Assembly: GCF_036346105.1 (NCBI RefSeq)
Contig: NZ_CP107811.1
Coordinates: 1,054,001-1,118,000 of the forward strand
DNA length: 64,000 nucleotides
Direction of reading: 5' to 3'
Origin: Streptomyces sp. NBC_00539
Lineage (GTDB): Bacteria > Actinomycetota > Actinomycetes > Streptomycetales > Streptomycetaceae
Below are positions 1 to 64,000 of this stretch, in pieces; within the stretch, counting starts at the first letter, position 1, and each line of letters begins with the position of its first letter. Below the pieces are notes generated by a model. That model saw only the letters and a list, made by a program, of their open reading frames with translations. It did not search any database and had not been told where the DNA came from. A program made the position numbers and the translations under genes.

Positions 1-831
1 CACCAGCAGGGTCCCGGGCCGCAGCGCGAGCACCATGCTGTCGATGTGGCTGTCGCTGAGCTGGTGCACCCGGTGGATCCGGAACCGGCCCTCGAGGTGG
101 CGCTCCAGCCAGTCGACGGCCAGCGCGTGGTTGGCCGTCGCGATGTTGGCCACGATGTCCCGGCCGAGCCGCAGGCACTGGGCCCCGTCGAACATCATCT
201 CCAGACCCACGTCGTACGGCGACGCCTGCGGGTCGGTGATGGGCTCGGTCGGCCCTCCCGCGGTGCTGGTCCGTACGTACGACAGGTCGAAGGACGCGTC
301 GGTCATCATCGGCCGGGGCATGACCGTCCAGCGGGCCCCCTGCCGGAAGTAGTCCTGGAAGGCGGACTTGAGGAACTGCGTCTCGAAGTACCGTGAGCGG
401 ATCATCGGCGGGGTTTCGATGATCTCGTCGCCGACGATGAGGGTGTTGTCCCGCACGTTCAGCGGCGGTACGACCGACGCCGACCAGGCGGGCGTACGGA
501 CCTCGTTGGTCTGCGCCTCCAGGTCGGACGGCCGCAGGACGTTCACCGACAGGGAGCGGAGCACGCCGGCGAGCTCCTCCAGGTCCTCGTTCAGTTCGGC
601 GACGTAGCGTTCCTTGATCGGCACCCGCCCGTCACCCGGCCCGCGCGGCTCGGCCCCGCGCGCGGACAGTCGCGGGTAGTACCACTCGGAGCGGGACGAG
701 TTGTCCATGGCCAGGTTGTCATGGAAGAAGAGGTCGAACGACAGCTCCCGTTCGTGCGACACGTAGTTCCTGGCAGAGCCGACGATCACCTCCTTCAGTG
801 GTGACCACTCGTCAAAGCTGTTCAGTTGCAC
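1..831 (-). CDS. Amidinotransferase (AGAT/StrB-like), C-terminus beyond window
   Basis: Members of this family move the amidino group of arginine onto an amine acceptor and so create a guanidino compound; the acceptor here is unknown. The 277 visible residues begin with the family's N-terminal pattern (NSFDEWSPLKEVIVG). They contain DNTLIVGDEIIETPPMIRSR, then FDGAQCLRLGRDI with the Asp equivalent to AGAT Asp254, and SHIDS with the His equivalent to AGAT His303. The catalytic Cys lies beyond base 1 and cannot be checked. The GTG start at 831 has GAGGGA about 8 bases upstream; an overlapping ATG at 842 stops after nine codons. The gene is divergent from the methyltransferase-MbtH-NRPS set. I infer that it supplies or modifies a guanidino residue of the peptide, which would fit the acidic position-278 residues in the first and last A domains. 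The family call is firm; the substrate is open. Confidence 0.88.
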   Translation of the reverse strand, partial: MQLNSFDEWSPLKEVIVGSARNYVSHERELSFDLFFHDNLAMDNSSRSEWYYPRLSARGAEPRGPGDGRVPIKERYVAELNEDLEELAGVLRSLSVNVLRPSDLEAQTNEVRTPAWSASVVPPLNVRDNTLIVGDEIIETPPMIRSRYFETQFLKSAFQDYFRQGARWTVMPRPMMTDASFDLSYVRTSTAGGPTEPITDPQASPYDVGLEMMFDGAQCLRLGRDIVANIATANHALAVDWLERHLEGRFRIHRVHQLSDSHIDSMVLALRPGTLLV

Positions 832-1027
832 GGTCCCTCATTTCCTGTATCCCGGCTCTCCGGCCGCTCCCGCCGGAACGCTACTGCGTGACCGCACGCC
901 CTCCACGACGGATGGCAATTATTTGCCACTCCCCCGGCAACACCTCGCCCCCGAGGCTAGGTTCGTCGTCGGCCAGGGACTCCAACCAGCCGGAGTCCGG
1001 CAGACGCAACGGAAAGTGACAGGCAAA
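832..1027. promoter_or_regulatory. Divergent promoter region with TGGCAA-N4-TTGCCA dyad
   Basis: This 196-base spacer separates the divergent amidinotransferase and methyltransferase starts. Bases 913-928 form the perfect dyad TGGCAATTATTTGCCA, in an AT-rich spot that stands out from its GC-rich surroundings. It lies about 82 bases upstream of the GTG at 831 and 100 bases upstream of the ATG at 1028. The half site TTGCCA also occurs, as TTGCCAA, in the promoter of the LuxR-type gene at 20695-21318, so that regulator may control this promoter. The dyad is read directly; the regulator link is inference. I could not assign -35 or -10 boxes. Confidence 0.5.
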
Positions 1028-2065
1028 ATGGACACCTTGCACCACGGCGACCCGGTTTTCGAGCGTTTTCAGTTCCTGGTGAATGCGCCGGCTCTGTTCA
1101 ACGCGGTCGCCACGGCGGTCGAGCTGAGGATCTTCCACTTCCTCGCCGACAATCCCGGTTCCGCCCCCGAGGACATCCGCGAATTCACCGACATGCCGCA
1201 GCACCAGCTGCGCGTCCTGCTCCAGGCGGTGTGCACGACCGGCCTGCTGCGCCGTGAGAACGGGAACTACTTCAACTCCGCCGTGGCCCAGGACCTGCTC
1301 GCCTCGGACGCGGAGGACAGCTGGGGTCACATCATCGTGGGCTGGAAGGAGGTCTATTACCCCGCCTTCGCCCACATGACCAAGGCGCTCAAGGCCGGCA
1401 CGAACACCGCCCTCGATGCCTACCCTGGTGACGAGCCGACGCTCTACCAGCGCCTTTCGCGCAATCCGGAGCTGGAGGCGGTATTCCACCGCGCGATGAG
1501 CGCGTTCACCCTGCAGTCCGTCGACGCGCTCGTGGAGCGCCCCGAGTTCGAGTCGGTGCGCAAGCTGCTCGACATCGGCGGCGGTGACGGGACCACCTCC
1601 GCCCGTCTGGCCGCCCGCCACCAAGACCTCAGCTCCACCGTCTTCGACATGCCGAGCGTCTCCAAGCTCGGCGAGAAGGCCACCGCCGTCCTCGCCGACC
1701 GGGTCGAACTCCACCCCGGTGACATCTTCAACGACGAGTTCCCCCTCGGCAGCGACGCTGTGCTCTTCAGCCACGTCCTGGAAATCTTCTCCGAGGACCA
1801 GATCCTCGGCCTGATGAAGAAGGCGTACGACGCCCTTCCCGAGGGCGGAAAGGTATTCGTCTACGGCTACAACGTCTCCGACGACGAGACCACCGGGGTG
1901 TTCGGCGCCCGCCTCGGCCTCTATTTCAACGTCCTTGCCAGCGGTCAGGGAATGGCCTACCCGGCGCGGGACTACGAGGCGTGGCTGAGCCAGGTCGGTT
2001 TCACCGGCGTGCAGACCATCGGCGGACTGCCCTACGAGCACGGCCTCACGCTCGGCGTGAAGTGA
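1028..2065 (+). CDS. SAM-dependent methyltransferase, O-methyltransferase family 2 fold
   Basis: The 345-residue protein has the two-part layout of the acetylserotonin/caffeate O-methyltransferase family. An N-terminal winged-helix dimerisation domain (residues 1-100, FNAVATAVELRIFHFLAD) precedes a Rossmann SAM-binding domain with LLDIGGGDGTTSARLAARH near residue 180 and the acidic motif II region VFDMPSV. Enzymes of this fold methylate oxygens of small phenols, but some NRPS-cluster members methylate carbon on aromatic or alpha-keto acids, so the target atom is undecided. I chose the ATG at 1028 because GGAAAG lies just upstream and the protein then begins at the usual place for the family; the frame is open further upstream. 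It sits 39 bases before the MbtH gene, so it is probably the first gene of the NRPS operon and acts on a precursor or on the peptide. Confidence 0.87.
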   Translation: MDTLHHGDPVFERFQFLVNAPALFNAVATAVELRIFHFLADNPGSAPEDIREFTDMPQHQLRVLLQAVCTTGLLRRENGNYFNSAVAQDLLASDAEDSWGHIIVGWKEVYYPAFAHMTKALKAGTNTALDAYPGDEPTLYQRLSRNPELEAVFHRAMSAFTLQSVDALVERPEFESVRKLLDIGGGDGTTSARLAARHQDLSSTVFDMPSVSKLGEKATAVLADRVELHPGDIFNDEFPLGSDAVLFSHVLEIFSEDQILGLMKKAYDALPEGGKVFVYGYNVSDDETTGVFGARLGLYFNVLASGQGMAYPARDYEAWLSQVGFTGVQTIGGLPYEHGLTLGVK

Positions 2066-2104
2066 CCGCCCTCCCCCCTTCACTATCCCGAGGAGATCTC
2101 AACC

Positions 2105-2320
2105 GTGGCGAATCCTTTCGACGACCCCGACGGCCGATTCCGCGTTCTGGTCAACGATGAGGGCCAGCATTCCCTGTGGCCCGAGTTCGCGGACGTTCCG
2201 CAGGGCTGGACGGTGACCTTCGGCGTATCGGACCGGGCGTCCTGCGTGGAGCACATCAACGCCACCTGGACCGACATGCGACCGCGCAGCCTGGCGACCC
2301 AGCTGGACCGCACCGCCTGA
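2105..2320 (+). CDS. MbtH-like NRPS accessory protein
   Basis: This 71-residue protein shows the MbtH signature: N-terminal [26 protein letters not shown] followed by the invariant-Trp pattern PQGW and a C-terminal WTDMRP. The family binds adenylation domains and raises their solubility and activity. The start is GTG at 2105, preceded by AGGAGATC. It lies 64 bases upstream of the NRPS, the common arrangement, and therefore probably serves the A domains of that protein. Length and motifs match the family fully. Confidence 0.96.
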
Positions 2321-2384
2321 TCCCCCTCAGTACGCCTGTCGCCGCCGCGACGGCGACAACCATCTTTTACAGGAGCGAGAGACG

Positions 2385-5300
2385 ATGATCGTGGGTTCGG
2401 TGCCGGCATCCTTCCGGGAGCAGGCGGCGCGTACGCCCGATGCCGTGGCCGTCCGGTGCGCCGGCCGCAGCCTGACCTACCGGGAGCTGGACGACCGGTC
2501 GGACCGGCTGGCGACCCGGCTGGCCGCCGAAGGCGCCCGGGCGGAGCGTCCCGTGCTGGTCCTGATGGACCGCACGGCCGAACTGGTCGTCGCCCTCCTC
2601 GCCGTCCTCAAGACGGGGGCGTACTACCTGCCGCTGCATCCCGCCTATCCGCAGGAGCGGATGGCGTGGATCGCCGCGGAGAGCGGGGCTGCGGTCCTGC
2701 TCACCGACACCGCGATGCGTGGCCGGACGCCGCACGGGCCGGTCGTCGTACTCGCCGACCAGCCTGACGGGTACGCGCATCAGGAGCAGCCGGCGGCGGA
2801 TCCCGCGATCCGCCCCGACCAGCTCGCCTACGGGATGTACACCTCGGGCTCCACCGGGACGCCCAAGGGTGTCGCGGTCACCCACCGCAACGTCACCGAC
2901 CTCGTCGGCGACTCGATGTTCACGGTCCCCGGAGCACACGACCGCGTGCTGCTCGTCGCCTCGTACGCGTTCGACCCGTCGACGTACGCGCTGTGGTACC
3001 CGCTGCTGCACGGCGGGACGGCCGTCATCGCCACCGAGGCACAGCTGACGGTCGACCGTCTGGCGCGCCTGCTGGCCGACGAGCGGGTCACCGCCGCCGA
3101 GTTCCCGGCCGGCCTCTTCCGGGTCATGGCGGAGGAGCGCCCGGAGTGCTTCGCGGGCCTGCGCGAGGTCCTCACCGGCGGCGACGTCATCCCCGCCGCC
3201 GGAGTGCGTGCCGTGCTGGAGCGCTGCCCCGGCACGGTGGTGCGCGGCACCTACGGTCCCACCGAGACCACGCTCTACGCCACCCAGTCCCGGTGGACCC
3301 GGGCGTCGTCGGTTCCCGCACAGGTACCGATCGGGCTGCCGCTGGACGGCATGAGCGCCTACGTCCTGGACGACGCGCTGCGCCCGGTCGCGGAGGGGGA
3401 GACCGGCGAGCTGTACCTGGCCGGTGCCGGTCTGGCCCGGGGGTACGCCGGCCGCCCCGACCTGACGGCCGACCGTTTCGTCGCCGACCCGTTCGGTCCC
3501 GCGGGCAGCCGGATGTACCGCTCCGGCGACCTGGCCCGCCACGACGGCGACGGACGGCTCGAATTCGCCGGCCGCGCCGACGGCCAGGTCAAGATCCGCG
3601 GGTATCGCGTCGAGCCGGGCGAGGTGGAGGCGGCACTGACCGGCTGCCGGGGAGTGCGCCAGGCCGTCGTCGTGGCCCGCGAGGACGCTGCGGGAGACAA
3701 GCGGCTGGTCGCGTACGTCGTGGCGGAGGGAGCCGCGGCGGCGGATGACGCAGCCCTCCACGACGGCATGCGCAGCCACCTGGAGGCCCGTCTGCCGGCC
3801 TACCTGGTCCCCTCGGCGTTCGTCACGCTGGAGCGGCTGCCGCTGACCTCCAACCACAAGATCGACTACCGGGCGCTGCCCGCTCCCTCCGCCGGCCCTG
3901 CCGACACCGGGCGCGGTCCGCGCACCGACCGCGAGGCCGTCCTGTGCGACCTGGTCGCCCAGACGCTCGGCCTGCCCCACGTCGGCATCGACGACGACTT
4001 CTTCGCGCTGGGCGGGGACTCGCTCCACGCGACCCGGCTGGTCAGCCGCATACGGGCCGCGCTGGGCACCGACCTCTCCGTGGCATCGGTCTTCGACCAC
4101 CCGAACGTCGCCGCCCTCTCCTCACTCGGCGAAGAGGGCGAAGACGGCGAACCGGCCGGGGCGGGCCACTCCCCCGCCGCCCGCCCGGCACTGCGACCGG
4201 CCACCCGGCCCGCCGTGCTCCCGCTCTCCCCCGCCCAGTACCGCATGTGGTTCCACAGCCGGCTGGAGGGCCGGTCGGCGGCGTACGTCCTGCCCATAGC
4301 CGTCCGGCTGCGCGGCCCGCTCGACCGGGCCGCGCTGGAAGCCGCCCTTGGGGACCTGACCGACCGGCACGAGAGCCTGCGCACCGTGTTCCCGGAGCAC
4401 GACGCGGAGCCCTGCCAGGTCGTGCTGCCCGTCGGGCAGGTGCGGCCGGCGCTGCCCGTCGAGCAGGTGACGGACCTCGATGCCGCGCTGCGCGCCGCCG
4501 CCCTCGTCCCGTTCGACCTGACCACGGACGTGCCGTTGCGCGCGCGCCTGTTCTCCGCGGGCGCCGACGAACACGTACTGCTGCTGACCCTCAACCACAT
4601 CGGCACCGACGGCTGGTCCATGCAGCCCCTGACGCGCGAACTGGCCGAGGCCTACACGGCTCGGCGGGCCGGTGAAGCCCCCCGATGGGCGCCGCTCGCC
4701 ACCCAGTACGCCGACTACACCCTGTGGCAGCGCGAACTCCTCGGCTCCGAGCAGGGCCCGACCGCGCTGGCCGAGCAGCAGCTCGACTTCTGGCGCAAGG
4801 CCCTCGACGGGGCGCCCGAGGAACTGGAACTTCCCACCGACTTCCCCCGCCCGGCGGTCGCCGGTACCCGCGGGGGCAGCGTTCCCGTGGAGATCGGCGC
4901 CGAACTGCACCAGGCCATCGTCGCCCTTGCCCGCGCCACGCGGACCAGCGTCCACATGACCCTCCAGGCCGCCGTGGCGGCCCTGCTGACCCGGGTAGGA
5001 GCAGGGACGGACGTCCCGATCGGCGCCACCGTCGCCGGCCGCACGGACGAGGCCCTCGACAGCCTGATCGGCTTCTTCGTCAACACGCTGGTGCTGCGCA
5101 CCGACACCTCCGGCAACCCGAGCCTGCGCACCTTGCTCCAGCGGGTCAGGGAACAGGACCTCGCGGCGTACGCGCACCAGGACGTGCCCTTCGACCAGGT
5201 CGTGGATGCCCTCAACCCGGTCCGCTCGCTGTCGCGCCACCCCCTCTTCCAGGTCATGCTGACCTTGGAGAACGCCAACGGCTACGCGTTCGACCTGCCA

Positions 5301-8300
5301 GGGCTCACCGCCACCGCCGAGGAACTGCCGACCGCCACCGCCAAGTTCGACCTGCTCTTCGGCTTCACCGAGCGCTACGCGCACGACGGCTCGGCCGCCG
5401 GGGTCACCGGCCGCCTGGAGTTCTCGGCCGACCTGTTCGAGCCGGCGACCGCCGCACTGCTGGCCGGTCGCTTCACCGCCTTGCTGACGCGTGCCGTCAC
5501 CGATCCCGAGCAGCCGCTCGGCGACATCGACCTGTTCCTCGAGGGTGAGCGCGACGCCGTCCTGCGAGCCGCGCGCGCGACGCGCACCGAGCTGCCCGGA
5601 GCACCGCTCGCCGCCCTGGTCGAGGCCCAGGTGCGCCGTACGCCCGACGCGCTCGCCGTCAGCGCGCCCGACGGCGACCTCTCGTACGCCGAACTCAACG
5701 AGCGGGCCAACCGGCTGGCCCGGCACCTGCTGTCCCGGGGGATCGGCCCCGGCAGCTACGCCGCCGTCGTACTGCCCCGCGGCACGGGGCTGATCACTGC
5801 CTTCCTGGCCGTGCTCAAGACCGGCGCCGCCTACCTGCCGATCGACCCGCAGTATCCGCGCGAGCGGATCGGGTTCATCCTCGAAGACGCCCGCCCGGAC
5901 GTGTGCATCACCGACGGCGGGGGCGCCGCCTCACTGCCCGCGGACTCGCTGCCCGCATACGTGCTCGACCTGGACGGCGCGCCCACCGCCGCCGCGCTGG
6001 CCGCGGCCCACGCCCACGACCCCCGGGACGCCGACCGGCCCGCCCCGCTGACCGACGAGACCCCCAGCTACGTCGTGTACACCTCGGGCTCCACCGGACG
6101 GCCGAAGGGGGTGGTGCTCCCGGCCCGCGTCCTGTCCAACCTGCTCGCCTGGAACGCCTCGCTCTTCCCCTGCGAACCGGGCTCCCGGGTCTCGCAGTTC
6201 AGCGCCGTCAGCTTCGACGCGTCGGAGCACGAGATCCTCACGGCCCTCCTGAACGGCAAGACGCTGTGCGTGCCCGACGAGGACACCCGGCTCAATCCGG
6301 CCCGCCTCGCGAGCTGGCTGGACGAGCAGCGCATCACCGAGTTCTTCGCCCCGGACCTCGTGATCGCGGCGGTGTACGAGGCCGCCACCGAGCAGGGCCT
6401 GGCACTCGACGCCCTGCGGCACGTCGCCCAGGCCGGCGAAGCGCTCCAGCTGACCCCCCAGGTCCGCGACTTCCACGCCGCGCGCCCCGGTCTGCTGCTG
6501 CACAACCACTACGGCCCCTCCGAGACCCACGTGGTCACCAGCGCCACCCTGCCCGCCGACCCGGCCGACTGGCCGACTGCGGCCCCCCTCGGCGACGGCA
6601 TCTGGAACACCCGGCTGTACGTCCTGGACGAGCTGCTGCGGCCTGTGCCCGCCGGTGTGCCCGGCGAGCTGTACCTCGCGGGTGACGGCCTGGCCCACGG
6701 CTACCTCAACCGTGCCGACCTCACCTCCCAGCGCTTCGTCGCCGACCCGTTCGCCCCGGCCGGCGAGCGGATGTACCGCAGCGGCGACCTGGTGCGCCGC
6801 CGCGCCGACGGCAGCCTCGCCTTCCTCGGACGCGCCGACGACCAGGTGAAGATCCGTGGCGTCCGCGTCGAGCTGGGCGAACTCAACGCAGTGCTCTGCG
6901 CGCATCCCGCGGTGGCCCAGGCCGCCACCGTGCTGCGCGAGGACCGGCCCGGCGACAAACGATTGGTCTCCTACGTGGTGGCCGCGCCGGGTTCCGTGCT
7001 GCCGGCCGCCGAGGAGCTGCGCCGGCACGTGGCCGCCGCCGTGCCCCAGGCGGTGGTTCCGGCCGCGTACGTCCAGATGGACGTGCTTCCGCTGACGTCC
7101 AACGGCAAGCTGGACCGCAGGGCCCTGCCCGCCCCGGCCTACACCGGCACCGCGGGCCGCGGTCCCCGTACCCCCGCGGAGCACATCCTGTGCGCGCTGT
7201 TCGCGGAGGTCCTGGGCGCCCGGGCCGTCGGCGCGGAGGACAGCTTCTTCGACCTGGGCGGTCACTCCCTGCTCGTCACCCGGCTGATCAACCGGATCCG
7301 GCTGACCCTGGGCCGTGAGGTCGCCGTCCGCACCGTCTTCGAAGCGCCCACCCCCGCCGAGCTGGCGGCCCGCATCGACGCGGCCGGGCAGGCCCGTCCG
7401 GCGCTCGTCCCCCTCGCACACGGAGACCGGCTGCCCGCCTCTCCCGCGCAGGAACGGCTCTGGTTCCTCGACCGGTTCGAGCAGTCGAGCACGTACAACC
7501 TGCCGGTCAGCTTCCGGATCGCCGGGCGGGTCGACGCCCAAGCGCTGGAGCAGGCCGTCACCGACCTCGTGGCCCGTCACGAAACCCTGCGGACCGTGTT
7601 CCGCGAGGACCAGGGCCGCGCCATCCAACTGATCCTGCCCCCCACCCACATACCCCTGCACCGCGTCACCACCACCCCCGAAGACCTCCCCGAAGCACTG
7701 CAGACCGCCGGCCAGCACGTCTTCGACCTCTCCGCCGACCTGCCCATCCGCGTCACCCTCCTCACCCTCGCCGAAGACGAACACGTCCTGATGGTGCTCC
7801 TGCACCACATCGCCGGCGACGGCGCCTCCATGACACCCCTCACCCACGACCTCAACCACGCCTACGAAGCCCGCCTCAACGGCAACGCCCCCACCTGGGC
7901 GCCACTCCCCGTCCAATACGCCGACTACACCCTGTGGCAACAGCAGATCCTCGGCGACGAAAACGACCCCGAATCAGCCGCAGCCCAACAGAGCGCCTAC
8001 TGGAAGCACACCCTCCAAGGACTCCCCGAAGAACTCACCTACCCCACCGACCGACGCCGCCCCACCACCCCCACACACCGCGGCGAATCCCTCGAAATCG
8101 AACTCGGCACCGACCTCCACACCCGGCTCACCGAACTCGCCCGCACCACCGGCACGACCCTCACCATGGTCATGCACGCAGCACTCGCCACCCTCCTCAC
8201 CCGACTCGGCGCCGGAACCGACATCCCCATCGGCACCCCCACCGCAGGCCGCACCGACGAAACCCTCGACCACCTCATCGGCTTCTTCGTCAACACCCTC

Positions 8301-11300
8301 GTCATCCGCACCAACACCTCCGACAACCCCACCTTCACCCAACTCCTCACCCAAGTCCGCAACACCAGCCTCACCGCCTACGCCCACCAAGACACCCCCT
8401 TCGAACGCATCGTCGAAACCCTCAACCCGCCCCGCCTCCCCAGCCGCCACCCCCTCTTCCAGATCATGCTCCAGGTCGGTACGGACACGGCTCCCGATCT
8501 GGACCTGGGCGGCGTCACGGCCCAGGGCGTGACCACCAACCTGGACGGCGCGAAGTTCGACCTCTCCCTCAACCTCCGTGCCGCTACGGGCGCGGACGGC
8601 CGCCCCGGCGCCCTGACCGCGCACGTCGGGTACGCGGCGGATCTGTTCGACGCCCCTACGGTCCGCACCCTCCTCGACCGCCTCGTCCGCGTCCTGGAAG
8701 CCGTCACCGCCGACCCGGACCTGCACATCGACTCCCTGGACCTGCTGGGGCCTGCGGAGCGGGCTGCCCTGTTGACGCCTCCGGTTGCGGTCACCGAGCC
8801 CGAAGCCGTCCTCCACGACCTGTTCGCCGCCCAGGCCGCCCGCACCCCGGACGCCACGGCCGTCGTGTTCGAGGGCGAGCACACCTCGTACGCCGCGCTC
8901 GACGCGCGCGCCAACCGCCTGGCGCACCTGCTGAGCGAGCGCGGCGCCGGCCCGGACCGACTGATCGCCGTCGCCCTGCCTCGCTCCGCCGAGCTCATCG
9001 TCGCCCTGCTCGCCGTCCTCAAGTCGGGGGCCGCCTACCTGCCCGTCGACCCCGACTACCCGGCCGACCGCATCGCCTACATGCTGGATGACGCCCGCCC
9101 CGTCCTCCTGGTCACCCACAGCGACATCATCGAGCGACTGCCCGCGGACACCGCGACCCTGCTCGTGGACACGCAGGACACCACCAGGCTGCTCACCGCC
9201 GCCCCCGACACCTGCCCCGGGGTCGCGGTGGCGCCGCAGCACGCGGCTTACGTCATCTACACCTCGGGCTCGACCGGGCGGCCCAAGGGCGCCGTCATCC
9301 CGCACCAGAACGTGACCCGCCTGTTCGCCGCCACCCGGCACTGGTTCGACTTCGGCGCCGACGACACCTGGACCCTCTACCACAGCTACGCCTTCGACTT
9401 CTCCGTCTGGGAGCTGTGGGGGCCGCTGCTGCACGGCGGACGCCTCGTCGTCGTCCCCCACGCCGTCAGCCGCGCACCCGGCGAGTTCCTCAAGCTGCTC
9501 GCCGACGAGCAGGTCACCGTCCTCAACCAGACCCCTTCCGCGTTCTACCAGCTCGTCCAGGCCGACGCCGAAGACCCCGCGACCGGCGACCGGCTGGCCC
9601 TGCGCACCGTCGTGTTCGGCGGCGAGGCCCTGGACCTGCGCCGACTGGCCGACTGGTACGAACGCCACGGCGACGACTCGCCCGCGCTGGTGAACATGTA
9701 CGGCATCACCGAGACCACCGTGCACGTCACCCACCAGGCGCTGGACCGGATCTCCGCGGCGACCCTGCCGGGCAGCGTGATCGGCGAGGCCATCCCCGAC
9801 CTCGGCATGTACGTCCTCGACAGCACGCTGCGCCCGGTGCCCGCCGGGGTCTCGGGCGAGCTGTACGTGTCCGGCGCCGGCCTCGCCCGCGGCTACCTCG
9901 GCCGCCCCGGCCTGACCGCCGAGCGCTTCGTGGCCTGCCCCTTCGAGGGACCGGGCGCCCGGATGTACCGCACCGGGGACGTGGTCCGATGGACGGAGCC
10001 GGGCCGCCTGGAATACCTCGGCCGGGCCGACCACCAGGTCAAGCTCCGCGGATTCCGCATCGAACTCGGCGAGATCGAATCCGTTCTGGGCTCACACCCG
10101 CAGGTCGCGCAGGCCGCCGTCGTGATCCGCGAGGACCAGCCGGGCGACAAGCGGCTCGTCGGCTACGTCGTACCCAAGGACCCGGGCGGGGTGGACAGCA
10201 CCGACCTGCGCGCCCACCTCGGCGCTCTTCTGCCCGACTACATGGTGCCGTCCAGCACCGTAACGTTGGACGTGCTGCCGTTGACGGCGAACGGGAAGCT
10301 GGACCGCAGGGCCCTGCCCGCCCCCGTCTACGCCGGAGCGGCCGGACGTGAGGCACGCACCCCCCACGAGCACCTCCTGTGCGGCCTGTTCGCCGACGTA
10401 CTCGGCGTGGACACCGTCGGTGTGGACGACGGCTTCTTCGACCTGGGCGGTCACTCCCTGCTCGTCACCCGGCTGATCAACCGGATCCGGCTGACCCTGG
10501 GCCGTGAGGTCGCCGTCCGCACCGTCTTCGAAGCGCCCACCCCCGCCGAGCTGGCGGCCCGCATCGACGCGGCCGGGCAGGCCCGTCCGGAACTGGCACC
10601 GCAGCCGCGCCCCGACCTCGTCCCCGCCTCCCCCGCGCAGGAACGGCTCTGGTTCCTCGACCAGTTCGAAGGCCCCAGCGCCACCTACAACCTTCCCGTC
10701 ACCGTGCGGATCACCGGCCCCCTGGACACCGGAGCGCTGGAGCACGCCGTGGCGGATGTCGTGGCCCGTCACGAAACCCTGCGGACCGTGTTCCGCGAGG
10801 ACCAGGGCCGCGCCATCCAACTGATCCTGCCCCCCACCCACATACCCCTGCACCGCGTCACCACCACCCCCGAAGACCTCCCCGAAGCACTGCAGACCGC
10901 CGGCCAGCACGTCTTCGACCTCTCCGCCGACCTGCCCATCCGCGTCACCCTCCTCACCCTCGCCGAAGACGAACACGTCCTGATGGTGCTCCTGCACCAC
11001 ATCGCCGGCGACGGCGCCTCCATGACACCCCTCACCCACGACCTCAACCACGCCTACGAAGCCCGCCTCAACGGCAACGCCCCCACCTGGGCGCCACTCC
11101 CCGTCCAATACGCCGACTACACCCTGTGGCAACAGCAGATCCTCGGCGACGAAAACGACCCCGAATCAGCCGCAGCCCAACAGAGCGCCTACTGGAAGCA
11201 CACCCTCCAAGGACTCCCCGAAGAACTCACCTACCCCACCGACCGACGCCGCCCCACCACCCCCACACACCGCGGCGAATCCCTCGAAATCGAACTCGGC

Positions 11301-14300
11301 ACCGACCTCCACACCCGGCTCACCGAACTCGCCCGCACCACCGGCACGACCCTCACCATGGTCATGCACGCAGCACTCGCCACCCTCCTCACCCGACTCG
11401 GCGCCGGAACCGACATCCCCATCGGCACCCCCACCGCAGGCCGCACCGACGAAACCCTCGACCACCTCATCGGCTTCTTCGTCAACACCCTCGTCATCCG
11501 CACCAACACCTCCGACAACCCCACCTTCACCCAACTCCTCACCCAAGTCCGCAACACCAGCCTCACCGCCTACGCCCACCAAGACACCCCCTTCGAACGC
11601 ATCGTGGAGGTACTGAATCCCCCGCGTTCGGCCGCCCGCCATCCGCTCTTCCAGATCATGCTCCAGGTGGCCAACGGCACGACCACGGAGTGGGACCTGC
11701 CCGGCGTCCAAGCACAGTCACTGCGGACGAACCTCGACGTGGCGAAGTTCGACCTCCACCTCGCTTTCCACGCCGACGTCACCGCGGACGGCGTGCCGGG
11801 CGCACTGCGCGCGGACGCCCAGTTCGCCGTCGACCTGTTCGACGCGCCGACGGTCCGCACCCTCCTCGACCGCCTCGTCCGCGTCCTGGAAGCCGTCACC
11901 GCCGACCCGGACCTGCACATCGACTCCCTCGACGTCCTCGGGTCCGAAGAGCGGGACCGCGTCCTGACGCGGTGGAACGACACCGGCCGCGGCCTGTCCG
12001 AGGCCCTGCTCCCGGACCTGTTCGCCGCCCAGGCCGCCCGCACCCCCGGCACGGTCGCGGTCTGCGCCTCGGGCGACCGGCTGACGTACGCGGAGCTCGA
12101 CGAGCAGGCCAACAGGCTGGCGTGGGTACTGCTGTCCCGGGGCATCGGCCCCGGCGACCGGGTGGGTGTGGTGCTGCCGCGCGGTACCCGGCTGGCGGTC
12201 GCCTTCCTGGCGATCCTCAAGGCGGGGGCCGCCTACCTGCCCATCGACCCTACGTACCCGCGGGAGCGCATCGACTTCGTCCTGGCCGATGCCCGGCCCC
12301 AGGCCGTCCTCACCGTCGCCTCGCAGGCCGCCGCGCTGCCCGCCGGAGCGCTGGCCCTGGACACCGCGCCGGTGGCCGCGGAGTTGGCGGCCGCGCCGCC
12401 GCACGCCCCGGGAACCGCCGACCGCCGTGCGCCGCTGACGTCGGAGGCTCCCGCATACGTGGTCTACACCTCGGGCTCCACGGGCCGCCCCAAGGGCGTG
12501 GTCCTGCCGGGCCGGGTGCTGGTCAACCTCCTGGCGTGGAACGCATCGGTCGTTCCCGCCGCACCGGGTGCGCGAGTGGCCCAGTTCAGTGCCGTCGGCT
12601 TCGACGTCGCCGAGCAGGAGATCCTTTCGGCCCTGCTGTACGGAAAGACGCTGTGCGTGCCGGACGAGGAGACCCGGCTCAACCCCTCCAGCCTCGCGGC
12701 CTGGCTCGACGAGGAAGGGATCACCGAGTTCTACGCCCCGAACCTGGTCATCGCCGCCGTGTACGAGGCCGCTGCCGAACAGGGCCTGGGGCTGGCCGCC
12801 CTGCGGCACGTGCTCCAGGCCGGCGAAGCGCTTCAACTGAGCCCGCAGGTGCGGGACTTCCACGCCGCACGGCCGGGTGTCGTGCTGCACAACAACTACG
12901 GGCCCTCCGAGAGCCATGTCGTCAGCGGTACGCAGCTGCCGGCCGAGGTGGCGCAGTGGCCGGAATCGCCGACGCTGGGCGGCCCGATCTGGAACGCGCA
13001 GACGTACGTGCTCGACGAGCGGCTGCGGCCCGTCCCCGTCGGTGTGGCGGGAGAGCTCTACCTGACCGGAGTCTGCCTGGCGCACGGCTACCTCAACCGG
13101 GCCGACATGACGGCGGAACGCTTCGTGGCGCACCCCTTCGGGGAACCCGGTGAGCGCATGTACCGCACGGGAGACGTGGTCCGGTGGACGGGCGACGGCG
13201 AGCTGGAGTACCTGGGCCGGGCCGACGACCAGGTGAAGATCCGCGGCATCCGGGTCGAGCTGGGCGAACTCAACGCGGTGATCGAAGGACACCCGGGCGT
13301 CGCGCAGGCGGCGACGGTGCTACGTGAGGACAGGCCGGGGGACAAGCGCCTGGTCGCCTACGTGGTGGCGGAGCCCGGCGCGCCCGCGCCCGCCGGCGAC
13401 GCGTTGCGCCGCCATGTGGCCGCCAAGGTCCCGGAGTCCGTCGTTCCTGCCGCGTTCGTCACCCTGGACGTACTGCCGTTGACCGCGAACGGGAAGCTGG
13501 ACCGCAGGGCCCTGCCCGCCCCCGTCTACGCCGGAGCGGCCGGACGTGAGGCACGCACCCCCCACGAGCACCTCCTGTGCGGCCTGTTCGCCGACGTACT
13601 CGGCGTGGACACCGTCGGTGTGGACGACAGCTTCTTCGACCTGGGCGGCCACTCCCTGCTCGTCACCCGGCTCGTCAATCGGGCGCGTGCCGTACTCGGT
13701 GTGGAACTGACGGTGCGGACCGTCTTCGAGGCTCCCACCGTCAGCGAACTCGCGGCCCGCCTCGAAGTCTCCGGCGACGCCCGTCCGGAACTGGCACCGC
13801 AGCCGCGCCCCGACCTCGTCCCCGCCTCCGCCGCGCAGGAACGGCTCTGGTTCCTCGACCAGTTCGAAGGCCCCAGCGCCACCTACAACCTTCCCGTCGC
13901 CGTCCGGATCGCCGGGCGGGTCGACGCCCAAGCGCTGGAGCAGGCCGTCACCGACCTCGTGGCCCGTCACGAAACCCTGCGGACCGTGTTCCGCGAGGAC
14001 CAGGGCCGCGCCATCCAACTGATCCTGCCCCCCACCCACATACCCCTGCACCGCGTCACCACCACCCCCGAAGACCTCCCCGAAGCACTGCAGACCGCCG
14101 GCCGACACGTCTTCGACCTCTCCGCCGACCTGCCCATCCGCGTCACCCTCCTCACCCTCGCCGAAGACGAACACGTCCTGATGGTGCTCCTGCACCACAT
14201 CGCCGGCGACGGCGCCTCCATGACACCCCTCACCCACGACCTCAACCACGCCTACCAAGCCCGACTCAACGGCAACGCCCCCACCTGGGCGCCACTCCCC

Positions 14301-17300
14301 GTCCAATACGCCGACTACACCCTGTGGCAACAACAGATCCTCGGCGACGAGGCGGAGGCCGACTCGACGCTCGCGACCCAGCTGCGGTACTGGAGCGACG
14401 CCTTGGCGGGGCTCCCGGTCGAGCTGGAGTATCCGACCGACCGGCCCAGGCCGCTGGCTTCCTCCCACCGGGGCGAGTCCTTCGAGGTCGAACTCGGCAC
14501 CGACCTCCACACCCGGCTCACCGAACTCGCCCGCACCACCGGCACGACCCTCACCATGGTCATGCACGCAGCACTCGCCACCCTCCTCACCCGACTCGGC
14601 GCCGGAACCGACATCCCCATCGGCACCCCCACCGCAGGCCGCACCGACGAAACCCTCGACCACCTCATCGGCTTCTTCGTCAACACCCTCGTCATCCGCA
14701 CCAACACCTCCGACAACCCCACCTTCACCCAACTCCTCACCCAAGTCCGCAACACCAGCCTCACCGCCTACGCCCACCAAGACACCCCCTTCGAACGCAT
14801 CGTCGAAACCCTCAACCCGCCCCGCCTCCCCAGCCGCCACCCCCTCTTCCAGATCATGCTGGAGGTGGTCAGCGACGGCGGGTCGGAGCTGACGCTGGCG
14901 GGTACCAAGGCGGAGACACTGCCGGCCACCGAACTGAACGTCGCGAAGTTCGACCTCAACTTCACCCTGTACGCGGACACCACGGAGGAGGGCCGGCCCG
15001 GGGCCCTGCGCGCGAGCGTGGGATTCGCCGTCGACCTGTTCGACGCCCCGACGGTCCGCACCCTCCTCGACCGGATGGTCCGCGTCCTGGAAGCGGCCAC
15101 CGCCGACCCGGACCTGCCCATCGGCTCCCTCGACATCCTCGGCGTCGAGGAACGCGCCCACCTGATCCGGCAGGGCGCCGGCCCCGACCCGGTGGACGCC
15201 TTCGCCGGGGTGTCCTCCCTCCAGGAGGCGTTCCGCCTGCAGGCAGGGCGCACCCCGGACGCGGTGGCCGTCCGGTGCGCCGGCCGGAGCCTGAGCTACG
15301 CGGAGTTGAACGAGCGGGCCGGCCGGCTCGCGCGGCGTCTGGTCGCCGCGGGCGCCGGGCCGGAGCATCCGGTCGCCATTTTGATGAGCCGGACGGTGGA
15401 CCTCGTCGTCGCCCTGACGGGCATCCTCATGTCGGGTTCCTACTACGTGCCCCTGCACCACGCCTCGCCCTTGGACCGCATGCAGACGGTCCTGGAGGAG
15501 TGCGGGGCGCAGGTCCTGCTCACGGACGAGGTCATGCGCGAGCGTGGCCTGCCGCGGGCGGGGATGGTGGTCCTGGTCTCGGACGCCGATGAGGACGGCC
15601 CGCTCGATGCCGCGGCGTTGCCCCACCCGGCCGTGAACGGTCACCGGGAGCAGCTCGCGTACGTCATGTACACCTCGGGCTCGACGGGCAGGCCCAAGGG
15701 TGTGGCCATCACCCACCAGGACGTCTTCGAGCTGGTCAACGACTCGATCTTCGTGCCGGGTGACCACGACCGGGTACTGCTGCTCACCCCGTACGAGTTC
15801 GATCCGTCGACGTACTCCTTCTGGTACCCGCTGTTGCACGGCGGGACGAGCATCATCGCGCCGGAGGCGGACCTCACGGTCGAGCGGCTCGCCCGGCTGA
15901 TGCAGGAGGAGCGGATCACCGGTGTCGACGTGACGGCGGGTCTCTTCCGGGTGATGGCCGAGGAGTATCCCGAGTGCTTCGACGGGGTGCGCGTGGTGAT
16001 CACCGGTGGTGACATCGTGTCGCCGGTCGCGGTCCGCCGGGTCCTGGAACACTGCCCCGACCTGCTGGTGCGCAGCAATTACGGTCCGACGGAGACGACG
16101 TTGTTCGCGACCTCGGCCCCGTGGCGCAGTGCATCCGAGGTGCCGGCTCCGGTGCCCATCGGCAGGCCGCTCGACGGCATGTCGGCCCGCGTGCTGGACG
16201 ACGCGCTCGCGCCGGTTCCCGTCGGGGTGACGGGCGAGCTGTACCTGGCCGGCACCGGTCTGGCCCGGGGATACCTGAACCGGGCCGGGCTCACGGCCGA
16301 GCGGTTCGTGGCGGACCCGTACGGCCCGCCCGGCGCACGGATGTACCGGACGGGCGACCGGGTCCGCTGGACCGCGGACGGTCTGATCGACTTCGTCGGC
16401 CGCGCCGACAACCAGGTGAAGATCCGCGGGTTCCGCATCGAACTGCCGGAGATCGAGTCCGTCCTGGCCGCGTTCCCCGGCATCCGGCAGGTCGCGGTCG
16501 TCGCCCGCGAGGACCGGCCCGGTGACAAGAGGCTGGCGGCCTACCTGGTCGGCGACGGCGAGGTGGACGTCGATGCCTTGACGCGGCACGCCCGCCAACT
16601 GCTGCCCGAGTACATGATCCCGGCCGCCGTGGTGCTTCTGGACAAGCTGCCGTTGACCCCCAACAACAAGCTCGACTACCGGGCCCTGCCGGCGCCCGCC
16701 CTGCCCACGAGCGACGGCCGGCCGCCGCGCAGTCCTGCCGAGGTCACCCTGTGCGCCTTGTTCGCCGACGTACTCGGGGTACGGGACATCGGGATCGACG
16801 ACAACTTCTTCGCACTGGGCGGCCACTCGCTGCTGGCGACCCGGCTGATCAGCCGTATCCGTACGGCGTTCGACTGCGAGCTGCCGGTCCGGGCCCTGTT
16901 CGAGGCACCGACCGTGGCCATGCTGGCCGCCCAGCTGGGCCGGGAGGGTTCCGGGGATTCACTCGGGGTGCTCCTGCCGCTGCGTACGGGTGGTGAGCGG
17001 CGTCCGCTGTTCGCCGTCCACCCGGCCATCGGTCTCAGCTGGTGCTACAGCGGGCTGCTGGCCCACTTGGACCGTGAGCAGCCGGTGTACGGGCTCCAGG
17101 CACGTGGTTTGAGCGAACCGGAAGGCGGACCCCGGACCTTCGAGGAGGTCCTGGACGACTACCTCGCGGCGATCCGCTCGGTCCAGCCGCAAGGACCGTA
17201 CGCGCTGCTCGGCTGGTCGTTCGGCGGGGTCACGGCGCACGCCTTGGCGGTGCGGCTGAGGGAGGCGGGTGAGCAGGTCGACTTCCTCGGCGTGCTCGAC

Positions 17301-17699
17301 GCATTCCCCGGGACGGCCTCGGCGGGTACCGAGCCCATCGGCTACGACGACCCGGAGGTATGGCCGGCGCTGTCGGCCTCGATCGGTCACGATCCGTCGG
17401 CTTCCGGGAGCCCGTTGGCGGAACTGGGCGCGGAGGGGTTCGCAGCCCTGGCACGGGTCTTCGTGGACCTGTCGAACCTGCGCGGAACCTTCGATTCCGG
17501 GGTGTTCGACGGCTCGATGGTCTTCTTCCGGGCCACGGTCGGCGCCACCGTGGACGATCCGGCGGCCGTGTGGTCGCCCCACGTCACCGGCGGCATCGAA
17601 GTCCACGAGGTCGACTGCGCCCACGGCGCGATGACCGCGCAGGGCCCCCTCGCGGAGATCGGTCGCGTGGTAGCCGGGCACCTCGGGGACCTCCCGTAG
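2385..17699 (+). CDS. Five-module NRPS: A-T-(C-A-T)4-TE
   Basis: The 5104-residue synthetase begins directly with an A domain. Approximate domains: A1 10-500, T1 with Ser546; C2 605-1040, A2 1060-1565, T2 Ser1628; C3 1680-2110, A3 2135-2635, T3 Ser2691; C4 2745-3170, A4 3200-3700, T4 Ser3757; C5 3810-4235, A5 4275-4760, T5 Ser4815; TE 4870-5104 with GWSFGG (Ser4945) and His5080. All C domains keep the second His and the Asp-Gly of HHxxxDG (C2 reads NHIGTDG). There are no epimerase, N-methyltransferase or oxidase insertions, so an all-L pentapeptide is expected. Ten-residue codes read by eye against GrsA: A1 DPYELGTLYK, A2 DAHFAAHVVK (Pro-like), A3 DFWNVGMVHK (close to Thr DFWNIGMVHK), A4 DVQYLANVVK (Pro-like), A5 DPYDIGNLFK. 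A1 and A5 have Glu/Asp at position 278, often seen for basic side chains, but I do not recognise these codes. The TE could hydrolyse or cyclise. The ATG at 2385 follows AGGAGCG. Confidence 0.96.
7568..8413 (+). repeat. 846-base exact repeat, copy 1 (C domain of module 3)
   Basis: Read line by line, these 846 bases are identical to 10760-11605. They cover most of the condensation domain that follows T2, from VARHETLRT to [10 protein letters not shown]. The repeat uses more A-ending codons (gaa, caa, cga) than the sequence on either side. Both boundaries are sharp. This suggests recent gene conversion or block duplication between modules rather than selection on protein alone. Confidence 0.9.
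10760..11605 (+). repeat. 846-base exact repeat, copy 2 (C domain of module 4)
   Basis: This is the second copy of the segment at 7568-8413, offset by 3192 bases, in the condensation domain after T3. A neighbouring block (about 10431-10590, T3 and the T-C linker) also equals about 7242-7398 at a slightly different offset of 3189. The module boundary region has therefore been exchanged in more than one tract. Confidence 0.9.
13903..14855 (+). repeat. Mosaic third copy of the C-domain repeat (module 5)
   Basis: This stretch matches 7513-8465 at a constant offset of 6390. Identity covers 13903-14103 and about 14106-14345 with a few substitutions (GRHVFD, HAYQARL). It breaks into a divergent stretch at about 14350-14488 encoding [19 protein letters not shown], then resumes from about 14490 to 14855. 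The island of unrelated sequence inside a converted block is what patchy conversion leaves behind. Confidence 0.85.
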
Positions 17700-17710
17700 C
17701 CGCCCGGACG

Positions 17711-17727
17711 GCCGCCGGTCCGGCGGC
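17711..17727 (+). terminator. Strong hairpin in the NRPS to kinase-like gene spacer
   Basis: GCCGCCGG-T-CCGGCGGC is a perfect inverted repeat placed 12 bases after the NRPS stop codon. There is no U tract after it. It may be a processing or partial termination signal that lowers expression of the downstream genes; a full stop is not shown. Confidence 0.4.
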
Positions 17728-17771
17728 GCCCACCGCACATCCTGTGAGCACCCGGCAAGAGAGGGGAACCC

Positions 17772-18839
17772 ATGTCACCCGGCAGCGGCCCGGAGTGTGT
17801 CGTCATCAGCGTAGGGACCTCCTGCCTCGCACCGGGAGGGGAGCTCGACGGGGCCGCGTTCGCCGCCCTCGCCGATGACGTCGTACGGATGCGTGCGCAG
17901 GGCATTCAGCCGGTCATCGTCAGCGCGGGCGCCGATGCGGTCGGCGCCGCCCGGCTGGCGGCCACGGGTCGGGGCCCCACGGGTCCGGGCCGGCCGGCCG
18001 TCGGCCTTGGCGCCGGACCGGCCCGGCAGATCGCCGCGGCCGTCGGGCGGGGGCCCCTGTTCGAGGCGTTCCGCGCTGCTCTGGAGGCGCGCGGGCTGGT
18101 GGCGGCCCACGTCCTGCTGACGGCGGCCGACGTGACGGGGCCCGAACACCGAAGCGGTGTCCGGTCCGTCCTGCAGGCCGCGCTCGATGCCGGACTGGTG
18201 CCGGTCGTCAGCGAGAACGACGCCGTCCCGGCCCACGGCGACGAGGTGCTCGCCGCGTTGCTCGCCGCCTCGTTGCGGGCCCTTCGGCTGCTGCTCCTGA
18301 CCGACGCGCCGGCTCCGCCGGAGCGGGGCGCCGTCGGTGGGGGCCGGGCCCGGCGGCGCCTGGAGGTGGCCGTCATCGCACCGGGGGCCGGGCGGCCGGC
18401 CGGAGCGGGGGTTCCCGGGCCGGGCGGCGGCATGCCCGCCGTGCTGCGCGCCGCCTGGCTCGCCACCCTGGCAGGGGTGCCCGTGGTGATCGTCGAGGCG
18501 GACGCCGAGGACGCCGTCGTACGCGCCGTACAGGGAGACGACATAGGCACGCTCGTGCATCCACGGGTGCGCGCCGAGGACCCGGATCCCGAAGAGCTGG
18601 TGCGTTCCCTGTCCTGGCCGGCGTCCGGCGCACTGCCCGGCGCGACCGGTGCACCCGGTGGGCCTGGTGCGCCTGGTGGGCCCGGCGTGGTCGACGCCAT
18701 CACCGGCGACTGGCGCATCATCGCCCGCGGCCGGTCCAGGCCCGGCCCGGGGCGGGCCGGCCGGCCCGCGCCGGGCACCCTCTTCTCCGCGGACACGGGC
18801 GTACGGCTGCTGCCATTCGCCCGACCGGCCACCGCCTGA
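17772..18839 (+). CDS. Degenerate glutamate 5-kinase-like (amino acid kinase fold) protein
   Basis: The 355-residue protein follows the amino-acid-kinase layout of ProB: VVISVGTSCL near the N-terminus, VLLTAADV, VPVVSENDAV (ProB: IPIINENDTV), LLLLTDAP, and GGGMPAVLRAAWLATLAGVPVVIV (ProB: GTGGMxTKxxAA). Key residues are altered. The N-terminal KxGTS lysine is Ser, and the conserved Thr-Lys of GGMxTK is Pro-Ala-Val. There is a Gly/Pro-rich low-complexity stretch near residues 290-305 and no PUA domain. A normal G5K makes gamma-glutamyl phosphate for proline synthesis. In this locus, with two Pro-like A domains, a precursor role is tempting, but the lost lysines argue for a changed or lost activity. 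The ATG at 17772 follows GAGAGGGGAA. It lies 72 bases after the NRPS stop, probably in the same operon. Confidence 0.72.
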   Translation: MSPGSGPECVVISVGTSCLAPGGELDGAAFAALADDVVRMRAQGIQPVIVSAGADAVGAARLAATGRGPTGPGRPAVGLGAGPARQIAAAVGRGPLFEAFRAALEARGLVAAHVLLTAADVTGPEHRSGVRSVLQAALDAGLVPVVSENDAVPAHGDEVLAALLAASLRALRLLLLTDAPAPPERGAVGGGRARRRLEVAVIAPGAGRPAGAGVPGPGGGMPAVLRAAWLATLAGVPVVIVEADAEDAVVRAVQGDDIGTLVHPRVRAEDPDPEELVRSLSWPASGALPGATGAPGGPGAPGGPGVVDAITGDWRIIARGRSRPGPGRAGRPAPGTLFSADTGVRLLPFARPATA

Positions 18840-18904
18840 TCCCTGCTCGACGCGGGTCGGCCTCGGCCGACCGTCCGTCGCAGCCCCCAAGAATGGAGTG
18901 CAGC

Positions 18905-20173
18905 TTGCCCAGCACGTCGCCCATGCCCAAGGCGTTCCGCCGGCTGTGGCTCGCCTCAGGCGTGTCCTCCTTCGGCGACGGGGTCTACCTGACCGCGCTG
19001 CCGCTGCTCGCCGCGACCCTGACACAGGATCCCGTCCTGCTGTCCGTCGTCACCGCGGCCGCCCTCCTCCCGTGGCTCCTGTTCGGCCTGATCGGCGGCG
19101 CACTGGTCGACCGCTGGGACCGGCGGCGCACCATGTACCTCACGGACGCCGCCCGGGGCACGCTGCTCCTGGCGGCGGTCGCGGGCGCGGCGGCGGGCTG
19201 GCTGGGGGTGCCGCTGCTGATCGCGCTCGCGTTCCTGCTCGGGATCGGCCAGATCCTCTTCGACACCGCGGCCTCCGCGTTCCTGCCCGAGGTCCTGGAC
19301 CGCGACCCCGCTCTGCTGAAGCGGGCCAATGCCCGGCTGCGCGGCACCATGGACGTACTCGACGGCTTCGCCGGTCCCCCGGCCGGTGCCGCCCTGTTCA
19401 ACCTGGGCCGCACGGTGCCGCTGCTCACCGACGCCCTGTCGTTCCTCCTCAGTTCGCTGGTGATCCGCTCCCTCCCGGCGGGTCCGCCCAAGCCCCCGGC
19501 CCCCAAGCGCTCCCTCCTCAAGGACGCGCGCGAGGGGGCGGTGTACCTGCTGCGGGACCCGCTGCTGCTCGGACTGTCGCTGCGTCCGGCGCTCGGCAAC
19601 TTCGCCTTCAGCGCGGGCGCTGCGGTCTTCGTCCTGTTCGCTCAGGAGAAGCTCCACCTGGGAGCGACGGGGTACGGCATCCTCCTCACCTCCGAGGCCG
19701 TCGGGGGATTCCTGGGCAGCATGGCGTGCGGCTGGCTGAGCGACCGCCTCGGCACCGGACGCGCCCTGATCCTCACCGCGGGCGTACTGACCGCGGCGCA
19801 GGCCACGATCGGCCTCTCCGACGGACCCTGGCTGGTGGGCTTCGCCATGGCCGCACGGGCCGGGGCCCTCGGCGCCACCATCGTGCTGTCCGCGACGGTG
19901 AGGCAGTCGATCGTTCCGGACGCTCTCATGGGCCGGGTCGCCGCGGCCGGGCGGCTGATGTCGTTGGGCGCCGCGCCGGTCGGTGCACTCTTGGGCGGCT
20001 GGCTCGCGAGCGTGGCGGGACTGCGTGCCCCGTACCTGGTGGGCGCGGCATTCCTGGCGGCCAGCACGCTGATCAGTCTGACGATGACCTCGAACCGCAA
20101 GGTCGCGCGGGCGATGGCCGAGGCGGCCCGGTCCCGGCAGCCCGAGGGCGAACCGGCGGAGGTGGCCGGGTGA
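18905..20173 (+). CDS. MFS transporter, probable peptide/drug exporter
   Basis: The product is about 422 residues with some twelve hydrophobic segments. The major-facilitator loop 2-3 motif is visible as GGALVDRWDRRRTMYL, and a second DRLGTGRALIL motif follows the central loop (KPPAPKRSLLKDAREGAVYLLRD). I prefer the TTG at 18905, because GGAG stands 6-10 bases upstream; an in-frame ATG at 18893 would place that GGAG inside the coding region. Its position directly after the biosynthetic genes suggests product export or self-resistance. The stop codon overlaps the GTG of the next small ORF. Confidence 0.9.
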   Translation: MPSTSPMPKAFRRLWLASGVSSFGDGVYLTALPLLAATLTQDPVLLSVVTAAALLPWLLFGLIGGALVDRWDRRRTMYLTDAARGTLLLAAVAGAAAGWLGVPLLIALAFLLGIGQILFDTAASAFLPEVLDRDPALLKRANARLRGTMDVLDGFAGPPAGAALFNLGRTVPLLTDALSFLLSSLVIRSLPAGPPKPPAPKRSLLKDAREGAVYLLRDPLLLGLSLRPALGNFAFSAGAAVFVLFAQEKLHLGATGYGILLTSEAVGGFLGSMACGWLSDRLGTGRALILTAGVLTAAQATIGLSDGPWLVGFAMAARAGALGATIVLSATVRQSIVPDALMGRVAAAGRLMSLGAAPVGALLGGWLASVAGLRAPYLVGAAFLAASTLISLTMTSNRKVARAMAEAARSRQPEGEPAEVAG

Positions 20174-20310
20174 GCGCGTTCAGGATGGCGCGCAGGCTGC
20201 GGCGGCGACTGGCCGGGCTGCTGTGCTGCGGTACGTGTGTCGCGCTGCACGCGCGGGGCATCGACCCGGCCACCGGGAGTGGGGCCGGGAGTGGGGCGCG
20301 AGCGACATGA
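20170..20310 (+). CDS. Small translationally coupled ORF, 46 aa, unknown
   Basis: A GTG at 20170 overlaps the MFS stop (GTGA). The 46-residue product, VSAFRMARRLRRRLAGLLCC..., is basic with one short hydrophobic stretch. Its stop at 20308-20310 overlaps the ATG of the next ORF (ATGA). The double overlap is the typical sign of translational coupling and is the main reason to report it. I recognise no family. It may be a short membrane-associated peptide or may serve only to couple translation. Confidence 0.45.
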   Translation: MSAFRMARRLRRRLAGLLCCGTCVALHARGIDPATGSGAGSGARAT

Positions 20311-20660
20311 GCGGGGGCGCGTGGGGGTGCGCGGGTGCGGTCACCCTCCTCGCCGCCGCGCTGGTGGCGGTGTGGTGGGCGGCCGGCGACGCCCTGCCCG
20401 GCCTGCCCCGGCTGCGTTGCGAGTTGCCGGGCCACGTCTTCGCCGCCGTCGTCGCCGGTTTCGGCGGCGGGCAGGTCGTGGCCGGCCGGCCCCTGCAGCT
20501 GGGGGTCGCGCACGTCGCGCTGCTCTGCGGTCCGTGGCTGGTCGCTGCCGCCGTGGCCGGCGCGTGGCCGGGTCGGGGCGAGGGGGGCGGGCGCAAGCCG
20601 GCGGTCGCCCCGCTGGTCGCGCTCGTGGGCGGCTTCCTCGTGGTGGGCCTGATCCTGTGA
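20307..20660 (+). CDS. Small membrane protein, 117 aa
   Basis: The product has three likely membrane segments: AVTLLAAALVAVWWAA, VFAAVVAGFGGGQVV to VALLCGPWLVAAAVAGAW, and VAPLVALVGGFLVVGLIL. Its ATG overlaps the stop of the preceding 46-residue ORF, so it probably belongs to the same transcript as the MFS gene. No family is recognised. It could assist the exporter or provide immunity, which is inference from position only. Confidence 0.6.
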   Translation: MSGGAWGCAGAVTLLAAALVAVWWAAGDALPGLPRLRCELPGHVFAAVVAGFGGGQVVAGRPLQLGVAHVALLCGPWLVAAAVAGAWPGRGEGGGRKPAVAPLVALVGGFLVVGLIL

Positions 20661-20694
20661 CCGGCGGGCGCCGCCTGCGCCGAGTCCCGTCGGG

Positions 20695-21318
20695 CTACTG
20701 GAGCAGGCCGCGCTGACCCGCCAGGTATCCGGCCTGGAAGCGGCTGCGGGCGTCGAGCGAGTCCATGAGCCGGGCCACCATCCTCCGGTAGGTGCGCAGG
20801 GCCAGGCCCATCTCGCGGGCGGCGGTCTCGTCCTTGGTGCCGAGTGCGAGCTGCCGCAGCACTTCCCGGTCGAGCGCGGTCAGCCCTTCTTCGGGCACGC
20901 GCCTGTCCTCGGGGCCGGCCGGGGCGAATGCCGTCAGCGAGTGCACCAGCATCGGCGTGAAGGGCAGGCTGTGGCCGATGAGAGCGCCCTCGCTGTAGTC
21001 CTCCTCGTTCCGCGCCAGGACGACCACGGACCGGTCGATGATCACCATGCGCGGGCTGCGGCCGGGCGTGGAGTGGATCTCCACCCCCCGCCGCGCCAGG
21101 GCCGCCAACTGGCGCTCCGGCAGCCTCTCGGTTCCGCGTGCGGCTGCCGGCACGTACATCTTCACGCTCACTCCCGCGCTCCCGGTCAGACCGTGCGCGG
21201 CCGTGAGGTCGACCTGGTCCTCCAGCGGCCCCTCCCCCGGCACGGCCAGCAGCACCTCGCTGCGCGCCCCGTGAATGGCTTGGCGGATCTGCGCCTGACC
21301 GGCGAAGTTCATCTGCAT
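20695..21318 (-). CDS. LuxR-type transcriptional regulator
   Basis: The 207-residue protein ends in a LuxR/GerE helix-turn-helix (LTALDREVLRQLALGTKDETAAREMGLALRTYRRMVARLMDSLDA...), shown by the LT-x-R/E-vL-x-x-la-x-G opening and the sR-x-q-A-g ending. The N-terminal 130 residues have no receiver domain and look like the PLD-like/TrmB-type sensor module of actinobacterial stand-alone HTH proteins (RSPRMVIIDRSVVVLARNEED). I use the ATG at 21318 because AGGGGG lies 8 bases upstream; the frame is open to 21375, but that would run through the operator array. It is convergent to the biosynthetic operon and is the likely pathway regulator. Confidence 0.85.
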   Translation of the reverse strand: MQMNFAGQAQIRQAIHGARSEVLLAVPGEGPLEDQVDLTAAHGLTGSAGVSVKMYVPAAARGTERLPERQLAALARRGVEIHSTPGRSPRMVIIDRSVVVLARNEEDYSEGALIGHSLPFTPMLVHSLTAFAPAGPEDRRVPEEGLTALDREVLRQLALGTKDETAAREMGLALRTYRRMVARLMDSLDARSRFQAGYLAGQRGLLQ

Positions 21319-21360
21319 GGCAGCCCCCTGTGTGCTTTGGCCCGGAGCATAGGAAGGCCC

Positions 21361-21397
21361 TGACAAGCTTGTCAATTTCTTGCCAAGCTGTTGCCAA
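21361..21397. promoter_or_regulatory. Operator array: three TTGYCAA heptamers at 11-base spacing
   Basis: TTGTCAA (21369-21375), TTGCCAA (21380-21386) and TTGCCAA (21391-21397) are direct repeats with exactly four bases between them. The first also closes a 14-base palindrome, TGACAAGCTTGTCA, at 21361-21374. Heptamers at one helical turn are the classic geometry of SARP sites and also suit cooperative binding by other regulators. The array lies 43-79 bases upstream of the LuxR-type start and about 102 bases upstream of the divergent kinase-like gene. Confidence 0.65.
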
Positions 21398-21498
21398 TTC
21401 CCGCCCCTTCGTGGTCAGCTACGGGGGAACGGCCGTGGCCGGCCAATGCGTTGGGTGCGCTGCGTCGGCACGTGCGTGCGTGACACCATCGAGGAGTG

Positions 21499-22386
21499 AT
21501 GACCCACCCGTTCCAGAACGTCACGCACACCGCGTCCATCGAGCCGCTCCTCGACGGCCTGGGCACCGTCTTCCGGACGTTCGCCGACCAGGACTCGGGC
21601 TGCACCTCCTACGGGCTCGCGGCCGACGGCGGCCGCTGGTTCGTGAAGACCGCTTCGACACCGGACGCCGTCTCGTCACTGCGCAGGGCGATGGCGTTCC
21701 ACCGGGCCGTCTCCCATCCGGCCATCGTGCCGCTGGTGCACTCCTTCACGACGGACACCGGCCCGGTGCTCGTCTACCCGTGGATGAGCGGCGAGGTGCT
21801 CTACCACCCGACCTTGTCCCGCCAGGGCGGCCGGACGACGCCCGGGAGTCCGATGGCCCGGTTCAGGAAGCTGCCGCTCTCGCGGGTTCACGCGGCGCTG
21901 GCATCCGTCCTGAGCGCCCACCTCGCCGTCGAGCGGGCCGGATTCGTGGCGGTCGACTTCTACGACGGCTGTCTGCTGTACGATTTCGAGGGGCACCGCA
22001 TGATGCTGTGCGACCTGGACGAGTACCGGCCGGGGCCGTTCACCGTCGAGGGCGACCGGCTGCCCGGGTCCCGGCGGTACATGGCGCCCGAGGAGTTCGT
22101 CCGGGGCGCGGTGATCGACTCCCGGACCACCGTGTTCAACCTCAGCCGGGCGCTTCGGCTGCTTCTGGACGCCGGTGACGAGGAGGCGCAGTGGCGCGGC
22201 AGCGCCCATGGACTGGCCGTCGTCGAGCGGGGCACCGCGGCGGAGCCGGGGAGCAGGTGGGCCTCGGTGCAAGCGCTCGCGGAGGCCTGGGGCGGGCCTC
22301 AGGTTCCGGGGGCGGGTTCCGGGCGGTGGCCCCAGGCCGTGATCATGCCGGGGGACAGGGCGGCGCAGTCGGGAGAGTCGAGGTAG
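21499..22386 (+). CDS. Protein-kinase-like protein
   Basis: The 295-residue protein has kinase-fold landmarks: a GGRWFVKTAS strand with the Lys of the VAIK position, AVERAGFVAVDFYDGCLLYD in place of the HRD catalytic loop (Asp present, His absent), MMLCDLDEYRPG for the metal-binding DFG segment, and RRYMAPEEF for the APE motif. It lacks the Gly-rich loop consensus and has no membrane segment, so it is a soluble small kinase or a pseudokinase. An ATG at 21499 and a GTG at 21496 compete for a GAGGAG that sits unusually close. The last 88 bases overlap the 3' end of the convergent methyltransferase gene. Its promoter shares the intergenic region with the LuxR-type operator array. Confidence 0.72.
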   Translation: MTHPFQNVTHTASIEPLLDGLGTVFRTFADQDSGCTSYGLAADGGRWFVKTASTPDAVSSLRRAMAFHRAVSHPAIVPLVHSFTTDTGPVLVYPWMSGEVLYHPTLSRQGGRTTPGSPMARFRKLPLSRVHAALASVLSAHLAVERAGFVAVDFYDGCLLYDFEGHRMMLCDLDEYRPGPFTVEGDRLPGSRRYMAPEEFVRGAVIDSRTTVFNLSRALRLLLDAGDEEAQWRGSAHGLAVVERGTAAEPGSRWASVQALAEAWGGPQVPGAGSGRWPQAVIMPGDRAAQSGESR

Positions 22387-23138
22387 CGGAGCGCCGCGTC
22401 GATGTCCGCTTCGTCCACCAGCCCCGTCGCCGTCATCGCCTCCCTCGCCCGGTCCCACGTTTGCGCCCAGAAACGGCTGATGGCAGAGCCCGGCACGAGC
22501 GGCGGGACGTGGATCTCGGCGGCCACCGCCTCCAGCCCGACCCCCTGCAGCAGCTGCGGGTAGCGCGGCGTCCAGGAGACGTCGGTGCCGATCGTGTCGT
22601 GCAGGCCCTGCCACATGGCCTGCACCGCCCGGGTGTACGGGCTCGGCGGCGCGGTGTCGGTGGCCGGGTCGAACGCGTCGCTGAGGACCAGTACCCCGCC
22701 GGGGACGAGCAGCTCGGCGAGGGCCGCCATCAGCCTCTGCCGGGCCGGCAGGTGCATCAGGACGAAGCGGGCGTGGACCAGGTGGAACCGCCCGGGGTCG
22801 AACCCGGGGTCGGTGAGGTCCGCCTCCAGGACGTCGAGACCGGGCTCGGGGTGGGTGGCGAGGAAGCGGGTGTCGCGGTCCACGGCAAGCACCCGCGTGA
22901 CGCCGAGCTCCCCCAGCAGCCGGCGGGCCACGCTCCCGGTGCCCGCCCCCACGTCGAGGCAGCTCCACCCGGGCCCCGCGCCCAGCTCCCGCAGCCGGGC
23001 GATGGTGGTGTCGTCGTAGGTGAGCGCCCCGAGGTCGATGCGCTCGTCCTCCCCGGCGCGCCCGGGCGGGAACACGGCCTCGCCGTACCGGCCGGAGGCC
23101 GAGGAGCCCGCGGGCGCTCCACCGTCACTCGGATGCAT
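22299..23138 (-). CDS. Class I SAM-dependent methyltransferase
   Basis: The 279-residue protein has the Rossmann motif I CLDVGAGTGSVARRLLGELG, an acidic strand VLAVDRD, motif DLTDPGFDPGRFHLVHARFVLMHLP and the post-motif PGGVLVLSDAFDPATDT. This is the UbiE/methyltransf_25 type. The C-terminal half (YPQLLQGVGLEAVAAEIHVPPLVPGS) resembles small-molecule methyltransferases. The ATG at 23138 is the first reasonable start, though the frame is open further upstream through a tandem repeat that is unlikely to be coding. The substrate is unknown, and membership of the peptide locus is possible but unproven. Confidence 0.82.
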   Translation of the reverse strand: MHPSDGGAPAGSSASGRYGEAVFPPGRAGEDERIDLGALTYDDTTIARLRELGAGPGWSCLDVGAGTGSVARRLLGELGVTRVLAVDRDTRFLATHPEPGLDVLEADLTDPGFDPGRFHLVHARFVLMHLPARQRLMAALAELLVPGGVLVLSDAFDPATDTAPPSPYTRAVQAMWQGLHDTIGTDVSWTPRYPQLLQGVGLEAVAAEIHVPPLVPGSAISRFWAQTWDRAREAMTATGLVDEADIDAALRYLDSPDCAALSPGMITAWGHRPEPAPGT

Positions 23139-23140
23139 TC

Positions 23141-23237
23141 GCCCACCGCCTCCCGTACCCGGCGGGCGGCACTGCCCCCGGGGGCAGTGCCGCCCACCGC
23201 CTCCCGTACCCGGCGGGCGGCACTGCCCCCGGGGGCC
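23141..23237. repeat. 51-base tandem repeat with a 32-base perfect palindrome
   Basis: A 51-base unit starting at 23141 repeats at 23192 for about 46 more bases. Across the unit junction lies a perfect 32-base palindrome, 23164-23195, centred on CCCCCGGGGG. It lies immediately upstream of the methyltransferase start on one strand and about 110 bases before the membrane-protein gene on the other. It could be a strong transcript hairpin or a protein site. GC-rich perfect palindromes of this size are also unstable, so the copy number may vary. Confidence 0.85.
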
Positions 23238-23345
23238 CGTCACTGGCAGTATCCGCCACCCGGCGGGGTCCCGCAGCAGGGGCGGGCCGCGGCGCCCGGA
23301 TACCCTCGCCCGTGCACACGAGGATCTACGGGCGGGGGTTTCGAC

Positions 23346-23816
23346 ATGGGGCTCGGACGCACGGGGCTCGGACACGACCCCGGCCAGGCCACCAGCAGGA
23401 CGGCGCCGGCGACCACGGGCTCCGGTGCCGTGTCCGCCGCCTGGCGCCGACGCGCGCTGCTGCCACCGCTGTTGTGGGCGGTCTCGGCCGGACTGCTGGT
23501 CGCGCGGACAGCCTTCGACTCCGACACGTTCCGCAACTGCCGTTACCTCGGCCCTTCCCCGCGGATGTACGTCACCTCGTGGGGCGGGCTCGCCTGTGTC
23601 CTCGGCTCCCTCCTGGCGTACGCCGTCCTGCGCCGCACGGCGCACCGCTTCGGACCGGCGGCGTGGTCGACGTGGCAGGGTCGCTGCGCGACGGTGTCGG
23701 CACTGCTCGCACCGCTGTTCCTGCTCGCGCTGCTGATGACGACCTACTGGCTGTACGCCCCGGATCCGAGCGGCGGCTACGACTGTTCGGGCCTCCACCG
23801 GCTCACGGGTCCGTGA
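23346..23816 (+). CDS. Small membrane protein, 156 aa
   Basis: After a polar N-terminus of about 35 residues come hydrophobic segments: RRALLPPLLWAVSAGLLVA, YVTSWGGLACVLGSLLAYAVL and CATVSALLAPLFLLALLMTTYWLYA. Short Cys-containing loops (FRNCRYLG, GYDCSGLH) probably face outside. The ATG at 23346 follows a G-rich stretch. The family is not recognised. It is convergent to the serine hydrolase, with only 19 bases between the stop codons. Confidence 0.7.
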   Translation: MGLGRTGLGHDPGQATSRTAPATTGSGAVSAAWRRRALLPPLLWAVSAGLLVARTAFDSDTFRNCRYLGPSPRMYVTSWGGLACVLGSLLAYAVLRRTAHRFGPAAWSTWQGRCATVSALLAPLFLLALLMTTYWLYAPDPSGGYDCSGLHRLTGP

Positions 23817-23835
23817 CACCGCGGCCGGGCCGGCC

Positions 23836-25356
23836 CTAGGCGCCCCTCTCGAAGGTGCCGAGGCCATTGGCGTCCAGATACTCCACCCGCATCCTGCCGT
23901 CGGTGAAGGTCACCCCGGTGCGGCCCATGGCGTTCTCGCCGGTGGTCTCGAAGCTGAAGGTGTTCCCGTCGTAGTGGGTGAGCGGGAAGTCCATCGGCTT
24001 CGGTCCCAGGTGCAGGACCAGTCCGCCGCCCGGGCCGGCCGTGACGGTGGCCCGCCCGTAGAACGGGTTGGTGTAGGTGCCGGTGTACGCGCTGTCCTCG
24101 CGGCCCGGCTCCGGGGTGGCGGGCGGCTTGGCGAAGTCCGTCTTCGAACGGCCCTCGCCGAGCTGCTGCTTGTAGGCCTCGGCCACCACGGGCAGCCAGT
24201 CCCGGCTGGGCTTGCCGTACTCGGCGGTGTCGAAGAAGTCGAGGGCGACGGTGTCGGGCAGGCCCGTGGGGGCGCCGTTGGTGAGCACCACGATGGCGAG
24301 CTTCTGGGCGGGGACCAGGGTGACGTTGGTGTTGGCGCCGAGTGCGAAGGCGCCGGCGTGGCTCAGGCGCAGCCGGCCGTGGTCGTCGTACCGCACGTTC
24401 CAGCCCAGGCCGTAGAAGCCGGGCTGGGTGTTCGGTTCGGCGGGCGGCCGGCTGATGCTGTGCGGGACGTGGGTCTCGGCCAGGCCCGCGCTGTCGATGA
24501 CCTGCCGGCCGTCGATCTTTCCGTCGCCCAGCTGGAGGCGCAGCCAGCGGGCCATGTCCCGGGCGTTGGAGCTGACGCCGCCGGCCGCGGTCTGCGCGTC
24601 GGCGTCGCGGACGTAGCGCGGCTTCCACGTGCCGTCCGCGGTCTTGACGTGGGTCACGGCGCGGTCGGCCGCCTTCTCGTAGTCGCTGAAGCGGGAGCTG
24701 GTGTGCGTCATCCCGGCAGGCTTGTACAGCAGGTCCTCGGACAGCTTGTCCCAGGGCACGCCCTTGGCCTTGGCGACGGCCTCGGCGGCCGCGGTGAAGC
24801 CGAAGTTGGTGTACGCGTAGCTGGTGCGGAACGGGCTGAGGGGCTCGTAGCGCAGGTGGGACAGGACGTACGCCTGGTCGTAGCCCAGGTCCTCCAGGAG
24901 GTCGCCCGAGTGGTCGGGCAGGCCGGAGCGGTGCGAGAGCAGGTCGGCCGCGGTGACGTGCGAGCTGACCCAGGGGTCCTTGAGGGTGATGCCCTTGAGC
25001 GGGTCGTCGAAGCCGTCGGCGCCGAGGGCCTGTGCCAGCACGGTGGAGGCCACCGGCTTGGAGACCGAGGCGAGCTGGAAGACGGTGTCAGGACCGACCT
25101 TCCCGCCCGGCGAGGCGGTGCTGCGGACGCCGAAGCCCTTGAGGTAGACGACCTTGTCCTCGTGGACCACGGCCACCGAGACGCCGGGCACCCCGGTGCG
25201 CCGCATGCCGTCCTGCACCTGCGGGTCCAGCGCGTCCAGGGCCCTCGTCAGGTCGAAGCCGCCGGGGCTCGGCGGCGGTGCGGCGGCGAGGGTCCCCGCG
25301 GCCAGGGCGAGCCCGGCGGCCACGGTCAGCCCGATGCGCTTGCTGTCGCGTCGCAT
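23836..25356 (-). CDS. Secreted serine hydrolase, beta-lactamase class C family
   Basis: The 506-residue precursor starts with a signal peptide (MRRDSKRIG then LTVAAGLALAAGTLAAAPPP). The three serine-hydrolase motifs are present: SVSK in VFQLASVSKPVAS (nucleophile Ser), YTN in TSYAYTNFG, and HAG in LSHAGAFALG. A C-terminal beta-rich extension (EDSAYTGTYTNPFYGRATVTAGPGGGLVLHLG) matches the DUF3471-like tail of D-aminopeptidase/esterase relatives. Members act on D-amino acid peptides or esters outside the cell. A strict beta-lactamase role is not implied, because the third motif is HAG rather than KTG. The ATG at 25356 has a weak ribosome binding site, but the signal peptide fixes the start well. 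Confidence 0.9.
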   Translation of the reverse strand: MRRDSKRIGLTVAAGLALAAGTLAAAPPPSPGGFDLTRALDALDPQVQDGMRRTGVPGVSVAVVHEDKVVYLKGFGVRSTASPGGKVGPDTVFQLASVSKPVASTVLAQALGADGFDDPLKGITLKDPWVSSHVTAADLLSHRSGLPDHSGDLLEDLGYDQAYVLSHLRYEPLSPFRTSYAYTNFGFTAAAEAVAKAKGVPWDKLSEDLLYKPAGMTHTSSRFSDYEKAADRAVTHVKTADGTWKPRYVRDADAQTAAGGVSSNARDMARWLRLQLGDGKIDGRQVIDSAGLAETHVPHSISRPPAEPNTQPGFYGLGWNVRYDDHGRLRLSHAGAFALGANTNVTLVPAQKLAIVVLTNGAPTGLPDTVALDFFDTAEYGKPSRDWLPVVAEAYKQQLGEGRSKTDFAKPPATPEPGREDSAYTGTYTNPFYGRATVTAGPGGGLVLHLGPKPMDFPLTHYDGNTFSFETTGENAMGRTGVTFTDGRMRVEYLDANGLGTFERGA

Positions 25357-25742
25357 ACGTCCATTGAACGCCGGTCCCGGGTCGGGCGCCCGGGGAGGGC
25401 CGGGGCAGGGAAAACGCGGCGGGACCGCGCTCGCGGCCCCGCCGCCCCGGTGGACCGGGGCCCGATCCGGCAGACAGGGCACGGCCCGGCCGACGCAGGC
25501 CCCCTCGGCCCGGACCCCGGCGGTTCGGGCCCCGTCGGCGCAGGCCCCCGGGGCTCACGGGCCTCAGGGCGGCATCAAGAGCTCCGCCGCGCCCGTACGG
25601 AGGGCGTCCAAGGGGCGCACCTCCCGGCTCAGCCATCGTGAGTTCCTCGAGCCGCCTGCCCAACTCCCGCCGTCCACGGCGCGCTTTGCCTCGGGCCGCC
25701 CACCGCACCCCGCCCGCTCACCCCCGGAACCCGGCATACAGA
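25357..25742. other. 386-base spacer, no gene seen
   Basis: This GC-rich divergent spacer lies between the serine hydrolase and the GNAT pseudogene. Frames are open on both strands, but their translations are Pro/Arg/Ala-rich without any recognisable pattern. It should hold both promoters; I could not place them. Confidence 0.5.
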
Positions 25743-26364
25743 ATGACCCGTATGTCGATGACAAACACCCCGAAAACGGCAACGCTCGCCGACGCACCGC
25801 TGATCAGTGCCACGCTGGCCCGTGCCTTCGACGACGACCCGATGATGCGCTGGTTCTTCCCCGACTCCGCCTCGCGCGGGGCGACGCTCGCCCGCTACTT
25901 CAGCACCCTCTTCACCCGCCAGTACGCCCTCCACGGGGTCTGCGAGCGCACCGGGGCCTCGGCCGCGTTCTGGGTGCCGCCGCAGGCGCAGGCCAAGGCC
26001 GTGCCCGACGCGGAGACCATCCGGCAGCTGATGGACATCCTCGGAGGCCGCGCCCCGCTGTTCCGGGACGCCGTCGGCGAGGCCGCCCAGCACACCCCCC
26101 AGGAGCCGCACTGGTACCTGGCGCTGATCGGCGCCGACCCGGCCGCCCAGGGGCCAGGGCCACGGCGCGGCCCTGCTGCGCTCGGGCCTGGCCAAGGCCG
26201 ATGCGGCGGGCCTGCCGGCGTACCTGGAGTCCTCCAAGCCGGAGAACCTGCCCTTCTACGAGCACTTCGGCTTCGCCGTGCGCAAGGAGGTGCAGCTCCC
26301 GGGCGGCGGCCCGGTGCTGTGGGGCATGTGGCGCGAGCCGGGCCGCCCGGCCGACGCCGCCTGA
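25743..26364 (+). pseudogene. GNAT acetyltransferase, single-base frameshift
   Basis: The first 138 or so codons read as a GNAT N-acetyltransferase (ATLADAPLISATLARAFDDDPMMRWFFPD ... EPHWYLALIGADPAAQG). At about 26151-26157 the acetyl-CoA loop, which should read QGxGxG as AAQGQGHGAALL, is broken by one extra G in a G run. Correct reading resumes one frame later with HGAALLRSGLAKADAAGLPAYLESSKPENLPFYEHFGF and ends at the TGA at 26364. The 622-base span is one more than a multiple of three. Everything else is intact, so this is either a very recent mutation or a sequencing error; with the base removed the protein would be about 206 residues. The start ATG (25743, 25752 or 25758) is uncertain. 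Confidence 0.82.
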
Positions 26365-26384
26365 GCCGCTCACCGCACGCCCGA

Positions 26385-26411
26385 GGGCCCCGCACCGGCC
26401 GGTGGGGCCCC
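26385..26411. terminator. Bidirectional hairpin terminator
   Basis: GGGCCCC-G-CACCGG pairs with CCGGTG-GGGCCCC, giving a 13-base-pair stem with one bulged G and essentially no loop. It lies between the 3' ends of the convergent GNAT pseudogene and the Mop-domain gene, where a two-way terminator is expected. Confidence 0.65.
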
Positions 26412-26428
26412 GGTGGGGACCTGCGGGA

Positions 26429-26848
26429 TCAGGCGGACGCGAGGGAGATCTCCGTCGACTTGATCAGGGCGACCACGGAGGAGCCGGCGGCCAGGCCCAG
26501 CGCCTCCACGGCGTCCTTGGTGATCGCGGCGGTCAGCTCGCCGCCCTCGACGGACACCTTGACCGAGCCCATGGCGCCTCCGGTGGCGACGTCGGTGACG
26601 GTGCCCGGGATCTGGTTGCGGATCGAGACGCCCGCGACGGGGCCGGTCGCGAGGGCCACCTCGGTGGACTTCACGAGCGCGTTGACGGCGGAGCCCTCGG
26701 TGAAGCCGAGCTCCTTGACGGCGTCCGCGGTGATGGCGGCCGTGATGTCCTGGCCTCCGGCCAGACGGACCTTCACGGTCGCCATGGCTTCGCCGGCCGT
26801 AACGGAGGTGATGGTGCCGGGGATCTGGTTGCGGATGCTCAGGCTCAT
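26429..26848 (-). CDS. Tandem Mop/TOBE-domain protein (molbindin-like)
   Basis: The 139-residue protein consists of two repeats of the Mop fold, each opening with S-IRNQIPGT and ending with VNALVKSTEVALA or VVALIKSTEISLA. Such di-Mop proteins bind molybdate or tungstate in the cytoplasm and serve for storage or buffering. The ATG at 26848 follows GAGGCG. No ModABC transporter genes are adjacent, so it stands alone here. Confidence 0.92.
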   Translation of the reverse strand: MSLSIRNQIPGTITSVTAGEAMATVKVRLAGGQDITAAITADAVKELGFTEGSAVNALVKSTEVALATGPVAGVSIRNQIPGTVTDVATGGAMGSVKVSVEGGELTAAITKDAVEALGLAAGSSVVALIKSTEISLASA

Positions 26849-27102
26849 GCGAAAACGCCTCACAAGGCTCGGGGGAGGCAGGGCCGTTCGTGGTCCTGCT
26901 CATCGCCCGACGCTACTGCCCTGCGCGCCTCGTGTGCGGTACCGCACCAACCCGTCTGACCCCGCGTCTGCTGCGCTGCGCGCAAGCCCGTACGGCGCGT
27001 ACATTCAGGTCATGTCGACGCGCGACCAGGTCGTATCGGCGCGCTACCGCGGGCCTCCGGTGCCAGGCTGAGGTGACACAGGACCTGCGGAAGGCAATCG
27101 CC

Positions 27103-27900
27103 ATGATCACCAGTGACTTCGCCCCCGGCTCCCCCTGTTGGCTCGACCTCGGCACCCCCGACGTCCGGGCCACCGCGGCCTTCTACGGCTCCGTGCTCGG
27201 ATGGGAGTACGAGTCCATGGGCGACGGGCAGGACATGGAGGGCGGGATCTTCCGGAAGGACGGGAAGGTCGTCGCCGGACTCGGCAAGCTCACCGAGGAG
27301 GGCGCCCGCCCGGCCTGGATGATCTACTTCGGCGTCACCGACGCCGACGCCACGACCCAGGCGGTGGAGCGCGCGGGCGGCACGGTCCGGGTGGCCCCGA
27401 GGGATCTCGGCGAGTGGGGCCGGATGGCGCAGTACAGCGACCCGCTCGGTGGACAGTTCGCCGTCTGGCAGCCGGGGAAAAACTCCGGCGTCGAGTTGGT
27501 GGACGAACCGGGTTCGCTGTCCTGGACGGAGCTGTACACGAGCGACGCCGCGGCCGCCAAGGAGTTCTACGGCGGCGTCTTCGGCTGGCAGTTCAGCGAC
27601 ACGGAGCTGCCCGGCGGCGGGGGCACCTACACCCTCATCACCCCCGCGGGGCTTCCCGAGGAGCGCATGCACGGCGGCCTGATGCAGCTGCCCGCGGAGC
27701 ACCTGACCCTCACGGACGGACGGCCGTACTGGCACCCCGTCTTCGCCGTCACCGACTGCGACGCGGCGGTGGCCGAAGTCACCGCGAACGGCGGCAGCGT
27801 GCAGATGGGACCGCAGGACGCGGAAGGCGTCGGCCGGCTCGCCGTCTGCCTGGACCCGTCGAACGCCGACTTCGTCCTGCTCACCCCACCCCGCGGCTGA
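27103..27900 (+). CDS. VOC-family protein with two glyoxalase-like domains
   Basis: The 265-residue protein has two vicinal-oxygen-chelate modules in tandem. The first (residues 8-125) opens with PCWLDLGTPDVRATAAFYGSVLGWEY; the second (about 137-262) opens with LSWTELYTSDAAAAKEFYGGVFGWQF. Both end with D-P-x-GG/NADF-type strands (YSDPLGGQFAVWQ, LDPSNADFVLLTPP). The family includes metal-dependent isomerases, dioxygenases and drug-binding resistance proteins; nothing here decides which. The ATG at 27103 follows GGAAGG. It is monocistronic. Confidence 0.9.
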   Translation: MITSDFAPGSPCWLDLGTPDVRATAAFYGSVLGWEYESMGDGQDMEGGIFRKDGKVVAGLGKLTEEGARPAWMIYFGVTDADATTQAVERAGGTVRVAPRDLGEWGRMAQYSDPLGGQFAVWQPGKNSGVELVDEPGSLSWTELYTSDAAAAKEFYGGVFGWQFSDTELPGGGGTYTLITPAGLPEERMHGGLMQLPAEHLTLTDGRPYWHPVFAVTDCDAAVAEVTANGGSVQMGPQDAEGVGRLAVCLDPSNADFVLLTPPRG

Positions 27901-28118
27901 TCCGTCCGGGCCGGTGGCCACCGCCCACGTGCGAGGGCGACACTCCCCCGGCCACGACTGACCCCACGGCCGCGCATGCGCTGATCAGAGCTCGGTTCAC
28001 GGGGCACGTCCTCACACGGCACTGTCACCCGAATGGCCCAACATGACGTGCCACCCACATGGGTGAAGATCAAGCTGGCTAGTGCCCCAACAGATGCAAT
28101 CCGTGAAAGGGGAACCAC

Positions 28119-28328
28119 ATGCGCCTTCGACGAATACTCGCCGCCGTCGTCACCACGGCAGCCCTCGCCGGACTCGGCCTCACAGGCGCCGCCACCGCCT
28201 CCGCCGCCACCGCACAGGGTGTCTCGTCCGACGTCACGCCTTCCCAGTGCAAGCAGGGCGGCGGAACGCCCGACCTGACGGACAACGTCTGCAAGGGCGG
28301 TACGTACGACGGGCAGAAGGTCGACTGA
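28119..28328 (+). CDS. Small secreted protein with one Cys pair, 69 aa
   Basis: A signal peptide (MRLRRILAAVVTTAALAGLGLTG then AATASA) is followed by about 40 residues with two cysteines (PSQCKQGGG, NVCKGGTYDG), probably disulfide-bonded outside the cell. The ATG follows GAAAGGGG. It resembles the protein at 30413-30619 in size, signal peptide and C-x(2-3)-GG spacing. Function is unknown. Confidence 0.82.
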   Translation: MRLRRILAAVVTTAALAGLGLTGAATASAATAQGVSSDVTPSQCKQGGGTPDLTDNVCKGGTYDGQKVD

Positions 28329-28338
28329 TCCCTCCAAG

Positions 28339-28367
28339 GCGCCCCGCAGCCGCGTGCCGCGGGGCGC
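28339..28367 (+). terminator. Hairpin terminator after the small secreted protein
   Basis: GCGCCCCGC (28339-28347) and GCGGGGCGC (28359-28367) form a perfect nine-base-pair stem with an 11-base loop, starting 10 bases after the stop codon. No U run follows, as is usual in actinobacteria. Confidence 0.65.
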
Positions 28368-28444
28368 TCCCGCGCGGGCGCGGCGAACCGCCGGGGTCTG
28401 GCCTGGAGGAGACCCGGCTCACCCGACGGCGGCGCCCGCTCCGG

Positions 28445-29917
28445 TCAGCGGGTGCGGAAAGTGGCGGTGTAGACGTCCGTCCGGTTCCGTGGTGCGCCGG
28501 AGTGGGTCTCGGTGAGCACCGCCCGTACTCCCTTGCCGTCCGCAACCAGGCCTTGGTAGTCGCCGAGGAAGTAGCCTCCGGCGAACGGCGCCTGCAACCA
28601 GTCGAAGACCCGCGAGATACGTCGTTCGGCCTGCAGCTCCGGGTCCCCGTGCGGCAGCGTCGCCAGCTGGTAGGCGGTGGGCAGGGTGGTGGTGTCGCCC
28701 GGCTCGAGGAAGCGCAAGTCGTAGTAGGTGAGCGCGACCGTGCCCCGCTCGTCGACCGCGATCGACGGGGAGAAGGCCGGCACTCCGTCGGGGCTGATCA
28801 GCTCGGGGCTCCCCCAGGTGCGTCCGCCGTCGGTGGAGCGCACCAGCTGGATGGAGTCGAACTCGCCGGCGGAGAAGTCTGCGCCCTCGTAGGCCATGTA
28901 GAGCGTGCCCGTCCTGGGGTCGACGGCCGGGCTGGGCAGGGTGGACGAGGCGCGCAGCAGCTTGGTGGGATCGTTCGGGTCGACCTCCGGTACGGCGGTA
29001 TCCCGTGCCACGGTGACCGGCGTGCTCCAGGTCTCTCCGGCGTCCGTCGAGGTGACCATGGCGTAATGGGCATCGAGGACGGTGGTCAGGTCGTCGGCGA
29101 AGGTGATCGTGTCGAAGAAGTCGTACAGGGTGCCCGTGCGCCGGTCGGCGACGATCAGATGGCCGATGGTCTGGGTGTTGGGCACGGCGCTGGTGTCGAC
29201 GAACGGCCGGGCCTTGCTCCAAGTCCGGCCGCCGTCACGGGTGAGGGAGATGTATCCGGGGCCGTCGAGGGAGCTGGGTCCGGGCGGGTCGTTGTCGAGG
29301 CGGTCCCAGACCTGGTAGGCGGTGCCCTTGCGGACCGGGTCGGCGGTGAGTGAGGGCTTGTCGTTGAAGAACGGCTGCTCGTCGACGTGCGTGGTGGTGA
29401 GGTTCTGCCAAGTGCGGCCGCCGTCACGGGACGTGACTGTCAGGAGGGCGCTGCGCGTGCTCTTCGTGAAGTCGACGCCCTCCCCGCCTGCGTAGACCGT
29501 GCCGTCCGGTCCGGTGCTCACCCACGGGTCGGTGGCCCTTTCGTAGTCCGCGCCGCCGGGGGCGCACAGGCTGAACGGCAGCGTGCTCCGGTGGAAGGTG
29601 TGGCCGTCCGTGGTCCAGCCGGCCGCCAGGCCGCGGGCGCCGCCGTCGTTCCAGCGGTCCTGCTGGAACACGGTGACGACGCGCCTGGGGTCGCGCGGAT
29701 CGACGGCGAGGTACGGCTCGACCTCGGTGCCCGGGTAGACGACGCTGTCGGGGGACCTCGCTCCGATGGTGCATTGCGCGTACGGGTCACCCTGCGACAC
29801 CTTGACCAGTGGTCGGCCATCGGGGTTCCGGTCTGCTGCGGCGGGAGTCGCGCCGGTGACCGTGACGAGCAGGAGAGCGGCGGTGGTGACGGCGGTCAGG
29901 GGCAGGCGGACGCGCAT
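28445..29917 (-). CDS. Secreted BNR-repeat (sialidase-fold) protein
   Basis: The 490-residue precursor has a clear signal peptide (MRVRLPLTAVTTAALLLVTVTGATPAAA). At least four Asp-box repeats of the S/T-x-D-x-G-x-T-W type mark the beta-propeller blades: SRDGGRTW, TRDGGRTW, STDAGETW and STDGGRTW. This is the exo-sialidase/BNR fold. The Arg triad and Tyr of true sialidases cannot be confirmed by eye, so the catalytic function is open; extracellular glycan binding or hydrolysis is the likely area. The ATG at 29917 follows GGAGGAG at good spacing. Confidence 0.88.
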   Translation of the reverse strand: MRVRLPLTAVTTAALLLVTVTGATPAAADRNPDGRPLVKVSQGDPYAQCTIGARSPDSVVYPGTEVEPYLAVDPRDPRRVVTVFQQDRWNDGGARGLAAGWTTDGHTFHRSTLPFSLCAPGGADYERATDPWVSTGPDGTVYAGGEGVDFTKSTRSALLTVTSRDGGRTWQNLTTTHVDEQPFFNDKPSLTADPVRKGTAYQVWDRLDNDPPGPSSLDGPGYISLTRDGGRTWSKARPFVDTSAVPNTQTIGHLIVADRRTGTLYDFFDTITFADDLTTVLDAHYAMVTSTDAGETWSTPVTVARDTAVPEVDPNDPTKLLRASSTLPSPAVDPRTGTLYMAYEGADFSAGEFDSIQLVRSTDGGRTWGSPELISPDGVPAFSPSIAVDERGTVALTYYDLRFLEPGDTTTLPTAYQLATLPHGDPELQAERRISRVFDWLQAPFAGGYFLGDYQGLVADGKGVRAVLTETHSGAPRNRTDVYTATFRTR

Positions 29918-30412
29918 GCGGGGATCTCCTCCGGGCCTGGCGGCCGGGGTACGGGACCGCCGGCATCAGGGCGGCCTGGGGCGCGGAGGGATACCGGAAC
30001 GCGAGGGTGGGGCGACTCCGCTTGATCCTTTTCGGCGTAGCTGCCGGCGCCCTTGAGGGGCCGAACGAGGGAGTCGTCCCGGGTGCGTGGAGGAACACGG
30101 GGGAGCCGACCGGCGGGTGCGGTGCCGGTCGGCTCCTCGGTCGTGCTGTTACGTCGTCGTCTCGTGGACTCCCGAGCGGGTCGTGGGCCGCATGCCGGGT
30201 GGCGGTTGCCGACGGGGCCCGCCTCGTCTCAAAGGGGTTGGCACAGCGGGTTGGCCTGATGGACCTCTTCCACGGCCGGGATGCGTCGGGGCTTCGGCAA
30301 GGGCCACTTCGACACGGGCGATCCGCCCGACGGGGCACCGGGTGCCGTCATTCGCCACGCGTCGCGACGGGCGAAACCGCCTTGACTGGTTGCCCAGCCG
30401 TGCGCCGACCGG
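29918..30412. other. 495-base spacer with one terminator hairpin
   Basis: No convincing coding region is present; open frames are Arg/Gly-rich and lack ribosome binding sites. The spacer holds the promoter of the BNR protein gene and a strong hairpin at 30102-30136. The upstream half near 30103 is the only structured element I see. Confidence 0.55.
30102..30136 (-). terminator. 13-bp stem hairpin, likely terminator
   Basis: GGAGCCGACCGGC (30102-30114) pairs perfectly with GCCGGTCGGCTCC (30124-30136) around a nine-base loop. It lies downstream, on the minus strand, of the small secreted-protein gene at 30413-30619 and before the BNR gene. It probably ends that transcript. Confidence 0.6.
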
Positions 30413-30619
30413 TCAAGTGATCGCCACCGTGGTCCCGTCAGGCAGGGCGCAGTAGTCGCCGGCGTAGGGGCGTGAAACCAGCTGTCCGCCGGCGGCCGTG
30501 CAGTCGTCTCTGGAGATGTTCACAGACGAGGCGGCCGCGGCGCCGACGGCGCCGACTGCGCTCATGCCGGCCAGGGTCGCCGCGGCCAGGGCGAGGCCCA
30601 GGATCCTTCGTACGCGCAT
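30413..30619 (-). CDS. Small secreted protein with one Cys pair, 68 aa
   Basis: A signal peptide ([30 protein letters not shown]) is followed by a short mature part with two cysteines (DDCTAAGG, GDYCALPDG). The ATG at 30619 follows GAGGAGGAAG. The general plan, and even the MRxRRIL opening, match the protein at 28119-28328, so the two are probably paralogues. Function is unknown. Confidence 0.8.
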   Translation of the reverse strand: MRVRRILGLALAAATLAGMSAVGAVGAAAASSVNISRDDCTAAGGQLVSRPYAGDYCALPDGTTVAIT

Positions 30620-30810
30620 GACTTCCTCCTCTCAGGCGCCTTCGTTCGGCCCTCGGGAAGGAGGAGTCTCAAGACGACGGCGCCCTCGTACTCAGCATGG
30701 GCGCTCCGCGTGGGGCCCGCGCGGCGGGCCTGGGCGCCGGGCTCGGTCGGTGACTGCCCGGGCACGGAGCATGACGTCGCCGGCCGGCCTCGACCGCCCG
30801 CACCGGTACG

Positions 30811-30859
30811 CCGCGTGCGCGTCGGTGACGGCGGCCCGCGTGCGCGTCGGTGACGGCGG
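30811..30859. repeat. 25-base tandem repeat, two copies
   Basis: A 24-base block, CCGCGTGCGCGTCGG plus nine more, occurs at 30811-30834 and again at 30836-30859. It lies just beyond the 3' end of the secreted-protein gene that stops at 30879. It is too short to assign a role. Confidence 0.7.
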
Positions 30860-30878
30860 TCGGGTGCCCCGCGGTTCG

Positions 30879-31154
30879 CTAACGTGGTTCGTGGGCCGCG
30901 GCCCGGCAGGCACCGGTCGCGGCGCCGCCCGCCACTCCGGCCCCCGTCAGCCCGGTCACGCAACCCTGGAGGTCACCGGACACGCCGCGGCTACAGGCCG
31001 CTGTGACCGAGGCGGAATCGGTGGCGCCGGCCAGTTCGGCCATCCTCGCGCAGGCGGGGATGTCCGCCCGGGCCGCGGGAGCGGCGAGGACCGCACCACC
31101 GACGGTGAGGGTCAGGCCGGCGAGGGCACCGGCGATACGGGTCGACGTGCGCAT
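30879..31154 (-). CDS. Small secreted Cys-containing protein, 91 aa
   Basis: A signal peptide (MRTSTRIAGALAGLTLTVGGAVLAAPAARA) precedes about 60 residues with four cysteines (IPACARM, TAACSRG, LQGCVTG, TGACRAA), which could form two disulfides. The ATG at 31154 follows AGGTG. It is the third small secreted protein in 3 kb but differs from the other two in its four cysteines and Ala/Gly-rich helices. Function is unknown. Confidence 0.7.
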   Translation of the reverse strand: MRTSTRIAGALAGLTLTVGGAVLAAPAARADIPACARMAELAGATDSASVTAACSRGVSGDLQGCVTGLTGAGVAGGAATGACRAAAHEPR

Positions 31155-31579
31155 GGGACGCACCTGCCTTCCGGGTCGGTCGCGCGGTCCTGGTCCCGGT
31201 GGCCCGGACCCACGCGGTAGGGCCGCCTGCTGGCGCCCGCTCACATCCCCCGAGCCGCACCGGGACCTGGCCACCGGGCCGGCGCAAAGGGCCCAGGGCT
31301 TCCACTCACGGACCCCTCACTCCAGCGTCGCACCCTCTCCCCCGGCCGTCCTGGGCACGCCCCCCGGCCTCGTCGGCCGGGTGGACGCCGCCGCTTTGCG
31401 CTCCCTGCTGCCCCTGCCGTCGGACGCCGGCGCCGAGCGCGGCCCCGACCGCGGATCCGCCGGCGGGAAGGCGCGGGAGATCGCGGTCTTGGGCCCGCGG
31501 CCCGGCCCAGGGCGCGGACACGATCACCGCCGCACTCGCCCCGAACGCGCCGACACGGTGCGGTACTTCGCCGAGCAGT
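31155..31579. other. 425-base stretch without a confident gene
   Basis: A plus-strand frame ending ...VRYFAEQFSAFFPWA at 31605 overlaps the pirin 3' fragment convergently and may be the tail of a real or broken gene, but I find no start, ribosome binding site or family match. The sequence is very GC-rich and otherwise featureless. It belongs to the chromosomal flank outside the island. Confidence 0.4.
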
Positions 31580-31742
31580 TCAGCGCGTTCTTCCCCTGGG
31601 CTTGAGGTGGGTCGCAGGGAGCGCCGGGGCCGGGATCGGGGGGCCGTCATAGCCCTTTACCTCGCCGAACCGCGACCCGTTCATCCAGTCGTCGCGGGCC
31701 TGCACGATTTCTTCGTGCGAGCGGCCGATCCAGTTCCAGAAC
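31580..31742 (-). pseudogene. 3' fragment of pirin gene left by island insertion
   Basis: The minus strand encodes FWNWIGRSHEEIVQARDDWM, continues NGSRFGEVKGYDGPP and ends ...HLKPRGRTR at a stop at 31580. This is the C-terminal 54 residues of a pirin-family protein. The near-identical C-terminus of the intact gene is at 63463-63625. Homology stops abruptly at 31742, in mid-codon context, where unrelated sequence begins. I read this as the original 3' end of the chromosomal gene, cut off when the island entered. Confidence 0.9.
31650..31742. repeat. Left 93-base direct repeat (candidate attachment site)
   Basis: By eye this segment is identical base for base to 63533-63625, an offset of 31883. 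It is pirin coding sequence from AGCCCTTTACC to CAGTTCCAGAAC. On the outer side the two copies remain alike but diverged; on the inner side similarity ends at once. That is the pattern of a site duplicated by site-specific or homologous integration. Confidence 0.88.
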
Positions 31743-31790
31743 CATCGGATCACAGCATGTTTTCCCAGGTCAGGGCGTCACCCGTCCCTT

Positions 31791-31810
31791 AAAGTCAGCA
31801 AAAGTCAGCA
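31791..31810. repeat. Doubled AAAGTCAGCA at left inner end of island
   Basis: AAAGTCAGCA occurs twice in direct tandem here, 49 bases inside the left pirin repeat. A matching pair lies near the right end at 63281-63301 in the same orientation. They could be recombinase arm sites or a shared remnant. Confidence 0.6.
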
Positions 31811-32002
31811 TCGGAGCACCCTTCTGGTGGCCTCGACCCGGGGAATTCGTTTCTGCGAGCACTGGATTCCGGTCGCCCGATGAAGCGAATTGTGTGTTTG
31901 TCCTCTGCGGTCCACCCGGGAACGGGAGGCGCGGCCGGAATGTGCGGGCCGGTCGGAGCGGCGTTCAACTCTCCTCGCTTGGCGCCTGCCAGAGTCGGGC
32001 CC

Positions 32003-32481
32003 GTGCTCATTCGTCATGTTCGCACGGTGGCCCTCTCAGCTGCCGCCGTGTTTGTCGTAACCACCTTCGCTGGCTGGGATCCGACCGCTCTCACAGCTGG
32101 GCGCGGGCCGGGCGATGTGGTCGTCCGCGTCGACCAGGCCGTTTATGGAGCGGGCGAGACGAAGGTCGCTGTCGTGTTGGGAGCGGAGGATTCACTGGCG
32201 GGACGCGGGTTTCATGGTATTCGACGGTTAGCACCGCGCTGTTCTGACGGGTCGGCTCGGCCCCCGCACGACGAGTTGGAACTAGCGCTTGCATGCACAC
32301 TGTGGACCTGTCCGCGCTCACCGCAACCGGCACCTACCCTCTGACCCTCACCGGAACCGCGACTGGTACCTCGCCCCGATTCCCGGTGGCTCCGGCCAGG
32401 GAGTTGACGACTCCCCTCGTCGAGCGGAACGTCCGATCCCATCAGGTCCAGCGTGACGGCGCGGAGGTGGGGCCCGGCTGA
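32003..32481 (+). pseudogene. Glycoside hydrolase family 9 N-terminal fragment, decayed
   Basis: From the GTG at 32003 a signal peptide (VLIRHVRTVALSAAAVFVVT) leads into DVVVRVDQAVYGAGETKVAVV, the opening of the Ig-like CelD_N domain found before GH9 cellulase catalytic domains. After frameshifts and a stop around 32200-32290 the same domain continues in another frame with HTVDLSALTATGTYPLTLTG, then SPRFPVAPARELTTPLV and QVQRDGAEV. The catalytic domain is missing; the gene is cut near 32470, where a decayed exporter gene begins on the other strand. It is a clear remnant with no function. Confidence 0.75.
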
Positions 32482-34113
32482 GTGCGAATGCTGTGCAGCA
32501 GGTCGATGCGCTGGGGACTGTAGGGGCGGGCTTCGAGCCGATGGCCAGCCAGGTGCCTGTCGGCAGGGTGAACTGCCGCAGCCCTGTGGCACGGGCCCTT
32601 CGGGGCCGGGTCGGAAGAGGGTACGCAGAGCGGGCCGACCGGTTTCCCGTTCAGGTAGGTGCCGGTGGCGGTGCGCAGTCCCTGTACCCCTGTAGGACCG
32701 GAGAGCCGGCGGGCGTAGGCGTCAAGACGGGCGGCGCCGTCACGGCCGGCGGGGTGCCAGTAGGGCAGGACGACATCGACCTCCGCCCCCACCTGCGGGA
32801 AGTCGGTGCGCAGGTCCTGCATGTCCCTGGCAATCGACGAGTCGGCGGGCAGGGCCCGCTCGTCGCTGAGGCTGAAGACGGCGTCGCGGAAGGGCAGGGC
32901 GAGCAGGAGCAGCAGCGCGCTGGTGAGGGCGAAGACGGTGACGGGGCGGCGCATGACGGCGGTGGCCAGTGTGAGCCATCGGGCTGCGGATCGGGCGGAG
33001 CGGCGTCGGCGGGCCAGGATGTCGCGGCTCGCCAGGCGTTCACCGAAGCAGGCCAGAGCGGCTGGAATGATCAGGAGAGACGCGATCGCGGCCAGCAGGA
33101 CGACGCTGATGCCCGCGATGGCCAAGGAGCGGATGAGGGTAAGCGGGAACACGAGGAGGCCCAGCAGAGCGGCGGCGACGATGCCCGCCGAGACGACGAC
33201 GGTCCGCCCGGCTGTGCAGGTGGCGCGGATCAGGGCCTGATCGTGCGACACGCCGGAGGCGGTCTCCTCGCGGTACCGGGCGACGAAGAACAGGCTGTAG
33301 TCGACGGCCAGGGCGAGGCCGACGGCCGTAGTGAGGCTGAGGGCGAAAGCGGACACTGGGGTGACGATGACAAGGGCGCGCAGGATCGCGGTGGTGCCGG
33401 TCACCGCGACGGCGCCGACGGCCAGCGGCAGGAACGCTGCCGGGATGCTGCCGAACACCAGGAGCAGCAGCATGAGGGTGGCGGGCATGACCAACAGCTC
33501 CGTGCTCAGCAAGTCCCGCTCACTGTGGAGTTGCCGCGCGCGCGACGGCGGCCTGACCTGCGGCCTGGGTCTCCAGTGGGCTGTTGGGCCCGGTGGCCCG
33601 GGCGAGCACACGTTCCGCGACGTTGAGCTGGGTGCGCTCGTCCGCCTCGAGCCACAGGGCGATGAGGGCCGTACGGCCGTCGCTGGAACGGAGCAGCGGG
33701 TCGGGCGGAGGCGACGGCCGGTCCTTGGTGGCCTGGCCGAGTGGGCCCGTCCAGTACGAGTCGACGGCGGTGACACCCGGTTCCTGCCGCAGGTCCTCGA
33801 CGAGCCGGGTGCCGGCGCTGCGCGCTGCGGCGTCGTCGACGGAGCCGGTGATGCGGGCGAGAAGCAGGAGAGGTGGCATGCCGCCGTGGCGCGACTGGCC
33901 GAGCATGCTGCGCACACGGGCCGACGGGGTGTCTTCGGCGATCCAGCCACCGGCGCCGAGGTGCGCGGAGACGCCACTGGACAAGAGGCCCGCGACGACG
34001 AGCAGCGCGGCAGCGGCCAGAACCAGCCGGTTGCGGCGCACGGCCCAGCGGGCCAGCGCGGCGAGGAGGCCCGGAGTGTGCGAACGGCCGGACTGCTGGG
34101 ACTGCTCGCACAT
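32460..34113 (-). pseudogene. MMPL/RND-family exporter, frameshifted and truncated
   Basis: The N-terminal part (34113 to about 33530) encodes the first membrane helix and extracellular domain (AVRRNRLVLAAAALLVVAGLL). At about 33530 the frame shifts; reading continues with QLHSERDLLSTELLVMPATL, helices 2-6 and the AVDYSLFFVARYRE relay motif. After a partial second periplasmic domain (DERALPADSSIARDMQDLR) more frame changes occur before 32500. The second membrane half is absent. The ATG at 34113 has AGGAG upstream and sits 49 bases after the stop of PKS1, so this was once the exporter of the PKS1 operon. Its intact paralogue is at 59651-61846. Confidence 0.85.
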
Positions 34114-34162
34114 CACGGGTGGCTCCTGCATGGGGCGGGGACGGGCAGGCACGTCGGCGGGA

Positions 34163-37100
34163 TCAGCGGGTGGGCGGGGTCTGGCTGGGTGCCTCGTAAC
34201 CGAGGCGGATCAAGGCGCGCCTTGCGAGGTCGGTGATGCCCCGGGCGTTGAGGAACTCCAGCGTCGGCAGTTCGCAGCCCAGTCGACGGCGAGCGGCGAT
34301 GACGGCCTCGACGGCCATGAGGGAGTCCAGCCCGAGTTGGTCCAGACGGCGGTCGCGGTCGAGTCGGGCGGGGTCGGTCTGCAGGATGTCGGCGAGGACC
34401 TGGGTGATGGCGTCGGCCGCCAGGGTGACGGCCTCGTCGGTGGTGGCGGTGGCGAGACGGTGGCGCAGGTGGTCGGGGCCGTCGTCCTGGGGAGTGTGGG
34501 CGGGGATGAGACCGGCCAGCCGGGGGGTCTGCACGGCCGGCATCATGCTGCGGATGCGGGCCCAGTCGATCCTGGCGGCGGCGCTGACGTCGGTGTCCCG
34601 GGCGATGGCGTCTTCGAGGGCGGTGCAGGCTTCGGCGGGTGTGAGGTTGTCCAGGCCGAGGCGGGCGAGCATGTCGGTGATGCCGTGGCGGGCTGCGTAG
34701 CCGGTGTCGCCGATGGCGCCCCAGGCCACGGTCGTACCGGGCAGCCCGGTGCCGCGCCGGTTGCGGCTGAGCGCTTCGAGGTAGCCGTTGGCGGCGGTGT
34801 AATTGGCCTGGTAGGCGTTGCCGAACCAGGTGGTGACCGAGGAGCAGGCAGCGAAGAAGTCGAGGTCGCGGCCGCGTGTGAGGGAGTCCAGGTGTGCCGC
34901 GCCGAGCATCTTGGGCTCCAGGGCGGTGCGGATGCGCTCGTCGGTGAGTTCGGCGAGCGCTGCGTCGTCCAGGGCCATCGCGGCGTGGATCACTCCGCGC
35001 AACGGGTGGGGTCCGGCGTCGACGGCGTCCAGCACCCGGCGTAGGTCGGCTTCCCGTGTGACGTCGGCCGTGTGGGCGGTTGCTTGGGCGCCGCGGTCGG
35101 CCAAGGCCTGGATGAGGTCGGCGGCGCCGGGGGTGTCGGCGCCCCTGCGGCCCAGGAGGGCGAGGTGGCGGGCACCGTGGTCGACGAGGCGGTGTGCGAG
35201 AGCGGCTCCGAGGCCGCTGAGTCCGCCGGTGATCAGGTAGGTGGCGTCCGGGGACAGCCGCAGGGGCGGGTGGGTCCTGTCGAGGGGCGGCGGCTCCTCG
35301 AAGGTGATGACGACCTTGCCGAGGTGGCGGGAGCGTTGCAGGGCTCGCAGGGCCTCGCCGATCCGGGCGGCGGGGTAGGCCAGGTGCAGCAGTGGTCCGT
35401 AGGTGCCGTCAGTGATCCGTTGTGCCATCTCATCGAAACAGGTGCCGGCCTGGGGCAGGCGGCTGGAGATGAGCTGGTGCGCATCGACACCGAAGAAGGC
35501 GATGTTGTTGCCGAAGGGCCGGAGGGCCAGGGGGGTGGACGCGTAGATGTCGCGCTTTCCGAGCTCCACGAAGCGCCCGCCGGGCCGCAGCAGTTCCAGA
35601 CTGCGGCCGATGGCCTCGCCCGCGAGGGAGTTGAGGACGACGTCGACGCCCTGCCCTCCGGTGAGGTCACGGACCTGTTCGGCGAAGGCCAGGGTGCGTG
35701 AATCGAGGACGTGGGGGACGCCGAGCATGCGCAGCAGGTCGCGCTTGGCGGGGGTGCCGGCGGTGGCGATGACGGTGGCACCTCGTGCCTGGGCGAATTG
35801 GAGGGCGGCCAGCCCGATGCCGCCGGCGGCGCCGTGAATGAGGACGGTCTCGCCTGCCTGGAGGTGGGCGAGGCGTTCGAGAGCGTGGTGGACGGTGAAG
35901 TAGACCACGGGCAGGGTGGCGGCTTCGGCGAACGTCATGCCGGTGGGGATGGGGCCGACGAGGCGGGCGTTGACGGTCACCTGGGAACTGAGGCTGCGGG
36001 GTGCGAGGGCGTAGACGCGGTCGCCCGGTGCGAGGTGGGTGACGGTACGACCGGCGGAGATGACCGTGCCGGCGCATTCGAGGCCCAGGGCAGGGCCGTC
36101 CGGCAGCGGTGTCTCCGCTCCCGGCGGCAGGAGACCGACGGCGAGCATGACGTCGCGGTAGTTGAGCGCGGCCGCTTCGACGGCGATGGTGACCTCGTCG
36201 TCGGCGGGCCGCTGCGGGTGGTCGGGTGCCCAGGTGAGCCGGGGGTGCAGGCCTGCGTCGTGCAGGCGCAGGGTGAAGGGCACCGGGGCGGGGGCGTCGT
36301 GGGTGTCGGTGGCCGTGCGTAGGGCGACGGTGCGGGGGACGAAGCGTCCGCCGCGGGTGAGGACGACCTCGTCCTCGTCGGTGGGGTGGAGCAGTTCGGC
36401 AGCCAGGCGCCGGGCGTCGTCCGTGGGGCGGGGTCCGGCGTCCAGGGAGATGCGCCGGATGGTGAGGTGGGGGATCTCGTTGGCGAGGGAGCGGGTGGCG
36501 CCCCACAGCACTGCGTCCTGGGGAACCTGGGGCTGTTCGGGAGCGGAGTGGATGCCGCTGGGGCGCGTGATGATCCACAGGTTGGTGATGGATCCAGCCG
36601 GCAGGTGCGAGGCGGGACCGGCTAGGGCCCGTAGCGCGCCCAGACGGGTGACGGCCTGCTCGGATGCCTGGGAGGGGCCGGCGCCGGACTGCGCGGCGTC
36701 GAAGAGCAGAACGGTGTTCGGCGGTTGTTGATCGACCGCGAGCCGGTCCCAGTGCTGGGGGGCGTCGTCCAGCCCGGCGAGGTGGACGTCGGCGCCCGTG
36801 CCGGTGAGGGCGTCGGCGAGGGTGCGCATCAAGTCGCTGTCCGGGCTCTCGCCGGCGAGCAGCCAACGGGTGTCCTGGACGGCCGGCGGCAACACGGGGG
36901 CGGGGCCGGCGGCGGCCCGTTCGGTGCGGCGGGCGCAGAGGACGGAGTACTCGAGATCGGGCAGGGGCTCGTCGTGTCCGAGCTGGGCGACCTCGTCGAA
37001 ACCGCAGTCGCGCAGCAGCGGTTGCCAGGCGTCTGCGGGCAGCAGCGGGGAGTCCTGCCGGAGTGCGGTGTCGGTGAAGTCCCAGAAGCCGTCGAGGGTT

Positions 37101-40100
37101 CCGAAGCAGGGTGCCAGCAAGCCGGGTTCGTGGGTCTCGTGGGCGAGGAGCTGCCCGCCGTCGGCGAGGAGATGGGTGATACGGGCGAGGGTCGCGCGCA
37201 GGTCTCGGGTGGCGTGCAGGACGTTGGTGGCGATGACCACGTCGAAGGACGCTTCGGTGAAGCCTTGCTCGGCGGGGTCCTGGTTGAGGTCGAGGGTCCG
37301 GTAGTCGACGAAGTCGAAGTCTGCGAAGCGGGCCTTGGCGTGGGGGAAGAACCCGGCCGACAGATCGGTGAAGGTGTAGGTGGTTCGTTCGGCCGGGAGG
37401 TGGGGCAGCAGCAGGGCCGTGCTGCTGCCGGTACCGGCGCCGACCTCCAGGATCCGCAGCGGCCGGTCGGACGGCCAGGTGCGGACCTGCTCGCGCACCA
37501 GGGCGCGGAGCAGTTGGTTGTGGAAGCGGGGCTGGACCGCGTCGCTGTAGAAGTACTCGATCAGGTGGCGGTCGGGTTCGTCGAAGAGCAGCGTCAGCGG
37601 ATCGCGCTTGCCGCGCAGGACGTCGGCCAGATGCAGACAGCACCGGCCGAACAGGGCGATCTCCACTGCTTGGTGGGGGAAGTCCCGTACGAGCTGCTGG
37701 TACAGCTCCAGCGGCGGGGGGCCGTCCGTCTCGGGGAGGTGCCAGCGGGCGGGGCGGTCCTCTTGGGCCGGCCGGGTCTGGCGCACCAGGCCGCGGGTGG
37801 CGTGGGCGAGCAACTCGGCCAGCCGGGCGTGCTGGGGCCGCGTGCCGCCCGCCACCAGGTCACCGGTGTCGAACTCGACTTGCCCCGGGGGCAGCAGCTG
37901 GGCGAACGCGTCGGCGGTCAGACGGGAGCAGCACTCGCGAAGGCGTTGCAGTCCGACTCCGTGGCCCTCTGTGCGCCAGGCATGCTCCAGGCGGTCGCGG
38001 TGGGGCAGGCACGCCTGGACCAGGGTGGTGGGCGAGGGCAGCGGCGCGGGCTGTGCGGGGGTGGTGGCGCTGGGGGCGGCGCGCAGTACGTTGACGAGAT
38101 GCTGTACGGGTTCGGTGGGGGTGTTGCCCATGCGGCGCAGCCGACAGCCGGTAAGTTCGAGGTATACCTGGCCCTCGGTGTCGGACAGGGTGATGTCCCA
38201 GCACAGTTCCTGGGGGCTGCTCTCGCGCAGGCGCACGTGGATCAGCCCCGTCTGCGGCGGGGTGTGCCACAGGCGCAGTGCTTCGACGGCGACCGGAAGG
38301 AACGGCAGGTACTCGCCGTCGACGGTGGTCAGGCAGCCACCCGCCTGCAGGGCTCCGTCGAGCAGCGCGGGATGGACGTGGTAGCCGTCGGCGGGCTCCG
38401 TCAGGGTGTAGGAGCCGAGAACTTCGCCCTCCCCCAGGCGAAGGTCGGTGAGGACCTTGAAGGCGGGGCCGTAGGCGAGGCCGGCGCGCCGGGCGCGGGC
38501 GTAGTGCTCGGCGGCGTCCAGCCGGGTGTGCAGACGCCCGCGCAGGGCGGTGAGGTCGACGGACGCCGGTGCGGAGGCCAGCAAGCGCCGTACACGGGCG
38601 CGGGCGTACGGCTGCCAAGGAAGGTCGTCGCCGGTGCGGGCGGCGATCTCCAGGGCCTGGTCGGGCTCGTGGAGGGAGACCTGCACGCGGAGGTCGGTGG
38701 TGTCGTCGTCCCAGGGCAGGTCGAGGGCGCGGGTGATGAGGAGGTGGTTGACCTCGACCGGGGCGTCGTGGACGAGCCGGCCGGCGGCGAGCGCCATCTC
38801 CAGGTAGGCGGTGGCGGGCATGACGACGGCGCCTGCGACCTGGTGGTCGGTCAACCAGGGCAGCCGGGTCGGCTCCACCAGGTTGGACCAGGCAGGGTGC
38901 TGAACGGAGACGCGCGCCCCCAGCAACGGGTGCTGGACGGGAGTGGTCTCGCCGGTGACGCGCAGCCACCACTGGGGGTCGCCACGCCAGTGCCGTTCGC
39001 GCTGCCAGGGGTAGGCGGGGAGGTCCGCGGTCCGGCCGGGGTGGGGGAAGAAGGCGTCCCAGTGGGCGCGGGCGCCGGCGGCCAGCAGCTGAGCGGCCGC
39101 GGTGTCGACGGCGGCAGGCCCGGGCACCGCCCGGGCGCAGGTCCCCGCGATCAGAGCCGGCCGTTCCAGGTCTTTGGTGGCCTTGCGGAGGTAGGGCCGC
39201 AGGACGGGGTGGGGGCCGATGTCGACGAAGGTGTCGTAGCCGTCGTCGAGCAGGGTGTGCAGCGCCGGTCCAAACAGGACGGGTTCGCGGACGTTGCGCC
39301 ACCAGTAACCGGCTCCGAGGTCCTCGCCCGGGCAGGTGGTGCCGGTGACCGTCGAGACGAACGGGATGCCGGTGGCGGCGGGGCGCAGCCCCTCCAAGGA
39401 GTCGAGCAGGGCGCCCTGGATGGCGTCCATGGCGCGGCTGTGGAAGGCGTAGTCCAGCTCTAGCATGCGGAAGAACACCGCACGCAGGTCCAGGTCACGG
39501 CCCAGGGCGCGGAGTTCTTCCTCGGGGCCGCACACGGTGACGTCCTGGTCACCGTTGACGGCGGCGATCTCCAGGGTGCCGGCATAGGGGGCGAGTTCCT
39601 TGGCCGCTTCCTCCGCGGACAGGCCGATCGCGGCCATGCGTCCCTGGCCGCGGGTGGCTGCCTGCGCACGGCTGCGTTCGGCGACCACGCGAGCGGCGGT
39701 GGGCAGGTCGAGGGCGCCGGCGACGTGGGCGGCGGCGATCTCGCCGACACTGTGGCCCAGGACGGCGGCCGGGCGGATACCGCGGGCCTTGAGCAGTTCC
39801 ACCAGGCCGATCTGGAAGGCGAACAGCAGCGGCTGGGCGACCTCGGTTGCCAGGATGCGAGCGGGGTCGGCTCCGGCCATCTCCTCGCGCACCGACCAGC
39901 CCAGGTGGGGCTTGAGTGCGTCGTCGACCCGGGTGAGCGCGGCGCGGAAGACCGGCTCCTCGCGCAACAGGTCCGCGCCCATGCCGGCCCACTGGGAGCC
40001 GTTACCGCTGAAGGCGAACACCACCCGGCCGTCCGTGACCGCCTGTCCGGTGGCGGTGGCGGCGGGCAGCGGGTGTGCGCCCTGACCGACGGCCTCCAGT

Positions 40101-41638
40101 GCTTCGGCCGCCTGCTGGGCGTCGGAGGCGAGGGCGACGGCCCGGTGCGGGTGAAGGGTGCGGCGGCGTGCGGCTGTCCACGCGGCGTCGTAGAAGCCCT
40201 CCGGGCCCTCCTCTCGCAGCCGCTGGGCCATGCCGGCGGCCGCGGCTTCCAGCGCCTCGGGGGTACGGGCCGAGACCACCACCGGAAGCAGGCCGCCGTG
40301 TTGCAGCACGGGTGCGCCGGGCGCGGGAGCCGACGGCGCGGCGGCGAGGACGGCGTGTGCGTTGGAGCCGCCGAAGCCAAAGGAATTGACGCCGACCACC
40401 GGCCGCTGCTTGTCCAGGGGCCTGTCCTCGGTGCAGGGGTCGAGTTTCCAGCCGTGGAAGTCGATGTGGGGGCTCAGCGGCTGGGCGTGCAGGGTTGCCG
40501 GGATGTGGCGGTGGCGCAGGACGAGCAGGGCCTTGAGCAGCCCGGCCATACCGGAGGCGGCCTCCAGGTGGCCGGTGTTGCTCTTGACCGATCCGATCGG
40601 CAGGGGCGCGACCGTGCGGCGGGCGCCCAAGGCCCGGCCGATGGCGTCACACTCGATCGGGTCGCCCACCGGGGTGCCGGTGCCATGGGCTTCGAAGTAC
40701 GAGAGGTCGTCGGCCGTCACGCGGGCCTGGGCGTAGACCTGCTCCAGGAGCACCGCCTGTGCCTCGGCACTGGGAAGGGCCAGCCCGGTGGTACTGCCGT
40801 CGCTGTTCACGCCGCTCGCCAGGATCACCCCGTGGATGCGGTCGCCGTCCGCGAGGGCGTCGGTCAGCAGCTTGAGCGCCACCACGCCGCCGCCTTCGGC
40901 GCGCACGTAGCCGTCGGCCTCAGCTGAGAAAACCCGGCAACGGCCGGTGGGCGACAGCATGGAGGCGGCGGAGAACCCGGTGAAGCCGAAGGGGCTGAGC
41001 AGGACGCTCACTCCGCCGGCCAGCGCCATGCGAGTCCGGCCCGCCCGCAGGGTCTCGCAGGCCTGGTGCAGGGCGGTCAGCGCCGACGAGCAGGCGGTGT
41101 CCACCGTCATGCTCGGCCCGTGCCAGTCGAGCAGGTGGGAGATGCGGTTGGCGGCGTTGGTGGCCGCGAGACCAGCCATCGTGTACGCGTTGGGGGCGTC
41201 CGCGCCGGATGCTTGCAGGTCGGCGTAGTCGTGGCTCGACATGCCGACGAACACCGCCGTGTCGGAGCCGGCGGTCGCGACCTGGTCGATGCCGGCGTCG
41301 TCCAGGGCCTCGACCGCCATCTCCAGCAGCAGCCGGTGCTGCGGATCCATGCGCGCCGCCTCGCGCGGCGAGATCCGCTGGAAGTAGCCGGTGTCGAAAC
41401 CGGTCACGTCCTCCAGGAACCCTCCTGCGGCCGTGTAGCTCTTGTTGCTCTTGCGCCGCTTGGTGTCGACGAACCGTTCGGGATCGAAACGGTCGGGCGG
41501 TACCTCGCCCACCAGGTCGCGTCCCTCCCGCAGCGCCTCCCACAGGCCGTCCAATCCGGAGATACCGCCCGGCAATCGGCAGGAGAGACCTACGATCGCC
41601 ACGGCCTGCCTGTCGGGGTTTGCGGGGGCGACGGTCAC
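34163..41638 (-). CDS. Highly reducing type I PKS: KS-AT-DH-cMT-ER-KR-ACP (PKS1)
   Basis: The 2491-residue single-module synthase has, in order: KS 10-430 with VDTACSSAL, EAHGTGT and SNTGHLEAA; AT 525-840 with GHSVGE and YAFHS, which suggests malonyl-CoA; DH 900-1180 with HQVAGAVVMP and DGALQ; C-methyltransferase 1330-1560 with ILEVGAGTGSS; ER 1820-2110 with LIHGAAGGIG; KR 2130-2310 with TGGLSGLG and Tyr-Asn in NYTAAN; ACP 2410-2480 with GLDSL. No thioesterase follows. All visible catalytic motifs are intact, so it should build a reduced, C-methylated chain, presumably iteratively. This order is that of fungal highly reducing PKSs and is uncommon as one stand-alone bacterial chain. I use the GTG at 41638 because GGGAGA lies 6 bases upstream; the frame is open to 41758. 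It is divergent from the 42156 gene set. Confidence 0.93.
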   Translation of the reverse strand: MTVAPANPDRQAVAIVGLSCRLPGGISGLDGLWEALREGRDLVGEVPPDRFDPERFVDTKRRKSNKSYTAAGGFLEDVTGFDTGYFQRISPREAARMDPQHRLLLEMAVEALDDAGIDQVATAGSDTAVFVGMSSHDYADLQASGADAPNAYTMAGLAATNAANRISHLLDWHGPSMTVDTACSSALTALHQACETLRAGRTRMALAGGVSVLLSPFGFTGFSAASMLSPTGRCRVFSAEADGYVRAEGGGVVALKLLTDALADGDRIHGVILASGVNSDGSTTGLALPSAEAQAVLLEQVYAQARVTADDLSYFEAHGTGTPVGDPIECDAIGRALGARRTVAPLPIGSVKSNTGHLEAASGMAGLLKALLVLRHRHIPATLHAQPLSPHIDFHGWKLDPCTEDRPLDKQRPVVGVNSFGFGGSNAHAVLAAAPSAPAPGAPVLQHGGLLPVVVSARTPEALEAAAAGMAQRLREEGPEGFYDAAWTAARRRTLHPHRAVALASDAQQAAEALEAVGQGAHPLPAATATGQAVTDGRVVFAFSGNGSQWAGMGADLLREEPVFRAALTRVDDALKPHLGWSVREEMAGADPARILATEVAQPLLFAFQIGLVELLKARGIRPAAVLGHSVGEIAAAHVAGALDLPTAARVVAERSRAQAATRGQGRMAAIGLSAEEAAKELAPYAGTLEIAAVNGDQDVTVCGPEEELRALGRDLDLRAVFFRMLELDYAFHSRAMDAIQGALLDSLEGLRPAATGIPFVSTVTGTTCPGEDLGAGYWWRNVREPVLFGPALHTLLDDGYDTFVDIGPHPVLRPYLRKATKDLERPALIAGTCARAVPGPAAVDTAAAQLLAAGARAHWDAFFPHPGRTADLPAYPWQRERHWRGDPQWWLRVTGETTPVQHPLLGARVSVQHPAWSNLVEPTRLPWLTDHQVAGAVVMPATAYLEMALAAGRLVHDAPVEVNHLLITRALDLPWDDDTTDLRVQVSLHEPDQALEIAARTGDDLPWQPYARARVRRLLASAPASVDLTALRGRLHTRLDAAEHYARARRAGLAYGPAFKVLTDLRLGEGEVLGSYTLTEPADGYHVHPALLDGALQAGGCLTTVDGEYLPFLPVAVEALRLWHTPPQTGLIHVRLRESSPQELCWDITLSDTEGQVYLELTGCRLRRMGNTPTEPVQHLVNVLRAAPSATTPAQPAPLPSPTTLVQACLPHRDRLEHAWRTEGHGVGLQRLRECCSRLTADAFAQLLPPGQVEFDTGDLVAGGTRPQHARLAELLAHATRGLVRQTRPAQEDRPARWHLPETDGPPPLELYQQLVRDFPHQAVEIALFGRCCLHLADVLRGKRDPLTLLFDEPDRHLIEYFYSDAVQPRFHNQLLRALVREQVRTWPSDRPLRILEVGAGTGSSTALLLPHLPAERTTYTFTDLSAGFFPHAKARFADFDFVDYRTLDLNQDPAEQGFTEASFDVVIATNVLHATRDLRATLARITHLLADGGQLLAHETHEPGLLAPCFGTLDGFWDFTDTALRQDSPLLPADAWQPLLRDCGFDEVAQLGHDEPLPDLEYSVLCARRTERAAAGPAPVLPPAVQDTRWLLAGESPDSDLMRTLADALTGTGADVHLAGLDDAPQHWDRLAVDQQPPNTVLLFDAAQSGAGPSQASEQAVTRLGALRALAGPASHLPAGSITNLWIITRPSGIHSAPEQPQVPQDAVLWGATRSLANEIPHLTIRRISLDAGPRPTDDARRLAAELLHPTDEDEVVLTRGGRFVPRTVALRTATDTHDAPAPVPFTLRLHDAGLHPRLTWAPDHPQRPADDEVTIAVEAAALNYRDVMLAVGLLPPGAETPLPDGPALGLECAGTVISAGRTVTHLAPGDRVYALAPRSLSSQVTVNARLVGPIPTGMTFAEAATLPVVYFTVHHALERLAHLQAGETVLIHGAAGGIGLAALQFAQARGATVIATAGTPAKRDLLRMLGVPHVLDSRTLAFAEQVRDLTGGQGVDVVLNSLAGEAIGRSLELLRPGGRFVELGKRDIYASTPLALRPFGNNIAFFGVDAHQLISSRLPQAGTCFDEMAQRITDGTYGPLLHLAYPAARIGEALRALQRSRHLGKVVITFEEPPPLDRTHPPLRLSPDATYLITGGLSGLGAALAHRLVDHGARHLALLGRRGADTPGAADLIQALADRGAQATAHTADVTREADLRRVLDAVDAGPHPLRGVIHAAMALDDAALAELTDERIRTALEPKMLGAAHLDSLTRGRDLDFFAACSSVTTWFGNAYQANYTAANGYLEALSRNRRGTGLPGTTVAWGAIGDTGYAARHGITDMLARLGLDNLTPAEACTALEDAIARDTDVSAAARIDWARIRSMMPAVQTPRLAGLIPAHTPQDDGPDHLRHRLATATTDEAVTLAADAITQVLADILQTDPARLDRDRRLDQLGLDSLMAVEAVIAARRRLGCELPTLEFLNARGITDLARRALIRLGYEAPSQTPPTR

Positions 41639-42155
41639 AGAGTTCTCCCAGTGCACAAGAGGGGGCAGCGTCGGCGCTAGAGGTGATGGCGGTCCGGCGG
41701 TGTGTTTCCGTCGCCGAAGCATCCGCGATCTTACGGAGCGGTGGCACGGCCCTTTCACGCGTTGCTCCGTTCAGGGGAACGCGAGGGGTGATCTCAGCGC
41801 GCATCGAGGGGTACTTCAGCCAGCCAGCGCCCGTGCCTGCCCTGGCGTATTCACCACTGCGGGTGAACCTGCGTAGCGCCTCCACCGGTATCCACCTGCG
41901 GACATGCCGAATCGGGAGGTGGAAAGGCGTCAACCTGCCGCGCGTCGGCCCCCGGAAGGGAAGCGGCAAGCCACCGGTCCAGCGGCCGCCGGTAGGGTCG
42001 CCGTCGTCCCGATACCCGCCCCCAGGGCCCGCCACCTTCGCATCCGCAGGCAGGCGGATCCGTGTCGCCGTCGCGACTCCCGCGCGGCCGGGCGCAACCG
42101 TGCCGACGAAGGCCCACCCCAACGCGGCCACGACGACTTTTCCGGAAGGTAGGCC
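41639..42155. promoter_or_regulatory. 517-base divergent promoter region
   Basis: This spacer separates PKS1 from the rightward gene set and should hold both promoters. I see no gene in it and could not place -10/-35 boxes or operators with confidence. The only conserved element is CTGGGAGAAC directly before the PKS1 start, which also occurs before an alternative start of PKS2. Confidence 0.45.
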
Positions 42156-43556
42156 ATGAGCAGTTCACAGGTTGCCGCACCCACCGTCCGCACCGACCTG
42201 ACAGCATGCGACTGGTGGCGTCCGTGCACCGTGCAGGTGATCGGGGAAGTGCCGGCCGGGCAGCCGGCGCTGCGGGCGTTCCTGGACCGTCTGCTCGCCT
42301 CGTTCGAGGTGCAGGGCCACACAGTCTTCGACCGCTCCCATGGCGATGTCGACCTGGTGCTCATGTGCGGGGAGGTCCCGGACGGGCCCGAGCCTCTGCG
42401 GGAGCGGATCCCCGAGGGGTACCCGCCGCTGAGCGCGATGCTGCGCCAGCGCCACGGGCTTCGCCGCAACCCGCGCCACGTCGTCGCCGTGGTCGAAGTG
42501 CCGGAACTGCTCAGTGCGCTGCCCCATGCCGAGGTCGTCGCCACCGCACGCACGGCCATGGGCCGGCTGGGCGCGGCCAAGGTCCTGTTCGTGTCGCGAG
42601 GTGAGACTTCCGGCCAGGTCCGGGAGGTTACCTTCTGCAACATGGAGGGCGGCCACCCCACCGAGGTGGACGACATCGCCGACCGCATGCGCGATCGGCT
42701 GGTCACCGCGGCGTGCGCCCAGCAGGTCGCCGAGGACTACGACACCGTCCGCGACGCCATCACCACCGAGGCGTGGCAGGCCAGCACCACACCCGAGCAG
42801 CTGGCTATCGCGGGCCGCAGGATGGGCGAGCTGGGCCTGCTGTCCCCGCCGTTGAAGGTGTCCGACTTCGTCTCGGAGCAGCTGGCCGACATGTACGAGA
42901 TCTATATGGGGGTGCGGGGCTTCAGCGAGGGCATGCTGTTCGCCTTCGACCCAGACCTCGACTGCCTGGTGGTCAGCGCTTCCGGCTCCTGGGACGTCGA
43001 CAAGCGGTCCCTGACGCGCGACCAGGTCGTCGCCGTCGAACCGCGCCTGGCCGGCGGTCGACGCCTGCGCGTCTTGGCGCCGAGCGGCGTGCTGCCGATG
43101 CAGCCCTCGGTCGAGACGTGGGAGATCTGCGCCCTGATGGAGGCCTGCCCGACCGTCCGCGTCACCAAGGACGCGGACGGCGTGTGGGTGCCGGACCCGC
43201 ACGGGGAACGCGAGGTTCCCCTCATCAGGGCCGGCATCCACGCCCACGTCGGCGTGACCTCCAGCGACGACGCGGTGATCGAGACCGTGGAAGCGGACCG
43301 CGAGCAGTTCCCCTACGGATTCGGCTGCGGCACGGACCTGACCGTCGAGATCGCCCGCAACACCGTCCGCCGCTCCCACGCGGTCAACGACCCGGACGAT
43401 TCGCGCACCTACGTCCGCTGGCCCCTGCTGTACCACGGCGAGATGGCCGTCGAACTGTGGAAGCCCGGCCTGCACTCCCAGCCCTTCCAGGGCCTGCTCG
43501 ACCTGTACGGCACAACGGTGCGGTTCACGCCCGACGACGTCCCCCAGCCGGTATGA
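42156..43556 (+). CDS. Unidentified 466-aa protein of the PKS island
   Basis: I recognise no family. The protein has no signal peptide and no membrane segments, is acidic, and seems to have two parts. Residues 1-180 form an alpha/beta region (VVAVVEVPELLSALPHAEVVATARTAMGRLGAAKVLFV). Residues 200-466 are a second region with FAFDPDLDCLVVSASGSWDVD, EVPLIRAGIHAHVGV and a C-terminal stretch FGCGTDLTVEIARNTVRRSH. The last part is rich in Asp/His/Cys and could bind a metal or cofactor. The ATG at 42156 follows GGAAGG. It is the first gene of a tight rightward set with an SDR and an ABC exporter, 37 bases before the SDR, which suggests a tailoring or release role in the PKS pathway. Confidence 0.75.
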   Translation: MSSSQVAAPTVRTDLTACDWWRPCTVQVIGEVPAGQPALRAFLDRLLASFEVQGHTVFDRSHGDVDLVLMCGEVPDGPEPLRERIPEGYPPLSAMLRQRHGLRRNPRHVVAVVEVPELLSALPHAEVVATARTAMGRLGAAKVLFVSRGETSGQVREVTFCNMEGGHPTEVDDIADRMRDRLVTAACAQQVAEDYDTVRDAITTEAWQASTTPEQLAIAGRRMGELGLLSPPLKVSDFVSEQLADMYEIYMGVRGFSEGMLFAFDPDLDCLVVSASGSWDVDKRSLTRDQVVAVEPRLAGGRRLRVLAPSGVLPMQPSVETWEICALMEACPTVRVTKDADGVWVPDPHGEREVPLIRAGIHAHVGVTSSDDAVIETVEADREQFPYGFGCGTDLTVEIARNTVRRSHAVNDPDDSRTYVRWPLLYHGEMAVELWKPGLHSQPFQGLLDLYGTTVRFTPDDVPQPV

Positions 43557-43593
43557 GCCGAAGCTCACCCTCCCTCCGAAGAGAAGAAGCGTC

Positions 43594-44409
43594 ATGCCCA
43601 CAGCGGTGATCACCGGTGCCACTTCGGGCCTCGGACTGGCCTTCGCCGCACACCTGGCCCGGGACGGTTACGACCTGACCCTGGTCGCCCGCATTGAGCG
43701 CGACCTGGAGAGCACCGCTGACCGGTTGCGACACTCCGGCCACCGGATCACCACCATGGCCGCCGACCTGGCCACCTCACCCGGCAGCCGCCGCCTCACC
43801 GGCCGTCCGGCCCGGAGCGTCCCGGACCTGCTGGTCGACAACGCCGGCATCGCCCTCGCCGCGCCCTCCACCGGCGACCCCGGCGCGGAAGACGGTCGCC
43901 TGCAGCTGAACATCGGTTGTGTGCTGCGCACGACCCAGACCGTCCTGCCCGCCATGATGCGCCGCGGCTCGGGTACCGTGATCAACGTCGCGTCCGTCGC
44001 CGCACACGGACCGACCTGGCTGGCCGGCACCTACCCCGCCGGCAAGTCCCGGGTGCTCGCCTTCACCGAGTCCATCGCCCGCTCCGCGCCGGTCAGAAGC
44101 AGCGGCGTCCGCGTCGTGGCTCTGCTGTCCGGCTACATGCGCACGGCATTCCACGGGCGGGCGGGGCTGGAGGTCGGCCACCTGCCTTCGTGGATGTGGC
44201 TGAACAGCGAGCAGGTGGTCACCGCCACCATGCGCGACCTCGCCACAGGGCGCCCGGTCAGCCCCCCCGGCCGCCGCTACAGGGCCTGCGCCTGGGGCTT
44301 GCGTCACCTGCCCCGGACCCTGACCGCCGCATTCAGCCGGGACCTCGGCCGCAGCCAGCCAATCCTCCCCCAGGCCGGTGTCCCCCACCGTGCGGACACC
44401 GGGACATGA
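43594..44409 (+). CDS. Short-chain dehydrogenase/reductase
   Basis: This 271-residue classical SDR has the cofactor motif TGATSGLG at residues 8-15, LLVDNAGIA (NNAG variant), the Ser in INVASVAAHG and the catalytic YPAGK (Tyr-x-x-x-Lys). An NADP preference is suggested by the Arg after the second strand (LVARIERD). It may reduce a keto group or aldehyde on the polyketide. Its stop overlaps the ATG of the ABC exporter (ATGA), so the two are translationally coupled. Confidence 0.9.
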   Translation: MPTAVITGATSGLGLAFAAHLARDGYDLTLVARIERDLESTADRLRHSGHRITTMAADLATSPGSRRLTGRPARSVPDLLVDNAGIALAAPSTGDPGAEDGRLQLNIGCVLRTTQTVLPAMMRRGSGTVINVASVAAHGPTWLAGTYPAGKSRVLAFTESIARSAPVRSSGVRVVALLSGYMRTAFHGRAGLEVGHLPSWMWLNSEQVVTATMRDLATGRPVSPPGRRYRACAWGLRHLPRTLTAAFSRDLGRSQPILPQAGVPHRADTGT

Positions 44410-46208
44410 CCGTCCTGACGGCTCACGCCGGACGCACCAAAAGGCCCCTCCCCCCACCCGGCGCGGCCGCCGTACCGCGCATCAGCCCCCGTCTCCTACC
44501 CGGCAACCGGACGCTGCTCGCTCTGGCCGCCGTCCTCTCCCTGGCCTCGGCCGCTGCCGGGCTGGCCGTGCCGTGGCTGGCCATGGACGTGACGGACGCC
44601 CTCACCCGGCACCAACCGATCACCCGTCCTGCCGTGAGCATGAGCGCCGCCGTCCTGGGAGCGGCCGGACTTCAGGCCCTATACGGATGGCTGCTGGCCG
44701 GAGTCGGCGAGCGGGCCGTGCTGCGCCTGCGCCGCCAGGCCATGGACCACCTTCTGCGACTCCCGCTGCGTACCGTCCGCGGCGAAGGCGCCGGAAGTCT
44801 CACCGCCAGGGTCACCTCGGACGCCGTGCTGCTGCGCGTACTCATCGAAACTGGTCTCGTCCACCTACCGGTGGCGCTGATCGCCACCGCGGCCACGCTC
44901 ACCGCCATGGCCGTCCTCGACCCGGTACTCACCCTGATCGCCGCCGGCGCCTACGGCCTGGCCTGCGCCTGCATCGCCCTGATGACGGCTCGCATGAAAC
45001 GCCTCGCCGGCGCCCAGCAGCGCGCCCTCGGACAACTCGCCCAAGCTCTCACGGCCCACCTCACCGCGCTCATCACCGTGAAGGCCTGCCGCTATGAGGC
45101 CGTGGCGTCACGGAAGCTCGGACACGCGGCGGCCGACGTACGCGCCGCATGCCTGCCCGCCTCCCGTCTCCAATGTCTCACCGGCCCGGTCGTGAGCCTG
45201 GGCCAGCAGGTCGCGGTCCTGGCCGTCGCCCTGGCCGCAGGGCAGCGGATCACGCACGGCGAACTGTCTCTCGCCTCCTTCAGCGGCTTCTTCCTCTACC
45301 TGCTGCACCTCACCTCCCCCATCGCCGTCACTGCCATCGGCATCGGCCACCTGCAGGCGGGGCTGGCCGCGCGTGGCCGCTTCCTTCGCCTCTTCGCCCT
45401 GACGGCGGAAGCAGACCGCACGGCACCACCCACGCCACAACTCCCACTCCCCGTAGCGGAAGCCGTAGTCTTCCACGACGTCACCTTCCGCCATTGCGAG
45501 GGCCCCCCGGTCTTGGACCGTGCGAGCTTCCACATCCCCGCGACCGGCCTGACCGCCCTCGTCGGCTCCTCAGGTGCGGGAAAATCCACGGTGCTGACTT
45601 TGATCAATCGTCTGATCCAGCTCGACGAAGGCGAGATCCGTGTCCTGGGAAGTCCCGTCGACAGCTGGCCGCTCAACGAGCTTCGCCGGCGCACCACCTA
45701 CGTCGACCAACAAGCCACCCTGGTGGAAGGCACCGTCCGCGAGAATCTCCAACTCGGCGTGACGAGGCCGGTCAGCGACGAAGAACTACTGGACGCACTG
45801 GAGACGGTCGGCCTGCGCCAGGCCGTCCTGTGTCTCCCACAGGCCCTCGACACCACCCTCGGCCGCGACCAGGACCTTTCCGGCGGCCAACGCCAACGCC
45901 TGGCCGTGGCCCGGACCCTTCTCACCGACAGCGAGATCGTCCTGCTCGACGAGCCGAACTCCCAACTGGACGGCAGCAGCGAACGCCGCATCACCCGAGC
46001 CATCGGTGACCTGGCAGCCACCCGTTGCGTCATCGTCGCAAGCCACCGGCTGTCCACCGTCCACAACGCCCGGCACGTCATCCTGATCGGAGAGGACGGA
46101 ACAGTTATCACCGGCAGCCACGAAGACCTCCTCGCCACCAACGGCCACTACAGAGAACTCGTCGCCGCCGAATACGCAAGAGACCCCTCCGACCACCACC
46201 CGTTCTGA
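44406..46208 (+). CDS. ABC exporter, fused membrane and ATPase domains
   Basis: The 600-residue half-transporter has an N-terminal membrane domain with about six helices (residues 30-330) and a C-terminal nucleotide-binding domain with Walker A GSSGAGKST, signature LSGGQRQRLAVARTLL, Walker B EIVLLDEP and the H-loop ASHRLS. It would act as a homodimer or pair with a partner; the broken paralogue at 49549-50724 is an obvious former partner or duplicate. The start overlaps the SDR stop. Likely role: export of the polyketide product or of a lipid carrying it. Confidence 0.93.
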   Translation: MTVLTAHAGRTKRPLPPPGAAAVPRISPRLLPGNRTLLALAAVLSLASAAAGLAVPWLAMDVTDALTRHQPITRPAVSMSAAVLGAAGLQALYGWLLAGVGERAVLRLRRQAMDHLLRLPLRTVRGEGAGSLTARVTSDAVLLRVLIETGLVHLPVALIATAATLTAMAVLDPVLTLIAAGAYGLACACIALMTARMKRLAGAQQRALGQLAQALTAHLTALITVKACRYEAVASRKLGHAAADVRAACLPASRLQCLTGPVVSLGQQVAVLAVALAAGQRITHGELSLASFSGFFLYLLHLTSPIAVTAIGIGHLQAGLAARGRFLRLFALTAEADRTAPPTPQLPLPVAEAVVFHDVTFRHCEGPPVLDRASFHIPATGLTALVGSSGAGKSTVLTLINRLIQLDEGEIRVLGSPVDSWPLNELRRRTTYVDQQATLVEGTVRENLQLGVTRPVSDEELLDALETVGLRQAVLCLPQALDTTLGRDQDLSGGQRQRLAVARTLLTDSEIVLLDEPNSQLDGSSERRITRAIGDLAATRCVIVASHRLSTVHNARHVILIGEDGTVITGSHEDLLATNGHYRELVAAEYARDPSDHHPF

Positions 46209-46244
46209 CCGCTACCGGTCGCTTCAACTATGAGGACACGGTCC

Positions 46245-47213
46245 ATGGCCAAGTACTCCCTGTCGAACAAGACCGTGCTCATCACCGGTGCCGCCGGCGG
46301 TATCGGCGCGGCCGGCGCACGAGCACTGCACGCTCGTGGAGCCAACCTGGTTCTTGTCGGCCGCAACGCCTCCTCGGTCGCAGACCTTGCACGTGAGTTG
46401 GGAGAGGAACGAGTGCTCTCCCTGGGTGTGGACGTCACCGATCGGTCGGCCTTGCAGAACGCTGTGGCTTGCACCGTCGAGCGGTTCGGCGCGCTCGACG
46501 TCGTCTTCGCCAACGCGGGGGTCGCACCCGACCTTCCCGCCACCATCGCCACCGTCGATCCTGAGCTGTTCGAGCGCATCATCGCGGTGAACCTGCTGGG
46601 TGTGTGGCGCACGGTGCGAGCGGCTCTGCCGCAGATCATCGCGAATCGCGGCCACATCCTGGTCACCTCGTCCATCTACGCTTACGTCAACGGCGCCGTT
46701 AACGCCCCCTACGCGGCGTCCAAGGCCGCAATCGAGCAGTTCACGCGTGCTCTGCGCGTGGAACTGGCCATGCATGGGGCCACCGCGGGTGTCCTCTATC
46801 CGGGGTGGGTGGAGTCCGCGATGAGCAGGCCTGCCTTCGGGGGCGACGCTCTCACGACCAGGATGCGCGAGGTCGCCTTTCCTCGCCCCCTCGCTGTCGC
46901 GATCAGTCCTGAAGCAGTGGCACGCCGGGTGGCCCGGGGAATCGAGCGACGTGCGGCAAGCATCACCGTTCCTCACCGCTGGCACCCGGTCGGGATCCTG
47001 CGCGGCATTGTCAATCCCGTCTCGGACCGGCTCCTGACCCGGCACACCAGGCTCCAGCCGCTTCTGCGGGCGCTTGAAAACAGCGCACGCGACGGAGCTG
47101 CAGGAGACCGCGCCGGCGCTGCCGCAGGTCATGAACTGTGCGGCGCACAGAGGGAGCTTGATGCCCGGAAACCGTTGGCGGGTCTTGAGCGCGAGTATCG
47201 AGGTGGCCGATGA
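46245..47213 (+). CDS. Short-chain dehydrogenase/reductase with extended C-terminus
   Basis: This 322-residue classical SDR has TGAAGGIG near the N-terminus, VFANAGVA, catalytic Ser in LVTSSIYAY and YAASK. The long C-terminal part (SPEAVARRVARGIERRAASITVPHRWHPVG) is typical of SDRs that act on lipid-like substrates. The last 45 residues (ENSARDGAAGDRAGAAAGHE...) are low-complexity and may be read-through into decayed sequence downstream. I use the ATG at 46245, with GAGGAC eight bases upstream. It follows the ABC exporter by 36 bases. Confidence 0.88.
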   Translation: MAKYSLSNKTVLITGAAGGIGAAGARALHARGANLVLVGRNASSVADLARELGEERVLSLGVDVTDRSALQNAVACTVERFGALDVVFANAGVAPDLPATIATVDPELFERIIAVNLLGVWRTVRAALPQIIANRGHILVTSSIYAYVNGAVNAPYAASKAAIEQFTRALRVELAMHGATAGVLYPGWVESAMSRPAFGGDALTTRMREVAFPRPLAVAISPEAVARRVARGIERRAASITVPHRWHPVGILRGIVNPVSDRLLTRHTRLQPLLRALENSARDGAAGDRAGAAAGHELCGAQRELDARKPLAGLEREYRGGR

Positions 47214-47329
47214 TGCGGCCCACGGCCGCCTGGGACACGCCGAGCACTCCGGCGATCACTCGAAGCATTCAAGGAATCACTGTACGTTTGGTCACTCCGA
47301 AAACGGGTGCATGCCGCTGGCTTGGCCGA

Positions 47330-48060
47330 CGGTTGTGCGTCAGCGGGAGCATCACACGCCAGTGGATTGCGCTTGCGCCGGCCTTGTGCGCGCGTCTGGC
47401 GCGGGAAGTCGATGAAGTGGCACTGCGCAGGGGACATCACCCTGGCCGGTGAACGCGACCGACTGTTCACCACCAATGTCCAGGGGCACCGCACACATGC
47501 TGGAGTTCACTGACGCAACGGCCTCCAACTGCCGCCTCATTCACGTCACCACGATGGTTGTGGCCGGCGGATCTGGCGGCGAGCACATCATGGAAGACGA
47601 CTAGTCCGGCAGTGTGCGCGGAGCCGACAGCGTTGCGCTGTCGTCCTACGCCCTAGCGTGGTTGCCGAGCGCCGGGGCCACCCTCTGTCGGCGTTCGGGC
47701 AGATGGTGGAAACGGTCGCTCGCGGCGGTGCACCCGGGATCCCGGCTCAGCGCCCGCGGGGAACGCGGGTGAGGCTGCGGCTACAGGCATCGCCGCAGGC
47801 GACGTTCAGTATCCTGCCGGACTCTTACGCCACAGAGGCCCTGGTCCGCATCGGATGCGACGCGCCACTTGGTGAGCAGGGCGTTCAGACGATTCACGTG
47901 GTGCATCCCCAGCCGACGCACATGAGCCGGCTCGTCGGCGTGGTCGAGGACCACTTTCTGGGATTGCGGATCGAGTGCGTCGATGAGGTTCCCGATCCGA
48001 CCGACACCGAACGGTTCATCGCCGCACATCTGGAAAAGAGCCCCAGGTCAGAGCTGGTGT
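47330..48060 (+). pseudogene. Decayed copy of the NAD-binding-4 acyl/thioester reductase
   Basis: Pieces in different frames match the intact reductase at 48457-49587 in the same order: ALCARLAREVDEV then KWHCAGDITLAGERDRLFTT (intact: VWHCAGSIALTGPWDQLYRT); then HMLEFTDATASNCRLIHVTT followed by MVVAGG and IMEDD (intact: RHVLELARAAGPTTRVMHTS, AYVAG, VREDE); and, at 47870-48040, VQTIHVVHPQPTHMSRLVGV (intact: LVNTCHIVHPRNTPVRMITD). The nucleotide-binding N-terminus is missing. Several frameshifts and a large internal loss make it non-functional. It lies directly upstream of the intact paralogue in tandem orientation, so an old tandem duplication is likely. Confidence 0.72.
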
Positions 48061-48456
48061 GCCGGGGGGAGTCCAACGGTGTAGCGCTGGCACCGAAGTT
48101 TTTCCTCAGCTGCTCTGGGATGGCGTAGTACATGACGCGTCCGCGGGTGAGGGAGGCGACCGCCGTATACGGGCCTTCACCGACCCGAGCCACCTCATGC
48201 GCCGACTCCGATACGGCCTCCGCCAGGTCCAATGCCGCAGCAACATCATCGTCGGATGCCTCACCGGAACAGGACTCAGACCGACGACACCACGACTACA
48301 AACTCAGCTACGCAACGTGACCCACTGACGGAACCACCGATCGATGCACCCGGGTGACCGATGGACTCAGAGATCGTTAGCGGACCGGAGGTGTGCCCGC
48401 GTCACTTCACCGGGCAGGGCGTCCGCACCCCCGTGTCCAGCTTGAAGGTATTCGAT

Positions 48457-49587
48457 ATGTTGACGGCATTGACCGGAGCAACCGGTTTCCTGGGCTCCTA
48501 TCTTCTGCGTGAACTCTTGGCCACCGGAGGCGAGGTGGTGGCCTTGGTCCGTGGCTCCCTGGCAACCGCCGCGAGGCGAGTCCGTCACGCGGTCGAAGCC
48601 ACCGGGTCGCCCCTGCCCGAGGACTTCGATCAGCGGGTCCACTTGCTGCGGTACGACCTGCACGACCACGCACTCGGCTTGGACCGCGCCGCCTACACCG
48701 CTCTGGCCGAGTCAATCGACGCGGTCTGGCACTGCGCCGGTTCCATCGCTCTGACCGGACCGTGGGACCAGCTGTACCGCACGAACGTGGACGGCACGAG
48801 GCACGTGCTGGAACTGGCCAGAGCCGCCGGCCCCACAACCAGGGTGATGCACACCAGCACCGCCTACGTCGCCGGCGCCCGACTGCACGGTCTGGTCCGA
48901 GAAGACGAACTCGATGACACGGCAGGGTTTCAGACGCCCTATGAGAAGTCGAAGTTCCTGGCCGAACAGGTGGTACACGACTGGGCTCGAAGGCATCAGC
49001 ACCCTGTCACCATTCTCCGCCCCAGCGTGCTGGTCACCGACCGTCCCGTGCCTCCTGGTGCCCCACGGCACCCGCTGGCGGAGATCGCGGCGAAGATGTC
49101 CCTGCTCCACCAGGAAGAGAACATCCGCGCCTTGATCGAACTGACCGGCCGCGACACTCTCCACCTGAGAATCCAAGGGGACCCCGAGGCGCTGCACAAT
49201 GTCGTCCAGGTCGAGCACGCGGCCGCGGCCATGGTGCGGATCAGCGGCCGAGCACCTGATCGTCTGGTGAACACCTGCCACATCGTGCACCCGCGCAACA
49301 CCCCTGTACGGATGATCACGGACGCCATGCATGTCTGCTGTTCCCGGCTGAAGGTCGACATCGTGCGGGAGGCTGTGACGGAAGGGGAGGCCGAACGGGC
49401 CGCCATCGATGTGGGTGCCGGCATCAGTTCGTACGCGACCTTGCGCCGTGAGTACGACCGCACTCAGTACCTCGCTGCGGTCGGTCGGCTCCCCGATCCT
49501 CCCCCTGTCGACGAGGACTACTTGCTGTCGGCTCTCGCTATCCCCGCCTCAGTCGACGTCGCTGCCGATCGGATGCGAAGCCTGTGA
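48457..49587 (+). CDS. NAD-binding-4 (thioester/fatty acyl reductase) enzyme
   Basis: The 376-residue protein opens with LTGATGFLGSYLLRELLATG, the NADPH-binding motif of the extended SDRs that include the reductase domains of carboxylic acid reductases, NRPS terminal reductases and fatty acyl reductases. It has YRTNVDGTRHVLELA, the catalytic Tyr-Lys in YEKSKFLAEQ and ILRPSVLV. Such enzymes release thioester-bound acyl chains as aldehydes or alcohols. As neither PKS in the island ends in a thioesterase, this is the best candidate for chain release; that is inference. I use the ATG at 48457, with GAAGG eight bases upstream; the frame is open further upstream. Its 3' end overlaps the decayed ABC gene on the other strand. 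Confidence 0.88.
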   Translation: MLTALTGATGFLGSYLLRELLATGGEVVALVRGSLATAARRVRHAVEATGSPLPEDFDQRVHLLRYDLHDHALGLDRAAYTALAESIDAVWHCAGSIALTGPWDQLYRTNVDGTRHVLELARAAGPTTRVMHTSTAYVAGARLHGLVREDELDDTAGFQTPYEKSKFLAEQVVHDWARRHQHPVTILRPSVLVTDRPVPPGAPRHPLAEIAAKMSLLHQEENIRALIELTGRDTLHLRIQGDPEALHNVVQVEHAAAAMVRISGRAPDRLVNTCHIVHPRNTPVRMITDAMHVCCSRLKVDIVREAVTEGEAERAAIDVGAGISSYATLRREYDRTQYLAAVGRLPDPPPVDEDYLLSALAIPASVDVAADRMRSL

Positions 49588-50724
49588 GTCCGCATCGTCC
49601 GGGACGGGAGCCGTGATGACAACGGAATTCTGAGCGTGGCGGAGTGTCGAGAGGCGGTGGGTGGCCACGACCACCACCCGCGTCGCAGCGAGACGCTGGA
49701 GGGCACACATCACGCGCTGCTCTCCGGCATCGTCCAGCTGGGACGTCGGTTCGTCCAGACGTCCTGTCCCAGAATCCGGACGTGTCCGTGATCGGCCTGC
49801 ACAAACCGCGGAGGTGCCCGATCCCCAACACGACAACAGTGACCGGTGAAGTGAGGTACAGCAGAAGAAGGAAGAACGCGTTGGAGGCGGCCGACGACAG
49901 GTCACCGGCGATGACTCCCTGGGTCGCGACCACGGCGACGGCCATCACGGCCACTTGCTGTCCCAGCCCCACCAAAGGCCCCATCAGTGACCGAAGGTGG
50001 GCCGCGGTGACCGACACGGCGCCCAGGTGGCCCGCGGTCCGTCCGAGTCGTGCGGCCGCCATGGCCTCGTGTCGGTGAGCCTTGACCCGCGTAAGCGCGG
50101 TCATGTATCCGAACGATTGCTGCCCGAAGTCCGCGAGTGCGGCCTGCCGGGCGTCGGCCGCACGCCTGGTTCGCGCGATCACGCTGATCAGGGGACTCCG
50201 ACGACGCCGAAGGAGCCCACGGTGAGCAAGGTCAGGGCAGGATTCAGGCAGCCCGTTGCCGTGAGGGTGGCGACCGTCCCGAGCGCAGCCACCTGGATGT
50301 GGACCAACGCGGCCTCGGCTCATGCGTGCACGCGCGCGGCGCCGGACGTCACTCGGGTGGTGAGGTCACCGGCTCCCTGTGCCTGCGCGGCAGAGAGCTG
50401 CAGACGCAGTACATGGTCGATGACGCGACGTCGTAACCGGAGCAGCAGGGCCTCGCCGGCCCGGGCGAGCAGCCACCCGCTTCCCGCCTGGGTACCCGCC
50501 GCGCCCAGGGCCAAGGAGCTGAGCCGCATCACTGGGCCTGCGATCGGCTCTCTGCGGGCGAGGGCGATAGTCACGTCCCACACCGCCCACGGCAGGGCCA
50601 GTGCCGATCCTGTCGAGCACACGGCCAAGAGGGCGGCGATCACCAGCAAGGCACGGCTTCCGCGCGACAGGCAGGACAGGCGCAGATGTACCCGTGCCGC
50701 GGGTGCGGCACCGAGCCGAGGCAC
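49549..50724 (-). pseudogene. ABC exporter, frameshifted with internal ATPase deletion
   Basis: The N-terminal membrane part (50724-50320, LLVIAALLAVCSTGSALALP) is followed, after a frame change, by ALTRVKAHRHEAMAAARLGR and LLLLYLTSPVTVVVLGIGHL. Both match the intact exporter at 44406-46208 (LLALAAVLSLAS, ALITVKACRYEAVASRKLGH, LYLLHLTSPIAVTAIGIGHL). The sequence then jumps, after about 30 codons, to LDEPTSQLDDAGEQRVMCAL and VVVATHRLSTLRHA. Walker A, the signature motif and about 250 residues are therefore deleted. It is non-functional. It lies in the leftward block behind PKS2 and the diiron gene, so each PKS once had its own ABC exporter. Confidence 0.85.
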
Positions 50725-50872
50725 CGGGGCGCCGGTTGCCGTCGGGGCCCCCGTGAGACGTGCGGCGGCTCAGGTCGGGAGCGTTCCGAGCCCGCCGCCC
50801 TGCGCGGTCGCCGACTCGGTCGAGTGCGCGATACCCCTGCTCACCCGGTGGGCGTCGGCGCGTCTCGGGGCA

Positions 50873-51976
50873 TTACGGTTCCCGCCCAAGGGTCATCATC
50901 TCTGTGACCTCCTGAGCGCGGGCCTGTTCCTCGGCGGCGAACCGCTCGGCGTCCAGCCGCTCGGCAACCTCCTCGTCCTGCCTCATCAGCCGGTCGAGGA
51001 CGGCGTTCTGAGGGTCCCCGTCGCACAGGTCGGTGAAGGTGTCCTGAACCTCGGGGCTCCACAGGCCGATGTCCTTGACGCACGGCATGATGCGGGAGAA
51101 CAGCGTGCGTCGGAACAGTCTCAGGTAACTGCTCTCCTCGATAATTCTGGCGGCTTTCGCAGCAGGAACACCGAAGTTCTCCAGCACCTCAGTACCGCGT
51201 AGTCGGTCGTGCATCAAGTGGCACCCCTCGATGACGAACTCCTCCCGGTCGGCCAGTTCACTCGCACTCAACTGCCGGTAGTGGTCACGCAGTGCCATCC
51301 TGCCGAAGGCCACGTGACGAGCCTCGTCCTGCATGACATACGCCAGCAGCTGACGCGGCAGGGGCTTGTTGGTGGTGTCCCGCAGCAACCCGAAGGCGGC
51401 CAGGGCCAGTCCCTCGATCAGCACCTGCATGCCGAGGTACGGCATGTCCCAGCGGGAGTCCGTGAGGGTGTTGTTCAGCAGGACGCGCAAACTGTCGTTG
51501 ATCGGGTAGTGCATGGCGAGCTTCTCGGACAAGAAGCGGGAGAAGATCTCCACGTGTCGGGCCTCGTCCATGGTCTGCGTCGCGGCGTAGAACTTCGCGT
51601 CCAAGTCAGGGGCGCTCTGCACGATGCGGGACGAGCAGATCATGGCGCCCTGTTCCCCGTGCAGGAACTGGCTGAACTGCCATGCGGCGTAGTGCATCCG
51701 CAGTTCGCTGCGATCAGCCGTACTGAGCCGGTCCCAGTAGGAGGTGCCATGCAGTGGCAGCACCTCGTCCGGTGTCCCCAGCGGGTCGGCGGGGTCTACT
51801 GCGTGGTCCCAGTCGATCCGGCGCATGGCGTCCCACTGCCGGTCCTTGCCGCGCTGGTACAGCGCAAGCATCTGCTCACGGCCGCCGCCGTACTCCCACG
51901 TGAAGCTGGCGGCTCCACCGGCGGGCACGGCCCACCGGCCGGCCTCTGCTCCTGACCGGGGCGGTGGTGCCGACAT
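50873..51976 (-). CDS. Ferritin-like diiron oxygenase/desaturase
   Basis: The 367-residue protein has the carboxylate-bridged diiron pattern: FLHGEQGAM (first Glu helix), ATQTMDEARHVEIFSRFLSE (E/D-E-x-x-H, about residue 137), LIEGLALAAFG (third helix Glu) and VMQDEARHVAFGRMAL (second D-E-x-x-H, about residue 213). The fold includes acyl-ACP desaturases, N-oxygenases and R2-like oxidases. In a reduced-polyketide locus, hydroxylation or desaturation of the chain is a fair guess. The ATG at 51976 follows AGGAGGA. It lies 187 bases after the PKS2 stop on the same strand. Catalytic type and substrate are not decided by sequence alone. Confidence 0.87.
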   Translation of the reverse strand: MSAPPPRSGAEAGRWAVPAGGAASFTWEYGGGREQMLALYQRGKDRQWDAMRRIDWDHAVDPADPLGTPDEVLPLHGTSYWDRLSTADRSELRMHYAAWQFSQFLHGEQGAMICSSRIVQSAPDLDAKFYAATQTMDEARHVEIFSRFLSEKLAMHYPINDSLRVLLNNTLTDSRWDMPYLGMQVLIEGLALAAFGLLRDTTNKPLPRQLLAYVMQDEARHVAFGRMALRDHYRQLSASELADREEFVIEGCHLMHDRLRGTEVLENFGVPAAKAARIIEESSYLRLFRRTLFSRIMPCVKDIGLWSPEVQDTFTDLCDGDPQNAVLDRLMRQDEEVAERLDAERFAAEEQARAQEVTEMMTLGREP

Positions 51977-52163
51977 GATCGTCCTCCTGGTGTTGGTGTG
52001 AGCGGCTGGTCCCGGTTTCCGGTGGTGTGGGACGTCACCGAAGTGCCCTCTGCCGGCTGTGGGCCGTCCGGGGGGTAGTGGCCACGACGCTGATTCCCGC
52101 ACCGGGAGCGAGTGCCGTCAGGCAACCGCTCCCCGTGTCCGTCCGGCGTACGGCGCCCGCTGG

Positions 52164-55100
52164 TCATCCGCAACGGCCGACGACGAGCAGGCGGATGCGG
52201 CGCGCCAGGTCCTCCAGACTGCTCGCCGCGAGGAACTCGAGGGCCGGCACCTCACATCCGATGCTCCGGTTGACCTTCACGGAAAGCTCAACAACCATCA
52301 GTGAGTCGAGCCCGAGTTGGTCGAGTGCGCAGGCTCGGTCGATACGTTCGGGATCGGTCTGCACCACCTCGGCGACAAGTCCGGCCAGTTCGTCGCAGAT
52401 CACGGACGTCGCGGCTTCCTCCGGCAGACCGGCGAGACGGGAGCGCAGCTCTTCCGACCGGCTGGTGCCCTTGTGACCACCGTGCTCCCGCCAGGTCGAG
52501 AACAGGGGTCGGTTCAGTCCGGGAAGAAGCTGTGCCACCCTTCCCCAGTCCACCCGGCCGAACACACCGACCTCACGTCCGCCGGCCAGTGCGCTCTCGA
52601 CCGCCCGCCAGATCTCGTGTGGCGTCACTGAGCCGAGGCCCATCTGGTGCAGGGTCTGCTCGATGCCGGTGCGCACGACGAATCCGGTTTCGCCGACGCC
52701 GCCCAGTGCCATCGCAGTGCCGGGCCTCCCGTGGCTTCGGCGGCGCCGGACCAATGCCTCCAGGTACATGTTGGCGGCCACGTACGAGCTCTGCCGGAGA
52801 TTGCCTGCGAGAGCGGTCAGCGATGAGCAGACCAGGAAGAAGTCCAGTTCCCGGTCCCAGGTGAGCTCGGACAGTACGGCGGCACCGCGCACCTTGGGGT
52901 GCAGCACTGTCTCGATGCGGTCGGCCGTCAGCTCTGCCAGGGGGGCGTCGTCCAGCACCATGGCTGCGTGCAGGACGCCACGCACCGGATGTCCGGCTGC
53001 GTCGGCGTCGGCCAAGACCCTACGCATGGCCAGGCGGTCCCCGGCATCGGCGGCGACGACGGTGACCTGCACCCCCATGTCGGCCAGCCGCGCCAGCAGC
53101 GCCGGTGCCTCGGGCGAGGCGGACCCTCGACGACCGACGAGGACCAGGTGACGCGCGCCGTGCTGCGCCATCAGCTCCGCCAGGGCCGCTCCCAGTCCGC
53201 CGAGCCCGCCAGTGATCAGATAGCTGCCTGTCGGCGCCAGAGCCACCGGCGCAACGGGCTGCTCGACCGGCACCGGATCGCCCAGCTCGACGACGACCTT
53301 GCCCATGTGCTTGGAGTGGCGCAGGGAACGGAAAGCGTCGGTGATCCTGCCCGCCGAGTACACCTGGTGTGGAAGGGGCCGGTAGCGGCCGTCGGTGACA
53401 CGGCGGCAGAGTTGGGCGAACTCCTCGGCCGCGACGTCGGGCATGTGCACTGGCAGGGTCGCCACGTCAACACCGAAGTAGGCGATGTTCCGCCGGAACG
53501 GGCCGAGAAGCAGCGGCGTGTTGGCGTAGAAGTCCCTCTTGCCCAGTTCCACGAAGCGTCCGCCGGGCCGCAGGCACTCCAGCCCACGGGAGATGGCTTC
53601 GCCGCTCAGGGAGTTCAGCACCACATCGACGCCCTGGCCGCCGGTCAGCTCCTTGACATCCTCGGCGAACCGCAGGTCACGGGAGTTGAGTACGTGCTTC
53701 ACCCCGAGCATGTGCAGCAGGGCACGTTTGGCCGGTGTGCCCACGGTGGCCACGACAGCGGCACCCGCCAGCCGTGCGTACTGCAGGGCCGCCAGGCCGA
53801 CGCCGCCCGCCGCCCCGTGGATCAGCACCCGCTCTCCGGAACGGAGCCTGGCCTGCCGTCCCAGGCTGTACTGGGCGGTGAGGAAGACTGCGGGCAAGGT
53901 GGCGGCTTCGGCGAAGGTCATCCCAGCGGGTACGTGCCCGAGTTGCTCGGCTCGGACAGTTGCGTGCGAAGAGAACCAGCCGATTCCTGAGCCGAAGACC
54001 CGGTCGCCCGGCTGGAATCCGCTGACGCCTGCTCCGACCGCCACCACCTCGCCCGCGCCTTCCAGCCCGAGAGCGGGGCCTGCGCTGTTCGCCACCGGCT
54101 GGTCGTCCGGGATCAGGCCGGTGGCCAGCATGACGTCCCGGTAGTTGAGGGCGGCGGCACGCACCGAGACCAGGACCTCCCCCGCCGCTGGCGCGCTGGC
54201 CTCCTGCGGCTCCCACACCAGCTGGTACGACATGCCGGGGTCGCGCAGGCTGAGCCGGTACCCCTCGGACTGACGACGCGACGGCGGTGCGGCCGCAGTC
54301 AGCCGGGGGACGAAGCGCCCTCCCTCGGTGAGCACGATCTCCCGTTCATCGCCGGGCTGCCGGAGCTCCTCGATCAGCCGGTCGACATCCCGCCCGGCCG
54401 CGGGCGATCCTTCCAGGGAAATGAGGCGGACCTCGATGTGCGGGTGTTCACTGGCGATCGTCCGGCCGAGCGCCCAGATGGCCGCCGCCTCGGGCGACTG
54501 GGGTCGCTCGGGCGCCGGGAAGACCCCGGTCGGCGGCAGGACGAGCCACAGGGCGACATGACGGCCGTCGAACCGACCGACCAGGTCACGCATGCGCTCG
54601 ACGGTGTGGGTGATGGAGGTGACCGGATCAGCATGCGCAGCGGGTGAGCCGATCAGTGCCACGATTCCCACCTCGGTACCGGGTTCGGGGGGCAGCACGT
54701 CCTCCAGGCCCCGTCCGTCGAGCGGGAGCAGCGGCGCGACGAGCGTCCCGGCCAGCGATGCGGCCAGCCCGCCCGTCACGTCGGCGGCCACCATCCAGGT
54801 TCCGGTCGGAGCGGGCCGGTCAGCGGGCCGTCCCACCGTGGCCGCCGGAGCGCGCCGGGCGAGGATCACCGAGTCACTCGGGCGTTCCGGGTCCGGCGCT
54901 TCACCAGTGCATGCCACGGCGTCGAATCCGTTCGCCGTGAGCAGCGTCTTCCACTGTGCCCGGGGCAGCAGTGGTGATTGCGGCCGCAGATCGGTGTCCG
55001 TGTGGTTCCCGTAGCCGTCCAGCATGCCGAAGAAGCTGGAGACCCACAGGTGGTGGTCGTGGCTTTCCAGAGCCAGCAGCATGCCTCCGTCCGCCAGGAG

Positions 55101-58100
55101 TTCCGACAGCCGTGCGACAGAGGTGGTCAGGTCTTTCGCTGTGTGCAGCGCGTTTCCGGCGACCACCACGTCGTAGTGGCCGGGGTGGTAGCCCTGCTCT
55201 GTCAGGTCTTGGTCCAGGTCGAGGGTCCGGTACTCGATGAAGTCATATCCCGCGAACCGCTGCTTGGCCCCGGCCAGGAACGCGGCGGATCGGTCGGTGA
55301 ACGTGTACCGAGTGCGTTCGGGAGGCAGTACGGGCAGCAGCGCCCCGGTCAGGCCACCGGTCCCCGCCCCCACTTCCACGATCCGCAACGGCCGGTCGTT
55401 GGCCCAGTGCCTGGTGGTCGCCGCCAGCAGTTCCGCCGCGTAATCGTTCTGTAGCCGCAGGTGAGCGGCGTTGCTGTGGAGCTGTGGGATCAGGTGCTGG
55501 TCGGCCTCACCGAAGAGAAGCTCTCGGGGGTCGGCCTCGCCGCTCAGGAGCTCGGGCAGTTGCATGCCGCAGCGCAGTCCGGGGAGTGTCAGGGTCAGGG
55601 CCTCGGGCCGATCGGCGATCAGCGCGCGGACCTGCTCCAGTGGGTCCGGGGCGGCGGCCGGGTCCGTCAGCCGCAACCGGCCAGTACCGGGGAGTGCCTC
55701 GGCCAGCCCTGTGTCGCACATCAATGCGGCAAGGTGCCGCAGATGGGCACCGTGCTTGGGCCGCTGGGCAGCCGCGCACAGCTCGTCGATGTCGAATTCG
55801 GTTTGCCCCGGCATCAAGGCTTCGACGGCCCGCCTGGCGAATCCGGCCACGATGGCCACGGTACGGGCGGACACCTCGTCGTAGTGATCAACGCTCCGGC
55901 TGCGCAACCGGTCACGGGCCGGCCCGGTCTCGGCCATCAGGTCGGCAGGAGCGGGCAGCCGGACGGGAGCCGCCGCACCGCACGGAGCTGCCCGCAGGAC
56001 CAGTTCCTGGAGTGTCGCGGGTTCGGCCGCCTGGTGATCGAACCGTCGCAGTCGGCAGCCGTCCAGCTCCACGGTGACCCGGCCGTCCAGGTCCGTCACC
56101 CGCACGTCCCAGATCGCTTCCCGGGAGTTGGCCCGGACCAGCCGCACGTGCAGGTATCCCTCGGCAGCCGGAGCGTGCCATCGCCGCACCGCCGCCAGCT
56201 GGACGGGCAGGAAGAGCCCGTCACCGGCCACCTCGGCCAGCAGCGGGGCGCCTGCCTGCAGTGCTCCGTCCGTGACCACGGGATGGGCGAGATAGCCGTT
56301 CAAGGGTTGTTCGGTACGGTAGGAGGCCAGCAACTCGGCCTCTCCCAGCCGGAACTCGGTGAGCACTTGGAAGGCCGGACCGTGCGTGATGCCGTTGTCG
56401 GCCAGCGCCTTGTAGTGCATGTCGGCGGGCCAGGGAGCCGCTTGGAGGCGGTTCCGTAGCTCGTCCAGGTCCGTTGCCGGGGGCGCGGGACGCATCAGTC
56501 GCCGGACCCTGCCCTGTGCGTGGGGCTGCCAAGGGGAGTCGTCCGCCCGACGGCTGGCGATGCTCACCGTTCCGGTCTGCGGATCGACACCGGTCTGCAG
56601 CATCAGGTCGTCCGTACTGTCGTCACCGGGGAGGACACAGGCGCTGGTGACGGACAGCTCGGTGACTTCCAGGGTGGATGTGTCGAGGAAGTGCTGACCG
56701 GCCGCGAGGGCGGCTTCCAGGAACGCGGTCGCGGGCAGCACGGTGGTCCGTCCCACACGGTGTTCGGGTAGCCACGGGACGCGCACGCTGCTCAGCACAC
56801 CATGCCAGGCGGGTTGGGCGGTGAGTGCCCGCTGTCCGAGGAGCGGATGGACCGTCACACCGTCACTGCTCAAGCGGGACCAGCAGCTAGGGTCGGCTCC
56901 CCACAGCCGTTCCCGCTGCCAGGGGTAGCTGGGCAGGTCGACCGGTGGGGTGGGGTGAGGGAAGTGCCTCTGACCGTCGGTGGCCGCCCCGGCGGCCAGC
57001 ACGTGAGCGACCGCGGTGTTCATGGCGGCCGGTCCGTCGGCCTGCCGGGCACCCGTACTGACCACCTCGACCGGCGACCGGTCACCGTGGACCAGACGGC
57101 GCAGGTAGGGACGGAGAACGGAGTGGGGCCCGATCTCGACGAAGACGTCGAGCTCTTCCGCTGTCAGGGCTTCGACGGCCGAGGCGAACTGCACGGGCTC
57201 GCGAACGTTGCGCCACCAGTAGTCGGCGTCCAAGGGCCTGTCGTCCAACACGCCACCGGTCACCGTGGAGGCGAACGTGAGCTGCGGCCGGCTCGGTTCC
57301 AGACCCTGCAGCCCATGCAGCAGGACGTCCTTGACAGGGTCCATGGCCCTGCTGTGGAAGGCGTAATCGAGGTCGAGTTCACGCGCGAAGATGCCCCGCT
57401 CCCCCAGCACGTCACAAAGCTTGGCCACGTCCTCGGCCGGTCCGGCGACCGTGGTGTCGGTGCGACTGTTGACTCCCGCTAGTTCCAGACGGTGCCCGAG
57501 AGCGGCGATCTCGGCGGTCAGCTCCTCCTCGGACAGCCCTACGGCAGCCATCCGGCCGGTGCCGACCGCCACTTCCTGCGCCAGGCTGCGTGCGGCCACC
57601 ACCCGGGCAGCGGTCCTCAGATCGAGCGCTCCCGCCGTGTAGGCCGCAGCGATCTCCCCGACGCTGTGCCCGACCACTGCTTCCGGGCGTACTCCGTGGG
57701 AGCGGAGCAGTTCCACGACGGCGAGTTGGTAGGCGAACAGCAGCGGCTGCGCCACTGCGGTGGACTTGAGCCGCTCCGGGTCACCCGCGTTCATCGCCTC
57801 TTCGACGGACCAGCCGATCAGCGGCTCCAGGACCCGGTCCACGGACTCGACCGTCCGGCGGAAGACAGGCTCGGTGCGCAGCAGTTCGGCCCCCATGCCG
57901 GACCACTGAGATCCGTTGCCGGAGAAGACGAACGCCACTCGGCCCTGGGTGACCTTCCGGGCGGTCGCCGAGCCTGGCACGGAACGATCCCCACGCGCTG
58001 CCGCGAGCAGAGCCCTCGCCGCTTCCTGCGCGGTTGCGGCCATCACCACGGTGCGGTGGTCGTGCCGTGCGCGGCGGCGTGACGTGGTGTGCGCGATGCC

Positions 58101-59591
58101 GTAGAAGGTGCTCGCATCGGCGTCCTCCAGCCTCTCGGCGAGCCGTTCGCATGCCTCGGCGAGCGCGGCGGAGCCACGGGCGGAGACCGTGACGGGCACG
58201 GGACCCGCCGGCGGCGGCGGCTTGTGGCTCTCCGGGGCGCGTCCCAGCAGGACGTGGGCGTTGGCGCCGCCGAAACCGAACGAGTTCACTCCGACCACCG
58301 CGTCAGCGGTCACCTCGACGGTCTGCGACCGGACGGTGGGACTGAGGTTCAGTTGCCGAAAGTCGATGCGGGGATTCAGGGGTTCGGCGTGGAGGCTGGG
58401 TGGCACCGCACGGTGCCGCAGGACCAGGATGGCCTTGAGGAGGCCGGGAAGGCCGGACGCCGCTTCCATGTGCCCCAGGTTGGTTTTCACCGAACCCAAC
58501 GGCAGCGGACCGACCGTACGCCGGACGGCAAGCGCCCGGCCGATGGCATCGCACTCGATCGGATCACCGATGGGCGTTCCCGTTCCGTGGGCCTCCAGGT
58601 AGACCAGACGGTCCGGATGCACCGACGCGGCGTCGTAGGCCCGGCGCAGCAGTGATTCCTGAGCTCGTGCGCTGGGCAAGGCGAGACCCTGGGTATGGCC
58701 GTCGTTGTTGGCCCCGCTACCCAGGATCACGGCATGGACCCGGTCACCGTCTGCCAGCGCGTCCTCAAGTCGCTTCAGCAGCAGCAGGCCACCACCCTCA
58801 GCTCGGACATAGCCGTCGGCGTCTGCCGAGAAGGCCCGGCAGCGGCCGGTGGGTGACAGCATGGAGGCGTTGGAGAACCCGGCGAACACCCCCGGGTCCA
58901 GCAGCACGTTGACCCCGCCGGCCAGGGCCAGCGCTGCCCGGCCGGCACACAGATGCTCGTAGGCGCGGTGCACGGCGGTCAGAGCGGAGGAGCAGGCGGT
59001 ATCGAGGGCGAAACTCTCACCGTGCCAGTCCAGCAGGTGGGAGATGCGATTGGCGGTGTTGGCGAGCGCGGTCCCGGTCATCGAGTAGACGTCGCCCGCC
59101 GACGCTTTGGCCTTGGCCAACCGTCCGAAGTCGTGGCTGGAACAACCTACGAAGACAGCGCCGTCCGCCCCGGCGTAGTGTTCGGGATCGACGCCCGCAT
59201 CGTCGAGTGCCTCGACCGCTAGCTCCAGCAGCATGCGCTGCTGCGGATCCATGGTGAGGACCTCACGGCGCGAGATGCCGCGGAAGAACTCGCAATCGAA
59301 GCCATGGATGTCCGGAAGGAAGCCGCCCGCGAACGTGTAGCTCCGCCCAGGACGGCGTCGTCCGCCGTCCAGGAAGTCCGCCGTGTCGAAGCGCTGCGCC
59401 GGTGCTTCGCTGACCAGGTCCTCGCTCTTCGTCAGTGCCGTCCACAAAGCGTCCAGATCGCTGATCCCGCCCGGCAGTCGACACGATGTGCCGATTACGG
59501 CGACGGATTGAGACGTTGGCAAGATGTTCTCCCAGGTCACTCCAAGGCAGTCCGCGACAGTCTCCAGTCCCGCGCCGGACCGCTCTGACAC
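52164..59591 (-). CDS. Highly reducing type I PKS: KS-AT-DH-cMT-ER-KR-ACP (PKS2)
   Basis: This 2475-residue paralogue of PKS1 has the same order: KS with LDTACSSAL (about residue 195), EAHGTGT and TNLGHMEAA; AT with FSGNGSQWSGMG, GHSVGE and YAFHS; DH with HRVGRTTVLP (about 945) and DGALQ; C-methyltransferase with IVEVGAGTGG (about 1405); ER with LIHGAAGGVG (about 1924); KR with TGGLGGLG and Tyr-Asn in SYVAAN; ACP with GLDSL (about 2427). The DH motif HxxxGxxxxP has Arg where Gly is normal, so dehydration may be weaker or altered. There is no thioesterase. The GTG at 59591 is kept, but a TTG at 59522 behind TGGGAGAAC, the same leader as PKS1, is an equally good start. It probably works with PKS1 in making two chains or one chain in two stages. 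Confidence 0.93.
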   Translation of the reverse strand: MSERSGAGLETVADCLGVTWENILPTSQSVAVIGTSCRLPGGISDLDALWTALTKSEDLVSEAPAQRFDTADFLDGGRRRPGRSYTFAGGFLPDIHGFDCEFFRGISRREVLTMDPQQRMLLELAVEALDDAGVDPEHYAGADGAVFVGCSSHDFGRLAKAKASAGDVYSMTGTALANTANRISHLLDWHGESFALDTACSSALTAVHRAYEHLCAGRAALALAGGVNVLLDPGVFAGFSNASMLSPTGRCRAFSADADGYVRAEGGGLLLLKRLEDALADGDRVHAVILGSGANNDGHTQGLALPSARAQESLLRRAYDAASVHPDRLVYLEAHGTGTPIGDPIECDAIGRALAVRRTVGPLPLGSVKTNLGHMEAASGLPGLLKAILVLRHRAVPPSLHAEPLNPRIDFRQLNLSPTVRSQTVEVTADAVVGVNSFGFGGANAHVLLGRAPESHKPPPPAGPVPVTVSARGSAALAEACERLAERLEDADASTFYGIAHTTSRRRARHDHRTVVMAATAQEAARALLAAARGDRSVPGSATARKVTQGRVAFVFSGNGSQWSGMGAELLRTEPVFRRTVESVDRVLEPLIGWSVEEAMNAGDPERLKSTAVAQPLLFAYQLAVVELLRSHGVRPEAVVGHSVGEIAAAYTAGALDLRTAARVVAARSLAQEVAVGTGRMAAVGLSEEELTAEIAALGHRLELAGVNSRTDTTVAGPAEDVAKLCDVLGERGIFARELDLDYAFHSRAMDPVKDVLLHGLQGLEPSRPQLTFASTVTGGVLDDRPLDADYWWRNVREPVQFASAVEALTAEELDVFVEIGPHSVLRPYLRRLVHGDRSPVEVVSTGARQADGPAAMNTAVAHVLAAGAATDGQRHFPHPTPPVDLPSYPWQRERLWGADPSCWSRLSSDGVTVHPLLGQRALTAQPAWHGVLSSVRVPWLPEHRVGRTTVLPATAFLEAALAAGQHFLDTSTLEVTELSVTSACVLPGDDSTDDLMLQTGVDPQTGTVSIASRRADDSPWQPHAQGRVRRLMRPAPPATDLDELRNRLQAAPWPADMHYKALADNGITHGPAFQVLTEFRLGEAELLASYRTEQPLNGYLAHPVVTDGALQAGAPLLAEVAGDGLFLPVQLAAVRRWHAPAAEGYLHVRLVRANSREAIWDVRVTDLDGRVTVELDGCRLRRFDHQAAEPATLQELVLRAAPCGAAAPVRLPAPADLMAETGPARDRLRSRSVDHYDEVSARTVAIVAGFARRAVEALMPGQTEFDIDELCAAAQRPKHGAHLRHLAALMCDTGLAEALPGTGRLRLTDPAAAPDPLEQVRALIADRPEALTLTLPGLRCGMQLPELLSGEADPRELLFGEADQHLIPQLHSNAAHLRLQNDYAAELLAATTRHWANDRPLRIVEVGAGTGGLTGALLPVLPPERTRYTFTDRSAAFLAGAKQRFAGYDFIEYRTLDLDQDLTEQGYHPGHYDVVVAGNALHTAKDLTTSVARLSELLADGGMLLALESHDHHLWVSSFFGMLDGYGNHTDTDLRPQSPLLPRAQWKTLLTANGFDAVACTGEAPDPERPSDSVILARRAPAATVGRPADRPAPTGTWMVAADVTGGLAASLAGTLVAPLLPLDGRGLEDVLPPEPGTEVGIVALIGSPAAHADPVTSITHTVERMRDLVGRFDGRHVALWLVLPPTGVFPAPERPQSPEAAAIWALGRTIASEHPHIEVRLISLEGSPAAGRDVDRLIEELRQPGDEREIVLTEGGRFVPRLTAAAPPSRRQSEGYRLSLRDPGMSYQLVWEPQEASAPAAGEVLVSVRAAALNYRDVMLATGLIPDDQPVANSAGPALGLEGAGEVVAVGAGVSGFQPGDRVFGSGIGWFSSHATVRAEQLGHVPAGMTFAEAATLPAVFLTAQYSLGRQARLRSGERVLIHGAAGGVGLAALQYARLAGAAVVATVGTPAKRALLHMLGVKHVLNSRDLRFAEDVKELTGGQGVDVVLNSLSGEAISRGLECLRPGGRFVELGKRDFYANTPLLLGPFRRNIAYFGVDVATLPVHMPDVAAEEFAQLCRRVTDGRYRPLPHQVYSAGRITDAFRSLRHSKHMGKVVVELGDPVPVEQPVAPVALAPTGSYLITGGLGGLGAALAELMAQHGARHLVLVGRRGSASPEAPALLARLADMGVQVTVVAADAGDRLAMRRVLADADAAGHPVRGVLHAAMVLDDAPLAELTADRIETVLHPKVRGAAVLSELTWDRELDFFLVCSSLTALAGNLRQSSYVAANMYLEALVRRRRSHGRPGTAMALGGVGETGFVVRTGIEQTLHQMGLGSVTPHEIWRAVESALAGGREVGVFGRVDWGRVAQLLPGLNRPLFSTWREHGGHKGTSRSEELRSRLAGLPEEAATSVICDELAGLVAEVVQTDPERIDRACALDQLGLDSLMVVELSVKVNRSIGCEVPALEFLAASSLEDLARRIRLLVVGRCG

Positions 59592-59650
59592 AATTCACCC
59601 GACCAGCCCACACGAGTGATCAAATCGTCTGGAAGTCCACGGACTACTGG

Positions 59651-61846
59651 TCACCCGGCGCCGGTGGGCAGGCTCGGTTCGGCAGCCGTTGCGCAGCGAC
59701 GCAGTTCGGGTCTCCACCAGTTGGCCCGTCCGGCCAGCTGCATGACCGCGGGAACGAGGATGCCGCGGACCACGGTGGCGTCGAGTACGACGACCGCGGC
59801 CATCGTGGCTCCCAGGACCACCAGCAGGGTGACCTGAGACATCACCAACGCACCCATGCTGACCGCGACAACCAGGGCTGCGGCCGTGAACAGCCGGCCC
59901 GTGTGCTCGATACCGAACACGATGGAGCCGGTGTTCTGTCCCGTGCGCCGCCATTGCTCCGCCATCCGGGCGATGAGGAAGACCTCGTAGTCCACGCAGA
60001 GGCCGAAGGCGAGCGCACTCGCCAACAGCGGCATGGTGATCTCCAACGAGGGCTCTCTTCCGTCGACCGACGGTCCCAGAAGGTGCAGGTCCTGAAAGAG
60101 GAAGACCATCAGACCGACCGCAGCGACGACACTCAGGCTACCGAGCACCGCCGCCTTCACCGCCACGACCAGGCTCCTGGTGAACACCAGCAAGCCGACA
60201 AGGCTGCCCCCGAGCATCAGACCGGCCCACCATGGCAGCGCGGCGCTGATCTGTGCCTTGGTGTCCGCGAGTTGGACGGCAACACCTGCGACCTCGGCCG
60301 GTCCGGGTGCTGCGGCGGTACGCAGCGCGTCGACCAAAGCGGTCGTGGTCGCCGATTGGGGCGGCCCGGCCGCAAAGACCACCAGCAAGGTTCCGGTCCC
60401 GGGTGGCAGATCCGTCTGCCGGGCCTCGACGAGCCGCCCCTTGGCGTAGTCCCCCGCCAGGGTGCTCACTCCGTCTTGCCCCGGCAAGCCGGCCAGGCGC
60501 CGGGCGTAGGCGTCCAAGGCGGCCGATTGCCTCACCGGATCGGTTTTCGGCAGCACTACGGTCAGCTGTCGCTCCGGTGGGTGCGGGAAGTCGGCGCGGA
60601 CACGGTCGGCGACGGCATGTGCCTCTGCTCGGGCTGGCAGGATGGACTCGTCCATCAGTGCCGGCCGCAGTTCGACAGCCGGCATTGCCAGCGTCAGAAG
60701 CAGTGCCGCTCCCGTCCCCGCCCAGAGCAGTGGCCTGCCAGTCACCGCTACGGCGATGCGACGCCAGGTCGGGCTGGCCGATGCCTCCAGCGGTGATCGG
60801 CGCCAAGGAAGTCCGCGAAAGGGATCGAACCGTTCCAGCCGGTCACCCAGAGCTCCGATCAGCGCGGGCAACACAACGAACGTCGTGATCGCGCAGCATA
60901 CGACGACGATGATCGAGGCCACCGCCAACGAGCGGACCAAGCCCAGCGGGAATACGAACAAGGCCGCCATGCACCAGGCCATGGTCACCGCGCAGACCAT
61001 CACTGAACGGCCGGCCGTGCACATCGCCCGGGCGACCGCCGCCTCACCGGTTAGACCCCGCCCCCGTTCCTCGCGGTACCGGGACAATGTGAACAGCCCG
61101 TAGTCCACGGCCAGTCCGAAACCGAGCGCGAAGCTCAGGTTGGCGGCGAAGACAGATACCGGGAACACCCAGGTACTTACGGTCAGAATCGCCAGCGCCC
61201 CGGATACGGCCACACCACCGATGAGCACCGGCACCAATGTCGCACCGATCGACCCGAAGGCCAGTACAAGTACGGCAGCGATCACCGGCAGGGCCAACAG
61301 CTCGGAACGGAGCAGGTCTTCCTTGACCAGGTCCGTGGCCTGCGCATTGATCCAGCTCGGCCCACTGGCCGACAGTGCCAAGCCGGGGGCTGCGGCCCGA
61401 AGCGCGGGCACCAGAGTGCGAGCCGTCCTGGCTTCCTGCGACTGGTCTCCCTTGAGATCGATCCGCAACAAAGCGCCCTTGCCGTCCGCCGAGCGCAGAG
61501 GCTCAAGCCCAGTGGTCCAGTACGACAAAGCCGAACCGACTCCGGATGTCCGCTGAGCCAGTTCCGTGGCCCGTCGGCCTTGTACCGCTACGTCATGAGA
61601 GTCGACCGGTCGACCTGGCCGTGCGTACAACACCAGGTCGGCCGTACCCGCACCGAACTTCTGTGCCACGGCCTCTGCGCGCTGAGCGGCCGTGCGCTCG
61701 GCGGTGTAGCCACCGTTGGACCAGTGACCTCCGACGGTGAAGCCGACTGCGGCACACGTCACGATCAGCAAGGCCGCCAGGCTCAGTACCAGTCGGCAGT
61801 GCCGGAACGACGTGCGTGCCATCGCGCCCAACGCGTCGGTCAGCAT
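59651..61846 (-). CDS. MMPL/RND-family exporter
   Basis: The 731-residue protein has the two-half MMPL topology: a first helix (RLVLSLAALLIVTCAAVGFTV), a large extracytoplasmic domain, helices 2-6 with LGFGLAVDYGLF, a second soluble domain after residue 370, and helices 8-12 with ALAFGLCVDYEVFLIARM. The two Asp-Tyr pairs are the proton-relay residues of the MmpL3 type. Family members export lipids, often polyketide or fatty-acyl products. The ATG at 61846 follows AGGAC. It is the first gene of the leftward block, 59 bases before PKS2, so export of a PKS-derived lipid is the likely role. The paralogue behind PKS1 is broken. Confidence 0.92.
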   Translation of the reverse strand: MLTDALGAMARTSFRHCRLVLSLAALLIVTCAAVGFTVGGHWSNGGYTAERTAAQRAEAVAQKFGAGTADLVLYARPGRPVDSHDVAVQGRRATELAQRTSGVGSALSYWTTGLEPLRSADGKGALLRIDLKGDQSQEARTARTLVPALRAAAPGLALSASGPSWINAQATDLVKEDLLRSELLALPVIAAVLVLAFGSIGATLVPVLIGGVAVSGALAILTVSTWVFPVSVFAANLSFALGFGLAVDYGLFTLSRYREERGRGLTGEAAVARAMCTAGRSVMVCAVTMAWCMAALFVFPLGLVRSLAVASIIVVVCCAITTFVVLPALIGALGDRLERFDPFRGLPWRRSPLEASASPTWRRIAVAVTGRPLLWAGTGAALLLTLAMPAVELRPALMDESILPARAEAHAVADRVRADFPHPPERQLTVVLPKTDPVRQSAALDAYARRLAGLPGQDGVSTLAGDYAKGRLVEARQTDLPPGTGTLLVVFAAGPPQSATTTALVDALRTAAAPGPAEVAGVAVQLADTKAQISAALPWWAGLMLGGSLVGLLVFTRSLVVAVKAAVLGSLSVVAAVGLMVFLFQDLHLLGPSVDGREPSLEITMPLLASALAFGLCVDYEVFLIARMAEQWRRTGQNTGSIVFGIEHTGRLFTAAALVVAVSMGALVMSQVTLLVVLGATMAAVVVLDATVVRGILVPAVMQLAGRANWWRPELRRCATAAEPSLPTGAG

Positions 61847-62700
61847 GTGAGCGCCGTCCTGGCAGTTACGTCGGGCGCGGGAGGGAGGGCGGGAAGAGCA
61901 CGGCCGATCGATGCGACCGCCTGCTTCACCGACCGGGATGGTGGCAAGCAAGCGGCCGTCGACGTGCCACCATCATGACCGGCTTTCCTGGCGAGCATTG
62001 CCATGACAATTTCCCAGCATCGATCGAAGGAGCCGCACGCAGCGGTCGTGGAGTCTGATCAACGCGCAGGGCAAAGTTCCCGATGCGGGGAGTCACCCGT
62101 CCGTGGCAGTCGGGGTCGCTCGGCAAGTGGCGGCACGCCGCCGCATGGACCAGTTCCATCGAGGCAGCCGGACGTGCGAGCGCCTCGTTGTCGGACTCCT
62201 CGGCCGCACGCCACCCCCAGTAGCCGCTGGCCGCCGCAACCGCGGCCGGCGGCGAGAAAGCAAGATCGATCCAGACGAGATGCACGACTTCTTCGGCCAG
62301 AAAGCCCGCAGGGGCTTGTCGATACGCTCCTTGAAGACGACTGGATCCCAGCATTCAGGCACGACTAACGGATGCCGCCCACCGGGTGACTGCGTGCTGG
62401 GGTCAGCACCTCCAGGTAGGTGCTGGGCCGCTCCCACGGCTGCGCCGATCGCGTTCGGCGCCAGGTCCACCAGCCCTGCGGCGACGAGAGCCACGTGTCG
62501 TCGGCACGTGTTCCCTTGTGCGGAGTGTCTGTCACGCTGACACCCTCTCCCACGGTCGGTCACGCCCCGCCAGTCGCCGACTCGCGGCAACCGTCAATTA
62601 CAGCTCGACCTCCGCGATCACTCTGCATTGCCCGGGTTATCGGATGTCGCGACGAGTTCGGACCGACGTGCGACCGGCGTTTTGCTCCGGGAGTATCACA
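61847..62700. other. 854-base stretch without a recognised gene
   Basis: Several frames are open but none gives a product with a sensible composition, a ribosome binding site and a family resemblance. Translations on both strands mix Arg/Pro runs with short ordinary pieces such as LAEEVVHLVWIDLAF (minus strand, near 62300), which hints at decayed coding sequence. The promoter of the MMPL-PKS2 block should lie at the left end. Confidence 0.4.
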
Positions 62701-62940
62701 TCAGCTGGGCGGCTGACCGTGAGTGTCGGCCTCTGAGGCTTCATCTATGGCCCATCGGGCCTCGCGACCTCGCAGAGGCAGGCTGCGGTCGAGGCTGAAG
62801 CGTGTGGTCACTGCGAGGGGCAAGTGACGCAGTGCCTGAGACAGAAACCGGTAGCGCAGTCTCGGGATACTGAACGTGCGACCGTGCTCCAGATCCTTCA
62901 GGCTACGGAACCACCTTCTCGCTGGCCAGCCAACATCCAT
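62701..62940 (-). pseudogene. C-terminal remnant of an SDR-type gene
   Basis: The minus strand reads RRWFRSLKDLEHGRTFSIPR followed by LRYRFLSQALRHLPLAVTTR. This is like the C-terminal lid of lipid-acting SDRs (a helix, the G-R-x-x-x-x-P-x-x-x-x-R turn, then L-x-x-x-x-R-x-L-P), and the intact SDR at 46245 has a comparable segment. The Rossmann domain and active site are absent upstream. It ends at a TGA at 62701. It is probably another lost partner gene at the island edge. Confidence 0.55.
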
Positions 62941-63247
62941 CGCGGCATGTAGGTGCCTAGGCGGCGGCTCGAGCGAAGGCGGCCCACGTGGAAGCAAGGC
63001 GGGTGCGGCCTACCCGGTCGAGCCGAGCGTCCAGCCGCCTCGGAGCCGTAAGTCTCCGGCGCGCACACGGCGCTCCGTCACAACCTGGCGGAGGGGACTG
63101 GGCAGGCGAGGGCGTTGTCTTGTACACAAGATCCACCACGCACACTTCATCGACGAATCGCGCGCCCGGCCAGATCCGAAGTCGCGATCGTCGAAGCTGG
63201 CGGCGCAGCGGCGGCCACCGCCGTCCTTCGCGTGCAAGCGGACTCGA

Positions 63248-63269
63248 CTAACCAGCGGTTAGATCTAAC
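63248..63269. promoter_or_regulatory. Overlapping dyads CTAACC-AGC-GGTTAG and GTTAGATCTAAC
   Basis: CTAACCAGCGGTTAG (63248-63262) and GTTAGATCTAAC (63258-63269) are two perfect inverted repeats that share the half site GTTAG. Three alternating half sites in 22 AT-leaning bases look like a repressor operator or recombination site. No intact gene starts beside it. It lies 12 bases before the doubled AAAGTCAGCA motif. Confidence 0.5.
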
Positions 63270-63280
63270 TACTCGTCAGT

Positions 63281-63301
63281 AAAGTCAGCAAAGGGTCAGC
63301 A
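63281..63301. repeat. Doubled AAAGTCAGCA-like motif at right inner end of island
   Basis: AAAGTCAGCA is followed at once by AAGGGTCAGCA, matching the tandem pair at 31791-31810 in sequence and orientation. The distance to the right pirin repeat is about 230 bases. Confidence 0.6.
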
Positions 63302-63384
63302 TTCGTCCGACCAAACTTGGTTACAGCCTGCGACACATGAGCCGCCTCGACCGTCGACGCCGAAGGCTCTCACACCATGTCCGG

Positions 63385-63418
63385 CGGCCTCCCCTGCGAA
63401 ACCAAAACCGGAGGGCCG
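63385..63418 (-). terminator. Imperfect hairpin downstream of pirin gene
   Basis: CGGCCTCC (63385-63392) pairs with GGAGGGCCG (63410-63418), leaving one bulged G, around a 17-base loop. It lies 45 bases past the pirin stop on the minus strand and is a plausible terminator for that gene, supplied by the island. Confidence 0.4.
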
Positions 63419-63462
63419 GGTGCGAGCACGACACCCAGCCCTCGTCCACACAAACCAGCAGG

Positions 63463-64000
63463 TCAACGCACCCTTCCCCTGGGCTTCAGGTGGGTGGGAG
63501 GGAGTTCAGGAGCCGGAAGTGGAGGGCCGTCGTAGCCCTTTACCTCGCCGAACCGCGACCCGTTCATCCAGTCGTCGCGGGCCTGCACGATTTCTTCGTG
63601 CGAGCGGCCGATCCAGTTCCAGAACATGACGATCTCCTCCTCGAACGGTTCGCCGCCCAGGAGCATCACGCCCGCGTCCGAGGAGGCGCGCAGGGGGAGT
63701 TCCGTGCGGCCGCAGCCCAGGTAGAGCATCGCGCCCGGCAGGAGGGGGACGCCGTCGACGTGGGTTTCGCCCGACATCGACAGGACCGCGTACTCGAAGT
63801 CCGGGTCGAGCGGCAGCCGGGTTTCGGTGCCGGCCGTCAGGGCGAGGTCGGCGCCCACGATGGGGGTGTAGGCCGTGCCGGGCGAGGTGGCCGTGTCCAG
63901 GGTGCCCAGGATGACCGTCGCGGTCAGGCCCGGGGCCGTGACGCGGGGCAGGTCCGCGTGGTGCTGGAAGTGCGGGGCCACGTGGCGGTGCGCATCCGGG
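63463..64000 (-). CDS. Pirin-family protein, N-terminus beyond window
   Basis: The visible 178 residues are the C-terminal cupin half of an actinobacterial pirin: PGLTATVILGTLDTATSPGT, PIVGADLALTAGTETRLPLD, GVMLLGGEPFEEEIVMFWNW and IGRSHEEIVQARDDWMNGSR. The frame stays open through base 64000 (PDAHRHVAPHF), so the GTG at 63981 is internal and the true start lies outside. Pirins bind a metal and act as quercetinases or redox-linked regulators. The last 25 residues (GPPLPAPELPPTHLKPRGRVR) differ from the displaced chromosomal tail at 31580-31742 (GPPIPAPALPATHLKPRGRTR), so the 3' end came with the island. Confidence 0.9.
   Translation of the reverse strand, partial: PDAHRHVAPHFQHHADLPRVTAPGLTATVILGTLDTATSPGTAYTPIVGADLALTAGTETRLPLDPDFEYAVLSMSGETHVDGVPLLPGAMLYLGCGRTELPLRASSDAGVMLLGGEPFEEEIVMFWNWIGRSHEEIVQARDDWMNGSRFGEVKGYDGPPLPAPELPPTHLKPRGRVR
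63533..63625. repeat. Right 93-base direct repeat (candidate attachment site)
   Basis: This is the second copy of 31650-31742, here inside the intact pirin gene. The crossover that built the island must lie somewhere in these 93 bases, because the sequence to the right is chromosomal pirin and the sequence to the left is island-borne. Confidence 0.88.

Follow-up and report, generated by a model that had tools for sequence, protein, structure and literature searches.

We propose, at a probability of roughly two in three, that two separately inherited cassettes meet in one stretch of DNA of Streptomyces sp. NBC_00539, and that the two iterative polyketide synthases (PKSs) they encode, P0001 and P0002, build methyl-branched, reduced chains from malonyl-CoA and S-adenosylmethionine (SAM), which would be released by a separate enzyme and exported. 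Both synthases are members of a widespread bacterial family of an already published kind; what is new here is the anatomy, that is, two adjoining cassettes with broken second copies of partner genes. Among the titles and starts of abstracts searched, there was no report of this pair or of a PKS-MMPL-reductase cassette in Streptomyces.

Gene content of the window

The DNA analysed (hereafter, the window) is a 64-kb stretch at positions 1054001-1118000 of a 7.07 Mb contig, in a genome of 7.5 Mb. The features around the two PKSs, in window coordinates, are as follows:

32447..34113, minus strand: broken MMPL gene beside (downstream of) P0001, in several frames, C-terminal part missing
34163..41758, minus strand: P0001, single-module PKS of 2531 aa, KS-AT-DH-cMT-ER-KR-ACP (Pfam and motifs)
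42156..43556, plus strand: P0003, conserved protein that fits no family, oriented divergently to P0001
43594..44409, plus strand: short-chain dehydrogenase (SDR); best NCBIfam model mycolate reductase (125 bits, cut-off 380)
44420..46208, plus strand: intact ABC transporter (Pfam)
46230..47213, plus strand: SDR of the P0001 cassette (Pfam)
47321..48032, plus strand: broken second thioester reductase (tblastn with the reductases of G274, G176 and G052)
48361..49587, plus strand: P0004, intact stand-alone thioester-reductase-like protein (PF07993)
49555..50751, minus strand: broken second ABC transporter in three fragments (61-65% identity to the G052 ABC gene)
50873..52102, minus strand: P0005, AurF-like diiron protein (PF11583), directly downstream of P0002
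52164..59591, minus strand: P0002, single-module PKS of 2475 aa, KS-AT-DH-cMT-ER-KR-ACP (Pfam and motifs)
59651..61951, minus strand: P0006, intact MMPL-family exporter (PF03176), 59 bp upstream of P0002

The likely start of P0001 lies near 41638, where the annotated start of its ortholog on a plasmid of Streptomyces sp. NBC_01334 aligns. The intact ABC transporter is listed as an open reading frame from 43917, with homology beginning at 44331-44442, and homology to P0004 begins at 48439-48469.

Domain architecture of P0001 and P0002

According to Pfam, P0001 and P0002 carry the same sequence of domains, namely KS, AT, DH (two models), SAM methyltransferase (cMT), ER, KR, and ACP, and a thioesterase is absent from the Pfam listing of either protein. 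A motif check found DTACSS, EAHGTGT, and GH[LM]EAA in both KSs, GHSVG in the ATs, the DH His and Asp, EVGAGTG in the cMTs, the nucleotide sites of ER and KR, the KR Ser/Tyr/Asn residues, and LGLDSL in the ACPs. The preliminary description, which had read exactly this domain order, with the main motifs and no thioesterase, on each chain, was therefore accurate, with the qualification that the DH of P0002 (HRVGRTTVLP) has the glycine of HxxxGxxxxP displaced. Each protein is one complete module and the cluster holds no other: a search of the genome with P0001 found no KS in the 64-kb window besides those of P0001 and P0002, while showing that modular PKSs are also encoded by this genome. The same genome holds a third PKS of the family near the contig end, broken by a frame change such that the KS lies in one frame and AT-DH-cMT-ACP in another, with ER and KR missing.

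The two synthases are 51% identical over their full length (64% in the KS, 56% in the AT, 47% in the DH, 51% in the cMT core, and 58% in the ER) and are thus old relatives rather than a fresh duplicate; a recent tandem duplication is ruled out by this low identity together with their separate nearest relatives. Third-position GC is 0.89 in P0001 and 0.82 in P0002, and the G+C content is 0.70-0.74 to the left of 44 kb and 0.67-0.70 to the right of it, a shift across the window that fits two origins without proving them.

The second AT motif is YAFH. Under the usual motif rules, HAFH is the classic malonyl signature and YASH that of methylmalonyl-specific domains, so that YAFH corresponds to neither. 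GHSVG is present in 39 of 40 frames of the PKS family, the lone exception being broken off by the end of its sequence stretch; these counts come from simple patterns, and the second AT motif went unmatched in 7 of the 40 frames. By the usual rules, the GHSVG-bearing AT of the family would be of malonyl type, in which case the methyl branches would come from SAM.

Distribution of the PKS family in bacteria

When the cMT region of P0001 was used as a query, 44 of 395 Streptomycetaceae genomes matched at E<=1e-60, mostly through single-module frames, compared with 3 of 396 genomes at E<=1e-50 in an even sample of the phylum (this genome counted in both), and the family is thus concentrated in certain groups. 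A pattern scan with P0002 over a collection holding one genome per species (84,980 species by its own description) yielded 140 confirmed relatives, and the figures that follow come from the best 80 of these 140, with domain order scored by HMMs built from Streptomycetaceae members of the PKS family. The complete seven-domain order was found on one frame in 62 of the best 80, and in 36 of these 62 the cMT region carries a SAM motif; the remaining 18 of the 80 lack at least one domain on the frame, some of them being broken off at the end of the record. Most relatives are single-module frames of ~2.4-2.7 kaa, proteobacterial ones among them. The SAM motif is unevenly spread: within the best 80, the 32 loci of the actinobacterial KS clade described below include 29 with full order, 28 of which have the SAM-binding motif, and the remaining 48 loci include 33 with full order, only 8 of which have it. 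In most proteobacterial relatives, the cMT region is without the SAM motif, scores weakly, and is perhaps dead.

Stand-alone reducing PKSs with an embedded cMT are therefore not rare in bacteria; they are common in Streptomyces and occur in other phyla too. These counts do not support two statements of the preliminary description, namely that this architecture is characteristic of fungi and that a cMT is missing from single-module relatives in bacteria.

Phylogeny of the KS and cMT domains

The KS tree, a quick search with SH-aLRT support, comprised 107 rows: 16 of the 37 KSs from the family regions (14 random plus the two of the window), 80 from named loci (the best 80 of 140), five modular KSs of the same genome, and six PDB references, with only two fungal rows in all. 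Both KSs of the window lie within a 48-row clade that is entirely actinobacterial (SH-aLRT 100). A separate nine-row group (95) unites the five own modular KSs, PikA, CurL, MAS, and G369_32225, a Streptomyces PKS without a cMT that pairs with MAS (96), and the KSs of LovB and PsoA pair with each other (100) outside the 48-row clade. In AU tests, a grouping of the actinobacterial clade with four of the own modular KSs (the long-branched fifth omitted) was rejected (p=0.004), whereas groupings with the whole nine-row modular/MAS/CurL set (p=0.098) and with the two fungal rows (p=0.404) were not.

Bit scores for the KS were 370 for CurL, 367 for PikA, 361 for MAS, 354 for Pks13, 348 for PsoA, up to 344 for DEBS, and 335 for LovB; the query placed the window KS first and the LovB cMT segment after it, and the values for LovB and MAS count the KS stretch only. 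Judged by these scores, the window KS appears about equally distant from all references. For the cMT, the cyanobacterial CurJ scored highest (198 bits), followed by AprA (125), DisA (122), 7dmb (113), and LovB (107), which speaks against a cMT of fungal type. The view of P0001 and P0002 as stand-alone, probably iterative synthases is supported, with no other KS in the window and the own modular KSs rejected. Placement inside ordinary modular PKSs, which would have overturned that view, is not what the tree gives, and the fungal-type label of the preliminary description is not borne out either. The proteins have the domain order of fungal highly reducing PKSs, with an embedded cMT and no thioesterase, but their KSs lie outside the fungal pair, with a sister tie to those two rows not rejected by the AU test. 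Nor are they MAS-like in the sense of lacking a cMT and taking methyls from methylmalonyl units, since the cMT has its SAM motif and the AT reads GHSVG/YAFH.

Two cassettes and their nearest relatives

A plasmid search with the P0001 cMT located the P0001 cassette on a linear plasmid of Streptomyces sp. NBC_01334. On one side of the plasmid locus stand homologs of P0003 (86% identical), the ABC transporter (73%), and the SDR at 46230..47213 (77%), with no gene between the P0003 and ABC homologs; on the other side are the PKS (82-87%), an intact 787-aa MMPL, and another SDR. At the DNA level, the window is colinear with the plasmid from 32469 to 43557 at 82% identity, ending inside the MMPL gene. 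The plasmid PKS is annotated as two overlapping CDS and may therefore be frame-shifted. The P0002 side points elsewhere: in G113, a relative 73% identical to P0002 is followed by a P0003 relative (55%) and, as the second gene after the PKS, an AurF-like protein 83% identical to P0005, and an SDR 52% identical to the one at 43594..44409 lies on the other side of the PKS. In G052, a reductase, a PKS, an MMPL 80% identical to P0006, and an ABC transporter make up a single same-strand run beside no second PKS of the family. Within the set of 37 regions described below, the full-length relative nearest to P0001 is that of G373 (54.5%), where no match to MMPL, reductase, or P0003 was found in its 40 kb. 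Since the nearest relatives of the P0001 and P0002 sides differ, two cassettes meet in the window.

Three partner genes at this junction are broken. The MMPL gene beside P0001, traced by tblastn with the intact plasmid MMPL, matches residues 1-195 in frame -2, 193-554 in frame -3, and, weakly, 501-558 in frame -1, with no homology past residue 554-558 of the 787 in the plasmid relative. The second thioester reductase survives as fragments spread over two or three frames (29-61% identity) without its N- and C-terminal parts, one piece matching G052 beginning at 47116, and the second ABC transporter lacks residues 393-589. One MMPL, one ABC transporter, and one reductase are left intact for the two PKSs. 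It had been suggested that each PKS stands with its own MMPL exporter; this is correct on the P0002 side, where the gene at 59651-61951 is intact, and is ruled out on the P0001 side, where the MMPL is broken over frames. Such damage to three genes hints that decay of the island may be under way. P0005 was also considered as a cluster-specific enzyme, a candidacy we rejected: homologs occur in 115 of 200 Streptomycetaceae genomes (this one counted), and this genome has a second copy.

Candidate release and export genes across the family

Gene neighborhoods were compared in 37 regions, namely 35 chosen from 54 cMT matches outside this genome, the region of the third copy, and the window; the regions span 20-40 kb (the window 64 kb), and genes in them were called for this analysis by a GC-based method. 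A reductase family lies close to the PKS in 8 of the 37 regions (7 of 36 without the window), and an MMPL is present at some place in 7 of the 37, the window included. In the flanks of the 32 named loci of the actinobacterial clade (from the best 80 of 140), an MMPL was found in six and a reductase in four. Thioesterase and KS III families each occur in 5 of the 37 regions, and several of the KS III regions also have hydrolase, ligase, or 3beta-HSD families (Pfam, one representative each). Given these varied neighbors, the off-loader of this PKS family seems to vary from one cassette to another.

In the window, P0004 scored 140.5 bits against TIGR01746, below the cut-off of 213.35 for assignment as a thioester reductase; its best PDB match is MxaA, which we take to be a PKS/NRPS reductase domain. 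No thioester reductase was detected in 41 kb of the NBC_01334 plasmid, which holds the closest P0001 cassette, or in the 40 kb that surround the relative of P0002 in G113, so that P0004 may not serve P0001 and P0002. The intact exporter P0006 has MmpL3 as its best NCBIfam model, at 279 bits against a cut-off of 1400.

The P0003 family

P0003 (466 aa) found nothing above cut-off in Pfam, NCBIfam, or the PDB, and is rare, occurring in 6 of 298 Streptomycetaceae genomes and in 2 of 296 genomes of the phylum sample, this genome counted in each. It adjoins a PKS of the cMT family in the window, NBC_01334, and G113. Homologs in G004, G020, G031, and G038, all of one other genus, lie near SDRs: the region in G038 also contains a discrete KS and an AurF-like protein, and its SDR is 63% identical to that of the P0001 cassette; that in G004 contains ACP and carboxylase genes, a thioesterase, an MMPL, and a reductase; that in G020 a thioesterase, an MMPL, and a reductase; and in G031 only the SDR was found. 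A bolder reading, which we hold to be possible with the odds plainly against it, is that P0003, AurF-like diiron proteins, SDRs, MMPL, and thioester reductase constitute an undescribed lipid-finishing and export set serving interchangeable chain builders (cMT PKSs in Streptomyces, and the KS of G038 or the ACP and carboxylase genes of G004 in the second genus), that P0003 would be a new off-loading or chain-modifying enzyme, and that the window would represent two cassettes fused by complementary loss. The 3.3-kb P0003 contig of G590 does not fit this reading, having a sensor-like frame downstream and no lipid gene in view.

Comparison with known systems

LovB and PsoA carry reducing domains and a cMT on one chain, as do P0001 and P0002. 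They differ in that the KSs of the window fall outside the fungal pair and that the window cMT scores 107 bits to LovB against 198 to CurJ. The mycobacterial MAS and Pks2-like synthases are likewise single reducing modules, and they are linked to MMPL exporters; with the whole protein as query, MAS was the top-scoring PDB entry (921 bits), its best stretch covering KS-AT-DH. The synthases of the window differ from MAS in having a cMT and an AT motif that is not of the methylmalonyl type, and the KS of MAS appears to group elsewhere in the tree.

Stand-alone iterative type I PKSs of Streptomyces were reportedly treated by Wang et al. in PNAS in 2020, presumably the reference behind the statement on allenic polyketides and citreodiols in PMC8622039. 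The article with this statement describes iterative type I PKSs in Streptomyces as commoner than first thought and as makers of these two product types (PMC8622039). A likeness by description is a pair from the same genus, the iterative type I PKSs with a C-MT domain SRO_6380 and SRO_7330 of S. rochei, named as citreodiol candidates (PMC6662830); the window differs from the pair as described there in holding two such enzymes in one island with an MMPL, a thioester reductase, and P0003. Beyond the genus, a wider spread of monomodular PKSs, into further phyla, has been suggested (PMC10308959). PfSgaA, the sphingolipid PKS of Pseudomonas, for which 6,101 homologous putative clusters are given, is, like the synthases proposed here, a bacterial iterative type I PKS, yet it is paired with a serine palmitoyltransferase (PMC12134224), and no PLP enzyme of that type was found among the ORFs scanned in the window. 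The mono-modular Swf PKSs of sponge symbionts resemble the combination of a window PKS with P0004, since the single module SwfA is followed by SwfB with a thioester reductase domain; as summarized in that source, SwfA (KS-AT-DH-ER-KR-ACP) lacks the cMT and SwfB also has a sulphotransferase domain (PMC3908369). The lagunapyrone PKS of Streptomyces sp. MP131-18 is iterative and has been likened to fungal reducing PKSs; it is without ER and C-MT, unlike the window PKSs, and is thought to act with a type III PKS (PMC5301196).

Proposed pathway

In the proposed pathway, the AT would load malonyl-CoA and the KS would condense repeatedly, using the same module each time, while the cMT would methylate some beta-keto intermediates with SAM and KR, DH, and ER would reduce the chain to a programmed degree. 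As there is no thioesterase on the chain, a separate enzyme would take the methyl-branched product off the ACP, the likeliest candidate being P0004, which would yield an aldehyde or an alcohol. The SDRs and the diiron protein may change the released chain further, and the product would leave through the one intact MMPL, perhaps through the ABC transporter too, so that both PKSs would share an exporter.

Several results argue for this reading: the catalytic motifs are present and GHSVG is nearly constant in the family; the KSs belong to a stand-alone actinobacterial clade from which the own modular KSs are rejected; most relatives are single-module frames; a reductase or an MMPL recurs near some related PKSs; G052 has the genes in a single run, and the P0001 cassette is colinear with NBC_01334; and iterative PKSs have been published in Streptomyces (PMC6662830; PMC8622039). 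It is weakened by the 29 of 37 regions without a reductase, the 30 of 37 without an MMPL, and G373 with neither, by the sub-threshold score of P0004, by an AT motif that is neither HAFH nor YASH, and by the three broken genes.

Alternative explanations

It is unlikely, in our estimation, that P0001 and P0002 make different chains that are joined into one product (for example, head to head or through an ester link) before mycolate-like reduction and export; the preliminary description had raised such joined chains as its second option. The sub-threshold best matches to mycolate reductase and MmpL3 would suit such a product, as would the single intact MMPL for two PKSs, and twin PKSs do recur, in G224, in Streptomyces aureocirculatus (locus L135), where an MMPL separates the two and a reductase adjoins them, and, ~135 kb apart, in G113. 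However, the window contains no further KS, no joining enzyme was found among the ORFs scanned between P0001 and P0002, condensation domains occur only in an NRPS 17-32 kb away, and the 41 kb examined of the NBC_01334 plasmid hold the P0001 cassette without a second one. An improbable reading of another kind takes the island as a decaying remnant in which one or both PKSs are silent or inactive, consistent with the three broken neighbors, the broken third copy, the plasmid ortholog in two CDS, and the displaced DH glycine of P0002. Yet both frames of ~2,500 codons are open and retain their catalytic motifs, where an unselected gene would be expected to gather stops, and one copy of each accessory gene is intact.

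That the two PKSs are modules of a larger assembly line, each acting once, is a much fainter prospect. Many modular PKSs in the genome, the NRPS in the window, and the unrejected clade with all modular, MAS, and CurL rows leave some room for it; against it stand the lack of another KS in the window, the rejection of the own modular KSs, and the single-module build of most relatives, and the plasmid ortholog is annotated to start about ten residues before the KS, which leaves little room for an N-terminal docking part. Least credible of all is that these are fungal highly reducing PKSs acquired by recent transfer. The domain order is identical and the KS tie to fungi is not rejected, and papers with hyphenated domain strings mostly name a fungus, yeast, or lichen in the title (23 of 25 titles listed), which explains the fungal impression of the preliminary description; such a transfer is nevertheless disfavored by the position of both PKSs in a large actinobacterial clade, their high third-position GC, and a cMT nearer to CurJ than to LovB.

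Implications

By these results, fungal origin cannot be read from the combination of a reducing single module with an embedded cMT. For the question of how two related synthases end up with a single set of release and export genes, the window is a natural test case, and P0003 marks a family worth solving. Exported methyl-branched lipids are known mainly from mycobacteria; if the proposed mechanism is true, such lipids would also be made and exported by a Streptomyces cell.

Further Copies and Twin Arrangements of the PKS Family

The host genome holds, besides the twin single-module PKSs P0001 and P0002, a third and broken copy of this family of stand-alone reducing PKSs with an embedded C-methyltransferase (cMT):

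Contig 1, 7045997-7051604, close to the contig end: broken PKS-family copy (L003, L094)

In this copy the KS and AT are separated by a frame change, the ER and KR are missing, and a DDE transposase gene lies nearby; its nearest relatives are PKSs in the genomes G386 and G128. The P0001 ortholog on a plasmid of Streptomyces sp. NBC_01334 (L182, 16375-23924) is annotated as two overlapping CDS, and thus may be frame-shifted in the record.

Two family PKSs also occur within approximately 20 kb of each other in genome G224 (L071/L072), where the intervening gene belongs to a family that includes fatty-acid desaturase, and in Streptomyces aureocirculatus (L135), where an MMPL gene stands between them and the second PKS is cut by the locus end.

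Other Genes in the Window

The window has two further features:

2385-17699, + strand: NRPS of 5104 aa with a thioesterase at its end
23836-25482, - strand: beta-lactamase-fold serine hydrolase (PF00144 and DUF3471)

After the NRPS gene come one gene for a protein resembling amino-acid kinases and one for an MFS exporter; an O-methyltransferase gene precedes it. This group and the PKS island are apparently distinct clusters. The beta-lactamase fold is also found in acyltransferases such as LovD; the serine hydrolase gene is approximately 9 kb from P0001, and linkage to P0001 is not evident.

Relatives With Altered Methyltransferases or Distinct Neighborhoods

One PKS near a family member lacks the cMT motif:

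L075/L076 (genome G369), 32225, - strand: G369_32225, PKS of 2220 aa

Since its KS pairs with MAS in the KS tree (support 96) and its AT carries VASHS or another outlier motif in the PKS-family count, G369_32225 is possibly a Streptomyces synthase of the MAS-like type. Some single-module PKSs of equal length from Proteobacteria, Chloroflexota, and planctomycetes (L112, L115, L123, L126, L129, and others) retain the cMT region without its SAM motif, perhaps as a dead embedded methyltransferase, similar to that of animal FAS, which is dead.

A subgroup of family PKSs lies near a KS III-like protein (L091, L093, L096, L097, and L098, in genomes G142, G292, G265, G209, and G229, respectively), and several members are also accompanied by an alpha/beta hydrolase, AMP-ligase, or 3beta-HSD-like protein, as named by Pfam on the G209 copies. 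This gene set is reminiscent of OleABCD, an analogy that suggests a pathway to a methyl-branched beta-lactone or olefin for the subgroup.
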